NCBI GenBank assembly: GCA_950295325.1 | Contig: OX485806.1 | Location: forward strand, 1,924,001 to 1,988,000 | Length of the DNA stretch: 64,000 nt | Direction of reading: 5' to 3' | Source of the DNA: Polytrichum commune | Taxonomy: Eukaryota > Streptophyta > Polytrichopsida > Polytrichales > Polytrichaceae | Shown: piece after piece, positions 1-64,000 of the stretch | Position numbering within the stretch: the first letter of the stretch is position 1 | How the letters are laid out: every line of letters begins with the position of its first letter | Notes under the pieces: generated by a model | What the model was told of the DNA's origin: nothing | Databases searched by the model: none | The model's input: the letters and a program-made list of their open reading frames with translations, nothing else | Translations under genes and position numbers: made by a program

Positions 1-474
1 GAGAGAGAGAAGATTCCATGGTGTGCAGTGTGGTTTGTAACTGGCTCCTTGGTTTCAGAATGTGACCTTTGAGCTTCAATTAAGGAGACTCACTGTCATG
101 GAGTCATTAATGCCAGGTGCAAGAGCAGCGGCAAGACGAGAATTTCAGGTAGATGAGCCGGCCGAATGACCCCCCAGCTTCTTGATGGCTCAGTCCGGCA
201 TGGCCATGTGGGCGTGAGCTAGCTGATGGAGTTTAACCTAGAAATTATCATCAGAATGGTATGAGGATCCAATGGGTTCCAACTAAGAGCATGACCCACA
301 GGTCATCAATAAACCTGGCCGCAACGGAATAATCCCGGATTGGGTTCAGAAACAGAACCTGCCAGTGACCTGAACTGGGAGAATTCCGTTGGCAGAGCTC
401 GGCAAGCACTCTCTGTGGCCATAATAGCTTGGGATTGTGCAACCCAACTTTCAACTCCTCTATAAGGGAATTAA

Positions 475-868
475 CTACACTAAGTATGATATTTAGTGTC
501 ACCGATTCTAATTGTCTTCCTCAATACTAATTGTAAACCACGGTCTAGTGTCACCAACATTAAATGTTAACCCAACGTTATTTGTCATACTTTGTAAATT
601 TTTTGAGGGATTATAGATTTTTAGTGTTGCACTTATTGTCAGTTACCAAGTGATTTTTCATCCAAATTTGAATCATCCATGACAATATTCCATCACAAGT
701 TGTTCACAAGAAAAGGTAAGGTTTTGGCCAATGGATGAACTCATCCATCATCCGTGACAATATTTGTTCACTTATTCATAAGAAGTGACATCCGAATAGT
801 TACCATAGTGACACTTAATGTCATATGATATTTAATATCATATGACATTAAGTATCATGTTTAGTGTA
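475..868. mobile_element. MITE family 1, copy 1 (upstream of receptor kinase)
   Basis: Starts CTACACTAAGTATGATATTT and ends with a near reverse complement, TTAAGTATCATGTTTAGTGTA. It is 394 bp, AT-rich and without coding capacity. Internal sequence matches the copy at 4708-5007 in the opposite orientation, for example the segment around GTTGGGTTAACAT. The superfamily is unresolved: TA duplication with CACTAAAT ends is one reading. Confidence 0.7.
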
Positions 869-2264
869 CCAACACCTCATAATCTGTGACCTGTAAATTG
901 AATCTTAGCTTCAACTATTTCTATCTAAAACCTTATATATTGTAAAATATCATTTTTGATCATGGGGCCCACAGTTAATGGAGCTTGTATAGAGTGAACG
1001 TGCGGAACATATAACGAGGCTACTCCCCCTAAAATATTATTACTCGGTTAAGCACCCCTTTGTGTTAGCCTTTGGTGTATAACGTGTGATCATACTCTAA
1101 GGTGTGTGGTTTAGAGGACTTTAATCTGCACGGTACCGGTAAGGCAAGCTGGCTGACTGATTTGGCGCTTTTGATCCCCCTTCTGGTGCTACAATTTCTT
1201 GCTTTGCCGCGTTGCAACCTCGCAGGCATTGCCGGTACAGACAGAAACCAGTTTACCGACAGATTATAGGGGTAAGACTTACTGGGTGGCTGCCAACCAG
1301 CTGAATCATCTCTTAATTCTTCCTAGACTTCCTTCTAATTCTACCACACAATGAATAATTGCAAATAGTTTCCTTGAAGAGGTTTGAGGATCTCATGTAT
1401 GTGGGAAGCTGGATGGAGGATGGAGTGCTTGAGGGGTGTAATTATTCATGCATCTGCAAGCGGATGGTGGGAACTAGGGCAGATGAGAAGGTCGATGTGG
1501 AGAAATGAGATGGACCTGAATGATCATGAGGGCGCCGACTATTGAGTGATGAATTTTCTGTCGCTGAAATTGCAGCCTTAGAGCTGCCTAGTGTTGATGC
1601 ATACCGTATTAGTCACGGAGATTTACCCACAGGAGTAGTCAGGGGCTGCACACCTCCAACTTTCTTCTTCTTCTCTTCTTTCTACATGCAACCTAACCTT
1701 TGCAAAAGAGAGGATTATAACTGAATGTATACCCATTCTTCTGCTTAAGAAGGCCTGGCAGGCTCCTGGTTACATCTGGTGTGGGAAGGATGGAGGATGC
1801 TGGAGTGCAAGAGGTGAGGGAAGCAGGTAGAGTACTGTACATGGAGGTTTCGCAGGGTTTTGCATTTTTCAGTATTATACGAGTCAAATTACCCACAGGA
1901 TTGAGTGGCACATTTGGAGATTGCTGATCTTCTTCTTCTTCTTCTTCTGCTGCTGCTGCTCCTGCTCCTCCTTCTCTCCCCCTCCTCTTTGATCTTCTCC
2001 TCCTTCTTCACCTTGGCCACATGCAACCTTTGGAGAGAGGCTTATAAGTGCATACATGTTGTGAATCTGCTTGAGGAGGCCAGGCAGACTCCCGGCTCCA
2101 TGAAAGGAATATGGAGGATAATCTAGTAGTAGTATTGCGACATTTATGGGATCATTTATGGAATCAGGTCGGATCAGGTGGGATCATTTATAGGTGGGTG
2201 GTGAGGGAAATAGTAGGTAGGTTGGTAGACTGTACCAAGTTACCCCGAGTGTACATGTGGAGAG
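869..2264. other. Upstream region of receptor kinase with degenerate repeats and CTT/CTG microsatellite
   Basis: No convincing gene. A CTT/CTG-rich tract lies at about 1926-1995. Segments near 1390-1450, 1735-1830 and 2050-2130 share phrases such as GGATGGAGGATG, ATGCAACCT and GGCCAGGCAGACTCC-like strings. This suggests a degenerate tandem duplication of roughly 300-350 bp upstream of the start codon. Confidence 0.4.
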
Positions 2265-5200
2265 ATGAGGACAGTGGTGAGGTGGACTCCGCGAGTGCTT
2301 TTGCTGCTGCAATTGCTTGCTGGGGCATTGCAACCGAGTCAGTATACCTGGTGCGTGACCGCGCAGAACACGTCGGAGGCAGCAATCTACTTGAATTCGG
2401 TGGAGCAGGATGTGATGCGGCTCGCAGCCCAAGCTACTCAGAATTTCATCAACACTTGTGGTAAGCATGGAACAAAAATCAAGTGTTAAGGAGGTGATGT
2501 CAAAATGGCTGAGTAATTTAATCGAGGCATGATGTTGAGCTCAATTGATGTTCAAAGGTCCCAATCTTAAATCGCCTGTTGTCAATGTGATCACTGCTGC
2601 TCCAGTATCCGGGGAGATTTTTGGCCATAATCAGTCGATATCTGAGTGTTTCCAAGTCCAACCGGTTACCATGTTGAGCTCTTGCAGTTTATTCTATAGA
2701 TTCCTCCAAAATGATGGGTAATTTTCCTGAAATCTTGAATTTTAATGGGTTCATCTTTGATTAGCACCCGGTTCTCCCCGTTTATTGTGCTGCTCAAGTA
2801 GGGACAGTCTACTTCAACTGTGATGAATACACTACGTTCTAAGGCGTAAGCTGGGTTTTAAGTCCATGAAGTCAGGTCCAGTCCTGGGTAAAGCTATATT
2901 TTGTCGAGAGCGCAAGGGTCGGCATCTTTAGAACAAGATTTGTAGCCTCTAAGTTGTTTCAAGGAGCAGGTAGGTTTTGCTTTCGTATCACATGGATTTT
3001 TAAGACTATAATTGAGATCTAAGAAATTTATTAATTTCCTCTTCAAAGAAGTGAATCATTATACCTAGGAGGTTCATGTGAATGCTGACCCTGCTTTAAG
3101 ATTAAACGTTTTTAATTAGTTCAAAGAACAACATTTGACAGGGTTAACCTTTTCTAATCTCACTCACAGACACATGGTACCATTGGATGTCTCTCAATGC
3201 CCTCTTTCCAGGAATCGTGTTGCTCTCTTCTTTAGGTCTTAACAGACCATCAATTCATTAGAAGCATTCAAAGGGATTTAGTGTAGAGTACATCTGCCAA
3301 TATAAAGAGCACTATTAGAGTCCCTTCTTGAAGTGCTTTGTAACATCGTGACAACTGAGGCCAAAATTTCCCTCTCTAATCTGGGGTACCCTTACTTTGT
3401 TCAGTGCACCTTACATCTTTCGGAGTGTGTTACATTTTAAGGGCAGAGCATTATGCTTCTCCAATCAATCAGAGCCGCTGGAATCCATTCTTGGGCCTTT
3501 ATGTTCGGTAATGCATTTGGAGAGTGCATTATGGGGAACATGGACACTACACTCGGCCACCACCTCGCATGGTGTCCTAATTACCCATGATGCAATCGCC
3601 CAAATGGATTTCTATTACTTTAATTTCATAGTTTACCAGTCTCACTATTGTCAGAATTTACTTGACCGAAGAGAGTGCACTATGTGTACTGGATGCAGAC
3701 TTGGTGGCCACCTGTGGAGGCAACTGCACTTGGCACGCCTGTCACGCACTTCAGAAGGACCTCGCTATCAACTCGTGCACTGCCGTTCCAAACAATACCG
3801 ACTGTGACAACCAGAATGGGACAGCTGGATGCCCTATGCTCCCAGTCAATTTCCATAGGAGCTCTATAAGGTGCTGATCCTCTCTCAATAATTCCAACAG
3901 AGCTGGAACATGTGTTGCGTATTTAAGTATATGTTAATTATTTGCTGCAGCGCACTGAACGAGACTCACTTTAACCCATATGATTTATTTTGTTCTTCGT
4001 AGGCTCATTCAGAATGCAACCTTGATATCTGAGGCCAACCGCACAATATGTGCCCAGAGGATGCTTGACCCCACATTTGAGGACATTTCAAATGCTACCT
4101 ATGCACTTACCAACAATAACTTCCATGTCACTGCTTGGTCATACTTTGGCTCTGTGGAAGGAATACAACGTTCATTTCCTGGTCGTGTAAGTGGCTCTAG
4201 TGGGATTTGACCACAGTACCTTGATATCACAAAATCTAACTATCATAATGAATGTCTCAATTTCTGTAGAATTTTGCTCCCAATTTTTGCATTTCACCCA
4301 TTTAAATTTACGGCCATGCCAAAATGCCTGTATCTAACTGTAAAGTGCACATTTGATATTCTGTTTATTTACTATTGAGTTGTTAAACCTTAAAGAAACA
4401 TTGTAACCAAATATGTAAGATGTTTGTATTAATTTTCACAAGTAGATTTGATTAGGCACACTTTATTTCTAGAATTAGTCACGATTTCATGTTTGTGATT
4501 CTGCAGGATACACAGGATTCACAGGATACACAATGTAATTTTGATCCTCGATTACGGCCATGGTCAGTCTAGTAGACTTCCATGGACTTCATAAATCTCT
4601 TAAATTTAAAGAATTTATTATCAGAATCTGAGGTTGATGATAAGTAGCACCTAGAATGTTCTCAATTCCAAAACTTCTCTATAATTCTCCTCATTAGACT
4701 AAAGAAACTACACTAAATGTGATATTTAGTGTCATATGGTATTTAATGTCACTATAGTAACTTTTTGGATGACACTTATGAATTAATGAACAAATATTTT
4801 CATGATTGATTGAAATTTGGAAAGAAAATCACTCGGTAAGTGATAGTAATTGCAACACAGTAAATCTATAGTCCCCCAATAAATTTACAAGGAATGACAA
4901 ATAATGTTGGGTTAACATATAGTGTTGGTGACACTATACCGAAGTTTACAAATAGTATTGAGCAAGGGAATTAGAGTTCGTGACACTAACTATCATGTTT
5001 AGTGTAGTGCTGAAAATTGAACACCAAAGTGGATATTATATATTATCAAAATGCACATTGACGTCATGCGTCATTCTGATCTAGACTATCGTCTTGAAAT
5101 AGGTACATGGGAGCTACGGCAGTGCAGAAAGACATTGTTGTACTCTTAGACGCTGGTTACTCAATGGGAAATGCAGTCCCTGGATCTATCACCAGTGACA

Positions 5201-8200
5201 CAACCAAATTCATGGGAGCTATCCATATAATCAAGGCATTACTGGACACACTAACATTCGGCGATCGTGTCACTGTTGTACAATTCACTACCTCAAATGT
5301 CGCAACTGTTGTGTACCAAACGGTGAGTGAAGAGTTGGACTCTGAAAGCAGGTCATTTATTCCCTAGAATTAGCCTAGGGTACAGATTTTTTTCTGTCTC
5401 AGCATTGGTGCTAGTTCTTGAAACTCCAGTGTACTAACATTTGTATATTGCACTTAAGATGGAGGTAAAGTTAGTTGAATTTATTTGGTGTGACTTTGGA
5501 GCATTGCATACCGCTTCTAAGCAAAGTATGCTCTGACTCATTAAGTACTAAGTAGGGTATATAAAAAATAACTAGGCATGTGAAGCCTCTTGAACTTATG
5601 AGTCCATATAAACTCTGGATCAGGTTACAATTTTTAGACATTGATGTCGATATGTCCATAAGACCAAGTCTCTAAGTGACATGTTTATTTGAGGTACATA
5701 GTCACAAAGGAAACATCGAATCCCTCTCGAATTTGTACTCACTGGTATGGGTGTGTGTATTCAGGTGACTGTCAACTTCAATACCTCTAATACTTTGCAG
5801 CCACTGAAAGATGCACTGGATGCTTCATCAGTGGACTCGAATTCAGCAAATGCAAATTTGAGAGCAGCACTTGTAACAGCAAATCAAAGCTTTGCACCCA
5901 ACACGAATGCGTTCAAAGTCATCCTGGGTTTTACGGATGGGCAGTATGCAGACAGTAGCCTGCTTCAGACTGTCCAACCAATCCTGGGCAGTCTGAAAAA
6001 CCAGTCGGTTATGGTCTTTCTGTATAGCTTCGACACCTCGAATTCGACAAATGATGTGCTGACCCAAGTGGCGTGCTATGTGAATGGCTCGTATGAGCGT
6101 ATTGAAAGAACAGTATGGAATCCATTCTGGACACTGAGGTCCTACTTTGGAATCGTCGCAAGATTGCGCCTGGTTGCCACAGGATTCAAGCCATTCTAGA
6201 CTAAAACCTTCAAAGCCAGCAATGCCCTTGGTGAGGTCATCACAGCAGCATACCCAGCGTTTGCCCCTGACAACTTCACTCTCATAGGTGTGGCAGGAGT
6301 GCAAGTTCCTATACAGTTGGTGGGTTCCATTGCATTGGATGTTTTTTCAACTGAATTGGCAAAGCCGGGTCGAGTCAGTGCAGATCCCACTGGCATAACC
6401 GTCACACCGGTCGAGCTTCCATGTAAGGTGAGTTGCAATTTGCCATCTAATTAACTCACTGCATTTGCGTCTAGGTGGTCACCAATGCTTTGCAGTAGGC
6501 CTTAAGGATCATTTCATGCTACAGGCCAAGGTCGATTTCTGCCCACGAGGCCATGGGATCTGGATTTGGAATATGGCATCTGGAGGCTTAAATTGAATTT
6601 CTACAGCTAGTACTCCGTCCCTGATGCCCTCCGGTATGCAGTATTTCTCAATTCTTAGAGCATCTCTAGTAATTGCTGTAAATTCATTCTCTCAAAATTG
6701 ATTTTCTAGGTTTTTTTTGGAGCAAAGCCGCATGCTCATCCCACCCTCAAAGTCTAAATGTTTCCAATCCTTATTGGCAACCAATTATTAAGAGAGAAAG
6801 AGAGGGCAACACTCTAACCCCCAACCGTCCCCCCGCCCCCCTCAAAAATCAAGTGACCATCGCTGGCCCTATGGACTGCTCCACTTCTTTTCCCAAACCC
6901 TAAAAATTTGTCGAATATGGCTGGCATCCTCTGAAAGTACTACACTACATATGATATGTAGTATCACTTACTATTTGGAATTACGAAATGCTATATGTAT
7001 TTACTGTATATCTCATATTTTACCAACAAATGTGGAATTAGTAGTTTGGACAGTATAGAACATTAACATTTTTACGTGGTGAAAAATTACATCAATAGTA
7101 AAGATATATAGCACTGTGTAAATCCAAATAGAAAGTGACACTAAATATCATGTCTAGTGTAGTCAACGTCACTTCATCTATCAATGGTTGCAATTCATAT
7201 TAACAGGTGGAGAATATGTCAAAAATTAATCAGTTTCTTCCATTCTGAAACTACTTGTCCTCAGGTCAGAAATTTATTTCTCACTTGAGGTGTTCCGTGT
7301 GCCTGGTGTACAGTTTCAACTCTCAGGCTTGAATACATGTTCAAATGACGGCGTCGGCATTATCAACCCTGTATGTGTGCCTGACAAAAATGCGCTGCCT
7401 TTTGAAGAGCGTGTGTGCAGTTGCAAACCTGAGTGTCAAGCAATACCTGATGGGCCATCGGGCATGAGCGTGTCACGAGTTGTAACCATCACAGGTGCAT
7501 CGGTTGGCAGTATAGTGGGCATCGTAGTTCTTGTCACCATAGCTATTTTATGCTACTGCAGATGCCAAAATCGAAGAGATCTGTGCCTTAAAGAATTGAC
7601 GGACCCAACTTCGCCTTTGAAATCTGAGGGAGTTCTGAGAAATGTCAGTCCAGCCACTGAGGGTGTTTCAGTCAGTGACCCATTTTCTGATAAGCCCAGC
7701 ATGTCTGAGATTTTCGACCTCTCCTCAATGTCGTCTCACAGGCCCCGCTCTGCGCCATCCAATTTGGCTGAGAAGTAAGCTATTACATTCAATGAGAACT
7801 CCACAAGATAATAATTTGGGGCTTTTTGGTCTCTGCTAATTACTTCATTCAAGAGGAGGAACCTACTAAAACTCTATGTCTTTGAGTAATTGATGAAGTT
7901 TAGCAGAGAAGTAACACTACCCACCTTGAATTATTAATTATGGGCCATAATGACCTGCAAGATCTCCAGAACTGAATGAATCATCTTCTAGTTTTGCATT
8001 ACAAGGTCAGTTATTGCCTTCCAAGCCTGGTATAAATATTATTGATTTTTCAGGAGCTTTGGCAATTTCAAGCATGAGGTTAAAGATACCTAAAATTATG
8101 AATTGGCACAACTGTGGGCAATTTATCACCTAGGGATACACGTGGTGAAGTGGGAAAAACCTGATGAGCGAGTCCTGAGTTTATGTTACCCTCTTATGGT

Positions 8201-9179
8201 TTTCTAAATAATGCGTGACTGCATTAAATGATGCAGAAGCATCCCATCAACGCCACGATTGGGAAAAAGTGACACTGCGGCCGCTTGGCCGCAAATGAAT
8301 CAGACGTTGAGTAGGGACTTAGTGGCATTCTCAAATGAGCAGCTGGAAGCCGCAACAAATGGGTGGGCTCAGGAATGTCTTTTGGGGAAAGGTGCCCATG
8401 GCAATGTGTACAAGGGAAATGTCGAGGGGCTATGTCCATTAGCCATTAAGAGACCCCACCCTGGCATCCAAGTTGCAAAGTGCACATTTGACCAAGAGCT
8501 GGACCTACTGTCGAAGCTGAACCATAGGTGCCTCTTACGCATCATCGGCTACTGTGAGGGCGACCGGATCCTCGTGTTTGAGTTTATGGAGAATGGTACA
8601 TTGGAAGATTGCCTCCACAAAAACCGGCTCGAGAGACAGCTGACGTGGGAAGAGAGGTTGAAAATTGCAATGGGTGTGGCCAAAGGTTTGGAGTACTTGC
8701 ATGAGTACGCGACGACCAAAATCATTCATGGTGATGTGAAGCCGTCCAACATTTTATTGAACGAGAGGTTAGAGGCACGGATTTCGGACTTTGGGCTCTC
8801 ACTATGGACGACAAATACCGACACATCACAACTTTGGGCCAGTTGCATGGGTGGCACGCCTGGATACTTTGACCCTGAGTTCACGTCCCTTGGTGCATTT
8901 ACGTTCGGAAGTGATGTCTATAGCTTTGGCATTGTGCTGTTGGAGCTTCTGAGTGGGAGGAAGGTGGTTCAAGATGCACAAAACATCGTCCGCTGGGCAA
9001 TTCGGCTCTACAAAAAACACGAGATTCACCTCATTCTCGACCGTTGGTTACCACCGCCGAACGATGAATTACAGCATCAGCTCAAAAACATTGTAAAGCT
9101 GGCTCTGCAGTGCACGCAGTCTGAGAGCAAAGACCGCCCAAACATGAAGGAAGTGGCTGCCTTGTTGAGCCAGGTGTAG
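2265..9179 (+). CDS. VWA/Cache-type receptor-like kinase, CRINKLY4-like kinase domain, with one in-frame stop
   Basis: Probable plasma-membrane receptor kinase. Exons read from phase and splice sites: 2265-2460 (ATG, hydrophobic signal peptide), about 3672-3870, 4003-4186, 4507-4562, 5103-5322, 5765 to about 6427, about 7265-7774, 8237-9179. All junctions keep phase except 6427/7265, where an exon may be missed; the exon 2 start is the phase-compatible choice. Exon 4/5 gives FDPRLRPWY then DIVVLLDAGYSMG, a VWA-N/VWA signature; GFTDG follows in exon 6. SYFG, ALGEVITAAYP and IGVAGVQVP resemble the VWA-Cache junction of alpha2-delta-like proteins. Cys-rich stalk and a membrane segment lie at about 7483-7555. 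Kinase: GKGAHGNVYKG, LAIKR, HGDVKPSN (non-RD), DFGLS, GTPGYFDPE, ending LSQV at 9179. A TAG at 6197-6199 interrupts the reading frame, which continues downstream with clear Cache homology. So this is a possible pseudogene, a sequencing error, or a misread splice. The family assignment comes from motifs and memory; no search was run. Confidence 0.8.
4708..5007. mobile_element. MITE family 1, copy 2 (intron of receptor kinase)
   Basis: A 300-bp element with ends CTACACTAAATGTGATATTT and ATCATGTTTAGTGTAG. It lies in the intron between the exons ending at 4562 and starting at 5103. It is inverted relative to copy 1. Confidence 0.75.
6940..7162. mobile_element. MITE family 1, copy 3 (intron of receptor kinase)
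   Basis: A 223-bp element with ends CTACACTACATATGATATGT and ATATCATGTCTAGTGTAG, more diverged internally. It lies between the exon ending near 6427 and the one starting near 7265. Confidence 0.65.
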
Positions 9180-10461
9180 TCAGCTTCGCAGAAGTGGCAT
9201 GACCTCAAATTTAGCCCCCACGTCAGTTTTAACTGATGCTAAATTGAGATCTCTGTACATTAAATGACACACTGCAGTGACTTAATGATCCTCCATAGAA
9301 ATATCATTTAGTCATCAGGCTGCTTGCCATTACTCAAATTCTAGCATCAAGGAGCCCATACATGACAGCCAGTTCTTACAAATCCCATAACTTGTAGATG
9401 CGTAAAAGATTGGGATCCCAGATTGTCAAGTTGAAATTTTCTGATTGTGTATCGCATCAAATAAGGTCAAAATTCTTAGTCACCAGGAGAAGTAAGAGCT
9501 GGGCCCTTCATCCAGGTGTGGGTGCAGAACTAATGGGATACCCAGTGTTGTACAATTACAATTTACAGAGGCCATCTCACTCCAGGATCTACGAAGGAAT
9601 CAGATTTATGATTTTCTCACCACATTACACTTTGTTGTGCAACATTAATTGGGTTGCCACAGCTTTTCCCTGTCACATTGGAAATTACCCTTCAATTCCT
9701 TATCTAGAAACCATAAGTAGACAATAAGTCATGACTCGATTTTGTGGACATGGCTTAGTTTATTTGGTGGCTTGAGCCATAGCCTTGAACTCCATGAATG
9801 TTCATAGTATGGCATATGCAAAATCATACTGAAGGAAAGATGTTCCATTGATTATACAATCCGGAGGTCTAGAACCAAAGAGACTCTGAAGTTGAATTTG
9901 AAGATTTAGAGGAATTTCATCCCTCACAAATTATGGCAACTGAATGACCACAAGTGAATCTATCTCTGGTCAGAGAGGGAGGGGGGCAAGTTCACTCCAA
10001 GTGAAAAGGACAAAAAACCTTGTGCACTTTAGGAAGCGCAATACTAATTCAGATCACACTTCTCAGACCACCTCAAAGCTTTAATTGGCAGGTCATTTTA
10101 TTAACGAATTTGATGTGAATTAAATCGGCTTGAATGAGTTTTATAGCACTTTTAGAGTTAAAATGACTTAAATGGCCAAGATACAATTTAGCACTGTTAG
10201 GAGCCCATGTGAAGCTGTATCATGACCTCATCACCCACCACAGCCATATTGATACATATTGGCACTGTTTGGCGCTTCTATAAGGTGATCACTTGAGTAG
10301 TGTTCATGCTGGCAAGCACAGGGTGGCAACTTATGTTAGATCATGCTTATTATTGAAAACTTCTAGTCATGGTAGTGAAGGTGACTGGAAGTCTCATGAC
10401 CATTACATTTTGAAGAAGCATTCTGAAAGTAAACAAGGTCCATCCAATCTCATGATACCTT
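9180..10461. other. Intergenic, nothing recognised
   Basis: Follows the kinase stop codon. An open frame at 9398-9727 has no recognisable motif and no good start context. I see no RNA gene or clear repeat. Confidence 0.5.
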
Positions 10462-10932
10462 CATAACATTAAGTAGCAATGCTAGTAGGGTACCCTTTGA
10501 GTACCCGCAATATTACCTCAACAAGAAGGGAGATTGCAAAGCAAGGGTGAATGAATGGATAATCAATCAAATACAGTAGCTTTCAAAACGATATCAACAA
10601 GGTTTCCAATGTGGGTGTTAGGAGCCTTTTCCAAAAAGTGCAACTACTTTTTTTACCTCACCAACTTTCCCGTTGCTTTATAATAATTTAGATTTGTTTA
10701 GATCATAATTTAGCCTAGATTAGAACATTTACCACCACTTGGCATTAGTTTTGTCCTAGAAACCGACATAATTAATTCTAAGCATTGAAAGTAACTACCT
10801 AAAGGATTAAAAATAACCTAAGTAAAACTTAAAGGTAGCACTAGCTTTACTCTTGAAAGAGCATCAAACTGGTACGAAAGGTTTGATGGTCTTTCGAGAA
10901 AGGTCATTCCAGGCTTGTTACTTAATGTTATG
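10462..10932. mobile_element. MITE family 2, copy 1
   Basis: A 471-bp non-coding element with inverted ends CATAACATTAAGTAGCAA... The right end is its reverse complement, TTACTTAATGTTATG. It is homologous along its whole length, in the same orientation, to 17218-17691. No clean target duplication was found. Confidence 0.7.
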
Positions 10933-12765
10933 TTCTTTGTCAAATATAAAAATCTATAATATGTTGAACAATGGGTCATAAGTGGATAGTAATATTTATT
11001 TATAAAATGGATGTGTTCATATAAGAATTGGAAGAATTTCAGCCAAAGTTCATAATTATAGAGAAAAATATAATATAGTAATATATGTTACGAGAATATG
11101 GAATTAGTATTGAGGCATGCGACATGATACAGAAAAAATTTGGATCATACTCATTCATACAATGTACCGATTTGACCTCTTATTAATAGAGTGAAACCCT
11201 GTTATCAAAAATGCACAATTAGGTCCATATCTTGATTATTTATTATTCGCACACCCATGCATATTATTTAGGAGTTGCCAGCCTGGGCTGGCAAGATCCT
11301 ATGGTCGACCGGCTACAACGTGGCAGCAGAGGGATCGGATAAGTATTTTCCTCTTGATTGAACAACTTCAAAGGGCTTCACAACTACAACTGCGATCAGG
11401 AGCACCCAGAGTAGAAATTATATAATGTCACGAAGAGGTGTGAAGGATGTGAAGTCTCTTCTTATTGCAATATGTCAAGCAGAAATTTTGAAGAAGAGAG
11501 AAACTATAAGTTACTTATGTCAGCCTGGTGGAAGAACTCTTGGTTGAACACCTTCGATATTGCCAACCTCCACTCGAATGTTCCCAACTCCACAATGTTT
11601 TACTACTCTAGCCTTCGTACTTGTGGGATATTGCGAAGTACCATGATGTCCTGTTATTGCTATTTAATTCACAGCCGCCACATATGCAGGCAGTACTTGC
11701 CGACATCATTTCTGCTATTCTCCATAAGGATCTCCATGACACAATTGTTACATCCTTCAGGTTGTTCTGGTTTACCGTATTTCAATCAGTTGCAACTGTT
11801 TGTATCCCAATCGGAAACGACTAGATTGTCTCCAAAGTCGAAAATTATGTTTGCAGTTGTCTGATAAGAATCACTACAGATGGATTCCAATTTCCGTGCT
11901 TCAAGGAGGTCCACTGCCAGTAGGTTGGAGAAATACTCACAACCCTAGCCTCCAAACACCTATAATTACACCCCTGCTACAGTACGACTGCTAGAATATA
12001 CCTAATAATCAGATTATTCATTCCTCTTGTAAAGGGAACACATTGTTACTCAAAATCCAGAGTTGTCGGTAACACATCTGGAACTGTCCACTGCGCACTA
12101 CTTCTAAGTTCTAGATACCTAAGACTGTTGTCCATTCATTGTGAATTTCCATTACTTTTGATCACCTTGAACATGCTGGCTGAAAACAGATTGTGAAAAT
12201 TTGAAAGAAATGTAAATTTCCCCTACTGTAGCACCTGTCAATCTGACCAAAAACTTTAAACCTGAAGATCTGAACCAGGTCAACCTTAGGGGAGTAAAAC
12301 CTTCGATGTCCGACTTTGAATTAAGCATGCACGGAGCTGCAGAAGAGCCGTGTTGAACAATACAACCCTAGAATTGTCGACTTTGAACTGGCGGCTTCCG
12401 TCCAAAAGTAGGGGAATTTAGTGCATGATGAATGACCGGAAAGCGATAAGGATAGTGATACTGTTGATGATTGTTGGAGGAGCGTAACCAATCTGTCATC
12501 TGCATCCGAAGAGCAGTTGGATGAGTTGTCGGTGTGGCAACCCTGCCTCACGCGACTGAAATCAGTATTTATCGCAACCCCAACTCCTCATTCTCTCATT
12601 CCGACCAGAAGTGCCACTTATCACATTTACCCAAATCGACAAATCTCAGGCTCTGACCACCTCCTCCTCAGCTCTTTTTTTGTTTCCAATAACCACACAC
12701 TGCTAGCTGCTGCTTCGAATCAACCTAGCCTGACTTGCTGCAGATCATTGCAAAGTCTATCAAGT
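10933..12765. other. Intergenic and 5' region of Cys-rich gene 1
   Basis: No supported gene. An open frame at 11621-11824 has protein-like composition but no recognisable family, and could be a decayed exon. A possible TATA-like motif (GTATTTATC) near 12566 lies about 200 bp before the chosen ATG of the next gene. The open frame extends upstream to 12517, so a longer N-terminus is possible. Confidence 0.35.
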
Positions 12766-13497
12766 ATGGATAGAGCTGGACACTTGAAGATCAACGACTC
12801 GTTTCTGAATGTCATCCCAGAAAACCCCGAGAATGGTACATTTGCACCGCCTGATGGAGACCATCCTGACTTTAAGAGCTGCGCCGTACCTGTGCATCCT
12901 ACTCCGGTAATTTCATTTCCAGAACCAAAGCATCGATGCAGAACTTACCCCTGTCCAATTTGCGGCGGCGCTGGAGACTCGGATGATCAGCAGCTCGACA
13001 CCAACATCAGCAAGGTCGACAATATTCATCAGATTCAACAGCTGCAGCTGCCTTTACCTCAAGGAACAGCTCATTTGGAGAACGTTGCAGCTACTGCAGT
13101 GCGGCATCCTACTCCGATGATTTCATTCCCAGAACCAACACATCAATGCAGAAATTGGCCTTGTCCTGTATGCGGAGCTGGGTATGCCATGAAGATGAGC
13201 TACGAGCAGCTCATTAATCCAAAGCAGAAGCTTTTACCTCTGAATCTACACCAAGAGGGTACCAATCATTCGCCAGGGTTAAATTCATCTGCCCCAGTGC
13301 ATCCTCCAACTCCAATTTCATTTCCAGAGCCACAACATCGATGCAGAACCTTCCCTTGTCCTGTATGCGGCGAGGCTGGAGATGATCAACATCAGCTCAT
13401 CAACAACAGCAACCTATCCATGATAAATCAGCAGCTGAAGACTTCTGATTTGTCTCTGAATCATTTCCAAGCAACGATGATCCAGTGCTGCAGTTAA
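12766..13497 (+). CDS. Cys-rich protein with three HxC-x4-PCPxC repeats, function unknown
   Basis: A 243-residue single-exon frame from ATG 12766; an in-frame ATG at 12517 would add 83 residues. Three near-identical modules occur at about 12895-12972, 13108-13185 and 13303-13377. Each reads HPTP-x-ISFPEP-x-H-x-CR-x2-PCP-x-CG. The spacers are Gln/Leu/Asn-rich and not conserved. There is no signal peptide or membrane segment from ATG 12766. One His and three Cys per module suggest a metal-binding knuckle (inference). I recognise no family. The gene at 20537-20959 carries the same HRC-x3-PCPIC motif, so the two are related. Confidence 0.6.
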   Translation: MDRAGHLKINDSFLNVIPENPENGTFAPPDGDHPDFKSCAVPVHPTPVISFPEPKHRCRTYPCPICGGAGDSDDQQLDTNISKVDNIHQIQQLQLPLPQGTAHLENVAATAVRHPTPMISFPEPTHQCRNWPCPVCGAGYAMKMSYEQLINPKQKLLPLNLHQEGTNHSPGLNSSAPVHPPTPISFPEPQHRCRTFPCPVCGEAGDDQHQLINNSNLSMINQQLKTSDLSLNHFQATMIQCCS

Positions 13498-14223
13498 GGG
13501 AATTGCAGTCATCAGGCTTCAAGGTGTATTGAAAATTCTTAGGCTTCGCCTTCCATTGACGAGGCTGGTGGAGAGGGTTGTCCATAATTATTACTGAATC
13601 AATTCTTCTGTACATAGTTTGGATTTCTCTGATCTCTTTATATTGTAAATATATCGTCATCATGAATTGACATGATTATATTTGATTTATTGTTTCACCA
13701 ATAAGGCAGTCAGCAGCATCCTCGAGGGATTCATGTCTTTCGACCATGCAGTAGTTACGCCTGTGCACCTAAATTTCATGCCTCATGGTCATTCATGACA
13801 TGAGTTGTCATTGAAATGAAGTTCGAATAAATGATTTTTTTAGAATAAAATGTCTATCAGAGCTTCATGATTTTATGTTCACAAAGTACTATGTGACCCG
13901 TCCATATGTTTCACCAAAAAAAATTTAAAATTTGATTTAAAAAAACTATACTTATATATACTATAAATGTAGGGATTTTTTCTTTTCATGTTGATATTAT
14001 TAAGATAAAATTTCAAATTGTTTCAAATTTCAACCCCCCAGTGTATATTTGAATTTAAAATTTCTTTAAAGGTGTTTTAAATTCATATAAGTTTTCTTCA
14101 TTCTCTTAAGAAAAAATCTCAATAAAATGCATTTCATAGCAACATTTGGCAAAGAGAATAATATCAACTAATATATAACCATCTTTTGGCCAAAGTCAAA
14201 CGCTTCGCCTTCATTTAATAGGG
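13498..14223. other. Intergenic, AT-rich
   Basis: 3' flank of the Cys-rich gene, then AT-rich sequence. No gene or repeat recognised before the hAT insertion at 14232. Confidence 0.4.
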
Positions 14224-14231
14224 GTTCCGAC

Positions 14232-14867
14232 CAGGCCATAAATTTGACACCCTAGCCAAATTTCCAGGGGACACCTGTCCCAAATTTTGGGTGTCCCAAG
14301 GACACCCTGCTCCAATTTTTGGGTGTCCTCATAAATTTCTCTTAAATTTTTTTTTTGTCAAAATAGGTACAATTTTGAAAAATATATAATATCATTTCAA
14401 ATTTTCAATTAAAAATCAAAAAAATCACTACATATCATAACTTGCAATGCAAATCAAACCTACAAGCGGCAGCCTTTCATAGCACACCACTTTACCCATA
14501 CTTGTTCAAAGTCAATGGCCTCTATGGGGATTTTTGCCATTGCAACTCTCATTAATTTTGTGCTTCCAAAGTCTCTAATACCAAACTACACCGTAAAGTA
14601 GATTTAATATGATTTTGAGTAGAAAATCCTCTCTCACAAGAAGCTGTACTAGCAAGAATTACAAGAAAAACTTGCAAAAACTTTGTCAAACATATACGCT
14701 GATAGGCCCTACAAGTACAGGGGACACCCTGATTTTTTTTTGGGTGTAAAAAGGACACCCTTGTAGGATTTTTGGGTGTCCTCGGGGACACCCTGTTTGA
14801 GATTTGGGTGTCCTAGGACACTCTAGGAAGCAAAATACACCCCCCAGGGTGTCAATTTTATGCCCTG
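14232..14867 (-). mobile_element. Short hAT element, left copy, 8-bp TSD GTTCCGAC
   Basis: A 636-bp element. Left end is CAGGCCATAAATTTGACACC; right end is the near reverse complement, GGGTGTCAATTTTATGCCCTG. Perfect 8-bp duplication GTTCCGAC at 14224-14231 and 14868-14875. The minus strand holds the C-terminal piece of a hAT transposase (SCERGFSTQNHIKS). A 5-bp insertion relative to the right copy shifts the frame. It also has a 31-bp extra segment near its outer end. Together these exactly account for the 36-bp size difference from the copy at 15549-16148. Confidence 0.9.
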
Positions 14868-15548
14868 GTTCCGACACCACTTATCAAGCATTCTTCAAAC
14901 ATTACAAATTGTCAAAAGTGGGAAGAAACTCCCTACCGAATCATCATGAGTTTTTGAGAGACTTTGAGGATATGAACTCCATTGTTGTAATTTCCAAGTA
15001 AGAAGTTCAATGTTACAAATTAAATATGCTTTGGTTTGTCTCTTGATATAATTGGTGTACTGTAGGGGGTGTGCATTGCATTTGAGTGGTAAACACCATT
15101 CATGCGTACGAAATTCGAAGAAGAGTAAACTGATTATCCCAATTAGTGCGTGTTATTATTTGAAGTTAAGTAGTGCTATAACTACGTCATGAGAATACCA
15201 ATAAAAGACTTATATGTTATATAATGTCTAAACAACCTATTGAAGTTTTGTTAGTAAAAATTGAACTCCTGAATAAGACATTATTACACTGCGTAGCTCT
15301 AAATAGAAACATGCACTAATTGGGATAATCAGTGTAGACTTTATATGGAATTGTCAACACAGAGCTGTGCAGATCAGCTTCCCCCCAAGTAACTTCTAAT
15401 GACTCAGTGATTTAGTTAGAGTTGAAGCTCCATGTGAAGATCAGATGGTGGATCAACATGCCCCTCCTTGATTAGGGCTTGATTAGTACATCCTAGGTAA
15501 CGGAATACACCTAAGCTAGAGTCGGTATATGTATACAACACATGGACT

Positions 15549-16148
15549 CAGGGCATAAAATTGACACCCTGGGGGGTGTATTTTGCTTCCTAGAGTGTCC
15601 TAGGACACCCAAATCTCAAACAGGGTGTCCCCGAGGACACCCAAAAATCCTACAAGGGTGTCCTTTTTACACCCAAAAAAAAATCAGGGTGTCCCCTGTA
15701 CTTGTAGGGCCTATCAACGTATATGTTTGACAAAGTTTTTGCAAGTTTTTCTTGTAATTCTTGCTAGTACAGCTTCTTGTGAGAGAGGATTTTCTACTCA
15801 AAATCATATTAAATCTACTTTACGGTGTAGTTTGGTATTAGAGACTTTGGAAGCACAAATGAGAGTTGCAATGGCAAAAATCCCCATAGAGGCCATTGAC
15901 TTTGAACAAGTATGGGTAAAGTGGTGTGCTATGAAAGGCCGCCGCTTGTAGGTTTGATTTGCATTGCAAGTTATGATATGTAGTGATTTTTTTGATTTTT
16001 AATTGAAAATTTGAAATGATATTATATATTTTTCAAAATTGTACCTATTTTGACAAAAAAAAATTTTAAGAGAAATTTATGAGGACACCCAAAAATTGGA
16101 GCAGGGTGTCCCCTGGAAATTTGGCTAGGGTGTCAAATTTATGGCCTG
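15549..16148 (+). mobile_element. Short hAT element, right copy, 8-bp TSD CATGGACT
   Basis: A 600-bp element in the opposite orientation to 14232-14867. Its perfect 8-bp duplication is CATGGACT (15541-15548 and 16149-16156). Because the duplications differ, the two copies are independent insertions, not the arms of one foldback element. It has subterminal clusters of GGGTGTCC/GGACACCC. It is non-autonomous: only the transposase C-terminus remains. Confidence 0.9.
15625..15951 (+). pseudogene. hAT transposase C-terminal fragment
   Basis: An open frame of 108 residues inside the right hAT copy. Residues from about 37 onward match the hAT C-terminal dimerisation region: ILASTASCERGFSTQN, then IKSTLR, then LEAQMRVAM. 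The catalytic part and the zinc finger are absent, so this cannot be an active transposase. The proximal residues translate the GGACACCC repeats and are probably not genuine coding sequence. Confidence 0.7.
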
Positions 16149-16156
16149 CATGGACT

Positions 16157-17217
16157 CATAAAATTAATGATCACGATTTCATATTGATCATCATACTGCA
16201 CTGAGTCATTGACTACAGGAAATGTGTGCAACTTGAAATATCAACTGCTCAATCCATCCTCAAGCTACCATCAAGGATGTAGATTGTTTAGTTTGGGTTG
16301 GAAATTCAATAACCGTATGGTGGAGTCGGGGGCTTTAGGTTTACAAATAATTTTCTCACACCTCATGTGTGCTTCCAAAGTTCAACACTCATATGTACAA
16401 TTAGGTTGCCCACACTAATATATTGACATTTCACACTATTTTGAATATTTGTTATCAAAGTAACTAAATATAAGATAGTTATTTACTGTGACTGCCATAC
16501 GGACTGATTGACAAAGCTATAAGTTTTTGGGATCTGGTTATAACCTGGGGTAATTTTTATGAGTAAAGAGGCAACTCAATTGCACATATCAGTGAAAGTT
16601 ATCTCTTGATTATCAACCTGGCACCGGATCAAGTCATCTCCAAGGTCTCTGAAGTTGCTTGGCTCAGAAGCTACCTTGAAGCAGCCGTGGACCAGAATTG
16701 AGTGAAGAATGCAGGGCTATTTGTACATATTAAGTGTAGTTCTTGCAGTCTTGCCACAAGGCTGTCCTATATTGCCTGAGACCAGTCCAATCCTACGTGG
16801 AAAACATTGCTTGAGAGATAAACCAGGAACCACAGCCTTACGGTAACCTTAATTTCTTGCTTATCTTTTCTTCCAATTTAGTGTGATCAAAAAGAGAAAA
16901 AACTTTTGCTGGCATATAACTTGGGAATTCCTTTCACAACAAATTCTGCAATTCTGGGAAGTTAATGATGAAGTGGCCAGCTTAGCAACGTCACCGTATT
17001 TACCATTCATTCAAAGTGAAAGGGAGGTCATGTACACATGTTCAAAAACGCTAGTTTTAAAATGAAGATCAGTGGACCAAGGTAAAAGGGTTTTGGCCTT
17101 AACACACACATAACCTTGGGGAGCTTGGTTTGAAGCTTTTTTTAATTAGAAGTATTTGTTTTCAACTATGATCAGAAATAAAGGTTTTAAGCCTTACAAA
17201 ACCGTTGTCATGAATTG
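16157..17217. other. Intergenic, nothing recognised
   Basis: Sequence between the hAT copy and MITE family 2. Short open frames only, with no motif, RNA gene or repeat identified. Confidence 0.4.
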
Positions 17218-17691
17218 CATAATATTAAGTAGCAATGCTAGCATGATACCCTTTGGGTACCCGTAATATTACCTCCACAAGAAGGGAAAAGCTTGCAAAG
17301 CAAGGGTTAATGAATGGATAATTAATCAAATATAGTAGCTTCAAAAAAGTATCAAAGAGGTTTCCAATGCGGGTGTTGGGAGATTTTTCCAAAAAGTATA
17401 ATTACCTTTTTGACCTCATCAACTTTCATGTTGCTTTATAGCTATTCAAATTTGTTTAGATCTTAATTTAGCCTAGATTAGAACCTTTACCAACACATTG
17501 CATTAGTTTTGTCCTGAGAACATACATAATTAATTCTAAGCATTGAAAGTAACTACCCAAATAGATTAGAAATAACCTAAATGAAACTCAAAGGTAGCGC
17601 TACCTATGCTCTTGAAAGAGCATCAAACTGGCACGTGCCAATTTGATGCTCTCTTGAGAAGGTCATTACAAGCTTGCTACTTAATGTTATG
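17218..17691. mobile_element. MITE family 2, copy 2
   Basis: A 474-bp element homologous to 10462-10932, with the same ends (ATTAAGTAGCAATGCTAG and CTACTTAATGTTATG). An internal hairpin around 17618-17662 (GAGCATCAAACTGGC with its complement) is better preserved here than in copy 1. Confidence 0.7.
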
Positions 17692-18274
17692 TTGAGTTGG
17701 AAATGGACAATTGCATCCAATAAAAGAGGGACCAACCCTGAATACTAGCTCCCCAAAATTAGGCACTTGTCAAGGTCGAAATTCTTTTACCTTGGCTTAC
17801 TGTACTCCATTTTGAAATCAACATTTAATATGAGAACATGTGTGGCCTCCACATGAGGGTTGTGGCCTAGGGATAAGGCTACCAACAACAACCTTAGTTA
17901 ATGACCTGAGCATGAATTCGTAAAACCAATTCAGCTAAATTCGACTGATGTTTTGGTGATTCTCACTTGGCAATCCAACATAACATTACTAAGAGCTATT
18001 CTCTTTCTATTTGAGAGTGCATGTTTCGAGGAAGGTTGTAACTTGGAAGATACTAACGACATTTTAATAAGGACTTGGCCAGTGGTGAAGCATATAAAGT
18101 AAATATCATGTCAAGATGAAGGATAGACCAAATGTGGAAGTAATGATTATCTGACACGTGGTAAGAGTTGACCCGTAGTACTGGGAAAGGGAGGAGGCAT
18201 GCTCTTAGATTCAAACTGAGACTAACCAAAATATACGGATCCCTCCACATTATTCTAAAATCTTAATCATGACC
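17692..18274. other. Intergenic, nothing recognised
   Basis: Sequence between MITE family 2 and the TIR element at 18283. Short open frames only, with no motif or repeat identified. Confidence 0.35.
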
Positions 18275-18282
18275 CATTAAAC

Positions 18283-18873
18283 CCCGGGTACGCAACTCCC
18301 GTATTATGTGGTCCTGATTATAATCACTTATAATGCGTTTTAGTCCAATATTGAGTGATACAATTTGTTTTAATGTAGGAAACCCTTGTAGCCCTTCTAA
18401 CAAGGAATCCAAAAATGTAATTATATATAGGAAATGAATATATTTTGAAGCATATAATTGCATTAAAAACCTAATTATATGATTTATTTTAATACATGTA
18501 CCATAGGTCAAACTACCCAACTTTTTGGATTTTTTAATAAAATAATAACATTGTGAATGACTTATAATTTTAATGGGAGGCAACTATTCGTGGCTTATAA
18601 TTTTAATGGGAGGCTTAATAAATATGCAACCCAACTTTTTTTTTCATCTCATTTATTTAATTTGGTCTTCACCCAACTTTTTTTTCATCTCATTTTATTT
18701 AATTTGGTCTTTACCCAACTTTTTTTTCATCTCATTTTATTTAATTTGGTCTTCACCCAACTTTTTGATCATTTTAATTTGATATAATTTGATATAATTT
18801 TTACAAAAGCCGTCCTCTAAGCCGTTTTAAGTACGATGCCCCGTGCGTATAATATGGGAGTTGCCTACCCAGG
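18283..18873. mobile_element. Non-autonomous TIR element with 8-bp TSD CATTAAAC
   Basis: A 591-bp AT-rich element. Left end is CCCGGGTACGCAACTCCCGT; right end is the imperfect reverse complement, ATGGGAGTTGCCTACCCAGG. Perfect duplication CATTAAAC at 18275-18282 and 18874-18881. No transposase. It carries a tandem repeat of about 43 bp near its right side. An 8-bp duplication is compatible with hAT, but the ends do not resemble the CAGGG families in this window. Confidence 0.8.
18628..18768. repeat. Tandem repeat, period about 43 bp, about 3 units
   Basis: Units of the form CCCAACTTTTTTTTCATC plus TCATTTTATTTAATTTGGTC, repeated about three times inside the TIR element. Translations of it are artefacts. 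Confidence 0.7.
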
Positions 18874-18881
18874 CATTAAAC

Positions 18882-20536
18882 ACCATGAAGGCAGTGTGTA
18901 TGTTATGAACATCAATGAACCCCCCTAGTGGATTATAGTAAAAGGCTCACTTCTTAAAACAACTCTCCACATATTTGTAGGATGCATATGAATTTTTGTT
19001 TTGAAAAAAAAGTGTGTAGACTCCGTATAAATTTTAAAATCTATAGAATTTTTGTTCGAAAATTTTCCAAACTATTTTACCTCCCTGAAATATATATTTT
19101 TTCTTTTTCTTGAAAGTGTCGGATTTAACTCAACTACCTCACAACACAGGAGGTCTCGCAAGGACCCTGACGTTCATCATCATCACCTATGTCCAGCATC
19201 TAGGAGGGGTATAGATAGTACAGCTGGTGAAAGTGGTACATCTACCAGAATCCTGAATATTAGGACAGAAGCCAAGAACTTTAGCGGACCTGACACCTGT
19301 AACCACGTGTAGTAATCTACGTGGCCACCAGTGTGATGACGAGACAAAGACGATCAAGTTTGCGACAGACCTGCCGCAGACACTGTCGGCCGTAAGTAAT
19401 CTGGTGGAATTTGGGTCCCTTATAGATCAAAGGAAGTGTCCAACGAAACGGCAATTAAGACGTACGACGTTGTCCTGGTCGGAAGAATGTCTGCTGCGGA
19501 CACCTTCAGTTCATCTTTCCTGTAAATTATCTAGGCGTTAGGTAGATGGTGCCAGTGTGTAAAAGTGGGACATCTACCATGGTCCTAGATACTGATACAG
19601 AGGTAATGAACTTCTGCCTTGGCCCAGCCTTGCTTGTGACCAATATGGTAAGGATTAAGGGGCGATTGGTTCCTAGGATGTCTGCGGTCATACTCGATTG
19701 AGACAATTTACGCAGCGATCAGACTTTGTTCTTCAAATCCATAAGACTTTACTGTCCACGTACGCAGCTGTGCTGCACTAATGGAGATTTGGCGGTTGCT
19801 GTGGTACCATACCGGTTAATAATATATCTTGGGCTAACTACTTGGAAGGTATGAAGAATCTACGGAGGTAGCTGATCATGTAGTGGTCTCAGTGATTGAT
19901 TGGTTGTTTCCGGTTAACCACTTTTCCGCAGACTGGATTTTCCTCAAACTTGCAACTGATATACAGACTCAGGTAGAGCTGCGCAGAAATGGCGGCAGGA
20001 GTTAGAGTAACCGTATCAATGATTTTCATGCGGCGTCTGCACTGAGGGCGTGGCAATTGAGTTTACGCAACATACAGACGCCGACCTACTACATTCCACG
20101 AAAAGTCCTCACCCGACACAAGTTCTAGTATAACTCGACATGGAGAGTGGATGTTATCGCACTTCAATCTCACAGTTGTACTTCGCTCTCTACATGATCC
20201 TTGCACAACATCTTCGCCATACGGATTCCGCAGTCCATGACAATTAAAGTCGAGCTTTGTATCGAGTGAATAGCATCCATCGCCAGCATTTCAATTAGTT
20301 TCTGGTGTTCTGATTCTCCTGTGCAGAGTTCTAGTAGGTCTATTAAAGCTCCTGAATTCATCGTCTCTTCGGAGGTCAAAATTTTTCAGTCAGATCACTT
20401 CGTACTCTGCATCTTTGTACCAATTACAGTCCACTCTAGCTCTTCCTGATTCCCCTGTTGATCAATTTCTACAGCTTAACCCACCTATAAGTACTCAATC
20501 AGAACCTTGAATCTATATTCTCTGCGGTGATTCTTC
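18882..20536. other. Intergenic and 5' region of Cys-rich gene 2
   Basis: No supported gene. Segments near 19195-19285 and 19535-19625 look like diverged copies of each other (GTGGTACATCTACCA versus GTGGGACATCTACCA, with similar downstream text). A TATA-like CCTATAAGTA at about 20484 lies roughly 50 bp before the ATG of the next gene. Confidence 0.35.
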
Positions 20537-20959
20537 ATGGACTTCTGCAAGAGAACTTCAGATTGCCCATGCCCACAGTGCGACCAGGAGCCAACACCTC
20601 AGCTTGCTTCCCGTGTAGATTCCCATGTCAGCATGACTGGATTTAGTAATTCACATCCGAAGGGCAGCACAAGAAGTCGGCGGTATCCATCTTCAGGTCC
20701 ACAAGGTGTCCAGTTTTTAGTGACTCGTCCAGCCACATATTTAGGCTGGGGGGATGGTGGTCACCGGTGTTCAAGCTTTCCTTGCCCTATTTGCCATCAA
20801 GGATGTCGACAAGCATGCAGTTCTTCTAGCCCGAAGAGCGGGAATAAAACAGCGTCAAATGATCATGTGCAGGTTCCATTTGTTTCCCAGCTTAGAGATA
20901 AAGAGCATTTGGTGTGCGAAACGATTCCCTGCAAAGTCTGTGGCCGCAAGTGGCGGTGA
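20537..20959 (+). CDS. Small Cys-rich protein with PCPxC motifs, function unknown
   Basis: A 140-residue single-exon frame from ATG 20537, with a TATA-like element about 50 bp upstream. Three Cys clusters occur: DCPCPQC near the N-terminus, GGHRCSSFPCPICHQGC in the middle, and VCETIPCKVCGRKW at the C-terminus. The middle cluster is the same HRC-x3-PCPIC motif repeated three times in the protein at 12766-13497. This indicates a small local gene family. It is basic with no signal peptide or membrane segment. Metal binding is inferred from the Cys spacing. I recognise no named family. Confidence 0.55.
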   Translation: MDFCKRTSDCPCPQCDQEPTPQLASRVDSHVSMTGFSNSHPKGSTRSRRYPSSGPQGVQFLVTRPATYLGWGDGGHRCSSFPCPICHQGCRQACSSSSPKSGNKTASNDHVQVPFVSQLRDKEHLVCETIPCKVCGRKWR

Positions 20960-21839
20960 TCTACAGGTCCCTGCAATCAGGTGACCAGATTAAACTGGAT
21001 ATGGTTCAGTGCTCACTGCTAGACTGATTTTGGCAGTCGATCGCATCAATGTCCGTGAGAAAATCAATTCTTCGGAATATTTTGTAAATAGTGACAATGA
21101 TTCTCCAAGTATATCTCTTTTTTAGGGTAATGTAGCTATAATACGATGTTTTCAGCACAACCTTCATCAGTAGTTCGTAGGCCATGACATTCTTGAGTCT
21201 GTAAATAACATTCATTCAGGGCCCATTCTCAGGCCACAATTCTTTTACTCAGCAGATTGACCATATTTTTTTCAAGTACTTCCAAATTCACTGTTTGGGC
21301 CACTTGTATCTGTAAATTTATTTATCTTTTTATTTTTATTTATTTTGGAAACAAATGAAACAAGGCTTATTTCATCGCCAACAAACCAAACAAGGCCACG
21401 GGTTGGAACCCGACAAAGAGAACACCGACTCTCTTGGGTGCACCTCGGTGGAACCACAAGACCCCAAGACGGGTGAACAACCTACGGATGGTTAACTAAG
21501 CCAACATTAGGCACCCGAGTATTCCACACGATCTTGGAATTCGGTAGAGGTTGTTGCTTGTCTTGTAAACTTGCTTATTTAGTACTTGAGATGCCGGAAG
21601 CAAATCAAGGACCGACATTAGATTTCCTTCCATTTAAGCTCAGGATTATCTCAAACACCCGCTTGTGCAGATTAGCTAGAAACAATTAATTAGCCCAATG
21701 CACTCAGCGATAGTAATCCTAGGCAATGTAGTGAACAAATACAAGGTCCATTCCTAGGTTCCATACAGCTATACCCAGGGTCAACTTACCCATGAGATCT
21801 TCTACTAACTGCCATGAATGCATAGTTATCAGAGTCAGA
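20960..21839. other. Intergenic, nothing recognised
   Basis: 3' flank of Cys-rich gene 2. I found no gene, repeat or RNA here. Confidence 0.35.
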
Positions 21840-22240
21840 GCCAGATGATGAATCGCTCCGGCTAGAGGCAAAGCTTTTATTCGTGGTTGCAATGCATGTT
21901 GTACTTCGCTTGCTTTTTGACTTCGAAGTTACATAAGATTTGTCTCGTTTGTGATTTGAGAACTTCTTCTTGTCATGTCTGGGGTTGGGACATTCTGCTG
22001 TCAGTGATCAGGCTCCCCACAATTTTAGCATCGGGTGCGACTCTTAAGCTCTTTAACATATTCTCGGTCATGACCTTTTTGTGATGGCCCTCCTTGGTAT
22101 GAGCCTTGGAATCTGGTTTGGCAGTCCGGGTGAAAAATATTTATCACCAGATTTATCTCCTCCTCGCAAGCTCATGAGTGTCTCCATTTGAAGGAGTCAC
22201 ACCTTGAGATTCACGACAATATGATCTACCGCAGCAACGT
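21840..22240 (-). pseudogene. Possible decayed copia-type Gag zinc-knuckle fragment
   Basis: Reading the minus strand near 21930-22040 gives KLWGA, a stop, SLTAECPNPRHDKKKF and then a Lys/Arg/Asn-rich stretch. This resembles a degraded retroviral-type zinc knuckle with basic tail as in Ty1/copia Gag. Frames are broken and no LTR, protease or polymerase was found nearby. The call rests on a short motif only. Confidence 0.25.
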
Positions 22241-23729
22241 TTGCCCATGCTGTAAGAATGCTATTATAACTGGGCGGTAGACTGTAAATTATCTCTACCG
22301 TAAATTATCTTAGTGATTAACATTTCTTAAGGAATTGGCTGCCCTAAGTCTTTCAAGAGGTTTCCATGCTAACCACATTGTTAACATGCGTGTTAATGAT
22401 ATATGCCCTGTCCATTTTGTACTTGAAGAAACTATTCTGCACCATATGAATATATTATTTCGATTTCTGCTAATAAAAAGCATAGAGTACTCCACATACA
22501 TGCAGCAATGGTGCAATTTATAAGGTTCTCAAAAACTGGTAAAGTAACGGAAGCATTGATCAGTGCTCAAAATTGAAGTCTTCAGTGCCCTTCAAATGGG
22601 TATTGGGACTTCAAAAAATACCTCAAGGAAAACAACCCTTCAAAACATAATCCTCATGTCTAAGTGCTCCCGTCACTTGAAGTGCTGGATAAAAAGTGCC
22701 CTTCAAATACTGTTCATCATCCAAAAAAAAAAAAAAAAAAAGAAATCTCACTGTTCGGTGCATACTGTTCATCTGTTTGTTCATCATATCACTGTTCGGT
22801 GCAGCTTACCCTAAAACTCAAAACCCTAAACTCTTCACCCTAAACTCACCTGGACAGTTGCTCATTTGTTGAAGGAGATCATGGCAGCTTGAATCAAGGT
22901 GTTGTATCAAGCTTGAATCAGTTGTTGAATGAGAGGTCGAACTAGGTATGTGTTTAGGGAATTCAATCTCTTTGTTATATCTAACATGCTCGTCCTTGTG
23001 ATGTTTTATAGTTTCTAGGGTCTGAAGTGGTTTGTTGGTTCAGAGAATTTCTGGTGCAGCAAGGCATCAACTTGAGTTATCGGTTCCTGCCAGTGCTATC
23101 TTCTTTCAATACATATGCTCACTAGCACATTGACATGTAGTGCCCTGATGCTCACTTGTAATTTTTCTAAAACAACACGTCAAGAACATGAAGACTCTGC
23201 AAGTATTTTGAGCACTGAACAACATCTATTTCAAGCTCAGCTGGTCTTTTAACACATATATAGTCTTACTACAGAAATCTGTTTGACAGCAAACAACATT
23301 GGAGTTGTTGGTAAGAGAATTGAAATAAGGATACAGAACACACTTCCAGCACAATCAATAGGTGTAAATTACAGTCCAAGGAAGCTTATGGGAATCCTAA
23401 ACTAAACTACGAATGTGGAAGGTTGTGAAAGGTTAATCTCCTCGGAAGCAGAATTCCCTAATGGCGAATTCTCAGCATCTTGAAGTGGTGCATTGTTGTC
23501 CAATTCCACAGGCTTCCTGCATTGTGTAGTGCCCCTCACCTATATATATGAAATAAGGACCGACAAGTTCACAGACATATTTCATAGAGAACATCTAATT
23601 GTCCGTTGCCCTTATACGGAATCATCACCATTCTTGCAATGATCACATTCGAAGAGACCACATCTTAAAAGAGCTACTTCGAAATCCTCAACAAACAAAC
23701 TTCTAGCATTCCCAAAGAATTTTGATTCA
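22241..23729. other. Intergenic with poly-A tract and CCCTAAA-like text
   Basis: An 18-20 A tract lies at about 22723-22741. Just after it (22810-22850) come a few CCCTAAAC/CCCTAAACTC repeats too short to call telomeric. No supported gene. Confidence 0.35.
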
Positions 23730-23737
23730 GGAGAGGC

Positions 23738-25061
23738 AGGGTTGTCTATTGTGTCGTGACGGAGGGTAATCCCGGCATAATGTCATGCCGTCACGACATG
23801 TATCCGTCACGACATTATGCCGGATGCTGTCTTTATCCTGACGGACTTGAATTTTACCGATTTTTTTGTGTAATTACATTAACCCAATTCAGACACGTAG
23901 GATTTACAATGTCCACGTGTGATGACATGTCAGCAAAGTAAAGGTAAAGTGGGGAAAAATTTACTAGAGCCCGTCCGCCCCCCCGTCCGCCCCTGTTCCC
24001 GACCCCGTCCGCTCCGTTCCCAACCCCGTACGCCCCGTTCCCCCCCGTCCGCCCCATTTTTTTTTTTTTTAATTTTTTTTTTCCCCCCTTCCCCGTCCGC
24101 CCCATTTTTTTAAAAAAAAATTCCCCCCCCTCCGTCCGCTCCCGTTCCCCCCCGTCCGCCCCCGTTCCCGACCCCGTCCGCTCCGTTCCCAACCCCGTAC
24201 GCCCCGTTCCCCCCCGTCCGCCCCTCCGTCCGCCCCATTTTATTTTTTTTATTTTTTTTCCCCCCCCTTCCCCGTCCGCCCCATTTTTTTTAAAAAAAAT
24301 TTCCCCCCCCTCCGTCCGCCCCCGTTCCCGACCCCGTCCGCCCCGTTCCCAACCCCGTACGCCCCGTTCCCAACCCCGTACGCCCCGTTCCCCCCCGTCC
24401 GCGCCCCGTTCCCCCCCGGTCCGCGCCCCGTTCCCCCCCCATCCGCGCCCCGTTCCCCCCCGTCCGCCCCAGTTTTTTTTTTTTTTTTTTTTCCCCTTCC
24501 CCGTCCACCCCATTTTTATTTTTTTTTAAATTCCCCCTCCTCCGTCCGCCCCCGTTCCCGACCCCGTCCGCCCCCGTTCGCCCCCGTTCCCGACCCCGTC
24601 CGCTCCGTTCCCAACCCCGTACGCCCTGTTCCCCCCCGTCCGCCCCTCCGTCCGCTCCCCCGTCCGCCCCATTTTTTTTTATAAAAAAAGTCTCCCCCCT
24701 CCGTCCGCCCCCGTTCCCGACCCCGTCCGCTCCGTTCCCCCCCCCACCCCCGTCCGCCCCACCCTCGTCCCCCGTCCGCCCCACACCCTCCTTAGTCGTT
24801 TTTTACTACTTTGATTTTAACAAAATGGTAAACAAAATGGCAAAATGATTTACCTCGCGCTAGGCATATCCACGACCACGTCGGCGTTTTCTGCCACATA
24901 GGACGCCACCTTGGCAAGAAGGTAAGTATTTTACCCACCCTAGTCCGTTCCCCCTATGTTGACCCTACGTGGACCCTATTGTGTCGTGACGGAGGGGTCC
25001 GTCACGACACGACACGACATGACGGCACGACACCGTCATGACGTCGCGATAGACAACCCTG
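23738..25061. mobile_element. CAGGG-family element A (1.3 kb), 8-bp TSD AGGAGAGG
   Basis: Starts CAGGGTTGTCTATTGTGTCG and ends GCGATAGACAACCCTG. Perfect 8-bp duplication AGGAGAGG at 23730-23737 and 25062-25069, which fits the hAT superfamily. The termini contain many GTCGTGACGG/CCGTCACGAC palindromic blocks. The interior (about 23970-24790) is a C-rich minisatellite of CCCCGTCCGCC and CCGTTCCC units broken by poly-T tracts. It has no transposase. Long open frames in the interior are Gly/Arg or Pro artefacts of the repeat. Confidence 0.92.
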
Positions 25062-26107
25062 AGGAGAGGCAACACTGTTTGACCGCAAACATCAAGAACA
25101 AAAGTCGGGAATGCTGAGAAAACTCATTGATGTATGGCATAGATTGAAGCACTGCCTTTCTTATCTTAGGTCATTCCCAGCTATTTGGATGTGAGGTACG
25201 TGGGCACTGCCAACTCCACAGACAATTTTGGCTGTTGGAGCGGATGGGAATTCTCTTATTTGCTTAGAAATTGTGATGAATCCAGGGTTGTCTATTGTGT
25301 CGTGACGGAGGGTAATCCCGACATAATGTCGTGCCGTCACGACACGTATCCGTCACGACATTATGACGGATGATGTCTTTATCCTGCCGAACTTGAATTT
25401 TACCGAATTTTTTGTGTATTTACATTACCCCATTGCGGACACGTAGGAGTTACGATGTCCACGTGTGATGACATGTCAGCAAAGTAGAGGTAAAGTGGGG
25501 AATAAAATTACTAGCGCCCGTCCGCCCTCCCGTCCGCCCCCGTTCCCCGTACCCTAACCCCGCTCCCTTGGCCCATTAACATGTTCCCTAACCCGTTCCC
25601 TACGTTCCCTCCCGTCCGACCCCCCCGTCCGACCCTCCCCCCCGTCCGACCCCCCGTCCTCCCTCCCGTTCCCCTCCCTCGTTCCCCTAATCCCGTTCCC
25701 ATCCATCCCGTCCTAAACACTATATTCGGTATTTGGAGACTTTTTGTTGATTATGAGACTATATAAGGATGCACCTTTCAAAATTGGACCAGTAATGACG
25801 ACTAAAAATCCCATATGTATAATGGTATGCTACTATTATTATACATAAAGGCATGGAAGTGAACAAAAATGTGAGGCATACATGAAAATAGTTGCGTATG
25901 AAATCACAACTCGTTATGAATGGAAGGGAAGGTGCGAAGAATGAATGGAAGTTGAATGAATTAATTGGGATTGAAATACAATTATAATGGAAATACCATC
26001 AATGTCTTGAGTAACTTGGAATAGCATAGAAAGTAAGCACTTAAATATGTTCTACACCTAAGCCCATTTAGGGAGTCCGTCCCACTAGTACGCTTCTAGA
26101 CGTCACA

Positions 26108-27105
26108 CTAGTCCGACCCACTATTTTTTTTTGCGGCTAAGCCCTTTTTTTTGGCGGCCTCCATGGCTCTAAAAATCTCAGGCCCACGACTGTATCCTTG
26201 CGTGTTGCCTGGACAGGAATATGTGTCGTTCTTGCATGTTTCAGGACGCGCTCCCGAATTGTAAGAGGTGGTATTATAAGTAGAATGCGAGGGTGTTTGC
26301 GAAAGGGAACGTCTTGCGTTTCTCCGGAGGGCCAGACAACGATCGGACTCGGAAGATGCGGCCTTGAGGGCGTGCCTATCCAAGGAGGACGTGGAGGAGG
26401 GCCGGGCACCAAGCGAGCGGGTAACCACCTGCGAAACAACGTCATAGGAAGATAAGAATAGGAATGGAGTGGGGAAAATAATGAGGGCGGTTTGGGATGG
26501 GCGCTCATAAAGAGAACGGCACGCAAACGGAAGACAAGGGAAGCAAAAGCGGGAAAGGGGTTTAGGGTTGAGGAGGGCACCTTGGCTTTGGGGACGTCCA
26601 TGCGGGGAACGGTGGGAACGAGGGGGGCGTCAACGGGAGCATCCGGAGCCGATGGAACTATTGTATTGGTGAGTGGCGGGGGGGAGTCGAGGCGTGGAGG
26701 GCCCACGATGGCGGAGGACGTTGCGGGGGGAGGAACGGAGTCGGCGGGGGAGGTGTGGCAACGGGGGCCTTCCATGCGGAGACGCCGGCTCGGCCCGCGA
26801 CGAGCGACGCCGTCGTCCTTAGAGGGCAAGAGGTGCCCCAAACGAACGAGCGTCCGTTTCTCCTTGGAGAGGGGGGAGGGCGACGGGGCGTAGGCGCGGG
26901 CGACAAGTGCGGGGGGCGGGCTGTTGACGACGCCGTCGTCGATGCCGATGTCGCGGGAGTAATTCACGGCCGAGGCCGCATCCACCGCCGAGAACTGGTA
27001 GAGGGATGGCATTTGGAAGTCCGTGACGTCGCGGGAAGGGGAGGCAGGGGGCGAGAGGGGACGGGAAGGGCCGTCGACCACAGGGGCGTCGCATATGGGG
27101 GCAGA
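26108..27105 (-). CDS. Inner-element gene 2: conserved small protein, function unknown
   Basis: Two exons seen, 27105-26581 and 26428-26108. Acceptors (CCCATAG and TTTCGCAG) and the donor (AAG/GTGCCC) match those of the homologue at 50441-51348. A further 5' exon is likely, because the first visible exon begins at an acceptor. N-terminal part: MPSLYQFSAVDAASAV, then Pro/Ala-rich low complexity. C-terminal part: SSTSSLDRHALKAAS, CLALR and QGYSRGPEIFRAMEA before a Lys-rich tail. Both ends are conserved between the two elements while the middle is not. It lies directly downstream of the FCP1-like exon of gene 1. No known domain. Confidence 0.55.
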
Positions 27106-27198
27106 CTATGGGCAATCACAACAACAAAAGACATCCAAAAACGAAGCAAGCATTAGTAAATGTGAACCACATGATACAAGCAAAGACATGGAGGCATT

Positions 27199-30100
27199 TC
27201 AAATCAATTTATTGAGTTTGGCGAGCCTCATGATGCTCTTGAATACATTATCGCGGGGGCTTAGCGCCGCATTGCCGAAGGGGTTGGACCTAACAAAAAA
27301 TGGTATGCTACCGGCGTGGAGCACGAGCCTTCTAAGGTAGGGGGCTAGCCTATCGACCAAAAATGTGTCTTGCCTATCGCCGGTCCAAGTGTCCGGGAAG
27401 ATGACGTTGCCCGGGGGGTTCAAGACGCTCTTGGTGGGGCTGTCGTCGATGAGGACGGTGTTCTCTAGAGTCGGCCACCACCCGTGCGGCGTCCCTTGCA
27501 GACGGGGGACGCCTCGCCAGAGTCTCGAGCGGAGGACCTTGAGGAACTGTTGTCCTCCGCCCCGACCGCCAAACTTGGGCACCGGTTGACCTTTCTCGTC
27601 GAGCAGCTCGTCGCAGTCCTCTTGGCCGAGGACGAGGCAAGGGCTCGGGAGATCGCGGAACAAGAAGTGCACGATGGGCTCGGTGTTCTCCATGACCATG
27701 GAGCTCCACACAATGACGTGAGCGAACTCGACCACCTCGCGAAGGAAGTCACGCAAGCCGGGACGGGCGCGGACAGCCTTGCGGTTAATGAGAGTGTCGA
27801 GCTCGCCATTGTAGTCCCTTTCGTCCGGGTGACGGAAGGGACGCGTGGGGACCCTTGGGATGTGTTGGGTGTGACACAACACCCCGTTGAGGTCAAAAAC
27901 GATGAAAGGTTTGTGCCGGGTGGGAGGTCCACTGGTCGAGGGGTTGCGACCTATCTCCGGGGGGTCCTGTGATGAACAACTCGACTAGTTTAATTCTATG
28001 ATCCAATAATGAAACTTTGCGTAGAAAATGAAGACGGTGCATTATGGGGAAAGACGAGGAAGTGAGGAGAGTGCAAGGAAAATGTGCTCAAGGGCACACT
28101 TGCGAACGAGCGTTCGTGAATGAAGGCTGCGGGGGCGGTGCGCATCATTTACGAGCGCTCGTTCGTGAGCGCGGCTACACGTACATTTACGAGCGGTCGT
28201 TCGCAAATGAGGTGGACAGTGGGTCGCAGCCTTTCACAAACGAGCGTTCGCGAATGAGGTGGGTATGCAAGAATCAACATAATCTCATCAACATATACAA
28301 CATACGAGAAGGGGTCGAGGGCAGAGAATTTGAAGCAACGCGATGCAGATAACATAGGCTCATATATTAATCCGTTGAATATTTACATTTCTCACGTGAT
28401 AGTCTATCACATTTTCCTAAGGCAAAATGATGCCGTGTCCTACAAAACTGTTCGGCCCTAAGGGGGACCGCTGAAGAGGGCTCTCGCAAGGCCACTGGAT
28501 GTCGATGAAGAGAAAAACATCGCGATGTTAGAGAGGTTACGAACGCGCGTTCGTAAAAAAATGGTATTCTCAGAGGAGAGTTACCTCGTCATCGGGGGGA
28601 GGGGCAGCGGCGCTGGACCGAGCAGCAGGTCCCTCCTCAACGATTAACGAACGCGCGTTCGTAACCTCCACAGCTGCAGCCGCCTCTGTCTCCATGGCCT
28701 CTGCCTCACGCTCCGGTTGAGACGCCTGTGTCGCCTGGATGCGCAGCGCGTCTTCTTCCTCGGCGCCTAGGTCGAGCGCGTCCATCCTGACATCCTCCAT
28801 CCACGCCGCATGGGTTTCTTCCACGTCCATCCCATGCACCCCTGGTGCGTCATTGGGGCTCCCCTGCGTGTCCTCCACAATGACCATGTCAGTGTGTCGC
28901 GCAGAGTCATCGCCATGTCTGTCTACTACCCTGGGGACGATGGTGAAAGACGACGCATCGGTGTATGAGGGCAGTCCTACCCTTGAAGGGGGAGGGGTGA
29001 GGACTGGAGGACCTGAAGATTCACGAACGCGCGTTCGTAAATCCTCGTCCTCCTGGATGGCCGCCGCCACAGCATCGTGGGAGGTGGTCGAGGGAACCTC
29101 TGGTGGCGGAGGAGTGCCAACAGGCGTGGGGTGGGGCGCCTGCTGGCGGGAAGGCCCTCCGGTGAACATGCCCGGTGGAGGGGATTGGGAGGGGTATCCT
29201 CCAGGGAAGGGGTAGGCCGGCTGGGGGGGCGCCGAGAAGCTCTGCATTCGCTGGAGCATGGCGAGGATGGCGTCCGTCTTCTCGTTTGACTGCCTCAGCT
29301 CCTCCTGAATTGCGAACATTTTCTTGGCATTCTCCTCTGCCGCCTTCGCCATGTCCTCCTTCATCTTTTGCTCGAGCTTGGCGTTAAGCTCGGCGACGGA
29401 CAACGCCTCCTCTTTGACCCTCTTGTTTTTGCCAAAGTCTACCCCCAGCTCGACCATGATCTCCATGTCGCCCTCGTCCTCATCGGAGACCTCGATGATT
29501 GCCCCCGGAGGCAGCTCCACGTAGGGGGTCTTCTTCATCCTCCGCCTCGTGTTGCGGTACTGGTCCAACATCGGTCGGGACCGTTGGTCCAGAAGGTCGA
29601 GGTTCTCCATCTTGGGAACCACGACCGGCCTGGGCGACACGGATGTCGAGCATCCCCCAGGAGTGCCGAATGCCTCCGCTCCAGACGTTCTCGCGGGGAG
29701 GACATCTTGGGTTGTCCCCGCCGACGACCCCGTGTATCCACTCGGAGTCCCTTGCACGTCGGATGGATTTCCCGACGGCGCCAAAATGCGGAGAGGAGTG
29801 ACGTCCAAGGATCGGAGGATCGCCTCGACGTTGTAGGAGGGCGCGGGCTCGTCGTCGTCCGTCTCCATGGCGGGCATGCCTTCGTCGACGGGCATGTTGA
29901 TGTCCGTCCTCGGGAGGGACATGTCCTCCAGGTCCATCGTGGAGGCCTTCGCCTGTGCACGTGGAAGTCCTCCTCGTCGATGGCTTCAATGAAGCTGTTG
30001 ACGACCAGCCCCAGCATCTGAGATTCAAGAAAATACGTTAGAATATATGAACGTGCGTTTGTAAACATCAACGACGAGAAACAATGTCATCAAAACCCAA

Positions 30101-32901
30101 GACAAGTTGAGGTGAACTTTACGAACAAGCGTTCGTAAATATTAGTTGGAGAGCTTACCATCGCAGCGTACATGAACTTGCTGCCGCCACAAACGTTGTA
30201 CACGGTCTCTCCGCTTATTGCCACGCTCTGCAAAACGGAGACGTAGAACTCCAACCTGAGTTCCATCGCCGGGAAGACAGTGTACAAGGTCTCCTGCAGC
30301 AGATCCTTGGGAGGGGGATGGGGGATGCTGTAGATCTTCTTGAACGTAGTGTTCGCCTTGACAGGGGCTCGCCCATTCCGAAGCGCGTTGTACGTCAAGA
30401 AGACGAGGCTGACCGCCCCCACCTGTTTGTTTCCCCTGGCCTCATTGATGGCCACGATCCCTTCCGTCTTGGCGGGCACGTAAGTGCTGTGGAAGATGTT
30501 GTACTCGAATTTGATCATCTTCTCGTACAGGTCGACTACAGCAGAGAGCTTTTCCTGCTCCACTATCCACAGCCAAACGTGAGGCTCCCTCATGTCCGGA
30601 GACTTGTGCTCCTTGAACTTGGCCATGAAGGGGTCGTAGAAAGGTATGTCCTTCCCCCCCTGCCTCGACGCACCGGGGATCCCCCTGAAATCGATCAGGG
30701 CAAATGGGCACCCCCGTCGATCCTCCCTCACCTCGGCCCTGCTCATGGTCCAGTCCCACTTGGAGAATGTCACCCTCTCCACTCCGGTTGTCACCAGACA
30801 AAATCTGGCCACTCCTTCGAATGTGGCCAACCTCTTCCGCGCCAAAAAGCTTCTGTATTGCTCCACCTCCTGGGGATCCGTCTCGGTTTTCTTTGTCCTC
30901 TTGTTCCCCTTCTGCTTCAAAATGGAGGCGTGCTCCTTGACAAGACAACGCATTGAGGGTCCGGAGATGTTGTAGTCGACCTTGAACATCTTCCAGCTGG
31001 CCCAATTAATGTCCCCGTCGGCTAGGATGAGTGCGTACTCTGGTATTAGGGCGCTCAACTCCCTCATTGCAGCAGTCTTCAACTTGCGGTGTTCGCACCA
31101 TTCCTTGATGGAATACGTGCCGGGCTTGTGTCTTGGCCTCTTCAAAAATATCTTCGGGTATGGGATGGTTCTTCCCACTGTGTTCCCAAGAAGATGCACC
31201 GCGCACCTCTGCAACTCGGACTCTGTTAACCCTTGAAGGGACCTGAAGAACTCCCTCAGTAGTGGAGGGGCCTCCCCGGTCTTCTCCGCGCTGTACTTCT
31301 CCTCGGTGTCGGGGTTGACTAGATCGCCCGAGCTGTGCGCATCAAAAAATTGTGTCCACAACTCCCAAGTGTCCCTGTTGCAACAGATGAGGCGGAGCTC
31401 ACCCTTGAGCTCCAGGACAGACTTGGTTGTTGTAGACTTCATGTCGATGGAGGAGAACTTGTCCACCATCGCGTCGCAGAATGCCTGCAGCAAGAAAGAC
31501 ATCAGTAACGCACAAAATACGAACGCACGTTCGTAAGTTTGAATGTCAAAGAACTTGAAATTTTGAATGTCAAAGATATTTACGAACGTTCGTTCGTAAA
31601 CTCACCTTCCATTGTGGAGACGGCGTCTTCGCGTTCTCCCTTTCTTTAGGAGGGCACCCGTGGGCGACCCAGACGTCCCTTGCAGCCACTATGTTGGCTG
31701 CCCACGACGCCTCGAAGGCCTTGATCTTGTTGCCGGAGTTGAGGAAGGTGGATATCTTCCGCAGCTTGTCCCAATCGTCCGACCACACCAAGAACGCCTT
31801 CCAGTAGCGCAAGTCCTCCTTCAGCTCATGCTGGAAGTTGTCGTCCTTGAGAATTATCTGGGACACCTCCAAGCTGTGTTGGCCGTCTATGATCCAGAAC
31901 TCTCCATTCTGGATCCGTGGCCAGTCCTTCTCCGTCGGACGGGATGTCAGCCCTTTCGGCATGACGCAGACGGTCTGCCTGTCCCACTTGACGTTGTTCA
32001 TTAGATTATTTATCTGCCACTTCACACCACCGCTTTCGCGAGAGCGAACCACCCATTTGTTGGGGGACATCTCGCACTTGAAGCAGTCCACGTTGAATGT
32101 GAAGTGGCGTCCCATGGGCCAGCAATCCTTTGAGTAGTTGTTGAAGTCTCGAAGGATCCTCGTGGCCTTCACAGCGTCAGGGTTCTCACCCTTTTTCAAG
32201 GGGGTGGGCATTACGACAGGCGAGGTCACCTCTGCGGTCTCCGTTACTCCCGATTTCTCCATCTCCTCCCTTGTCCTCTTCGATGGCGTGGAGTGTCTAC
32301 TGGGGCCCTCCGTCGCCCTGCTAGCGGGAGGCACAGGCCTGGGTGCACTTCTAGATCCTCCTGCCCCTGATGTGGATGGTTTCCTGGGGCTCTTCTTCTT
32401 CTTGTTTGCCTCAGTGACCACACTGTTGTATTTGGAGATGTTCAATGCAAGGGCGGTCAATTTCCTTGCCGTCCAGTATGGGCTTAACGCATATTTAGAG
32501 AAGAGGCCGTCCAGGTCGAAGTGCTTGGCATCTTCCGCTACGTTATTGGTGGCGTATTGGTAGGAGAAGGTATTTTTCTGAAAATGCAACAAGAGGTTGA
32601 TATGATCCTTCTTGTTCTTCATGTCCAGAATTACATACTCCCCCTGGGCCTCTATGGACTCTATCTCCCACGTCTTCATTTGAACCCACTGTTCGGGCTG
32701 GTCCGGTCTTGTCTCCAGCTCGTATGTGAAGCGCATGCAGAAGAGGCCGTCCCCGATCTTCTCTGGCAGTGCCGTCCACTCCCCCATGAAGTCTTCCTTG
32801 GGGACATAGTTGTCGTTGCCGTTATCGTCTAACACCGACTCTGGGAGGCCATCGACCTTCATCGCGAACATCTCAATGGCGCTTCTGCTTGATCTTGCCA
32901 T
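27199..32901 (-). CDS. Inner-element gene 1: fusion of ParB/DGQHR-like, unknown, coiled-coil and FCP1-like domains
   Basis: Four exons, all phase 0: 32901-31606, 31484-30159, 30017-28585, 27966-27199 (about 1,607 codons). Exon 1 (432 aa) has NGEFWIIDGQHSLEVSQII, resembling the ParB/DGQHR signature with Ser for Arg. Exon 2 (442 aa) is a conserved unknown domain (GCPFALIDFRGIPG, PHVWLWIVEQE, HSTYVPAKTE). Exon 3 is acidic and Pro-rich with a coiled coil near KMKEDMAKAAEENAKKM. Exon 4 is an FCP1/NIF-like HAD domain: FDLNGVLC (second Asp is Asn), VIVWSS, LIDDSP, NPPGNVIFPD. An acceptor lies directly before the ATG, so a 5' leader exon is likely. Exon 3 is one base short of a codon multiple, and comparison with the homologue places a 1-nt deletion near 29950. 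The same exon order and phases occur at 51439-56940. Domain names rest on motif resemblance. Confidence 0.7.
28100..28262. repeat. Four degenerate palindromes (TTTACGAACG-type) in gene 1 intron
   Basis: Copies near 28102, 28148, 28188 and 28234, spaced about 40-46 bp, in the intron before the FCP1-like exon. They vary in the arms (CGAGCGTTCGTGAAT, CGAGCGCTCGTTCG). A perfect copy lies at about 28538, and copies also occur inside exon 3 at about 28646 and 29023. Confidence 0.7.
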
Positions 32902-33011
32902 CTGCAACAGAATATAAACAATTAGTGACTTTACGAACGAACGTTCGTAAGTGACATGCATATCCCACAGACAACGCAGTGTTAATGCGTCTTTGCAATT
33001 AATGTAATTAT

Positions 33012-33513
33012 ATTTACGAACGTTCGTTCGTAAATGAGGGGTTGCAAGAACATATAATTTTTTAGTATTGAGTTTACGAACGAGCGTTCGTAAAAGATAT
33101 GAAGATCAAAGAGACTAGTCGTCATGATTGTGTTTGTAATATATTTGGTTATTTTTACGAACGATCGTTTGTAAAAGATATTGGTTTTATAGATTTGGAT
33201 TCATTTACGAACGTGCATTCGGAAATATGTCCATTTGGTCTATCTTTTCGGACATTTGGTTGATTTATCTTTCGTAAGTATATGTGATTTGTCTTATTGG
33301 TGTTCGCAAAATTATATTTGTTCTTTAGATATTCATAGAGGTTCATATTAAAGTTAAGGTTCATTCTGAGTGATATTTTGAGTATATTTACGAACGTGCG
33401 TTCGTAAATATAGATCATCTCAAAGAACGTGGAGTGCGTATTTACGAACGCACGTTCGTAAATGGAGGTTCGGTATGCAGTGTATGTCCATTTACGAACG
33501 AGCGTTCGTAAAT
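33012..33513. repeat. Cluster of seven palindromes upstream of gene 1
   Basis: Copies near 33013, 33073, 33155, 33204, 33388, 33440 and 33490. Each is TTTACGAACG, a 2-nt centre (TT, AG, AT, TG, CA), then the reverse complement. Another copy at about 32931 lies just before the ATG-proximal acceptor. Position upstream of gene 1 suggests a regulatory or recognition cluster (inference). Confidence 0.85.
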
Positions 33514-34029
33514 GTGATGGTTTTGGGATCCCCTGTCCGTACATATATGTATTCGTATATATACGAATACGTATATATACGAATATGTATATAACTCACT
33601 TATTAGCTACTCTGCTTGCAGCCGTGCCTGCAAAATTTTGGTCAGAATGATGCAAATCTTCAATCATAAAGCAATTGAGATGCAGAATGAGATGCAGAAT
33701 GAAACATGAAGAAGAGAGTGATAATTCACATTGCATGTAACAAAAGAAATTGAATTCAAGAAGCAACATTTTCAGAATGTGAGAGGAGTTGGAAAGGATA
33801 ACAAATTACATTGAAATGCTGCACACTGCAATCCCTGCTTCTTCTCTTTCTGAAAATCCCAGAAATCCTCACAACTGCACACTCAATTGCCTTTCAAATG
33901 CACACTCAGATAACTCTCTAATGCAGACCTCAAGCCTTCACAGCTTATATACAAACCCTAGTATACTCCTATGTACACAAAACTCACAACCTTGTAGCTC
34001 TCAAGCTTCTGAACTCTTAAGCAAACCCT

Positions 34030-34340
34030 AAACTCTCAAGCTTCCCTAAACTCTCAAGCTTCACTTCTGAAGCTTCCCTAAACTCTCAAGCTTCACTTCT
34101 GAAGCTTCCCTAAACTCTCAAGCTTCAACTCTGAAGCTTCCTTAAACTCTGAAGCTTCTGAAGATCACCCTCAAGCTCTCAATCCGAAACTCTGAAGCTT
34201 TCCTACTCAAGCTCTCAAGCTTTTGAAACTCCCAAACTCTCATACTGAAAGCTTTCACAAACTCACAAGCTTTCACAATGAAAGCTTTCACAAACTCAAA
34301 AGCTTTCACACAAGCTCTCAATCTGAAATCTCTCAAAACT
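34030..34340. repeat. Tandem repeat of CTCAAGCTTC/GAAGCTTCCCTAAA type
   Basis: A 33-bp unit (CCCTAAACTCTCAAGCTTC plus ACTTCTGAAGCTT) repeats about three times at 34048-34160. It then degenerates into HindIII-site-rich CTTTCACAAACTCAAAAGC text. It lies within the inner element, between the palindrome cluster and the CCGGAT-rich block. Confidence 0.65.
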
Positions 34341-34583
34341 TGCAACAAAACTAATTTAAAACTTCAAGACTAAAAAAAGCAAGAGCTTCGCTCTCTAAGC
34401 GCTCCGCTCCTCCTCTCCTCGAAATGACAAATGAGGAGAAGAGGAAGGGGCGCGGGGAGGTAGGTGCGCCGCTAGGGTTTCCCAGCACCTGCCACATGGC
34501 ACAACTCCACTGGCTAGGGCTGGGAGGGAGATGGGATGGGATGGTATGGGAGGTGATGGGAAGGGATGGGATGGGATGGGATG

Positions 34584-36544
34584 TGTGGGAACCCACAAAC
34601 ACCAAAAGTTCCGGATTGGCGGGTTTTTGTGCCAAATCCGGATATTTCCGGGTGACCTTAGTATCGTCCAGGGATTCTGTGAAGTGTAGGAGGTAGAGAC
34701 TTTCCGGAACTGTTTGTTTCCCCTCTTCTTTTATATTTTCCGGAAATCCTAGTTTCCGGCCTTTTTGAAGTCCTCCTGTATCCGGAACTTCCTCTTCCGG
34801 ATTTGACTCCTAAGTCCCAGACGGATTGTTTCCTCCCTAAAATATCTTTGTACTACGTTCTATCCTCCCTTAATGATGGGTATTTTCCGGTGAAGACGTC
34901 CTTCTCTAGAGGGGGGGTCCGGATCTTCCCTCACAACCAAGCCGGATTGATCAGGTCCGGATTGGCAGGTCACACAGGGAGTCCGGATTACCTCCTAGGA
35001 CTACAACAACAGGAGGGTGCTGGATTCCACGAAGGGGGGTAAGCTCAACAGAGTGAAAGAGTGATCCGTACCACGTTCCGGAATATCTTGTCTCTACGCT
35101 ACTCGGATATCCGGATCGATGGTGTCTCCTTCCCCCTTCCTCCGGATCTATATCCCCTCATCCGGAATCCTAACTTACTCCTGTACTTCTCCGGATCTCA
35201 TCCGGCTAGTACTACCTTTGGCTCTACTGAATCCGGGCTAACTAGGCGATCCGTACCATTTTCCGGATTGGTCCGTCTAAAGGCGGTGGGACCTCTTCAG
35301 AAGCTCGGATGGCATGAATCCGGATCCCTCCCGGACTTCACCCAATCCTCCCAGCGGCTATCCCACCTAGACGTTTCCCGACCAGCCGGGAAAATGAGGT
35401 TTCCCTCCCACTACACCCGGAAAGGTTCCGGAAGGTAATGACTAGTGATCTGATCCGGGTCTCCCCTTCCGGCGGACGGATCCAGTATACAACTGCCTGG
35501 GGCTCTACTAAATCTGAGATAACTGGGCGATCCGTACCACTTTCCGGATTGTTCCGTCCGAGGGCGGTGAGACCTCTCAAAAGATCGGATGGCGTAAATC
35601 CGGATCCCTTCCGGATTTTACCCAGTCCTACCAGCGGCTATCCCACCCGGGCGTTACCCAAACATCCGGAATAGTGAGGTTTCCTTCCCACTACACTCAA
35701 AAAGGATCCCTAGGCTTGCAACCGGATCTAATCCGGGTTTCCTCTCCTTTGTCCTATTCGGACTTCCTACTCCTTCCTTACTTCTAGCGTACAACAACCT
35801 CCCAATCCGTCCGTGCACAAAACAAATGAGAATAGGTGAAGATCTAGAGTTTTATTGAGTAGGGAGCAACACAATACAACAATGGAGAAGGAACACTCCT
35901 CAAGCTCCTTATTCAGCCTTAAGTAGAGGCTGTGATCCCTAACTAAGGGTGGCGGCCCAGGCGGCCGCCCTGGAAAACCCTAACTGCGAGAAATCCGGAA
36001 CTTCGGACTTTCCGGATTTCTCGGAAGATCCGGAATTCCCGGATCTTGATCTGCTGACACAAAATTTGAATTGCATGCTCGCCTAAGTCTGATCTACCTA
36101 TTCCTGCTGTCCTAATTCTAATCTACCTACAGCTGCATGCCTAAGTCTAATTCAAGTGGTGTGGTGTTTTTTCGCCGCCTTTCCATTTTTGGTTTGACTT
36201 GGTAATCCGTTGATGGCGGAAGCTCCTCCTCCGGGGGCAAAAGAGTCTCCTTGGTTGCTGAAGGCCCTAGCCGCTGAAGGCCCTAGCCGCTGAAGGCCCG
36301 GTTTGCTCACGGGATCCGGAATTTGACTTAAATTCCGGTCCGGCCAAAGTATCAGTTTTAACCATTTTATCGTGTAAGGCGGAGTTCAAAAACCCATTAT
36401 TCCTAATACGGCTAAAACACTCAAATAAACCTGATTACCCCTAGGTTAGCATGGTAAAATACGGAATTTGGATCCGTATTTCCGTATTTCCGTATTTCCG
36501 TATTTCCGTATTTCCGTATTCCGGCGAAAAAGTGGGCTCCCACA
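34584..36544. mobile_element. CCGGAT-rich block bounded by TGTGGGAACCCAC / GTGGGCTCCCACA
   Basis: An about 1.96-kb segment starting TGTGGGAACCCAC and ending GTGGGCTCCCACA: a 12/13 inverted match with TG...CA ends, compatible with a solo LTR or a TIR element. Flanks share GATG only with a one-base offset, so the duplication is not clean. The interior is crowded with TCCGGAT/TTCCGGA strings and has no coding capacity. A tandem duplication of about 286 bp occupies roughly 35220-35700, and an 8-bp (GTATTTCC)n array lies at 36476-36520. Confidence 0.4.
35220..35700. repeat. Direct duplication, period about 286 bp
   Basis: The segment starting GGCTCTACTGAATC near 35221 recurs as GGCTCTACTAAATC near 35507. 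Both contain GCGATCCGTACCA, CAGCGGCTATCCCACC and CCCACTACAC at corresponding places. Confidence 0.75.
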
Positions 36545-38222
36545 TGATGCGATGGGAGATGGGAGATGGTTGTATATTGGAACCCTTCATGTTATTCTCA
36601 TGCTTTGACATATTTATATGTAATGGACGCGTTTAGGGCATTAACTTGAAAAGCTTAGTTCAAATACATGAATTTTACTCGTTTTATTTCCTTAGTACCT
36701 CTACATTTGGATTCCTTGTAAATATATTTTAGGAAAATATGCTCAGTTAATTCGTAATAAACAATGCATGTCATTTCCTAGGTTGTCAATGTAGAATCCA
36801 CCCCCAAAGATATGTATATGGTGTTTTAAAATATAGTTTATGTAAGAGCTAGATATCTTTCAATTAATTCGATGGTTCCTCAAATAAATATTACATGCAA
36901 AAAGGAATTCATAATAATATGAGATTGCGCAGAGTTGCTATACGATAGGATGTCAATTCAAGTTCCAATATTAGGTGTTAGCTTGAACTAATGCATTTAT
37001 GGAGTGGTCAACTATTTTCCTAGCATCAACTACGAGCTTGCAATGAATGAAGTTAGTGCAATTACAAGGTTTTTCAAGAGTCAATATTGTTTCTGTGTGT
37101 AATGTATCCTAGTCACAATCTAAAACCTAAACCCAAATACCACATACACAACTTTCACAAACCCTAAACCCCTAAACCCTACCCCGAAACCCTAACCCTA
37201 AACCCTAACCGCAAACCCTAAACCCTACATCCCTGCATCTTTTTATCTTACCAACCTTTCTTATATGTGGCCATGTTGTTTTCTGAGGGCAGGTCAAATT
37301 GGTCTACCAATGTTGGTTGGATGGAGAATGCTTAATTCCGTTCATAACTACTATAATAATTGATAATGATGCCAATTGTCATTTTCACATTCCAAATTAA
37401 TAGATTTGAGATAAAACTTTGGTTTAGGTGATAAGTGAAATTTCAAATATTCCCACTTTCACCTTAATAGTTATGAGTGAAATTTCATCACACAATCCAC
37501 GATCTTATTATAATAACATGCATGTCTTAAGACTTCAATTTATATCAACACTTTAAGCTATGATGATGCACATCCTTCTCATAGGATGCAAAACATATAT
37601 TAATTGTAAGTACATACTATTGTATGCACCATTCCAAATTAATAGTGCATTTCTCCAAACCCTAAAAGTCTATTTCCAATAGGACCTCAACTCATTTAAT
37701 CATGTGTCAACTTAAACTAACAATCGAACAATGCATTCAACTATAAATATCACCAATGATCTAATAAACATTTAACCAATGTGTATCCGTACCCTTACAA
37801 CAAGTGGACGAAAATTCAATTTCCAATAGGACGTCAAACACATAATAATTGTAACTATGATTCAACGTTACGGTAGCTAGTATGGTTTCAAGTCTCAATG
37901 ATCATTACGCTATCATACTATGCAGCATTACAAATTGATTAATCCTTCCTACTCATGCCATTTTAATTCCTTATTTTCACACCTAAATACCATTTGAAAG
38001 AAGACCTAACTTACATATATTATTAGGTATAATTAGTTCATAGTGTCCTCAATCTACCATAGTGCAAGCCATTATGGATTAACCCGATTTTTTAGTTGTA
38101 TTCATGCACTTGGTGACCATATTACGGTCATTTTTTGATGTGAAACATATGATACCTATAATTTTAGGGGCGTCCGCAACATGTTTCTTAGCCACTCTGA
38201 CCTCATTGTGTGTGTGTGTGTA

Positions 38223-38257
<35 letters not shown>

Positions 38258-38520
38258 CTATGACTTCGACATTCATAACTTTATTAGGCATCAATTGTCA
38301 ATTAACTTGGACTTCATACCTTAGTCGCAAATCATTAAATATTCAATGTTAACCATCTCCATATTTAGACATTATGTGTATATATATATATATATATATG
38401 TATATACATATATTTCGATGAGACCTTGGTCACAACTAAGGTGTGCAACCGATTTATATATTTTCAATATGTTGGCATGCATGCAAGGCATGTTCCATAC
38501 ATGACAGTGCTATTTATATA
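36545..38520. other. AT-rich non-coding part of the inner element, with microsatellites
   Basis: No gene found. GT/TA microsatellites lie at about 38210-38257 and 38377-38407, and a plant-type telomeric tract is annotated separately. Confidence 0.5.
37150..37229. repeat. Interstitial telomere-like tract (CCCTAAA)n
   Basis: Degenerate runs of ACCCCTAAACCCTA, CCCTAACCCTAAACCC and AAACCCTAAACCCTAC: about nine CCCTAAA/CCCTAA units on the + strand. It sits inside the 19.2-kb inner element, so it was carried or captured by a mobile element and does not mark a chromosome end here. Confidence 0.7.
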
Positions 38521-38788
38521 ATTCCGCATGGATGGAATGGGAAATTGTTAGGTCAAAGAAGGCAGCGGGAATCCGCTTTTTAAAGAGCATCCAAGGGATT
38601 TTGAACCAGCGGGGTGAAGTACTTAAAGCTCTTCCCCCCACAACAAAGCTTTTTTCAGCGGCACATGCAAGTGTGCGCTCTACAGACCTCACCGAACGCG
38701 CTCAAGCCATTTCGTGTGCGCCAACCCTACACCACCCAGGTACAGTACAGGCTGTACCTACCGCATATACCGCCGTAAATACCGGAAC

Positions 38789-39757
38789 TTTACGAACGCA
38801 CGTTCGTAAAGATGAAGAGCTTCAGGTTTAGACAAATGATTCGGACCTGGACATGGCAAGGATTTACGAACGCGCGTTCGTAAATTCCACATGAGAGCAT
38901 GTTCTGGATTGAGCTACTCATATGGATAGTCACATGCACGTAATCCATCTCAGTTATTTACGAACGTGCGTTCGTAAATATGCCTTCGAGGACCATGCAG
39001 ACATATTTGACCCTTATCTTTTTTGTACCTGATGGTCGGTAATTTACGAACGTGCGTTCGTAAATCCCACCTGAGAGCATGCTTTGGATTGAGCTACTCA
39101 TGGATAGTCACATGCACATAATCCATGGCAATTATTTACGAACGTGCGTTCGTAAATATGCCTTCGAGGACCATGCAGACATATTTGACCCTTATCTATT
39201 GGTACCTGATGGTCGGTAATTTACGAACGTGCGTTCGTAAATCCCACAGGAGATCATGTTTTGGATTGAGCTACTCATGGATAGTCACATGCACATCATC
39301 CATGGCATTTATTTACGAACGTGCGTTCGTAAATATGCCTTCGAGTTTCATACATACATATTTGACCCTTGTCTATTGGTACCTGATGGTCGGTAATTTA
39401 CGAACGTGCGTTCGTAAATCCCACATGAGAGCATGTTCTGGATTGAGGTACTCATATGGTTAGTCACATGCACTTAATCCATGACAGTCATTTACGAACG
39501 TGCGTTCGTAAATATGCCTTCGAGGATCATACATACTTATTTGACCCGTATCTATTGGGACCTGATGGTCGGGAATTTACGAACGTTCGTTCGTAAATAC
39601 ATGTCATTATTGTCTACGCATCCAGCAACACATCTTCATTCATGCACATCAGTATGGCAGTAATTTACGAACACAGAATAGCAAGAAAAATATGCTCATC
39701 GCTCGTCCGTGAAGGATGTGAACACGGGGTCGCACCCATTTACGAACGTCCGTTCAT
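38789..39757. repeat. Array of regularly spaced palindromes, two-site unit of about 178 bp
   Basis: Sites near 38789, 38862, 38956, 39042, 39134, 39218, 39310, 39397, 39489, 39575 and 39737. From 38862 the spacing alternates between about 92 and about 86 bp. The intervening text is itself repeated (GCCTTCGAGGACCATGCAGA in one spacer class, CATGGATAGTCACATGCAC in the other). This makes a tandem array of two-palindrome units, about four copies. Most centres are GTGC (TTTACGAACG-TG-CGTTCGTAAA). It precedes the plus-strand transposase-like gene. Translated YERAFVN repeats are artefacts of the array. Confidence 0.9.
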
Positions 39758-40363
39758 AAATGGGTAGGTACGCAAAAGTCAACATAATCAAATTCACAAT
39801 ATGGAGGTGCTCAGTGTTCAAAATATTGTTGGAGTTGATTCAGGCATCATCTGCAGATTTGCTAATTTTGTGCGTATGGACAAGTGTTCTCTTGTGATAG
39901 TATATCGCGCAGGTTCCTAAGTCAACATGGTACTTTGACCTACAAAACCGATATTCCTCAGGGTGCTCTCATTTGAGGGATCTCGAAGGCCGCCGGATGT
40001 ACATGGAGAAGTTACTGAGGTCACGAACGCACGTTCGTAAATGCATGTGGCGTTCTCGGATTTCTGATTTCGTCGTCGGTTGTATGGGGACAGGCGCTAG
40101 TCCGAACAGCAGGGCCCTCCTGGACGACTAACGAGTGTTCTCCTCTTTGTCCATGTATTGTTTACATTAGTGAACAACCTAGACGTATGCTTAAAACGTT
40201 TTTTTGGGACGCGCGTTCGTCTTTGTGCGTGAGGTTCTCCAATGGTGCACCAAAATTTGTTTGTCAATTTTGGACCATTTATCTCCACATATATTCTATC
40301 CTCTCTTGTATGCATTACGGTGGTGGTTGGGTTGATAATTTCCTGGTGGTTGGTCTAGGCTGT

Positions 40364-43300
40364 ATGGCGTTGCATGTGGGTGATAGTTCATTGGAGTTGT
40401 CGACGTATGCATCGTCATCCGATACTGAATGTGAACTGTTTTCCCCGTCGGCAGATAGTAATGGTGTGCCAAACGTGAGGGGGGTGTTTGTGGATACATC
40501 CTCCCATGAATCTTTGGAAGTCCACGAACAATCTCTGCATTCCGGAGATGACCACGATGACATTCCGTTGTGTGCCGGTTTCGGGAGGGAGCAATGGGTT
40601 GGCCTTGATGTCGTTCTACTCAACGAGGTTGGTGTCCCGGTGGCAGATGGCATATGTAGAAACTCCAATCCCCGTGATTGTGTCGATGCCAACGCCCTAG
40701 GTCTCGATGATGTTGGCGTGTGCATCTTGAACTCTTTGCTTCTGGTAGAGGTCCCGGTGACATGGAGATTTTCCTTGCGTCGATGGCCGCTTCGTCAAGT
40801 TCTACATGAGGAAGTGAGTTTGTGGGATCATGAGCGGCGGCATAAGCAAACACAATTAGCTTTGTTGGCCACAACACTTCCTCGCAAAGGCCTCCGTAGA
40901 TATGATTCAAACCGTGTGCCTCGCGGAGATAAGGAGCGTCGACGGGATCGGCTTTTGGGGGACGAATCTATCCGTCTAGTGTCCGGCAAGGATTGTTGCG
41001 CGAGGAAATGTTGCCAATTTTTCCCGCGGGAGAAAATTAGATCTCTGCGTCAAGAGATGTGGCTTGCGGATTTTTGTATGAGGTCGGCTAAGAAACTCGA
41101 GGTCCACAGAAATTTGCACCTTGATACCCATGGGCATAAGGTGGTGACACTTGAGAATGTTGATGTGTGTTGTACAGCGTGGTATACCATCCATGCCGTC
41201 TCCAAGGCTGACTTTTATAGGTTTCGAAAGTATTCATCGTTGGGTCGCCGCTCTCGATTTCATGGCAACTCGGGCACAAAGAAACCTAGGGAGGCTACAC
41301 TGCAAGCGTCCGCGACACTATCCACCATCATAGTGCCATTGGCCGATGCAATGCCCCACAAGATGAGGACATTGTCGTCAGGGGAGAAGGTTGTTCAAAT
41401 GGTGTTGCCCACGGGCACAAAATGGAAGAACATCTTAACGGACATCAATGAAGTGGGTCGCATAGCGGGATGTGGGCCCATTTCTTTGTCCAAGTTGAGT
41501 GTGATTAAAAACCAGCAGTTTGCGGAATACATTCTGAAAAGACCCGGGGACAAGTTCGCTAGATGTACGACGTGTGAAAAATACAAAGGTCTTCGAGACG
41601 CCCACCCCATAGGCACTGAATCTCATTCCAGACACCGGAAAAAATATATTGAACATGTCAACAATCAAGAGGCACACCGTCAAGATTACTATAAGAATCG
41701 TGCTCTATCCATAATGAGGCCCACAGAGGTTCTAACAGTTATCCATGATAAAATGGACCACGCCAAAACCGCATGCCCTTGTTATGCACGCAAAATAAAG
41801 GCCACGGATGGTCTCTTCAAGTTGCCCGTAGCTGTCACAGGTTTGTATGAAATCACAACTACGTGTTTAAAGTCTATCCAATTTTCTTGGGTGTGTTTGG
41901 CAAATGTCCAACTCCATACATCCGTTTAGTGGTTATTTGATTATTTTGGTCACGCATCGTTTGTTTTTTCCAGGTATGATTGCCCACGGCTATGGGGACG
42001 TAAAGTATGCCCATTATGGTTTGGATTTTTACCCTGGGGATGCTAACCACACGGTGGGTTCATTTGCAAAACTGTTGCGCGATCTTGAGAAGCCACCGGT
42101 ACATTCTTCTCGTGCACTTTTTGATGGTTGTGGAACCACATCCCTTTATGAGGCAGTGCTTGCGGGGAAGGAGGTTTGTATGTCGTCATTGCCAAAACCA
42201 CCCGGAGAGCCCATTTGTGCAAAACCATTGCCTCCAACTCTCCACGTTCAACTTGATAATTGTACGAAGGACAACAAATGTCGATACGTATTTTGTTTTT
42301 GGTCATTGCTCGTGGCGAAAGGAATCTTCAAGGAGGTGTTTGTGTCTTTCTTGATGGTGGGACATACACACGACGACATTGATGCATCATTCGGACGGTG
42401 GAGCATGAAGTTGCATGAAGAAGATTTTCCAACCATACCTCTTCTCATGAAATCGTATATGGATTTGAACCATATGCCAGTAATTCCGCACTTGATTGAG
42501 GAAGTACCAGATTTCAAGGCCTTCATCAAGCCATACATGTTGAAGGGAGGGGACCGTTTGGTGGGGCATACCAAAGCACAGTAATTCCGATTTTATATGA
42601 GGGACGATGGTCTCCCGGCCATGCAATTCAAGCTTTTGTGCACATCTCCTAATTGGGGCCCGGATGATGGTATACTCGTATGGCGTCAAGACAATGATGA
42701 GAAATGTTTGGTCCCGGATGGGGAACCAAAGCCTTGCAAACCCGAACCCATGAGGAATGGGCCGGAAATCATCAAAGGCATATCCGGATTCATTGAATAT
42801 TGGAAAGAGTTGTGCGAGGAGGACATCACAAGACGTGTTAGAGATACCCATGAACCGTTGATCGCGTATTGGGATCGCATTTGCTCAGCCTTGATGACAC
42901 TTGGTGGCGACACCCGTACGACTTTGACACAAGGATTTTGGCCACAAAGTCGTTTGACAGTTGTCGAGTCCGATACTATGTTTTTCAGCAATGGAGACGT
43001 TCGTGAAGAGTTCGCAATGGACGAGCATTACGTTGGCCCTGCCCGTAATCGACCGGCACCGTCGTTTCGTGTAGGTGTTGATTGCCATGAAGGGTATTTG
43101 GTCCTCGTACGAGCAGGGGATGAGGAGCATCCCAAGCCAATTTGGTTGGTAAAAACATTGTCTTCACCCAATTTTGTTCGAACTAGCCCCAACTTTCGTC
43201 AAATTGAGGTGGAATATTGTCGTCCAAGCACTAAAGACCACAACGTGCTCCGCACTTATTTAGGTTGGGACACCAAAAAGAATTTTAAGTGGACAGTGGA

Positions 43301-43493
43301 CTCAGCGTACACACCGGTTTGGATAAACACGGATACTATACTTTGTGCTTCGAAGCCGCACAAAGGTTCCAACACAGAAGCAATGACCATCCCCCAAAAA
43401 CATATAGATTTTGCCAAAGACAACTTGGCACGTATTGCAGCTGCGGAAAATGACGCCGAGAATGGATATGAAGCGGAAGATGGAGATGGGTAA
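40364..43493 (+). pseudogene. Transposase-like gene (DUF7869-like), with one in-frame stop
   Basis: Exon 1 reaches 41840 (the frame is open from 40187; ATG 40364, MALHVGDSS, is my preferred start). Donor GTTTGT, acceptor TTTTTCCAG, exon 2 from 41975; the Gly codon is rebuilt across the junction. N-terminal Cys/His-rich part: KDCCARKCCQFF. Later VVTLENVDVCCTAWYT and CTTCEKYKGLRD. Exon 2: HGYGDVKYAHYGLD, VQLDNCTKDNKCRYVF, then LMVGHTHDDIDASFGRW. The DN...NK and GHTHDDID motifs recall the eukaryote-wide family labelled DUF7869, from memory. A TAA at 42582-42584 breaks the frame, and the same frame continues from 42585 to 43493. As the only gene near the right end with acidic/His transposase-like motifs, it is the candidate mover of the inner element. 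Confidence 0.6.
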
Positions 43494-44868
43494 ACATAAC
43501 ATAGGTGAAAGCTAACGGCGGGAAAAAACATTAGTGCTTAGTAGTCTTGGTTTTTAATAGACTTAGTAGACTTGTCACACTCAATTGTGGTATACATTTG
43601 GGATGTGCCATCCAAAACCATAAGAACCTTATTTATGGGATGCGCACCCTAAACTCTATAATGACATAAACCATTTGTTTTTTAGATTCGCTTGTTATTT
43701 TCCACATGGAGTTCACGTTTTCATTATAATTGCAATTTTCTATTTTTAGTATTAGGAATATTCTTTACGTGCGAATTTTTAAATTGTCATGTTCTTGATG
43801 TTCCCAACATTCCATATGCCCACAATATTGGTGTCGCAACCCTTGCTAGGTCCCTTAATAATCTTGCCAATTTTCAATTCTAGCAAAGGTTACGAGTAGC
43901 TAACCCTTCGCATTCCGCCATGCTAATGGTTAGCTCCTCTTACCCCGGACCAATAGTTCATAGGAGGGAACCAACCCTCCTACTTTGCTTTCGGGACTCA
44001 CCCCTTAATCGGTAACCCATTTCCCCAATGTGGACTTCCATCCATGGAAGTCCAACCCTATGTTGATCATCGCGTTGCCGGAGCAACACTACAACAACCC
44101 GAACCATACTAGGCAACTATGGCCTCACAATAGGCCAATGCCCATGGAGGCCGTGCCGTTCGGCCTCGGGTGGGTGAGGCCACACCACCTCACCCATATA
44201 AGCCTCTAGGACTTCACGCGGGGCCCCTACCCCACCGTCAACCAACCTCTTGTCTCCCTACCAAGAGTTGGGGCCAAGTGGACATTTTCCTTTAGCTGCT
44301 GGGCCTAGAACCCCCCAGCAGCTTCAGACCATCATAACTTCCTTGTATGATGTCTGATCATAACAACCAACCACTCCATCCTCATCTACGCTTCACGTAG
44401 ATGCCGATGGACTCCTCACTTGCTCCATTCGAGCAAGTCTTGAGGAAGTTATGCCTGTTTGAACCTTGGCAGTCCCGGGAATCCCTCCCATGCACTGCTG
44501 TACCAGGGCGCTGTCCCGGGACAGCGCCCCACTCAAATGGCCATAACTCCTAGCTCACACCTCCGATTGAGGTGATCTTGAGCATTCTAGAATCACCACG
44601 CCATGAGCTACGCATAACTCATGGCCTTACCCTCATGCCTCCTAGTCTCCGTGGGTGGGAGGCGTTCCCAACGCCCGGGGCCCTCACCCACACTAGGATC
44701 ACTTGGGCCCTCTCACCAATGGCGCCACAAGTCCCGGGTGTCACTCCGGGGTCCCCCTTGTGCCCATGGTGTTTCGGCCACTCCTCATGGAGAGGTGCGC
44801 GACAATTGGCATCCCAAACTATGGGCATATTTTATTTTGAGACTTTCAAAAGTCTCCGATTAACGAAT
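43494..44868. other. Non-coding right arm of the inner element
   Basis: 3' flank of the transposase-like gene. The latter part contains repeated phrases on CATAACTCCTAGCTCA and ACGCCATGAGCTACGCATAA. Open frames here (for example 44572-45132) are Pro-rich translations of C-rich DNA. No gene is supported. Confidence 0.45.
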
Positions 44869-45387
44869 ATAGTGTTCCTATCCAAACCTCCTAAACCCGC
44901 TCCCATCCCCCGCTCCCCACGTTCCCACACGCTCCCTGCGTTCCCCCCCGTCCGCCCCCCCCCCCGTTCCCACTTACCTTCCCGTCCTCCCTCCCCGTCC
45001 TCCCCGTCCGACCCTTCCCCCCCCCCCCCCCCGTCCGACCCTCACCCCCATCCGACCCCATGTTCCCCCGCGCTCCCCACCCGTTCCCCCTGTCCGACCT
45101 ACACCCTCCTTAGTAATATTTTATCACTTTGATTTTAACAAAATGGTAAACACAATGGCAAAATGGTTTACATGCCAAGGGAAATATGCACATCCACATC
45201 GGCATTTTTTGCCACATAGGACGCCACCTTGGCAAGAATGTAAGTATTTTACCCACCCTACTAGGTTGACCCTAGTTTGACCCTACGAGGAGCCTATTGT
45301 GTCGTGACGGAGGGGTCCGACCCGACACGACACGTCATGACGGCACGACCCCGTCATGACGTCGCGATAGACAACCCTGGATGAATC

Positions 45388-46003
45388 ACACAGATTGTCA
45401 TTTCAAGTTTCAGAATGAGAGTTGAATTGCAAGTCATAGAAGGTCAGAATGACGATTCTCTCTCTTTGAGTGAACATTTGAACCTAGAAAGGTGTTTATT
45501 GATTTTGAGCACATAGTCTAATGTTGTCGTGACACGTGCCTGTTCAAGTGTCCATTCTCAACTACAAAGTTACAAACCACTGGTTTCAGGCCCTCATTTG
45601 ACCTCACAGCGTCATTGAAGGTTTATATCCTCTCTATGACATTTTTTGGTTGCTAATTAAGTGTGTTGATTGTTTTGGTGAATCTAACAAGCATCTCAAT
45701 CAATCCATTGATCTTACAAGGCACAAATTTTTTGTCAATAGAAGCATACCTACTGGATGAGAGAAAAACAATCAATTCAGTTCCGCTGTAGCAACATTCA
45801 TATAGGGTAAAGACTGAATTCCAAAAAGTAAGTTGGCTTCCATTCAATAACTCGATTTCTTCACAGATAAAATCTAGTACTATTTTGACTTTTGAAATTG
45901 CTAACCTGCCTTGTGCTATTTGGATTTTTTTTGCAGCTCGTAAATTATCTTTTCTCTTTTCTAGAGCCCGATCATCTTTCATTTCAGTGAAAAAGGGTTG
46001 ATT
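45388..46003. other. Region between element B and the hAT pseudogene
   Basis: Continuous with 25070-25282 before B inserted. No gene or clear hAT terminal repeat was recognised. It may contain the 5' leader of the hAT gene. Confidence 0.35.
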
Positions 46004-46468
46004 ATGGCGTCCGGTTCACGTAGAGGTCCTGGACGTCCACCTCGGGATGCTCGCCAATTAGATTTGAATTTTTGTTTTGGTGAATCTAGACTAATCAGTA
46101 GCGAGGATGGCTCGAATATGGATGATGCGGATGATGGTGAACAGGGAACACCGGATTCCAATGAAGTCACTATGTTGCAAAATCCACCCAAGGTTTTCTT
46201 ACGCAGATTCAACAACAAGTGGAAGATTGGACGTCGATGGTTGTACTGGTCAAAGCCTCCTGGTGGACCGATCGTTGGAGTGATGAAATGTGAAGCGTGT
46301 GAGGAATTCAAACTTGGAGGTCAAGGTTCACGAACATGGGGCGAGAGTGGGTGTTCAACGATTCAGCTATCGGCAGTCAAACAACATGAGAAGTCCGATG
46401 ATCACAAGTGGAGTTGCCAACGGTGGCTTGCGAAGCACCATCCATCAAGCAAGGGACCTGTGGCGCCA

Positions 46469-47615
46469 GGGTTGTCTATTGTGTCGTGACGGAGGGTAAT
46501 CCCGGCATAATGTCGTGCCGTCACGACACGTATCCGTCACGACATTATGCCGGATGCTATCTTTATCCTGACGGACTTGAATTTTACCGATTTTTTTGTG
46601 TAATTACATTAACCCAATTCAGACACGTAGGATTTACAATGTCCACGTGTGATGACATGTCAGCAAAGTAAAGGTAAAGTGGGGAAAAATTTACTAGAGC
46701 CCGTCCGCCCCCCCGTCCGCCCCCCCGTCCGCCCCTGTTCCCGACCCCGTCCGCTCCGTTCCCAACCCCGTACGCCCCGTTCCCCCCCGTCCGCGCCCCG
46801 TTCCCCCCCCCCCCCCGTCCGCCCCTCCGTCCGCCCCAGTTTTTTTTTTCCCCCCCCCCTTCCCCGTCCGCCCCATTTAAAAAAAAAATTTCCCCCCGTT
46901 CCCCCCCGTCCGCCCCAGTTTTTTTTTTTTTTTTTTTTTTTTTCCTTTTTTTTCCCCCTTCCCTGTCCGCCCCATTTTAAAAAAAAAATTCCCCCCCCCT
47001 CCGTCCGCTCCCGTTCCCCCCCGTCCGCGCCCCGTTCCCCCCCGTCCGCTCCCCCGTCCGTCCCAGTTTTTTTTTTTTTTTTTTCCCCCCCCCCCTTCCC
47101 CGTCCGCCCCATTTAAAAAAAAAATTCCCCCCCCCCCGTCCGCCCCATTCCCCCCCGTCCACGCCCCGTTCCCCCCCCGTCCGCCCCCGTTCCCCCCCGT
47201 CCGCTCCGTTCCCCCCCCGTCCACCCCCGTTCCCGACTCCGTCCGCTCCGTTCCCCCCCCCCCCCCCGTTCCCGCCCCCGTCCGCTCCGTTCCCCCCCCA
47301 CCCCCGTCCGCCCCACCCTCGTCCCCCGTCCGCCCCACACCCTCCTTAGTCGTTTTTTACTACTTTGATTTTAACAAAATGGTAAACAAAATGGCAAAAT
47401 GATTTACCTCGCGCTAGGCATATCCACGACCACGTCGGCGTTTTCTGCCACATAGAACGCCACCTTGGCAAGAAGGTAAGTATTTTACCCACCCTAGTCC
47501 GTTCCCCTTATGTTGACCCTACGTGGACCCTATTGTGTCGTGACGGAGGGGTCCGTCACGACACGACACGACATGACGGCACGACACCGTCATGACGTCG
47601 CGATAGACAACCCTG
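46469..47615. mobile_element. CAGGG-family element C (1.15 kb), 8-bp TSD TGTGGCGC
   Basis: Same subfamily and orientation as A (23738-25061): nearly identical terminal 230-260 bp, C-rich/poly-T interior. Perfect duplication TGTGGCGC at 46461-46468 and 47616-47623. It is inserted in the coding sequence of the hAT transposase. Confidence 0.92.
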
Positions 47616-48230
47616 TGTGGCGCCCATTGAGCCTGGCCTCCAAACAATGGTGGACCGTGAGAAGGGAAGAATTCTCACAGTTATGAAGCTCTTGTATTTT
47701 GTTGTCAATAACGATCAGCCATTACTTGCTTACGTTGACCAGTGCAAATTTCACGTGCACCTGGCTACTCCCAACATGCCATCTTCTTTTGAATACTCAT
47801 CGTATGCAAATGTGACCTCAGCAATGGGGTTTTTTGATGCAATATCTCAAAATTTATATTTGAGCCTTATTGAGGAGGTCAAAAGCAACCCAGTTTATTC
47901 GATATTGATTGATGAGTCAACTGATCGAACATGTGAACCACATCTAATTGTGTATGTTTGTTTCTTGACGGGTGGTGGTTCTGGTTCAACGTGTGTGCAG
48001 TTCGTTGAACTGATGCCTCTATCACGAGGAACTGGAGAAGTCATGTTCCAATCCATTAAGGAATTACTAGAAAGACTTGGGTTCGATCTTTTGAAGCTTG
48101 TGGCTATAGCTACAGATGGAGCGGCGTGCATGACTGGTGTGCATCAAGGAGTGGTGGCCCGACTTCGAAATTTAGTACCCAATCTGGTTGGAATACACTG
48201 CATAGCTCACCGAGAGGCTCTAGCTGCGAA

Positions 48231-48929
48231 CAGGGTTGTCTATCGCGACGTCATGATGGGGTCGTGTCGTCATGACGCGTCGTGTCGGGTCGGACCCCTC
48301 CGTCACAACACAATAGGCTCCTCGTAGGGTCAAACTAGGGTCAACCTAGTAGGGTGGATAAAATACTTACCTTCTTGCCAAGGTGGCGTCCTATGTGGCA
48401 AAAAATGCCGACATGGATGTGCATATTTCTCTTGGCATGTAAACCATTTTGCCATTGTGTTTATCATTTTGTTAAAATCAAAGTAATAAAATATTACTAA
48501 GGAGGGTGTAGGTCGGACGGGGGGAACGGGTAGGGAGCGCGGGCGGACGTGTGGGAACGCGGGGGAACGTGGGGTCGGACGGGAAAAGGGAGGACGGGAA
48601 AAGGTCGGACGGGAGGGAACGTAAGGAACGGGTTAGGGAACATGTTAATGGGCTAAGGGAGCGGGGTTAGGGTACGGGGAACGGGGGCGGACGGGCGCTA
48701 GTAATTTTATTCCCCACTTTATCTCTACTTTGCTGACATGTCATCACACGTGGACATCGTAACTCCTACGTGTCCGCAATGGGGTAATGTAAATACACAA
48801 AAAATTCGGTAAAATTTAAGTCCGGCAGGATAAAGACATCATCCGGCATAATATCGTGACGGATACGTGTCGTGACAGCACGACATTATGTCGGGATTAC
48901 CCTCCGTCACGACACAATAGACAACCCTG
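48231..48929. mobile_element. CAGGG-family element D (0.7 kb), 8-bp TSD GCTGCGAA
   Basis: Inverted relative to A, B and C: begins CAGGGTTGTCTATCGCGACG and ends ACACAATAGACAACCCTG. Perfect duplication GCTGCGAA at 48223-48230 and 48930-48937. Its interior (GGGAACGGG/GTCGGACGGG repeats and the stretch GGTTAGGGAACATGTTAATG) matches the outer arms of the giant copy B, not those of A and C. It is the empty-form counterpart of B. Confidence 0.92.
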
Positions 48930-50440
48930 GCTGCGAAGGACGCTAATGATGAATTTCCATGCTTTGGATTCATTGACCAAGCTACCAATAAAGTGTATGA
49001 GTGGTTGGGATGATCGGTGATTCGGCGAGGCATGTTGGCGAAATTGTTACTCGCATTTCGCGAAGAGACCCGAGTGGTTTTGCATATTCATTCCGTACGG
49101 TGGCTATCACGCGGTATGGTCATGGAGAGGATGGTTTTTTGTATGCCTGCAATTTTGGAGTCATGGCAAGTTGAAGAACATGCATGGTACACAAATATCA
49201 CCTCTTTGCAGTTCCAATTCTTCATTCATCTGTTGGCTGATGTGCTACTTGAGTTGAACAAGCTCAATCGGAAATTTCAGTGTGATCTCGTAGATATCAC
49301 ATCCATAGCCTCTACTATCGATGTGACAATCAATTTGTTGCGGAGACACTATTTGGGAGTGAGTTTTGGCACAACAACCAAACATTTGGGAAAAAAATTG
49401 CGCAACGTGGTGCCAACTGGAGAGATCTTGTATGTTGATAGGTTTGGTTGTGAGAAAGTGCATACTTTGCACTATGACTCTATGCCCGGGTGTGATGTAG
49501 GGGGCTCATTGGAGGATTGCATCACCCTAGCTAGACTATACGTCCAAAAGGTTATTGACTTACTAAATGATCGCTTTCCCGACTTGCCCATTTTTAATGC
49601 AGCCAGGCTTTTCAGCCCAAAACACTATCCCATGGATGCATTGGATCGAGGCATTTTAACTGAGCAATGGTTGAACCGGTTGGTGACACATTTCAAGTGG
49701 AGCTCTAAACATGTTGATCAACGCCAATGCGGAGTTGTTCGAATTTGTGGAGATGTTATCTTCAGCTTGTCAACACCGAAGTATGCATGAAGCTTGGGTT
49801 TTTTGTGGCCGTGACCGAGAGTTTAAGATCAATTGGCCAACCCTAATGTCGCTATGGCAAGCCATACTTGTGATCCCTACTAGCACTGCTGTTTGTGAGC
49901 GTGGTTTTTCAAAGCAGAATTGGGTTAAGAGCGAAAGGAGAACATGCCTAAACCTTGACACACTTGATGCATTGATGAGGGTTAGCCTAAATAGTTTGGG
50001 AGTTGAATTCATGGATTGGAATGGCATTTTTGACACTTGGAAAACCGCTACAGTAACCAACAAGCGTAGGGCATTGTCACTTCAAGAGGTGGAGTTAGAT
50101 GATTGATTTTTCATTAATATTTCATTGTAAACACTATATTCGTTAATTGGAGACTTTTTGTTGATTTTGAGACTATTTAAGGACGTGGCTTTCACAATTG
50201 TAGGAAGGAAAACAGTACAAAGATGCTATGTTCCCAATTTAGGATTCAGATATGAGACTCAAATGCATGGAAATACACAGACGTAAATAAGAAAACGAGA
50301 TATATGAAAACATTTGCATATACAAAATCGATATCATATTTATTGAGTAGGGTTGAAGTACAAAATACATGTGGAATATCCAATATTAAGCCAAAGTCCT
50401 AAAAATATAATCCCTCTACTAAAGGTATGTTAATAATAGC

Positions 50441-51348
50441 CTATATGTTTGGATTGTGAATACGACTCGCTACTTGTATTTTTGCCTTAGCCTTTGCGGC
50501 CGTTTCTTTTTCTTTTGCTTTAATGGCATCCATTGCTCTAAAGATCTCGGCTCCGCGGCTGTAACCTTGTTTATTGACTGATCCCGAATATGTGCCATTT
50601 GCCCATATTTGCTGAACCGCTACCGATTTGTTGGTTGTAATATTGTGAGTGGAATAAGAATGCGTTTGGGAAACCGAATGTCTTGCACTCTTCCGTAGGG
50701 CCAAACAACGATCAGACTCGCAAGAAGCTGTCTTCAGTGTTCGCCTATCCAATGACGAAGTCGATGATGCCCGGCCCACATTCGTGTACATTGGGGTCTG
50801 AACAATGACCATAAATATATATAATGAAGTGGGTTAGTATAAGTGGTTACAAGTTACGGATGGAAGTCCGAAAAACCCAAGAAGTTGAAATGCACTAATA
50901 CACGGAAATCATCAAGGAAAAACTTGAGAATGCCAATAGTTGGGCACCTTCGCCTTTGGGGCGCTGGTTAGAGCTTTTGGGACATCGACGGGTGTAGATA
51001 CAAGCCCGAGAGGGACGTTCGCAAACGCCGGGACATCAATTTGGGGTTCATCCATGCAAAGGCGTCTGGTCGACCATGGGTTACGGACGTGCTTCTCACT
51101 GCGGAGGGGAGATGGAGATGGACTTGGGGCGTAATTGAGTTTTGCAACCTTTGCAGGAGGGCTATCCACGACTCCGTCTTCAAACCCGGAGTCTTTGGAG
51201 CAATCAACAGCAGAGGCAGCATCGGCCGCCGAATATTGGAATAGTGAAGGCATTGCAACGTCGCTCATACCAAGGGAAGGGGAGCCGGTGTCTGCCTGAG
51301 ATGTAGACATGCCATTGACGACACTTTTGGGTGCTTGGTGACGCAACT
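50441..51348 (-). CDS. Second-block gene 2: conserved small protein
   Basis: Exons about 51348-50948 and 50797-50441, with acceptors GTGTCTTAG and ATTGTTCAG and donor AAG/GTGCCC. Homologous to 26108-27105: AMPSLFQYSAADAASAVD at the N-terminus, SSTSSLDRRTLKTAS and QGYSRGAEIFRAMDA at the C-terminus, then a Lys/Ala-rich tail. The middle is low-complexity and diverged. A 5' exon may be missing. No premature stop was seen within the two exons. Function unknown. Confidence 0.55.
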
Positions 51349-51438
51349 AAGACACAAAAATACATTACAAAGATAAGGGAAGAAATGTTAGACATTTACA
51401 TGGAGAGTCCAAGTACAAACCCAAAATCATCAAAGTTT

Positions 51439-54400
51439 TCATATTAATTTATTGAGTCTAGCGTAGCCGTACAATCTCCTAAATTCCTCATCTTGTGGGC
51501 CTAGAGGCCTATTGCCAATTGGGTTGGAGAGCACAAAATCCGGGACACTTCCGGGGTGATAGGCAAGCCTCCTAATGTAGGGTCCTAGTTCACTCTCTAG
51601 AAAGTTGTCATTTCTATCGCTTTCCCAAGGATCCGGGAATATGCAATTGCCCGGGGGATTGAGAATACTCTTTGCCGGGCTGTCGTCAATGAGGAGTGTG
51701 TTATCCGGGGTGGGCCAACAACCGTGGGGAACCCCCTCCAACATAGGGACGCCCACCCAGAGGTTCTTCCTCAGGACCTTTAAGAATTGAGGCCCACGAC
51801 CTCCTCCGACCTTGGGTACAATATTGCCACTACGGTCATAGAGGTCATCGCAGTGTTCTTGACCGAGAAGCAAGCATGGCATTGCGAGTTCTCGGAAAAG
51901 GAAACCGACGATGGTCTTCGTGTTGTCCATGAGCATAGAGCTCCAGATGATGACATGGGCGAAGCTAAGGACCTCACGAAGGAAGCTCCTCAAACCGGGG
52001 CGGGCACGTACAACCTTCTTATTTATGAGAGTATCGAAATGTCCGCCGTAATCCATGTCTTCTGGACTACGGAAGGGCCCCTTGGACGCACTATGCGAGA
52101 TATGTTTGGAATGACAAAGCACCCCATTGAGGTCAAATATTATGAACGGTTTCATCATGGGCGCGCTTGGTTTTCCCGCAGGGTTGCGACATATCTCCGA
52201 CGGACCCTGTGATGGAACATTCTATCTAGGTAAATGGTACTACTCAAGAAAACCAATTGACAAGCATGGATAAACTCAACAAAGAATTATAAGGCCAAAA
52301 ATAATCCGAACCATCCAGTTGAAAAATTGGTATTAATGTAATTGGTGATACACATTTGGTGAATAATATACATTGTCGCAAAAAATATATGTTGAAGTTA
52401 ATGGAATCTATGCTAACAAAATTGTATCCACCCGCCGGGCGAAGTCGAGGATTGAACTCGATAATATACACACGCCACGAAGGAGGCAGACAATGAAGTT
52501 TCGGACGCGCGTCCGTAACATGGGAGGCATGCTCAAAGGTTGATTACCTCTTCAGGGGCGAGGTCCGCGCCAGCAGTGCCTCCCTCACCTGGCCCCGTCA
52601 TGGGCACAGGATCCGGACGAGCGCCCGCAAAATTGTCCAGATCTTCGACCACCAACAAGGTGTCTCCAGCCGCTTGCGACCCTTGAGTATCCACGTAAGG
52701 CTGATCCTCATCTGTGGAGTCTTGGCTGCCCCGCATATGTACATCTTCATCACCGATGGGGGCATTGCCTTCATTGACATCTGTCTCGGCGGCACCCGCC
52801 ATGTCACGTGCCGGTATCTCCTCCACTCCTGTAGGAATAGAGGAGGGCTCCTCTGGAGTGGCGACAACAAGGGGAGAGGGCGGGACAATCAACGTGGGAG
52901 CTGGATAAGCATGCTCGGGTATATAAACTGCATGGCTACTAGATGGAGGCCGCATGAGAGTGGTGGGCATGGACATGCCGGCCTCGGGAGCTGCACATAC
53001 AACTTGGGGCCTTGCCTGCAAGCTCTGCATCAAGCTCATGAATTGTTGGCTTTGGGCCAAGAACTGCTGATTTTGAGCCATGAGATCAGCGTGCCTTCGA
53101 GCAGACTCCAACCTAGCTTGCTTCATCTCAGCTTGGATGGCGGCCATCTTTTTGGCATGCTCCTCGTTAGCTTCTCGAAGCCGTTGGTCAAGCTCTTCCT
53201 TCATTCGCCTCTCCATCTTCTCGTCCAATTCGGACACTGACATCGGCTCTTTCTTCACCTTGCCAGGTTCCGTAGGCAAGACAGAGATGGCATTGTGAAT
53301 CCTAATCTCATCCTCGTCTTCATCGGAGAGCTCCAAGACCGCGCCTTCAGGGTATTCGTTGTATGGCGTCTTGTTCCTCTTTCGTCGACTCTCACGATAT
53401 AGAGAGATATCAGGCCTCAATATCAACTCCAGCACATCCCTCCCCTCCATAGGGGGTAGCTCTGAATGTTGAGATCCCCCTCCAGATGAAGCGGTGCATC
53501 CGCCTTCTGCCGCAAGGTCCACATCCTTCTCGGCCATAACACCTGGAGCACGAGATGGACCCGCAGTTGAGGGAAATCCAACTCGAGAGGTGGGAGTCCC
53601 AAAAGGTGAGAGAACAGGGGTATGAGGGACCCTTATCGGAGTGAAGTTCACGCGTGCCTCCTGCGCATCCGTGTCGTCTGTTCCTAGCAGGAAAGCACTT
53701 GGATTAATTGGGTCGCGAACAAGGCCGTGTAAAGGCTCCTGTGTGGAGGGCTGCGCTCTTGGGGAACTGGGATCCTGGTCCTCTTCAAGGTCTGTCTCCA
53801 TTCCGGGCATTGCCTCTTCTCTAGAAGAGAGAGGCACAATAGGATGGGGTGTAAGGACGTCCATGATGTCCTGGATATCCATTTTGGAGGCTATTACCCT
53901 GTGAGTATGGGCGTCATCGTAGTCGGAATCCTGCACAAAAGAATTCACCTGCAAGCCAAGCATCTGGACCATAACAAGAAAATTAGATAAGAACAATTGT
54001 GGTGATTGCATATAAATGAGGCTAGATGTCAACACATTATACGGACGCGCGTTCGTAAAACCACCACTCAAAAGTTGGACAATTTTCGGACGCACGGTCG
54101 TAAAATTCACATGCACCTGGTACTGGGTTTTTACGGACGCGCGTCCGTAAAATAACTATGCAAAAGATAGGTGGGTTGAAAGACAAACAAATACTCACCA
54201 ATGCTGCATACATAAACTTCGTGCCTCCGAAGACGTTGTAAACTGTCTCACTCATGACAGTTAAAGCCTTCAAGACCCCTATATAAAAGTCCATCCGGAG
54301 CTCGAACGCTGGATAGATTGCATGCATTGTCTCCTCAACAAGCTCCTTGGGATGTGGTGGCGGCAACGAATAGACTTTCCTGAACACCTCGTGTGGTTTA

Positions 54401-56940
54401 ATGGGCAATCGCCCAGTTGGGGAAGACTTGCGTGTTAAGAAATAAAGCTGCACAGCTCCCACTTGCTTCACCCCCCTTGCCTCTTGAATGACAGTGATCC
54501 TTTCTGTCTTCGCTGGGATGTAGGTGCTGTGGTACATATCGTATTCGAGGTCCATCGTTGATGTGTACAGATGGACAATGGATGTGGACCTCTCTTGCTC
54601 TACAATCCATAACCACACATGAGGCTCGAAGAGGGCAGGCGAGCGATAGCTCTTGAAGGCTTTCAAGAAGGGGTCGTAGAAGGGTGCTCCTGCAACGTCT
54701 TGCTTCCAAACTCCGGGAATTGCACGAAAATCAAAAATGGCGAAAGGGCAACCCCTGGGGTCATCTCTCACAGAGGCTCTTGAAGCATGGGTGTCCCATG
54801 TGCCGAACTTCATGCCCTTTGCGACCGTGCAGAATCTTGCAAACCCTCCAAATTTCGCGTTCTTTTTCCTATCGAGAAAGTGAACGTACAACCCTGCCTC
54901 CCTCTCGTCGATGGATCCCTTCTTTTCGTTCCTTCTGGATCGTTGGGCAAGGAAGGATGATGCCCCTTTTATCAAAGCTCGCATTGAGACGCCATTGATG
55001 TGGTATTCACCCTTCAGCTTCCTCCAATTCTCCCACACGATCTCACCATGACTATTAATGAGGTTGTGGGTGGGTAGCAATTTGCTAATCTCCCTTATAG
55101 CCATGGTCTTCTTCTTTCTGTAATCGTACCATTCCTTAATGTGGTATGTGGATGGCTTCATGTGCTTCGGCCGCTTCAGAATGATTTTGGGATAGGGCAA
55201 AGTTCTTCTAGGAGTTTCTAGAAGAATGTGTTCTGCTGCCCTGTACAGCTCCGAGTCCATCAATCCTTGGAGGGGACGAAAGAACTCTCGCAGGATTGGT
55301 GGTACCTTAACTTTTGAGTCGCTCTTGTAGGTGTTCTCCGTATCTGGATTGACAAGGTCGCCGTTGTTGTGGGCATCGAAAAGTCGCAACCATATTGACC
55401 ACGTCTCTTCTGTTGCAGTGATGAGCTTGAGTTCGCCTTTTAATTCATGTACTGTTTTCATGCCGCTTGTCTTCATGTCTATACTCGAGAACTTTGTCAA
55501 TATGGCATTGCTGAATGTCTGCAAGAGGCACGAATTGCAAGAAATCATAACATTGAATTCAGTACAGATTAAATTCAAATATTTGAATCAGTAGGAGGAG
55601 AAGGGCCACATTTACGGACGCACGTCCGTAAATCTATTTGAGTAACATACCTGCCATTTTGGGTTCTTCACGATTGCATTATCTCTTTCTTTTGGGGGAC
55701 ATTCGTGCTCCACCCACAAGGTTCTCCCAGCCACGATGTTGGCTGCCCATGAAGCCTCGAACTGCCTCACTTTATTCCCCTGGTTCATGAAGGCAGATAT
55801 TGCTATGAGCTGGTTCGAGTCCTTGGAATGCACAACGAATGCCTTCCAATATCGGATTGTCTCCTTCAATGGGCTTTTCCACTCATCGTCTTCAAGGAGA
55901 GCTTTTGCAACCATTACACTATGTTGGCCGTCAACAATGTAGAACTCTCCATTCTTGAGAATCGGCCAATTTTTTTCGTTGACTTCAACGATAGGATCCT
56001 TTGGTGTCACACAAATGGTCTGCCTGTCAAACTTGGGGTTGTTCATGATGTTGTTCATTTGCCACCATACCCCGCTTTCTTCTTTTGCTCTGGTATTCAT
56101 ACTTTCGGTGCCCTTGTGGCATTTGTAGACGTCTACCTCGAAAGTAAAATACCTGCCAAGGGGCCAGCATCCCTTCGTCTTCTCATCGAACTCTTGGAAT
56201 ATTTTTGTTGAGAGTTCGGCGTCAGGGCGTTGACCCTTTTTGAGGAGTGGAGCGACAGTCAGTGTAGAGCTGACATCCGGACCCTCTGTTAGTCCAGAGT
56301 CCATCTGCGAGTGAGAGCGTTTACTCGCTTGTCTGCTCCTTCTTGATGCACCACTCTGCGAGGGCCTTGAGGATTCCGGCACTGGTTTAGGCACACGCTT
56401 GGGCCGTTCAGGAACGACTTGTTTTTTCTTCTCTTTCCCCTTTCTGGCCTCTAGCAAGGCTCCATTTACTCTTGTTACATTGTTCAAGAGTCGTCCAAGC
56501 CGCTTACCCGTCCAAGGTGCATTACATGCATAGTCTTGGAACTCCGTCTGGAGATTGAAGCAAGCCGCATCTGTACTACCATTTTCACATTCATTTTTGT
56601 TGAATGGATGGTAAGATTCGTGCAAAATAAATGTTACTCGGTCTTCTTTCTTCTCAAGGTCTATTACTACATAATCCCCTTGTGCCACTGCACACTCTAC
56701 TGTCCACGATTTAAGCTTTATCCACTTCTCAGCTTCATCTATGTCTGTCTTCATTTGATATGCAAATCTAAGCACATATATTTATTTCTCGTCCTTTTCT
56801 ACCAGTACTGTCCAATTATCCACAATTTCATCTTGTGGCTTGTAATGGTCGTTGGGACTTATGTCTTTGATGGCTTCTGGTAGCGGAGGAATGAGAGCTT
56901 CTGCAAACATCTCAATTGCATGTCTCTTTTTAGATGCCAT
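51439..56940 (-). CDS. Second-block gene 1: ParB/DGQHR-like to FCP1-like fusion, with one in-frame stop
   Basis: Exons 56940-55651, 55518-54199, 53963-52548 and 52206-51439, all phase 0, about 1,597 codons. Each exon is within a few codons of its homologue in element B. Exon 1: NGEFYIVDGQHSVMVAKALL. Exon 2: GCPFAIFDFRAIPG, PHVWLWIVEQE, HSTYIPAKTE, ending KFMYAAL. Exon 3: MLGLQVNSF, an acidic Pro-rich region, and a coiled coil around MERRMKEELDQRLREA with a Gln/Met-rich stretch. Exon 4: FDLNGVLC, VIIWSS, LIDDSPAKS, NPPGNCIFPD. A TAA at 56782-56784 interrupts exon 1 where the B copy is open. Exons 2-4 are intact. Conservation of exon order in two diverged copies shows that the fusion was maintained. 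Confidence 0.68.
54037..54155. repeat. Palindromes in gene 1 introns of the second block
   Basis: Three copies near 54038, 54084 and 54132 in the intron between exons 2 and 3. Further single copies lie near 52501 (intron 3) and 55611 (intron 1). The arms are mostly TTTACGGACG / CGTCCGTAAA. One copy is hybrid (ACGGACGCGCGTTCGT). Confidence 0.85.
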
Positions 56941-56996
56941 CTGCAAATGATAAGATAGATAAGTTAGAATTCTTGGCAAAATATATAGATCATACT

Positions 56997-57590
56997 TTAC
57001 GAACGCGCGTTCGTAAAGTTTTGCAAATTTTCTCAATTACATTTTTTGATCCAAATGAAAAGATACATTTTTCCAAATACACATAACGCGTATATTATAT
57101 ACTCAAATATCTCTATAAGTTACGGACGCGCGTCCGTAAACTTCGCAAAGATAGTATGGTGTTGAATATCTATGTATTCAAGTTACGGTTAATATTACTT
57201 CAAGAATGCACGAACGCGCTTCCGTAACCTCTGCACATATATTATATATAGTTGATTCATAGTTCTTCCCAGTTTACGGACGCGCGTCCGTAAACTTTGG
57301 AAATATTTTAGATGGGAAATGTCTCTTCTACTTGCAAAATCTATTGCATTTACGGACGTGCGTCCGTAAACTCTATACATATATTTTTTGAGAGTCTTGT
57401 TTCTCACGTACACAAAGATCCACAAAGTTTACGGACGCGCGTCCGTAAACTTTTAGGATTATAAAGTCTATTCTAATATGCCTAATATTATAATATTTGG
57501 CTTCGTTTGCGTAATATGCTGTTTGAGAGTCTTGTTTCTCACCTACACAAAGATCCACAAAGTTTACGGACGCGCGTCCGTAAACTTTGA
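56997..57590. repeat. Cluster of about seven palindromes upstream of second-block gene 1
   Basis: Copies near 56998 (GAACG form), 57120, 57210 (degenerate), 57272, 57350, 57426 and 57562. All but the first two exceptions use TTTACGGACG / CGTCCGTAAA. A direct duplication of about 134 bp brings GAGTCTTGTTTCTCAC...CACAAAG twice, each ahead of a palindrome. It corresponds in position to 33012-33513 of element B. Confidence 0.85.
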
Positions 57591-57639
57591 GGATTATAAA
57601 GGCTATTGTAATGTTTGCGTATTCCAATGTTTTCATTAA

Positions 57640-59250
57640 TGCTCCGTGTTTTTCGGGACTTTACCTTGTCGTCCAATATGGTTTTGCCCTCCAAATAAGA
57701 ATGCAATCTTACTTCACTGCAATAGCAAACACTGCACTGCAGATTGACAACATGGGGGCAAGCATGGTAAAGTGGACCAAAAAAGTGCTCCGCTCAATGT
57801 AAATTTGGAGGTGCCTTTGGAAAGTGACCATTATTAAATATAAGTGTGATTCTTCTATGAATATAGAAATGTTGTTCTTATAGTACACTTGTATAAGAAT
57901 CAAATGAGCGAAAGAAAAGTGAAGAAAACATGTGTTTTAGAATATCTATATGTCATTTTTCAACACCTACGCAAAGATGTCAGGATTTGCAAGTGGTTGA
58001 AAGTGACATATAAGTAATCTCATAACAACATATTAAATAATTAATTTTGTATGATGACCTAGAAAATACTTATATGCACATATTTGTTAGAAAAAATCTA
58101 CAAAACCATTCATTTCAATGTATGAAATGCCTGCATGAAACACAAATTTGACAACTATACTTATGCGTACCATTTTAAGGGTTAATTAAATATTTTTTGT
58201 TCATTTTTTGTAGAATTGTCATAGTGTCATATACACGGAGGTCATGATAAATTAAATTACAATATATTTGCAAGAAAAAATTTAACATTACATAGTCAAA
58301 TTTTGACCAAAGCTGGAACAAAGTGCTTGATCCACTAGTTCTAATGCAAGGAGCACTAGGAATGCAAGTGAGATGATCGGGGGGATCGAGGAAAAGCAAC
58401 CAACTTGGGATGCTATGTAATGGGAGCTAGGTTTAGGGTGGGGTTGGTCAACAAATAATGATGTGAGTAGGGTTTGACTCTCCCGTCATGGGTAGGGTTT
58501 GACTCTCCCGACGTTGAAGTCCTAAGTTGTGGCTAGGGTTTGGGGCTCTCCCAAGCACTGATGTGGGTGGAGTTTCACTTTGCCAACGGTGAAGTTTGTG
58601 ACTAGGGTTTGGCTCTCCAGAAGTTGAGTAGTGATGTGAGTCCGAAGATGAGAGACTTCTAAGTAAGTATCTTCTGCTTGCCGCAAGTGACACCAACAAG
58701 AACAATCACTCCTTAATATGTAGATATTGAAGGACTCAGTTCGTGATAACCCTAGGGACCCGGAGGAGCCGCATGAGCCGCACTGGAGGAGCTACACCAA
58801 GGAGCTGCACCGGAGGTGAGGCGACCAACAAATCGTGGCAAGCGGAACGAAACGATCGTGTCTTTCTCAGTCTCAGACAGGTAGAGACTGTCACATCCAC
58901 TATATGCAGATCGAGGGGTGAGTTTCAAAATCCGATCCGGAAGAGCTGCTCTCCCGGTCTTTGGAAGGTTGAGATATTTTTCCTACATTGTAGCAGCACA
59001 TAGGGTTGGATCTTGGGATTTGTCTAGTTTCGTGTTAGGAATGGCAAGGAATGGATTTTATGGTCGATTTATTGTAATCTGCAGTGATGATTATGTTGAG
59101 GCTGTTGTAAGATAAGTAGATGTCATCATCAATTCTTTGGAGTTTTCCAGTTGGCTGTGTTTGGTTTGGGGTTCCAGTGGGGTTGCGGGTTATATGATCG
59201 AGAATGCAGCTCTGTATATACCGTCCTTATGTTTAATTGTCTTCTTACAG
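57640..59250. other. Non-coding, with repeated TAGGGTTTGACTCTCC phrases
   Basis: No gene supported. From about 58440 to 58625 the phrase TAGGGTTTGACTCTCCCG or a variant recurs four or five times at irregular spacing. Nothing else was recognised. Confidence 0.4.
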
Positions 59251-60243
59251 GAGGATCTAGAAAGTGCACTAAAGTGTGCTTTTAAACAACAGCAAAGAGT
59301 TAACCCTGCATTAAGGGTCAATACAGATATACAGGTGTGTTGTCTTTGTTTTGATATATTTTGTTACATCTACTTTACTAGTGTGCTTCAGTCACAAAAT
59401 CCGCATGTATTCTCAGTAGCTGCATCAATCAATTCCTATCCTTTTGATGCTATTTGTGGGTTTTCCTACTATTGATCACTACAATGAAGCTCCCATGTAT
59501 ATAGTAGACGTTGAACCAAGAGTATCTGGACACTATGTCTTTCACCCAAGTCAACTTCTTTTGAAGCTAAATGTGGCTGGCCAGGCTAACTTAGTGTTTT
59601 AGGAACTAGACTGGATTGTATGTGGATTCGATCCTTGCTATTTGATACTGGCCAAACCCTTAGCCCATCATTTGTTTCTCTTTGTCATCGTCTTTGCATT
59701 CAATTTGCATTTGAGAGCCTGTCTTGAAGAATATATATTGGTTTCGTCTGGCAGGTGGGCAGCTTTGAGGATGTTTTGAGGATGGAGGTACATTTGCCAC
59801 TCTGTTATGATGAAAGTCATATTTGTGTGTGTAGACCACTTCTTACTTCCAATTGTCTTTTTATGTAGTGGGCCCTGACAGACTAGAGTAGAATATATGA
59901 GAAATGGTTATAGGGATAATATTGAAATTATCTCCAAGTTATGGTTTCAAACCATCAAAGTGACAGTGATATATGTGACATTGTTATACTCAAAGATATG
60001 TATTTCCTGTGCCTGCGCATGTCCGTAGTATTGCAAGATGTTTCAATATGTTGGAAAGAAAATGTTAGGATGTTGACATATCGGGCCTCCACAAGCTTTA
60101 TTTAAAGTTTCTGAAGGTTCTGCATTTTCAAGTAGAGTAATTTCAAATTATGCTGGAATCGTGGGTAAACCCATAATTTTTTTGGTTTGTGCAGAGCAAT
60201 GAGGAGGAGACAGGCTGGGGTGATATAGTTTTCATTCCACCTG
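59251..60243 (+). CDS. Possible chain of three small exons of an unknown gene
   Basis: Three AG...GT bounded blocks, open in a common phase: 59251-59334 (28 codons, EDLESALKCAFKQQQRVNPA...), 59755-59787 (11 codons, VGSFEDVLRME), 60195-60243 (SNEEETGWGDIVFIPP). Lengths of 84, 33 and 49 bp keep phase 0 up to the last. Composition looks coding, but I recognise no family and cannot place the start or end. It may be part of a larger or decayed gene. Confidence 0.3.
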
Positions 60244-62767
60244 GTATGGATGCTTTAAGTCATTTAGGGAAATCTCAAGCAACTGTGGTAGGGTAGGCTC
60301 CTTCATTTAAATGCACAATTTTTCTTGGACATCTACTGGATTGATGGGATCCCTTGTTTCAAGCCTCATGGTTGAGAATTTAGGTCAGTTGTGTGGAGAT
60401 GGAAATGTTAGATTCGCATGGTGTGGAGATTCCATTTTTTTGTATTTAGAGATGGTCAAATAATTGTCAGAGGTGTCTACTGTCCAGCATGATTAGATTG
60501 TGAATTTAAGTATTAAGTATCCTGATGAGGTAGGCATGCCTTATTAAAACATCAGTCTTGAATGCTTTTGAACACCCGTGTGCTTATTGAAGTATGGAAA
60601 GCACACAATTCTTTGAGTAAATTTACGAAGGACACTTTGAGAATTCAAAAGATGTTCAACTTGATTCCAAAATTTGAAAGCTCAAAATATGGTTAAAAAG
60701 ACAAAATGTAGAGGACAAATTTAGAGGCCTTTGTGCAGCTATTGCACACATCTCATGAAATAACCTACTTGCTGGTATTAAACTTTCTGATCAAGAGAAT
60801 TAATATCCTAATTGGAGCAGACCCCGGCCATTCTAACGCACCCTAGCATGAGAATCGGGTTTACAAACTACTCGCACAAATTTTCTGGTTGTTCATACTG
60901 AGGCTAATCGATCCTTTGAAGGACAAAGGGATCTAAGGGTAAATTCCAAACCTTGTTTTCATTTTCAAAATGGTTCGAAGAGGAGTTGCAGTTGCCCGAT
61001 CCTTTGAAGGAGAAAGGGACCTAAGGGTTAATTCCAATACTTGTTTCGTTTTCAAGATGGTTCGAAGAGGAGTTGGAGCTGCCATTGGCGTACTGTTTCA
61101 GTGAATGGAGTTTCTCCAACGGGTAAAGTAAGTCATGTCACCGTTCAAGATTATTACAATGTACACTCACTGATGTTCACATGATCAAAGGCACAGATAA
61201 ATTGGTAGCAAGTTTTCATTTATGCTGTTGATCGAGGAAAATTACCCATAGAGTATGAAAGTCGTGATGTGAATTTCTAAGCCACAAGTTTCACATTTTC
61301 TAGCTTTTGTCCTGCTGGAGCTGATCTCAGCAGTTCATATGTTGTTGTATCGTGCTTTGAGCCAGATCAAGTTATAATGCCTGTAGCTCTTAGTCCCCCT
61401 GCAGCCAGTACATAACGGAACAAATTTTACATTTACCTGTAACGGTGACACACACCAAAGAGATGGGTATGTCAAATAAATAATCGAAGGCCGAGATAGT
61501 ATCCCAGTTCACTAGATATACTAGTACTCCAATTCATTATCATATCAATGGTTGAATTGATGTGACCCTGAATAGAGAACCTTCAATCCTTAGAATATAC
61601 TTATAGATTATATGCAGAGGCTCGGCTTTTTTTGCTTGGGATCCAAATAGTGAGTGAACCTCCTCTCTAAGGAAATTTGCATTCAACAGAACAGTAAAGG
61701 CTAGTTTATATTTCCTCATATTTTTCTTGTACGCAGGTGTTTCATTTTCGAATCGTCAATTCTGAAACTGAAATGTATTGATTTTGATATCTACAGCATA
61801 ACATAATTTAATATTTCAAAGTATTTACAGCAGTCTAGGATGTGTCTGAAATGCATGAAGAGCATGTCCACTTAGGCTATGTGACTGTTATCCTATGTGC
61901 AATTTCATCCTATTTGGAAAGTATGGGCAAGCAATTCTTGAATTAGTTCTAGAATGGTATTACTGATTGAACATATGTACATTCAACTTTGTATGTGGAG
62001 CTTGCAGTGCTACCTAATTTCTGGCAAGCAGCAGGTAAGTGCATGTTGCCACACGTAGATAATCTGTTGTTTGCTCCTACTGTGAGACTAGAGAGGTCGA
62101 TTTGAGGGGTCATTACATACATATGATCATCCTATGACAACTGCAGGACTTTTAAGGTCTGCATATAAGCTAACAGGATGTTCTTGGAATGTTCTGGTAG
62201 TTGAGGATGTGAGTTGCCGTATTCATCCGTCAATCTATGAGGTGACCTCCACACAGGTGTAAATAAATGTCATTGGTGGACATAGATGACGAAGAGAGGT
62301 GAGATAGGTTTGGTGGAAACTTTGGTGATCAATTAGCTGAATTGCAGTGACTTGCTATACAATTATGTTGACAGGCTCATCCTGTACAATTTTGAGCTGC
62401 AGCTGCCAACCGCGCAACAATGCAGCAATCTAAGAAGTCTCATGTTTTGGACACTAAACTCGATATTTTGAGGACAAGTTCAATTTGATGCATATTTTGG
62501 TGAATTCGAAGTCAGTTGCTGTGAGTTGCTGATGGAGATGTGAACAACTGCTCTATGAAGTCGTAGAGGTCTTTTTACCAATTTCCGGTTACTTCTCTTT
62601 GTAAGTCACACAGTTATTTAGCTCATAAAGCTGCAAGTACATTCATCGTTATGTTTGATGCTTGACCAGGAATGTCCTCAGCCGTATTCACTGGACACCG
62701 AGTCTCCTACTATCCACCTAAGTAAAGAGGTCTTAGTCATCTGTTTTCTTGTGAAGGGGTTCATAAA
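60244..62767. other. Non-coding, includes one short tandem duplication
   Basis: An 88-bp duplication is annotated separately. No supported gene was recognised in the remaining stretch. Confidence 0.4.
60909..61083. repeat. Tandem duplication, 88-bp period, two units
   Basis: CGATCCTTTGAAGGACAAAG (60909) and CGATCCTTTGAAGGAGAAAG (60997) start two units. Both end with GGTTCGAAGAGGAGTTG. Divergence is about 10-15 percent by eye. Confidence 0.8.
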
Positions 62768-63733
62768 ATGGGAAACAACAAGAATAAACGACTATCTGCT
62801 GCCCAACGATGGGACTTGGTTGCAGAGAAAGCGGAACAACGTCTATATCGACAAGAAGATGAAGTTGAAAGGTACAGTTTCTCTTCTGCCATATACTCAC
62901 TCCCTTTGAATATCCAATTTATTTTGGCATTTCATGGTCTTTGTCATGTAAGCAAGTATTCAATAGTTTTGATGGTAACACTTCAACTCAAAATATTAAC
63001 AATATTACATTGTTTTATGCTCATTTGGTGTAGAGAAAAAACAAGAAATGATGACATACAATCCAAAAAACGGATGCGTGAGGAACAAAGAAAACAAAGT
63101 ATTGCTGAAAATGCTACCATTGTTGGAGTTGACAACCCCTATGAAAATAATCGTGTTCGGAGGTGGAGGAAGTGTGCCTCAATTGTAGAGGAGCTTGTGC
63201 ATCGACTAAACTCCCGGTCCACTGGGCTTACAGTCGTTGAGAAGAAAGATGTGCTCAGGCGGTTTGCAGAAGACGAACGAATCATAGGATTGCTTCCCAG
63301 TTTTATGAAGGAAACTAAAGCAACCGAAGAAAAACTAAAACTCGTGAGTAGTGTCCAACAAGCCTACAGCCAAATGGTGGCAAACAAATCCACTGAAAAT
63401 TCCATGTACAGAAATGCATTGCTATCAGCAGTTGCGTCCCCTACTAATGGTCCTAGTCAATTGTTCTTGGCACGCACCTTAAAAGCAACAAGACATGCTT
63501 TGAGGAAAGCTGTAGTTCGAAGGGCATACATTGATGATGTTGGCGAGAAATTTTGGGGCGGAATACCAAGAAAAACCAGAAATGACCGTGTTAGTGAAGA
63601 TGATCGACAAAAGATTGTGAGTTTTTGGGATACAGCAACAACAATCTCCCCTATATCGAAAGACATTCTATACCAAAGAACAGGACCGTGGCAGTTCAAT
63701 GAGCATCCGAAGCATTATCTTCAAGAATCTCAG
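62768..63733 (+). CDS. 5' part of an uncharacterised gene running off the window
   Basis: Exon 1 62768-62871 (ATG; basic MGNNKNKRLSAAQRWDLVAE), a 162-bp intron, exon 2 63034-63733 ending at donor CAG/GTTACT. The Arg codon is rebuilt at the junction. The intron is a multiple of three and has no stop, so retention would also keep the frame. Protein: basic N-terminus, a helical middle, then VSFWDTATTISPISKDI and EHPKHYLQESQ at the end of exon 2. That last block faintly resembles the segment preceding the core of DUF7869-type transposase-like proteins, from memory. If so, this gene could be the missing mover of the second cargo block. The continuation lies beyond 64000. Confidence 0.5.
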
Positions 63734-64000
63734 GTTACTCCCTAACTTGCCAATGAGTTCCTCGTTTACCCTCTTGTTGGACATCTACTTGAATGTTTGT
63801 GAATAGTGACCCTTCCAAAGTAGATACACCATGTGCATTTATTTGTTTCCACTTGCGGAATGAATAAATGCGTGTCATGCTAGACATAATATTGCTATCA
63901 ATTTCAAGCACTGTTTTTTCACTTACTTGTAATCAAGACGTTGCACTTGCACTTTATGATTGATTTCCTCACTTTCCATTTCAACATCTTACAGTCAATT
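63734..64000. other. Presumed intron at window end
   Basis: AT-rich sequence after the donor at 63734. I see no acceptor followed by a convincing exon before the window ends. Confidence 0.4.

Follow-up and report, generated by a model that had tools for sequence, protein, structure and literature searches.

Two neighbouring elements in the genome of Polytrichum commune carry many copies of a 22-bp palindrome, in two versions, and both encode a protein with a GEF[WY]I[IV]DGQHS motif. The question raised by this locus is whether palindromes and protein form a system and, if so, what this system does for the elements. The window is the whole stretch of DNA analyzed, 64,000 nucleotides of contig OX485806.1 (positions 1,924,001 to 1,988,000); coordinates refer to it unless another stretch is named. 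The original prediction placed in the range 28100..57590 element-specific palindromes that co-diverge with a ParB-like protein, and offered a parS-like or self-recognition system as a reading.

Palindrome sites, transposon B and element C

The 22-bp palindrome occurs at 42 sites in the window, of which 31 belong to element B and 11 to element C. With up to three mismatches the AACG consensus matches at 40 and the GACG consensus at 33 window positions (the two sets overlap), and neither matched at this threshold in any of 100 dinucleotide shuffles of the window. With up to four mismatches, 43 sites are found: 19 at 28.1–33.5 kb, 12 at 38.8–40.0 kb, 11 at 52.5–57.6 kb and a weak one at 50853. 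The 22-bp family accounts for 23 of the 32 perfect 10-2-10 palindromes in the window; shuffled blocks average 0.12. A search of the genome containing the window (408 Mb, 64 contigs) showed 9231 exact sites of a third type, D, together with 2909 AACG, 1147 GACG and 43 A/G hybrid sites, and the reversed control of each count was 0. Thus the palindromes are real, and as predicted those of the window lie inside the elements. The anticipated 30 copies in B form two groups, one in the gene region and one in a separate array with a 177-bp period, and both are part of one transposon. Features of the window are listed below.

25712..25715, no strand: target-site duplication CCTA, left of B
25716..44876, no strand: transposon B in full, including two nested insertions, 29-bp ends and CCTA on both sides
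25716..25744, plus strand: left terminal inverted repeat of B
27199..27882, minus strand: NIF/FCP-type phosphatase gene of B (PF03031, E = 6.9e-14)
28099..33512, no strand: 19 AACG-type palindromes in the 3′ spacer, exon 3, introns 1 and 2, leader and promoter
28570..30017, minus strand: exon 3 of the B gene, predicted gene model, in which the reading frame is shifted relative to C close to the exon start
30159..31484, minus strand: exon 2 of the B gene, with a predicted beta-class amino-methyltransferase fold at residues 221–442
31606..32901, minus strand: exon 1 of the B gene, with a predicted weak PH-like domain and a predicted ParB N-domain, residues 267–393
34590..36546, no strand: insertion of about 2 kb in B, missing from copies E1, E2 and E3
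38789..40041, no strand: 12 AACG-type palindromes upstream of the DUF7869 gene, most of them in a tandem array with a 177-bp period
40187..43493, plus strand: DUF7869 gene (presumed transposase), three ORFs (PF25273, E = 3.4e-37, middle ORF)
43831..44804, no strand: insertion of a repeat of about 975 bp in B
44848..44876, minus strand: right terminal inverted repeat of B
44877..44880, no strand: target-site duplication CCTA, right of B
50130..50158, plus strand: left terminal inverted repeat of element C
51439..52158, minus strand: NIF-type phosphatase gene of C (PF03031, E = 2.1e-14)
52498..57584, no strand: 11 palindromes, mostly GACG, with one perfect AACG and two hybrids
52533..53963, minus strand: exon 3 of the C gene
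54199..55518, minus strand: exon 2 of the C gene
55651..56940, minus strand: exon 1 of the C gene, with one in-frame stop

Element B has 29-bp inverted ends (26 of 29 positions identical once inverted) and flanking CCTA, and is therefore a DNA transposon with 4-bp target duplications. It extends from 25716 to 44876 and so beyond the predicted range. On the left, homology to copy E3 ends at 25715; on the right, E1 and E2 remain homologous as far as 43839, the insertion point of the 975-bp repeat, and the element ends at 44876. Copy E4 ends in the same kind of inverted repeats, flanked by CATA. The right end of element C was not found in a search up to 74 kb. Within B, the NIF-type and three-exon genes lie on one strand and the DUF7869 gene on the other; its position in the element makes the DUF7869 protein the presumed transposase.

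Eight further stretches of the genome, and 10 kb beyond the window, were compared. E1 to E5 were picked at AACG sites and C1a, C4a and C1b at hybrid sites, thus the choice of stretches is not independent of the sites. The ParB-fold gene is present in seven of the eight (E1, E2, E3, E5, C1a, C4a and C1b), and E4 holds fragments of the other genes only. These seven with the two window copies, W-B and W-C, make the nine ParB-bearing copies, leaving aside a D-clade gene in E3. The DUF7869 gene accompanies seven of the nine, on the opposite strand and beyond the palindromes; C1a shows fragments, and the gene is absent from E3 and W-C within the sequence compared. A chance neighbourhood of DUF7869 was rejected on account of this linkage and of its position inside the element bounds given by copy homology. 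The NIF-type gene likewise accompanies the transposon in seven of nine copies, behind the ParB-fold gene, the exceptions being E1 and C1a.

Other repeats and reading frames are found in and around the elements. The 975-bp repeat is also present in E2 (six places) and in E3 (three), and has perfect palindromes of its own, GGACTTCCAT-CC-ATGGAAGTCC and GGCGCTGTCC-CG-GGACAGCGCC. Repeats of the CCCCGTCCG type occupy 23700–25700 and 44900–49800, and AAACCCT repeats resembling plant telomeres are found at 37159–37227 within the spacer 36500–38780. A protein kinase gene that looks plant-like, these AAACCCT repeats and the CAG/CTG pattern described below make a plant host likely. An ORF at 47617 is DUF4371-like, below the cut-off (E = 3.2e-4). 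The ORF at 62768–63745, which looked DUF7869-like, had no Pfam match and was dropped. Two segments are alike (64.5% over 465 columns): 28194–28650, in the 3′ terminal part of the ParB-fold gene region, and 39700–40134, which immediately precedes the DUF7869 gene. The idea that the latter is a fragment of a second copy was set aside because other copies, too, have arrays upstream of DUF7869.

The three-exon gene and palindrome types among its homologues

Blocks B and C each contain a three-exon minus-strand gene, with matching splice phases in the predicted gene models, and the GEF[WY]I[IV]DGQHS motif is indeed present in both. The splice between exons 1 and 2 is backed by homologue P0002 (863 residues), which is uninterrupted across the junction. 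Both window copies are defective, the C gene by the in-frame stop in exon 1 and the B gene by the exon 3 frame shift relative to C; neither was mended in the models. Only in the B gene do palindromes lie within exon 3; leader and promoter, introns 1 and 2, and the 3′ spacer are likewise occupied.

Structure prediction gives exon 1 a ParB N-domain fold, in line with the ParB/sulfiredoxin-type fold expected of it, and also gives exon 2 a beta-class DNA amino-methyltransferase fold, with helices at exon-2 residues 161–193 in the model. In both predicted folds key catalytic residues are replaced, and the methyltransferase part looks like a pseudo-enzyme. Ser stands in place of the GxxR arginine of ParB (GQHS) in 32 of 34 rows, with GQHT in P0029 and GQYS in P0043, thus a CTP clamp is doubtful. 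In place of a DPPY-type motif IV, the expected strand carries D-[FW]-R-x-x-P, placed by order and spacing and not by superposed coordinates; D265, R267 and P270 are invariant across 60 rows. The FxGxG SAM motif is replaced by a GG-x-K type, mostly NVFGG[ST]K among the matches listed, and G434 and K436 are invariant in the same 60 rows.

Pfam gave no match to either the ParB-fold or the methyltransferase-fold domain, with no ParB family match in 34 rows scanned; DUF6551 appeared below the cut-off in seven of them (best E = 0.012), covering the DGQHS stretch. DUF1985 and DUF287 were not found in a Pfam scan of B exons 1–3 and C exons 1–2 with E up to 1. NCBIfam gave no match for the given exons, and no relatives were found in viral contig and genome contig collections. 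For exon 2, PHROGs gave three single weak matches (best E = 0.063), and phage methyltransferases are several of the best rows in a viral structure library (best E = 0.044). The best PDB sequence matches, E = 0.29 for exon 1 and 0.062 for exon 2, are all unrelated. Rfam gave no match at gathering scores.

In block C the change from A to G alters both arms at most sites, as had been described, but not at every one: the site at 56996 matches AACG perfectly, and hybrids stand at 54038 and 54083. Sites with up to two mismatches are all AACG in E1 (23), E2 (28), E3 (28), E4 (39) and E5 (21), and GACG makes up 17 of 23 in C4a and 12 of 16 in C1b. The diverged, B-like copy C1a is mixed, with 10 hybrid-like sites and 9 AACG-like ones. 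This copy is decayed (C1:63618001-63638000), and many of its palindromes, at sites 7651–13388 of that stretch, show CG to CA/TG changes, as expected if methylation set in once the element was dead.

Protein searches gave 134 homologues, which were assigned by best reference to three clades, B, C and D. Many of the homologue ORFs read through into introns, and the resulting peptides spell palindromes. Judged by eye from the peptides, the spacing between the 5′ splice site and the first intronic palindrome is short and nearly constant among members of a clade; for intron 1 in clade B, for example, it is about +5. A back-translated 10-2-10 scan of 135 flanks, with no arm sequence as guide, a stop appended to every tail and the inter-exon stretches of P0012 and P0102 counted twice, gave 90 matches; 200 residue shuffles gave 36 ± 6, the largest 52. 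Exact peptide patterns for 12 arms, selected after the flanks had been inspected, match 65 of the 134 proteins. Clade B shows 28 AACG matches plus 9 ambiguous ones, and clade C 10 GACG, 3 GCCG-type and 5 ambiguous. Clade D shows 34 GTTT-type matches (23 GTTTGGGTCG, 4 GTTTGGGCCG, 4 GTTTCGGTCG and 3 GTTTCGGGCG). All 75 clade-specific matches agree with the protein clade and none crosses clades; the remaining 14 are ambiguous among AACG, GACG and CACG arms.

The trees agree with this. They were built from exon matches only, dropping those under about 300 residues for exon 2 (71 rows, 35 labelled) and about 280 for exon 1 (42 rows, 27 labelled). Palindrome labels need 7 changes on the exon 2 tree (minimum 6, shuffled mean 20.0) and 6 on the exon 1 tree (minimum 6, shuffled mean 14.9), and on neither were any of 200 shuffles as low. 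There are irregularities. GCCG-type arms need two origins within clade C on the exon 2 tree, and the sisters P0044 and P0045 differ in label on the exon 1 tree. P0101 has two kinds of site, P0040 has one site with unlike arms, and the outermost B-clade row, P0007, displays a hybrid-like peptide that the strict patterns missed.

The D palindrome was deduced first from peptides alone and later seen in DNA. The D-clade gene in E3 is accompanied by nine perfect and three near GTTTGGGTCG-NN-CGACCCAAAC sites, at 21.7–27.5 kb of that stretch, and zero AACG sites, and the adjoining B element has AACG sites only. From the peptide matches, both exon trees and this gene, the palindrome variant tracks the protein clade, as the original prediction proposed. 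Part of this match is plain co-inheritance, because the tags lie inside the gene.

A proposed self-recognition system and its rivals

Palindrome arms are more conserved than other noncoding DNA in most regions compared. Between W-B and E5, identity is 38/40 in arms and 44/81 elsewhere in intron 1, 34/40 and 60/101 in intron 2, and 92/160 and 185/484 in the promoter; the 3′ spacer shows no clear excess (72/100 and 407/587). Between C4a and C1b the corresponding values are 18/20 and 71/112 in intron 1, 35/60 and 72/176 in intron 2, and 145/220 and 286/717 in the promoter.

Base composition also differs between parts of the elements. CAG+CTG was counted, with palindromes masked, in eight copies, which do not all hold every part and are not independent because element copies share ancestry. 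Observed over expected is 43/135 (0.32) in NIF, 270/546 (0.49) in DUF7869 and 133/368 (0.36) in the spacer; depletion is far less in the ParB-fold gene (996/1281, 0.78) and in the arrays (126/176, 0.72), the array being itself a tandem repeat. The window spacer 36500–38780 is strongly depleted (17 of 43 expected), and the first 23.7 kb of the window gives a ratio of 0.85–1.06. GAC+GTC shows no step matching this contrast, and CpG in B goes the opposite way (NIF 1.02, DUF7869 0.90, ParB exons 0.72–0.85). Codons were compared with a set of seven ORFs from NIF, DUF7869 and the 47.6–49.8 kb element. In B the Gln CAG/CAA ratio is 29/13 against 9/40 (p = 1.6e-6), and Leu CTG differs as well (p = 6.8e-5). 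The C codons agree in part (Gln p = 0.009; Leu CTG p = 0.49, not significant). The CAG/CTG depletion may be a record of CHG methylation in the past. According to excerpts of PMC5221884, CCG is the under-methylated one of the CHG sites, and CCG shows no depletion in NIF or DUF7869. The footprint is a hint of anti-silencing at the ParB-fold gene and arrays.

The palindromes would, on the reading proposed here, be the element's own address tags. An element-encoded protein, most likely the one with the ParB and methyltransferase folds, would bind the 22-bp palindromes, probably in dimeric form so that each 10-bp arm contacts one subunit, in noncoding parts of its own element and of sister copies. 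Tag and protein would evolve together, so that each lineage would serve mainly its own copies. The likeliest benefit, by analogy, would be sequence-specific anti-silencing, the bound protein keeping tagged regions free of host silencing. The transposon, its tags and the matching of tag to clade are observed; binding and anti-silencing we infer, and a self-recognition system that probably counters silencing, VANC-like in function with an unrelated protein, falls just on the probable side in our judgement. The rarity of A/G hybrids (43 against 2909 AACG and 1147 GACG) favours it, as does the position of tags in promoter, introns and a tandem array, like VANC targets. Mixed sites in block C, C1a, C4a, P0040 and P0101 speak against it, and so, for the form proposed, do the Ser in place of the GxxR arginine and the altered methyltransferase motifs. 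The binder could instead be the DUF7869 or NIF protein.

A ParB-type loading system in a eukaryotic transposon family is plausible, with a probability somewhat under even. A ParB-methyltransferase fusion, put to a new use and perhaps descended from phages or bacteria, would load at parS-like palindromes, coat the element and keep it active, with at least seven specificities and independently of VANC. The seven are AACG, GACG, GCCG and four arms of the GTTT type. Three of them are seen in the DNA of one genome, where adjacent elements kept theirs apart in the one case seen, and the others come from deduced peptides alone.

Other functions of the palindromes have to be weighed against self-recognition. 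The protein may act as an autorepressor for copy-number control, repressing both genes from palindromes in its own promoter, introns and the DUF7869 flank, in the manner of DndB or KorB. The upstream regions of the two divergent genes are dense in sites, and DndB is described in excerpts of PMC12704722 as a ParB-like ATP-dependent repressor. However, the thousands of sites genome-wide, the arrays, and the palindromes within introns, 3′ spacer and exon 3 exceed what repression needs, and the CAG/CTG footprint hints at less silencing, not more; we regard this function as unlikely. It is less likely still that the DUF7869 protein binds the palindromes as enhancer repeats for transposition. One array does lie directly upstream of the DUF7869 gene in the same element, but the B palindromes cluster in and around the ParB-fold gene as well as upstream of DUF7869, and none comes within 2 kb of either end of B.

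Two further explanations do without a DNA-binding protein. A satellite-like repeat spread per lineage would be physically linked to the genes, as these sites are, and the array did grow by tandem duplication. The change is, however, symmetric and concerted across dispersed sites, and arms outlast other noncoding DNA between B and E5 in introns 1 and 2 (not clearly in the 3′ spacer), which makes plain co-inheritance improbable as the whole account. RNA hairpins, which had been named as an alternative, might lie near splice sites and control splicing of the gene, and in many homologue tails the first palindrome is a few to about 25 nt past the 5′ splice site (by eye). This is the least probable of these readings because many sites lie outside introns, in promoter, spacer and array, and because letters are conserved (1.1–2.0 bits per position in the arms of B sites), when a hairpin needs pairing only.

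Significance and comparison with known systems

Beyond what had been predicted, the analysis adds the predicted methyltransferase fold of exon 2, the DUF7869 gene, the inverted ends and more than two palindrome variants. If the self-recognition reading is true, sequence-specific self-recognition arose in plant-type transposons on at least two occasions, each with an unrelated protein, and this suggests that escape from silencing favours lock-and-key systems in general. A ParB-fold/methyltransferase-fold fusion would then also have found a use in a eukaryotic genome. The diverged protein-palindrome pairs, a natural set of co-evolved pairs if the ParB-loading reading is true, could reveal a recognition code from sequence alone and provide tools for addressing DNA.

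ParB-parS and Noc share the N-domain fold predicted here and act at palindromic sites; parS is a different, shorter palindrome. The element here is not a replicon. A parS role in DNA partition is not supported: the element is a chromosomal transposon, and there is no ParA-like gene among the genes identified. Transposon-encoded DNA methyltransferases and TET/JBP are likewise cases of transposons with DNA-modification proteins, but the enzymes differ and the fold here is an apparent pseudo-enzyme. Literature searches gave no description of this palindrome/ParB-fold transposon system among the matches listed, and no mention of DUF7869 in the literature searched.

The nearest domain relatives are phage fusions of a ParB fold with an N6_N4-methyltransferase, which in excerpts of PMC12704722 join a ParB fold to an amino-methyltransferase fold as here; DUF6551 is also reported there fused to a ParB fold. 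The protein described here differs in that it belongs to a eukaryotic transposon, is split by introns, has a PH-like front domain and has its catalytic motifs replaced. The words plant and transpos are absent from the main text of PMC12704722. VirB of Shigella, according to excerpts of PMC10770331, is a ParB relative that acts as an antisilencer, countering silencing from specific DNA sites. VirB is bacterial, counters H-NS and binds CTP, whereas the GxxR arginine is missing here.

In pattern and proposed function the closest likeness is to VANC/VANDAL of Arabidopsis. According to excerpts of PMC5735166, a VANDAL family has short motifs in its noncoding DNA (introns, intergenic and terminal parts), to which its own VANC protein binds; these motifs form tandem arrays that diverge between families, and VANC removes methylation. 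VANC has DUF1985 and DUF287 domains, neither of which was found here, and VANC21 recognizes a 9-mer, YAGTATTAY, in contrast to the palindromic 22-bp motif. A DUF7869 gene stands in place of VANA of VANDAL, and hypomethylation, shown for VANC in that text, would be the presumed effect here. As in the excerpts of PMC5735166 and PMC10398659, a transposon-encoded protein is paired with an element-specific noncoding motif that is also present in its own introns, is arranged in tandem arrays and differs between related families.
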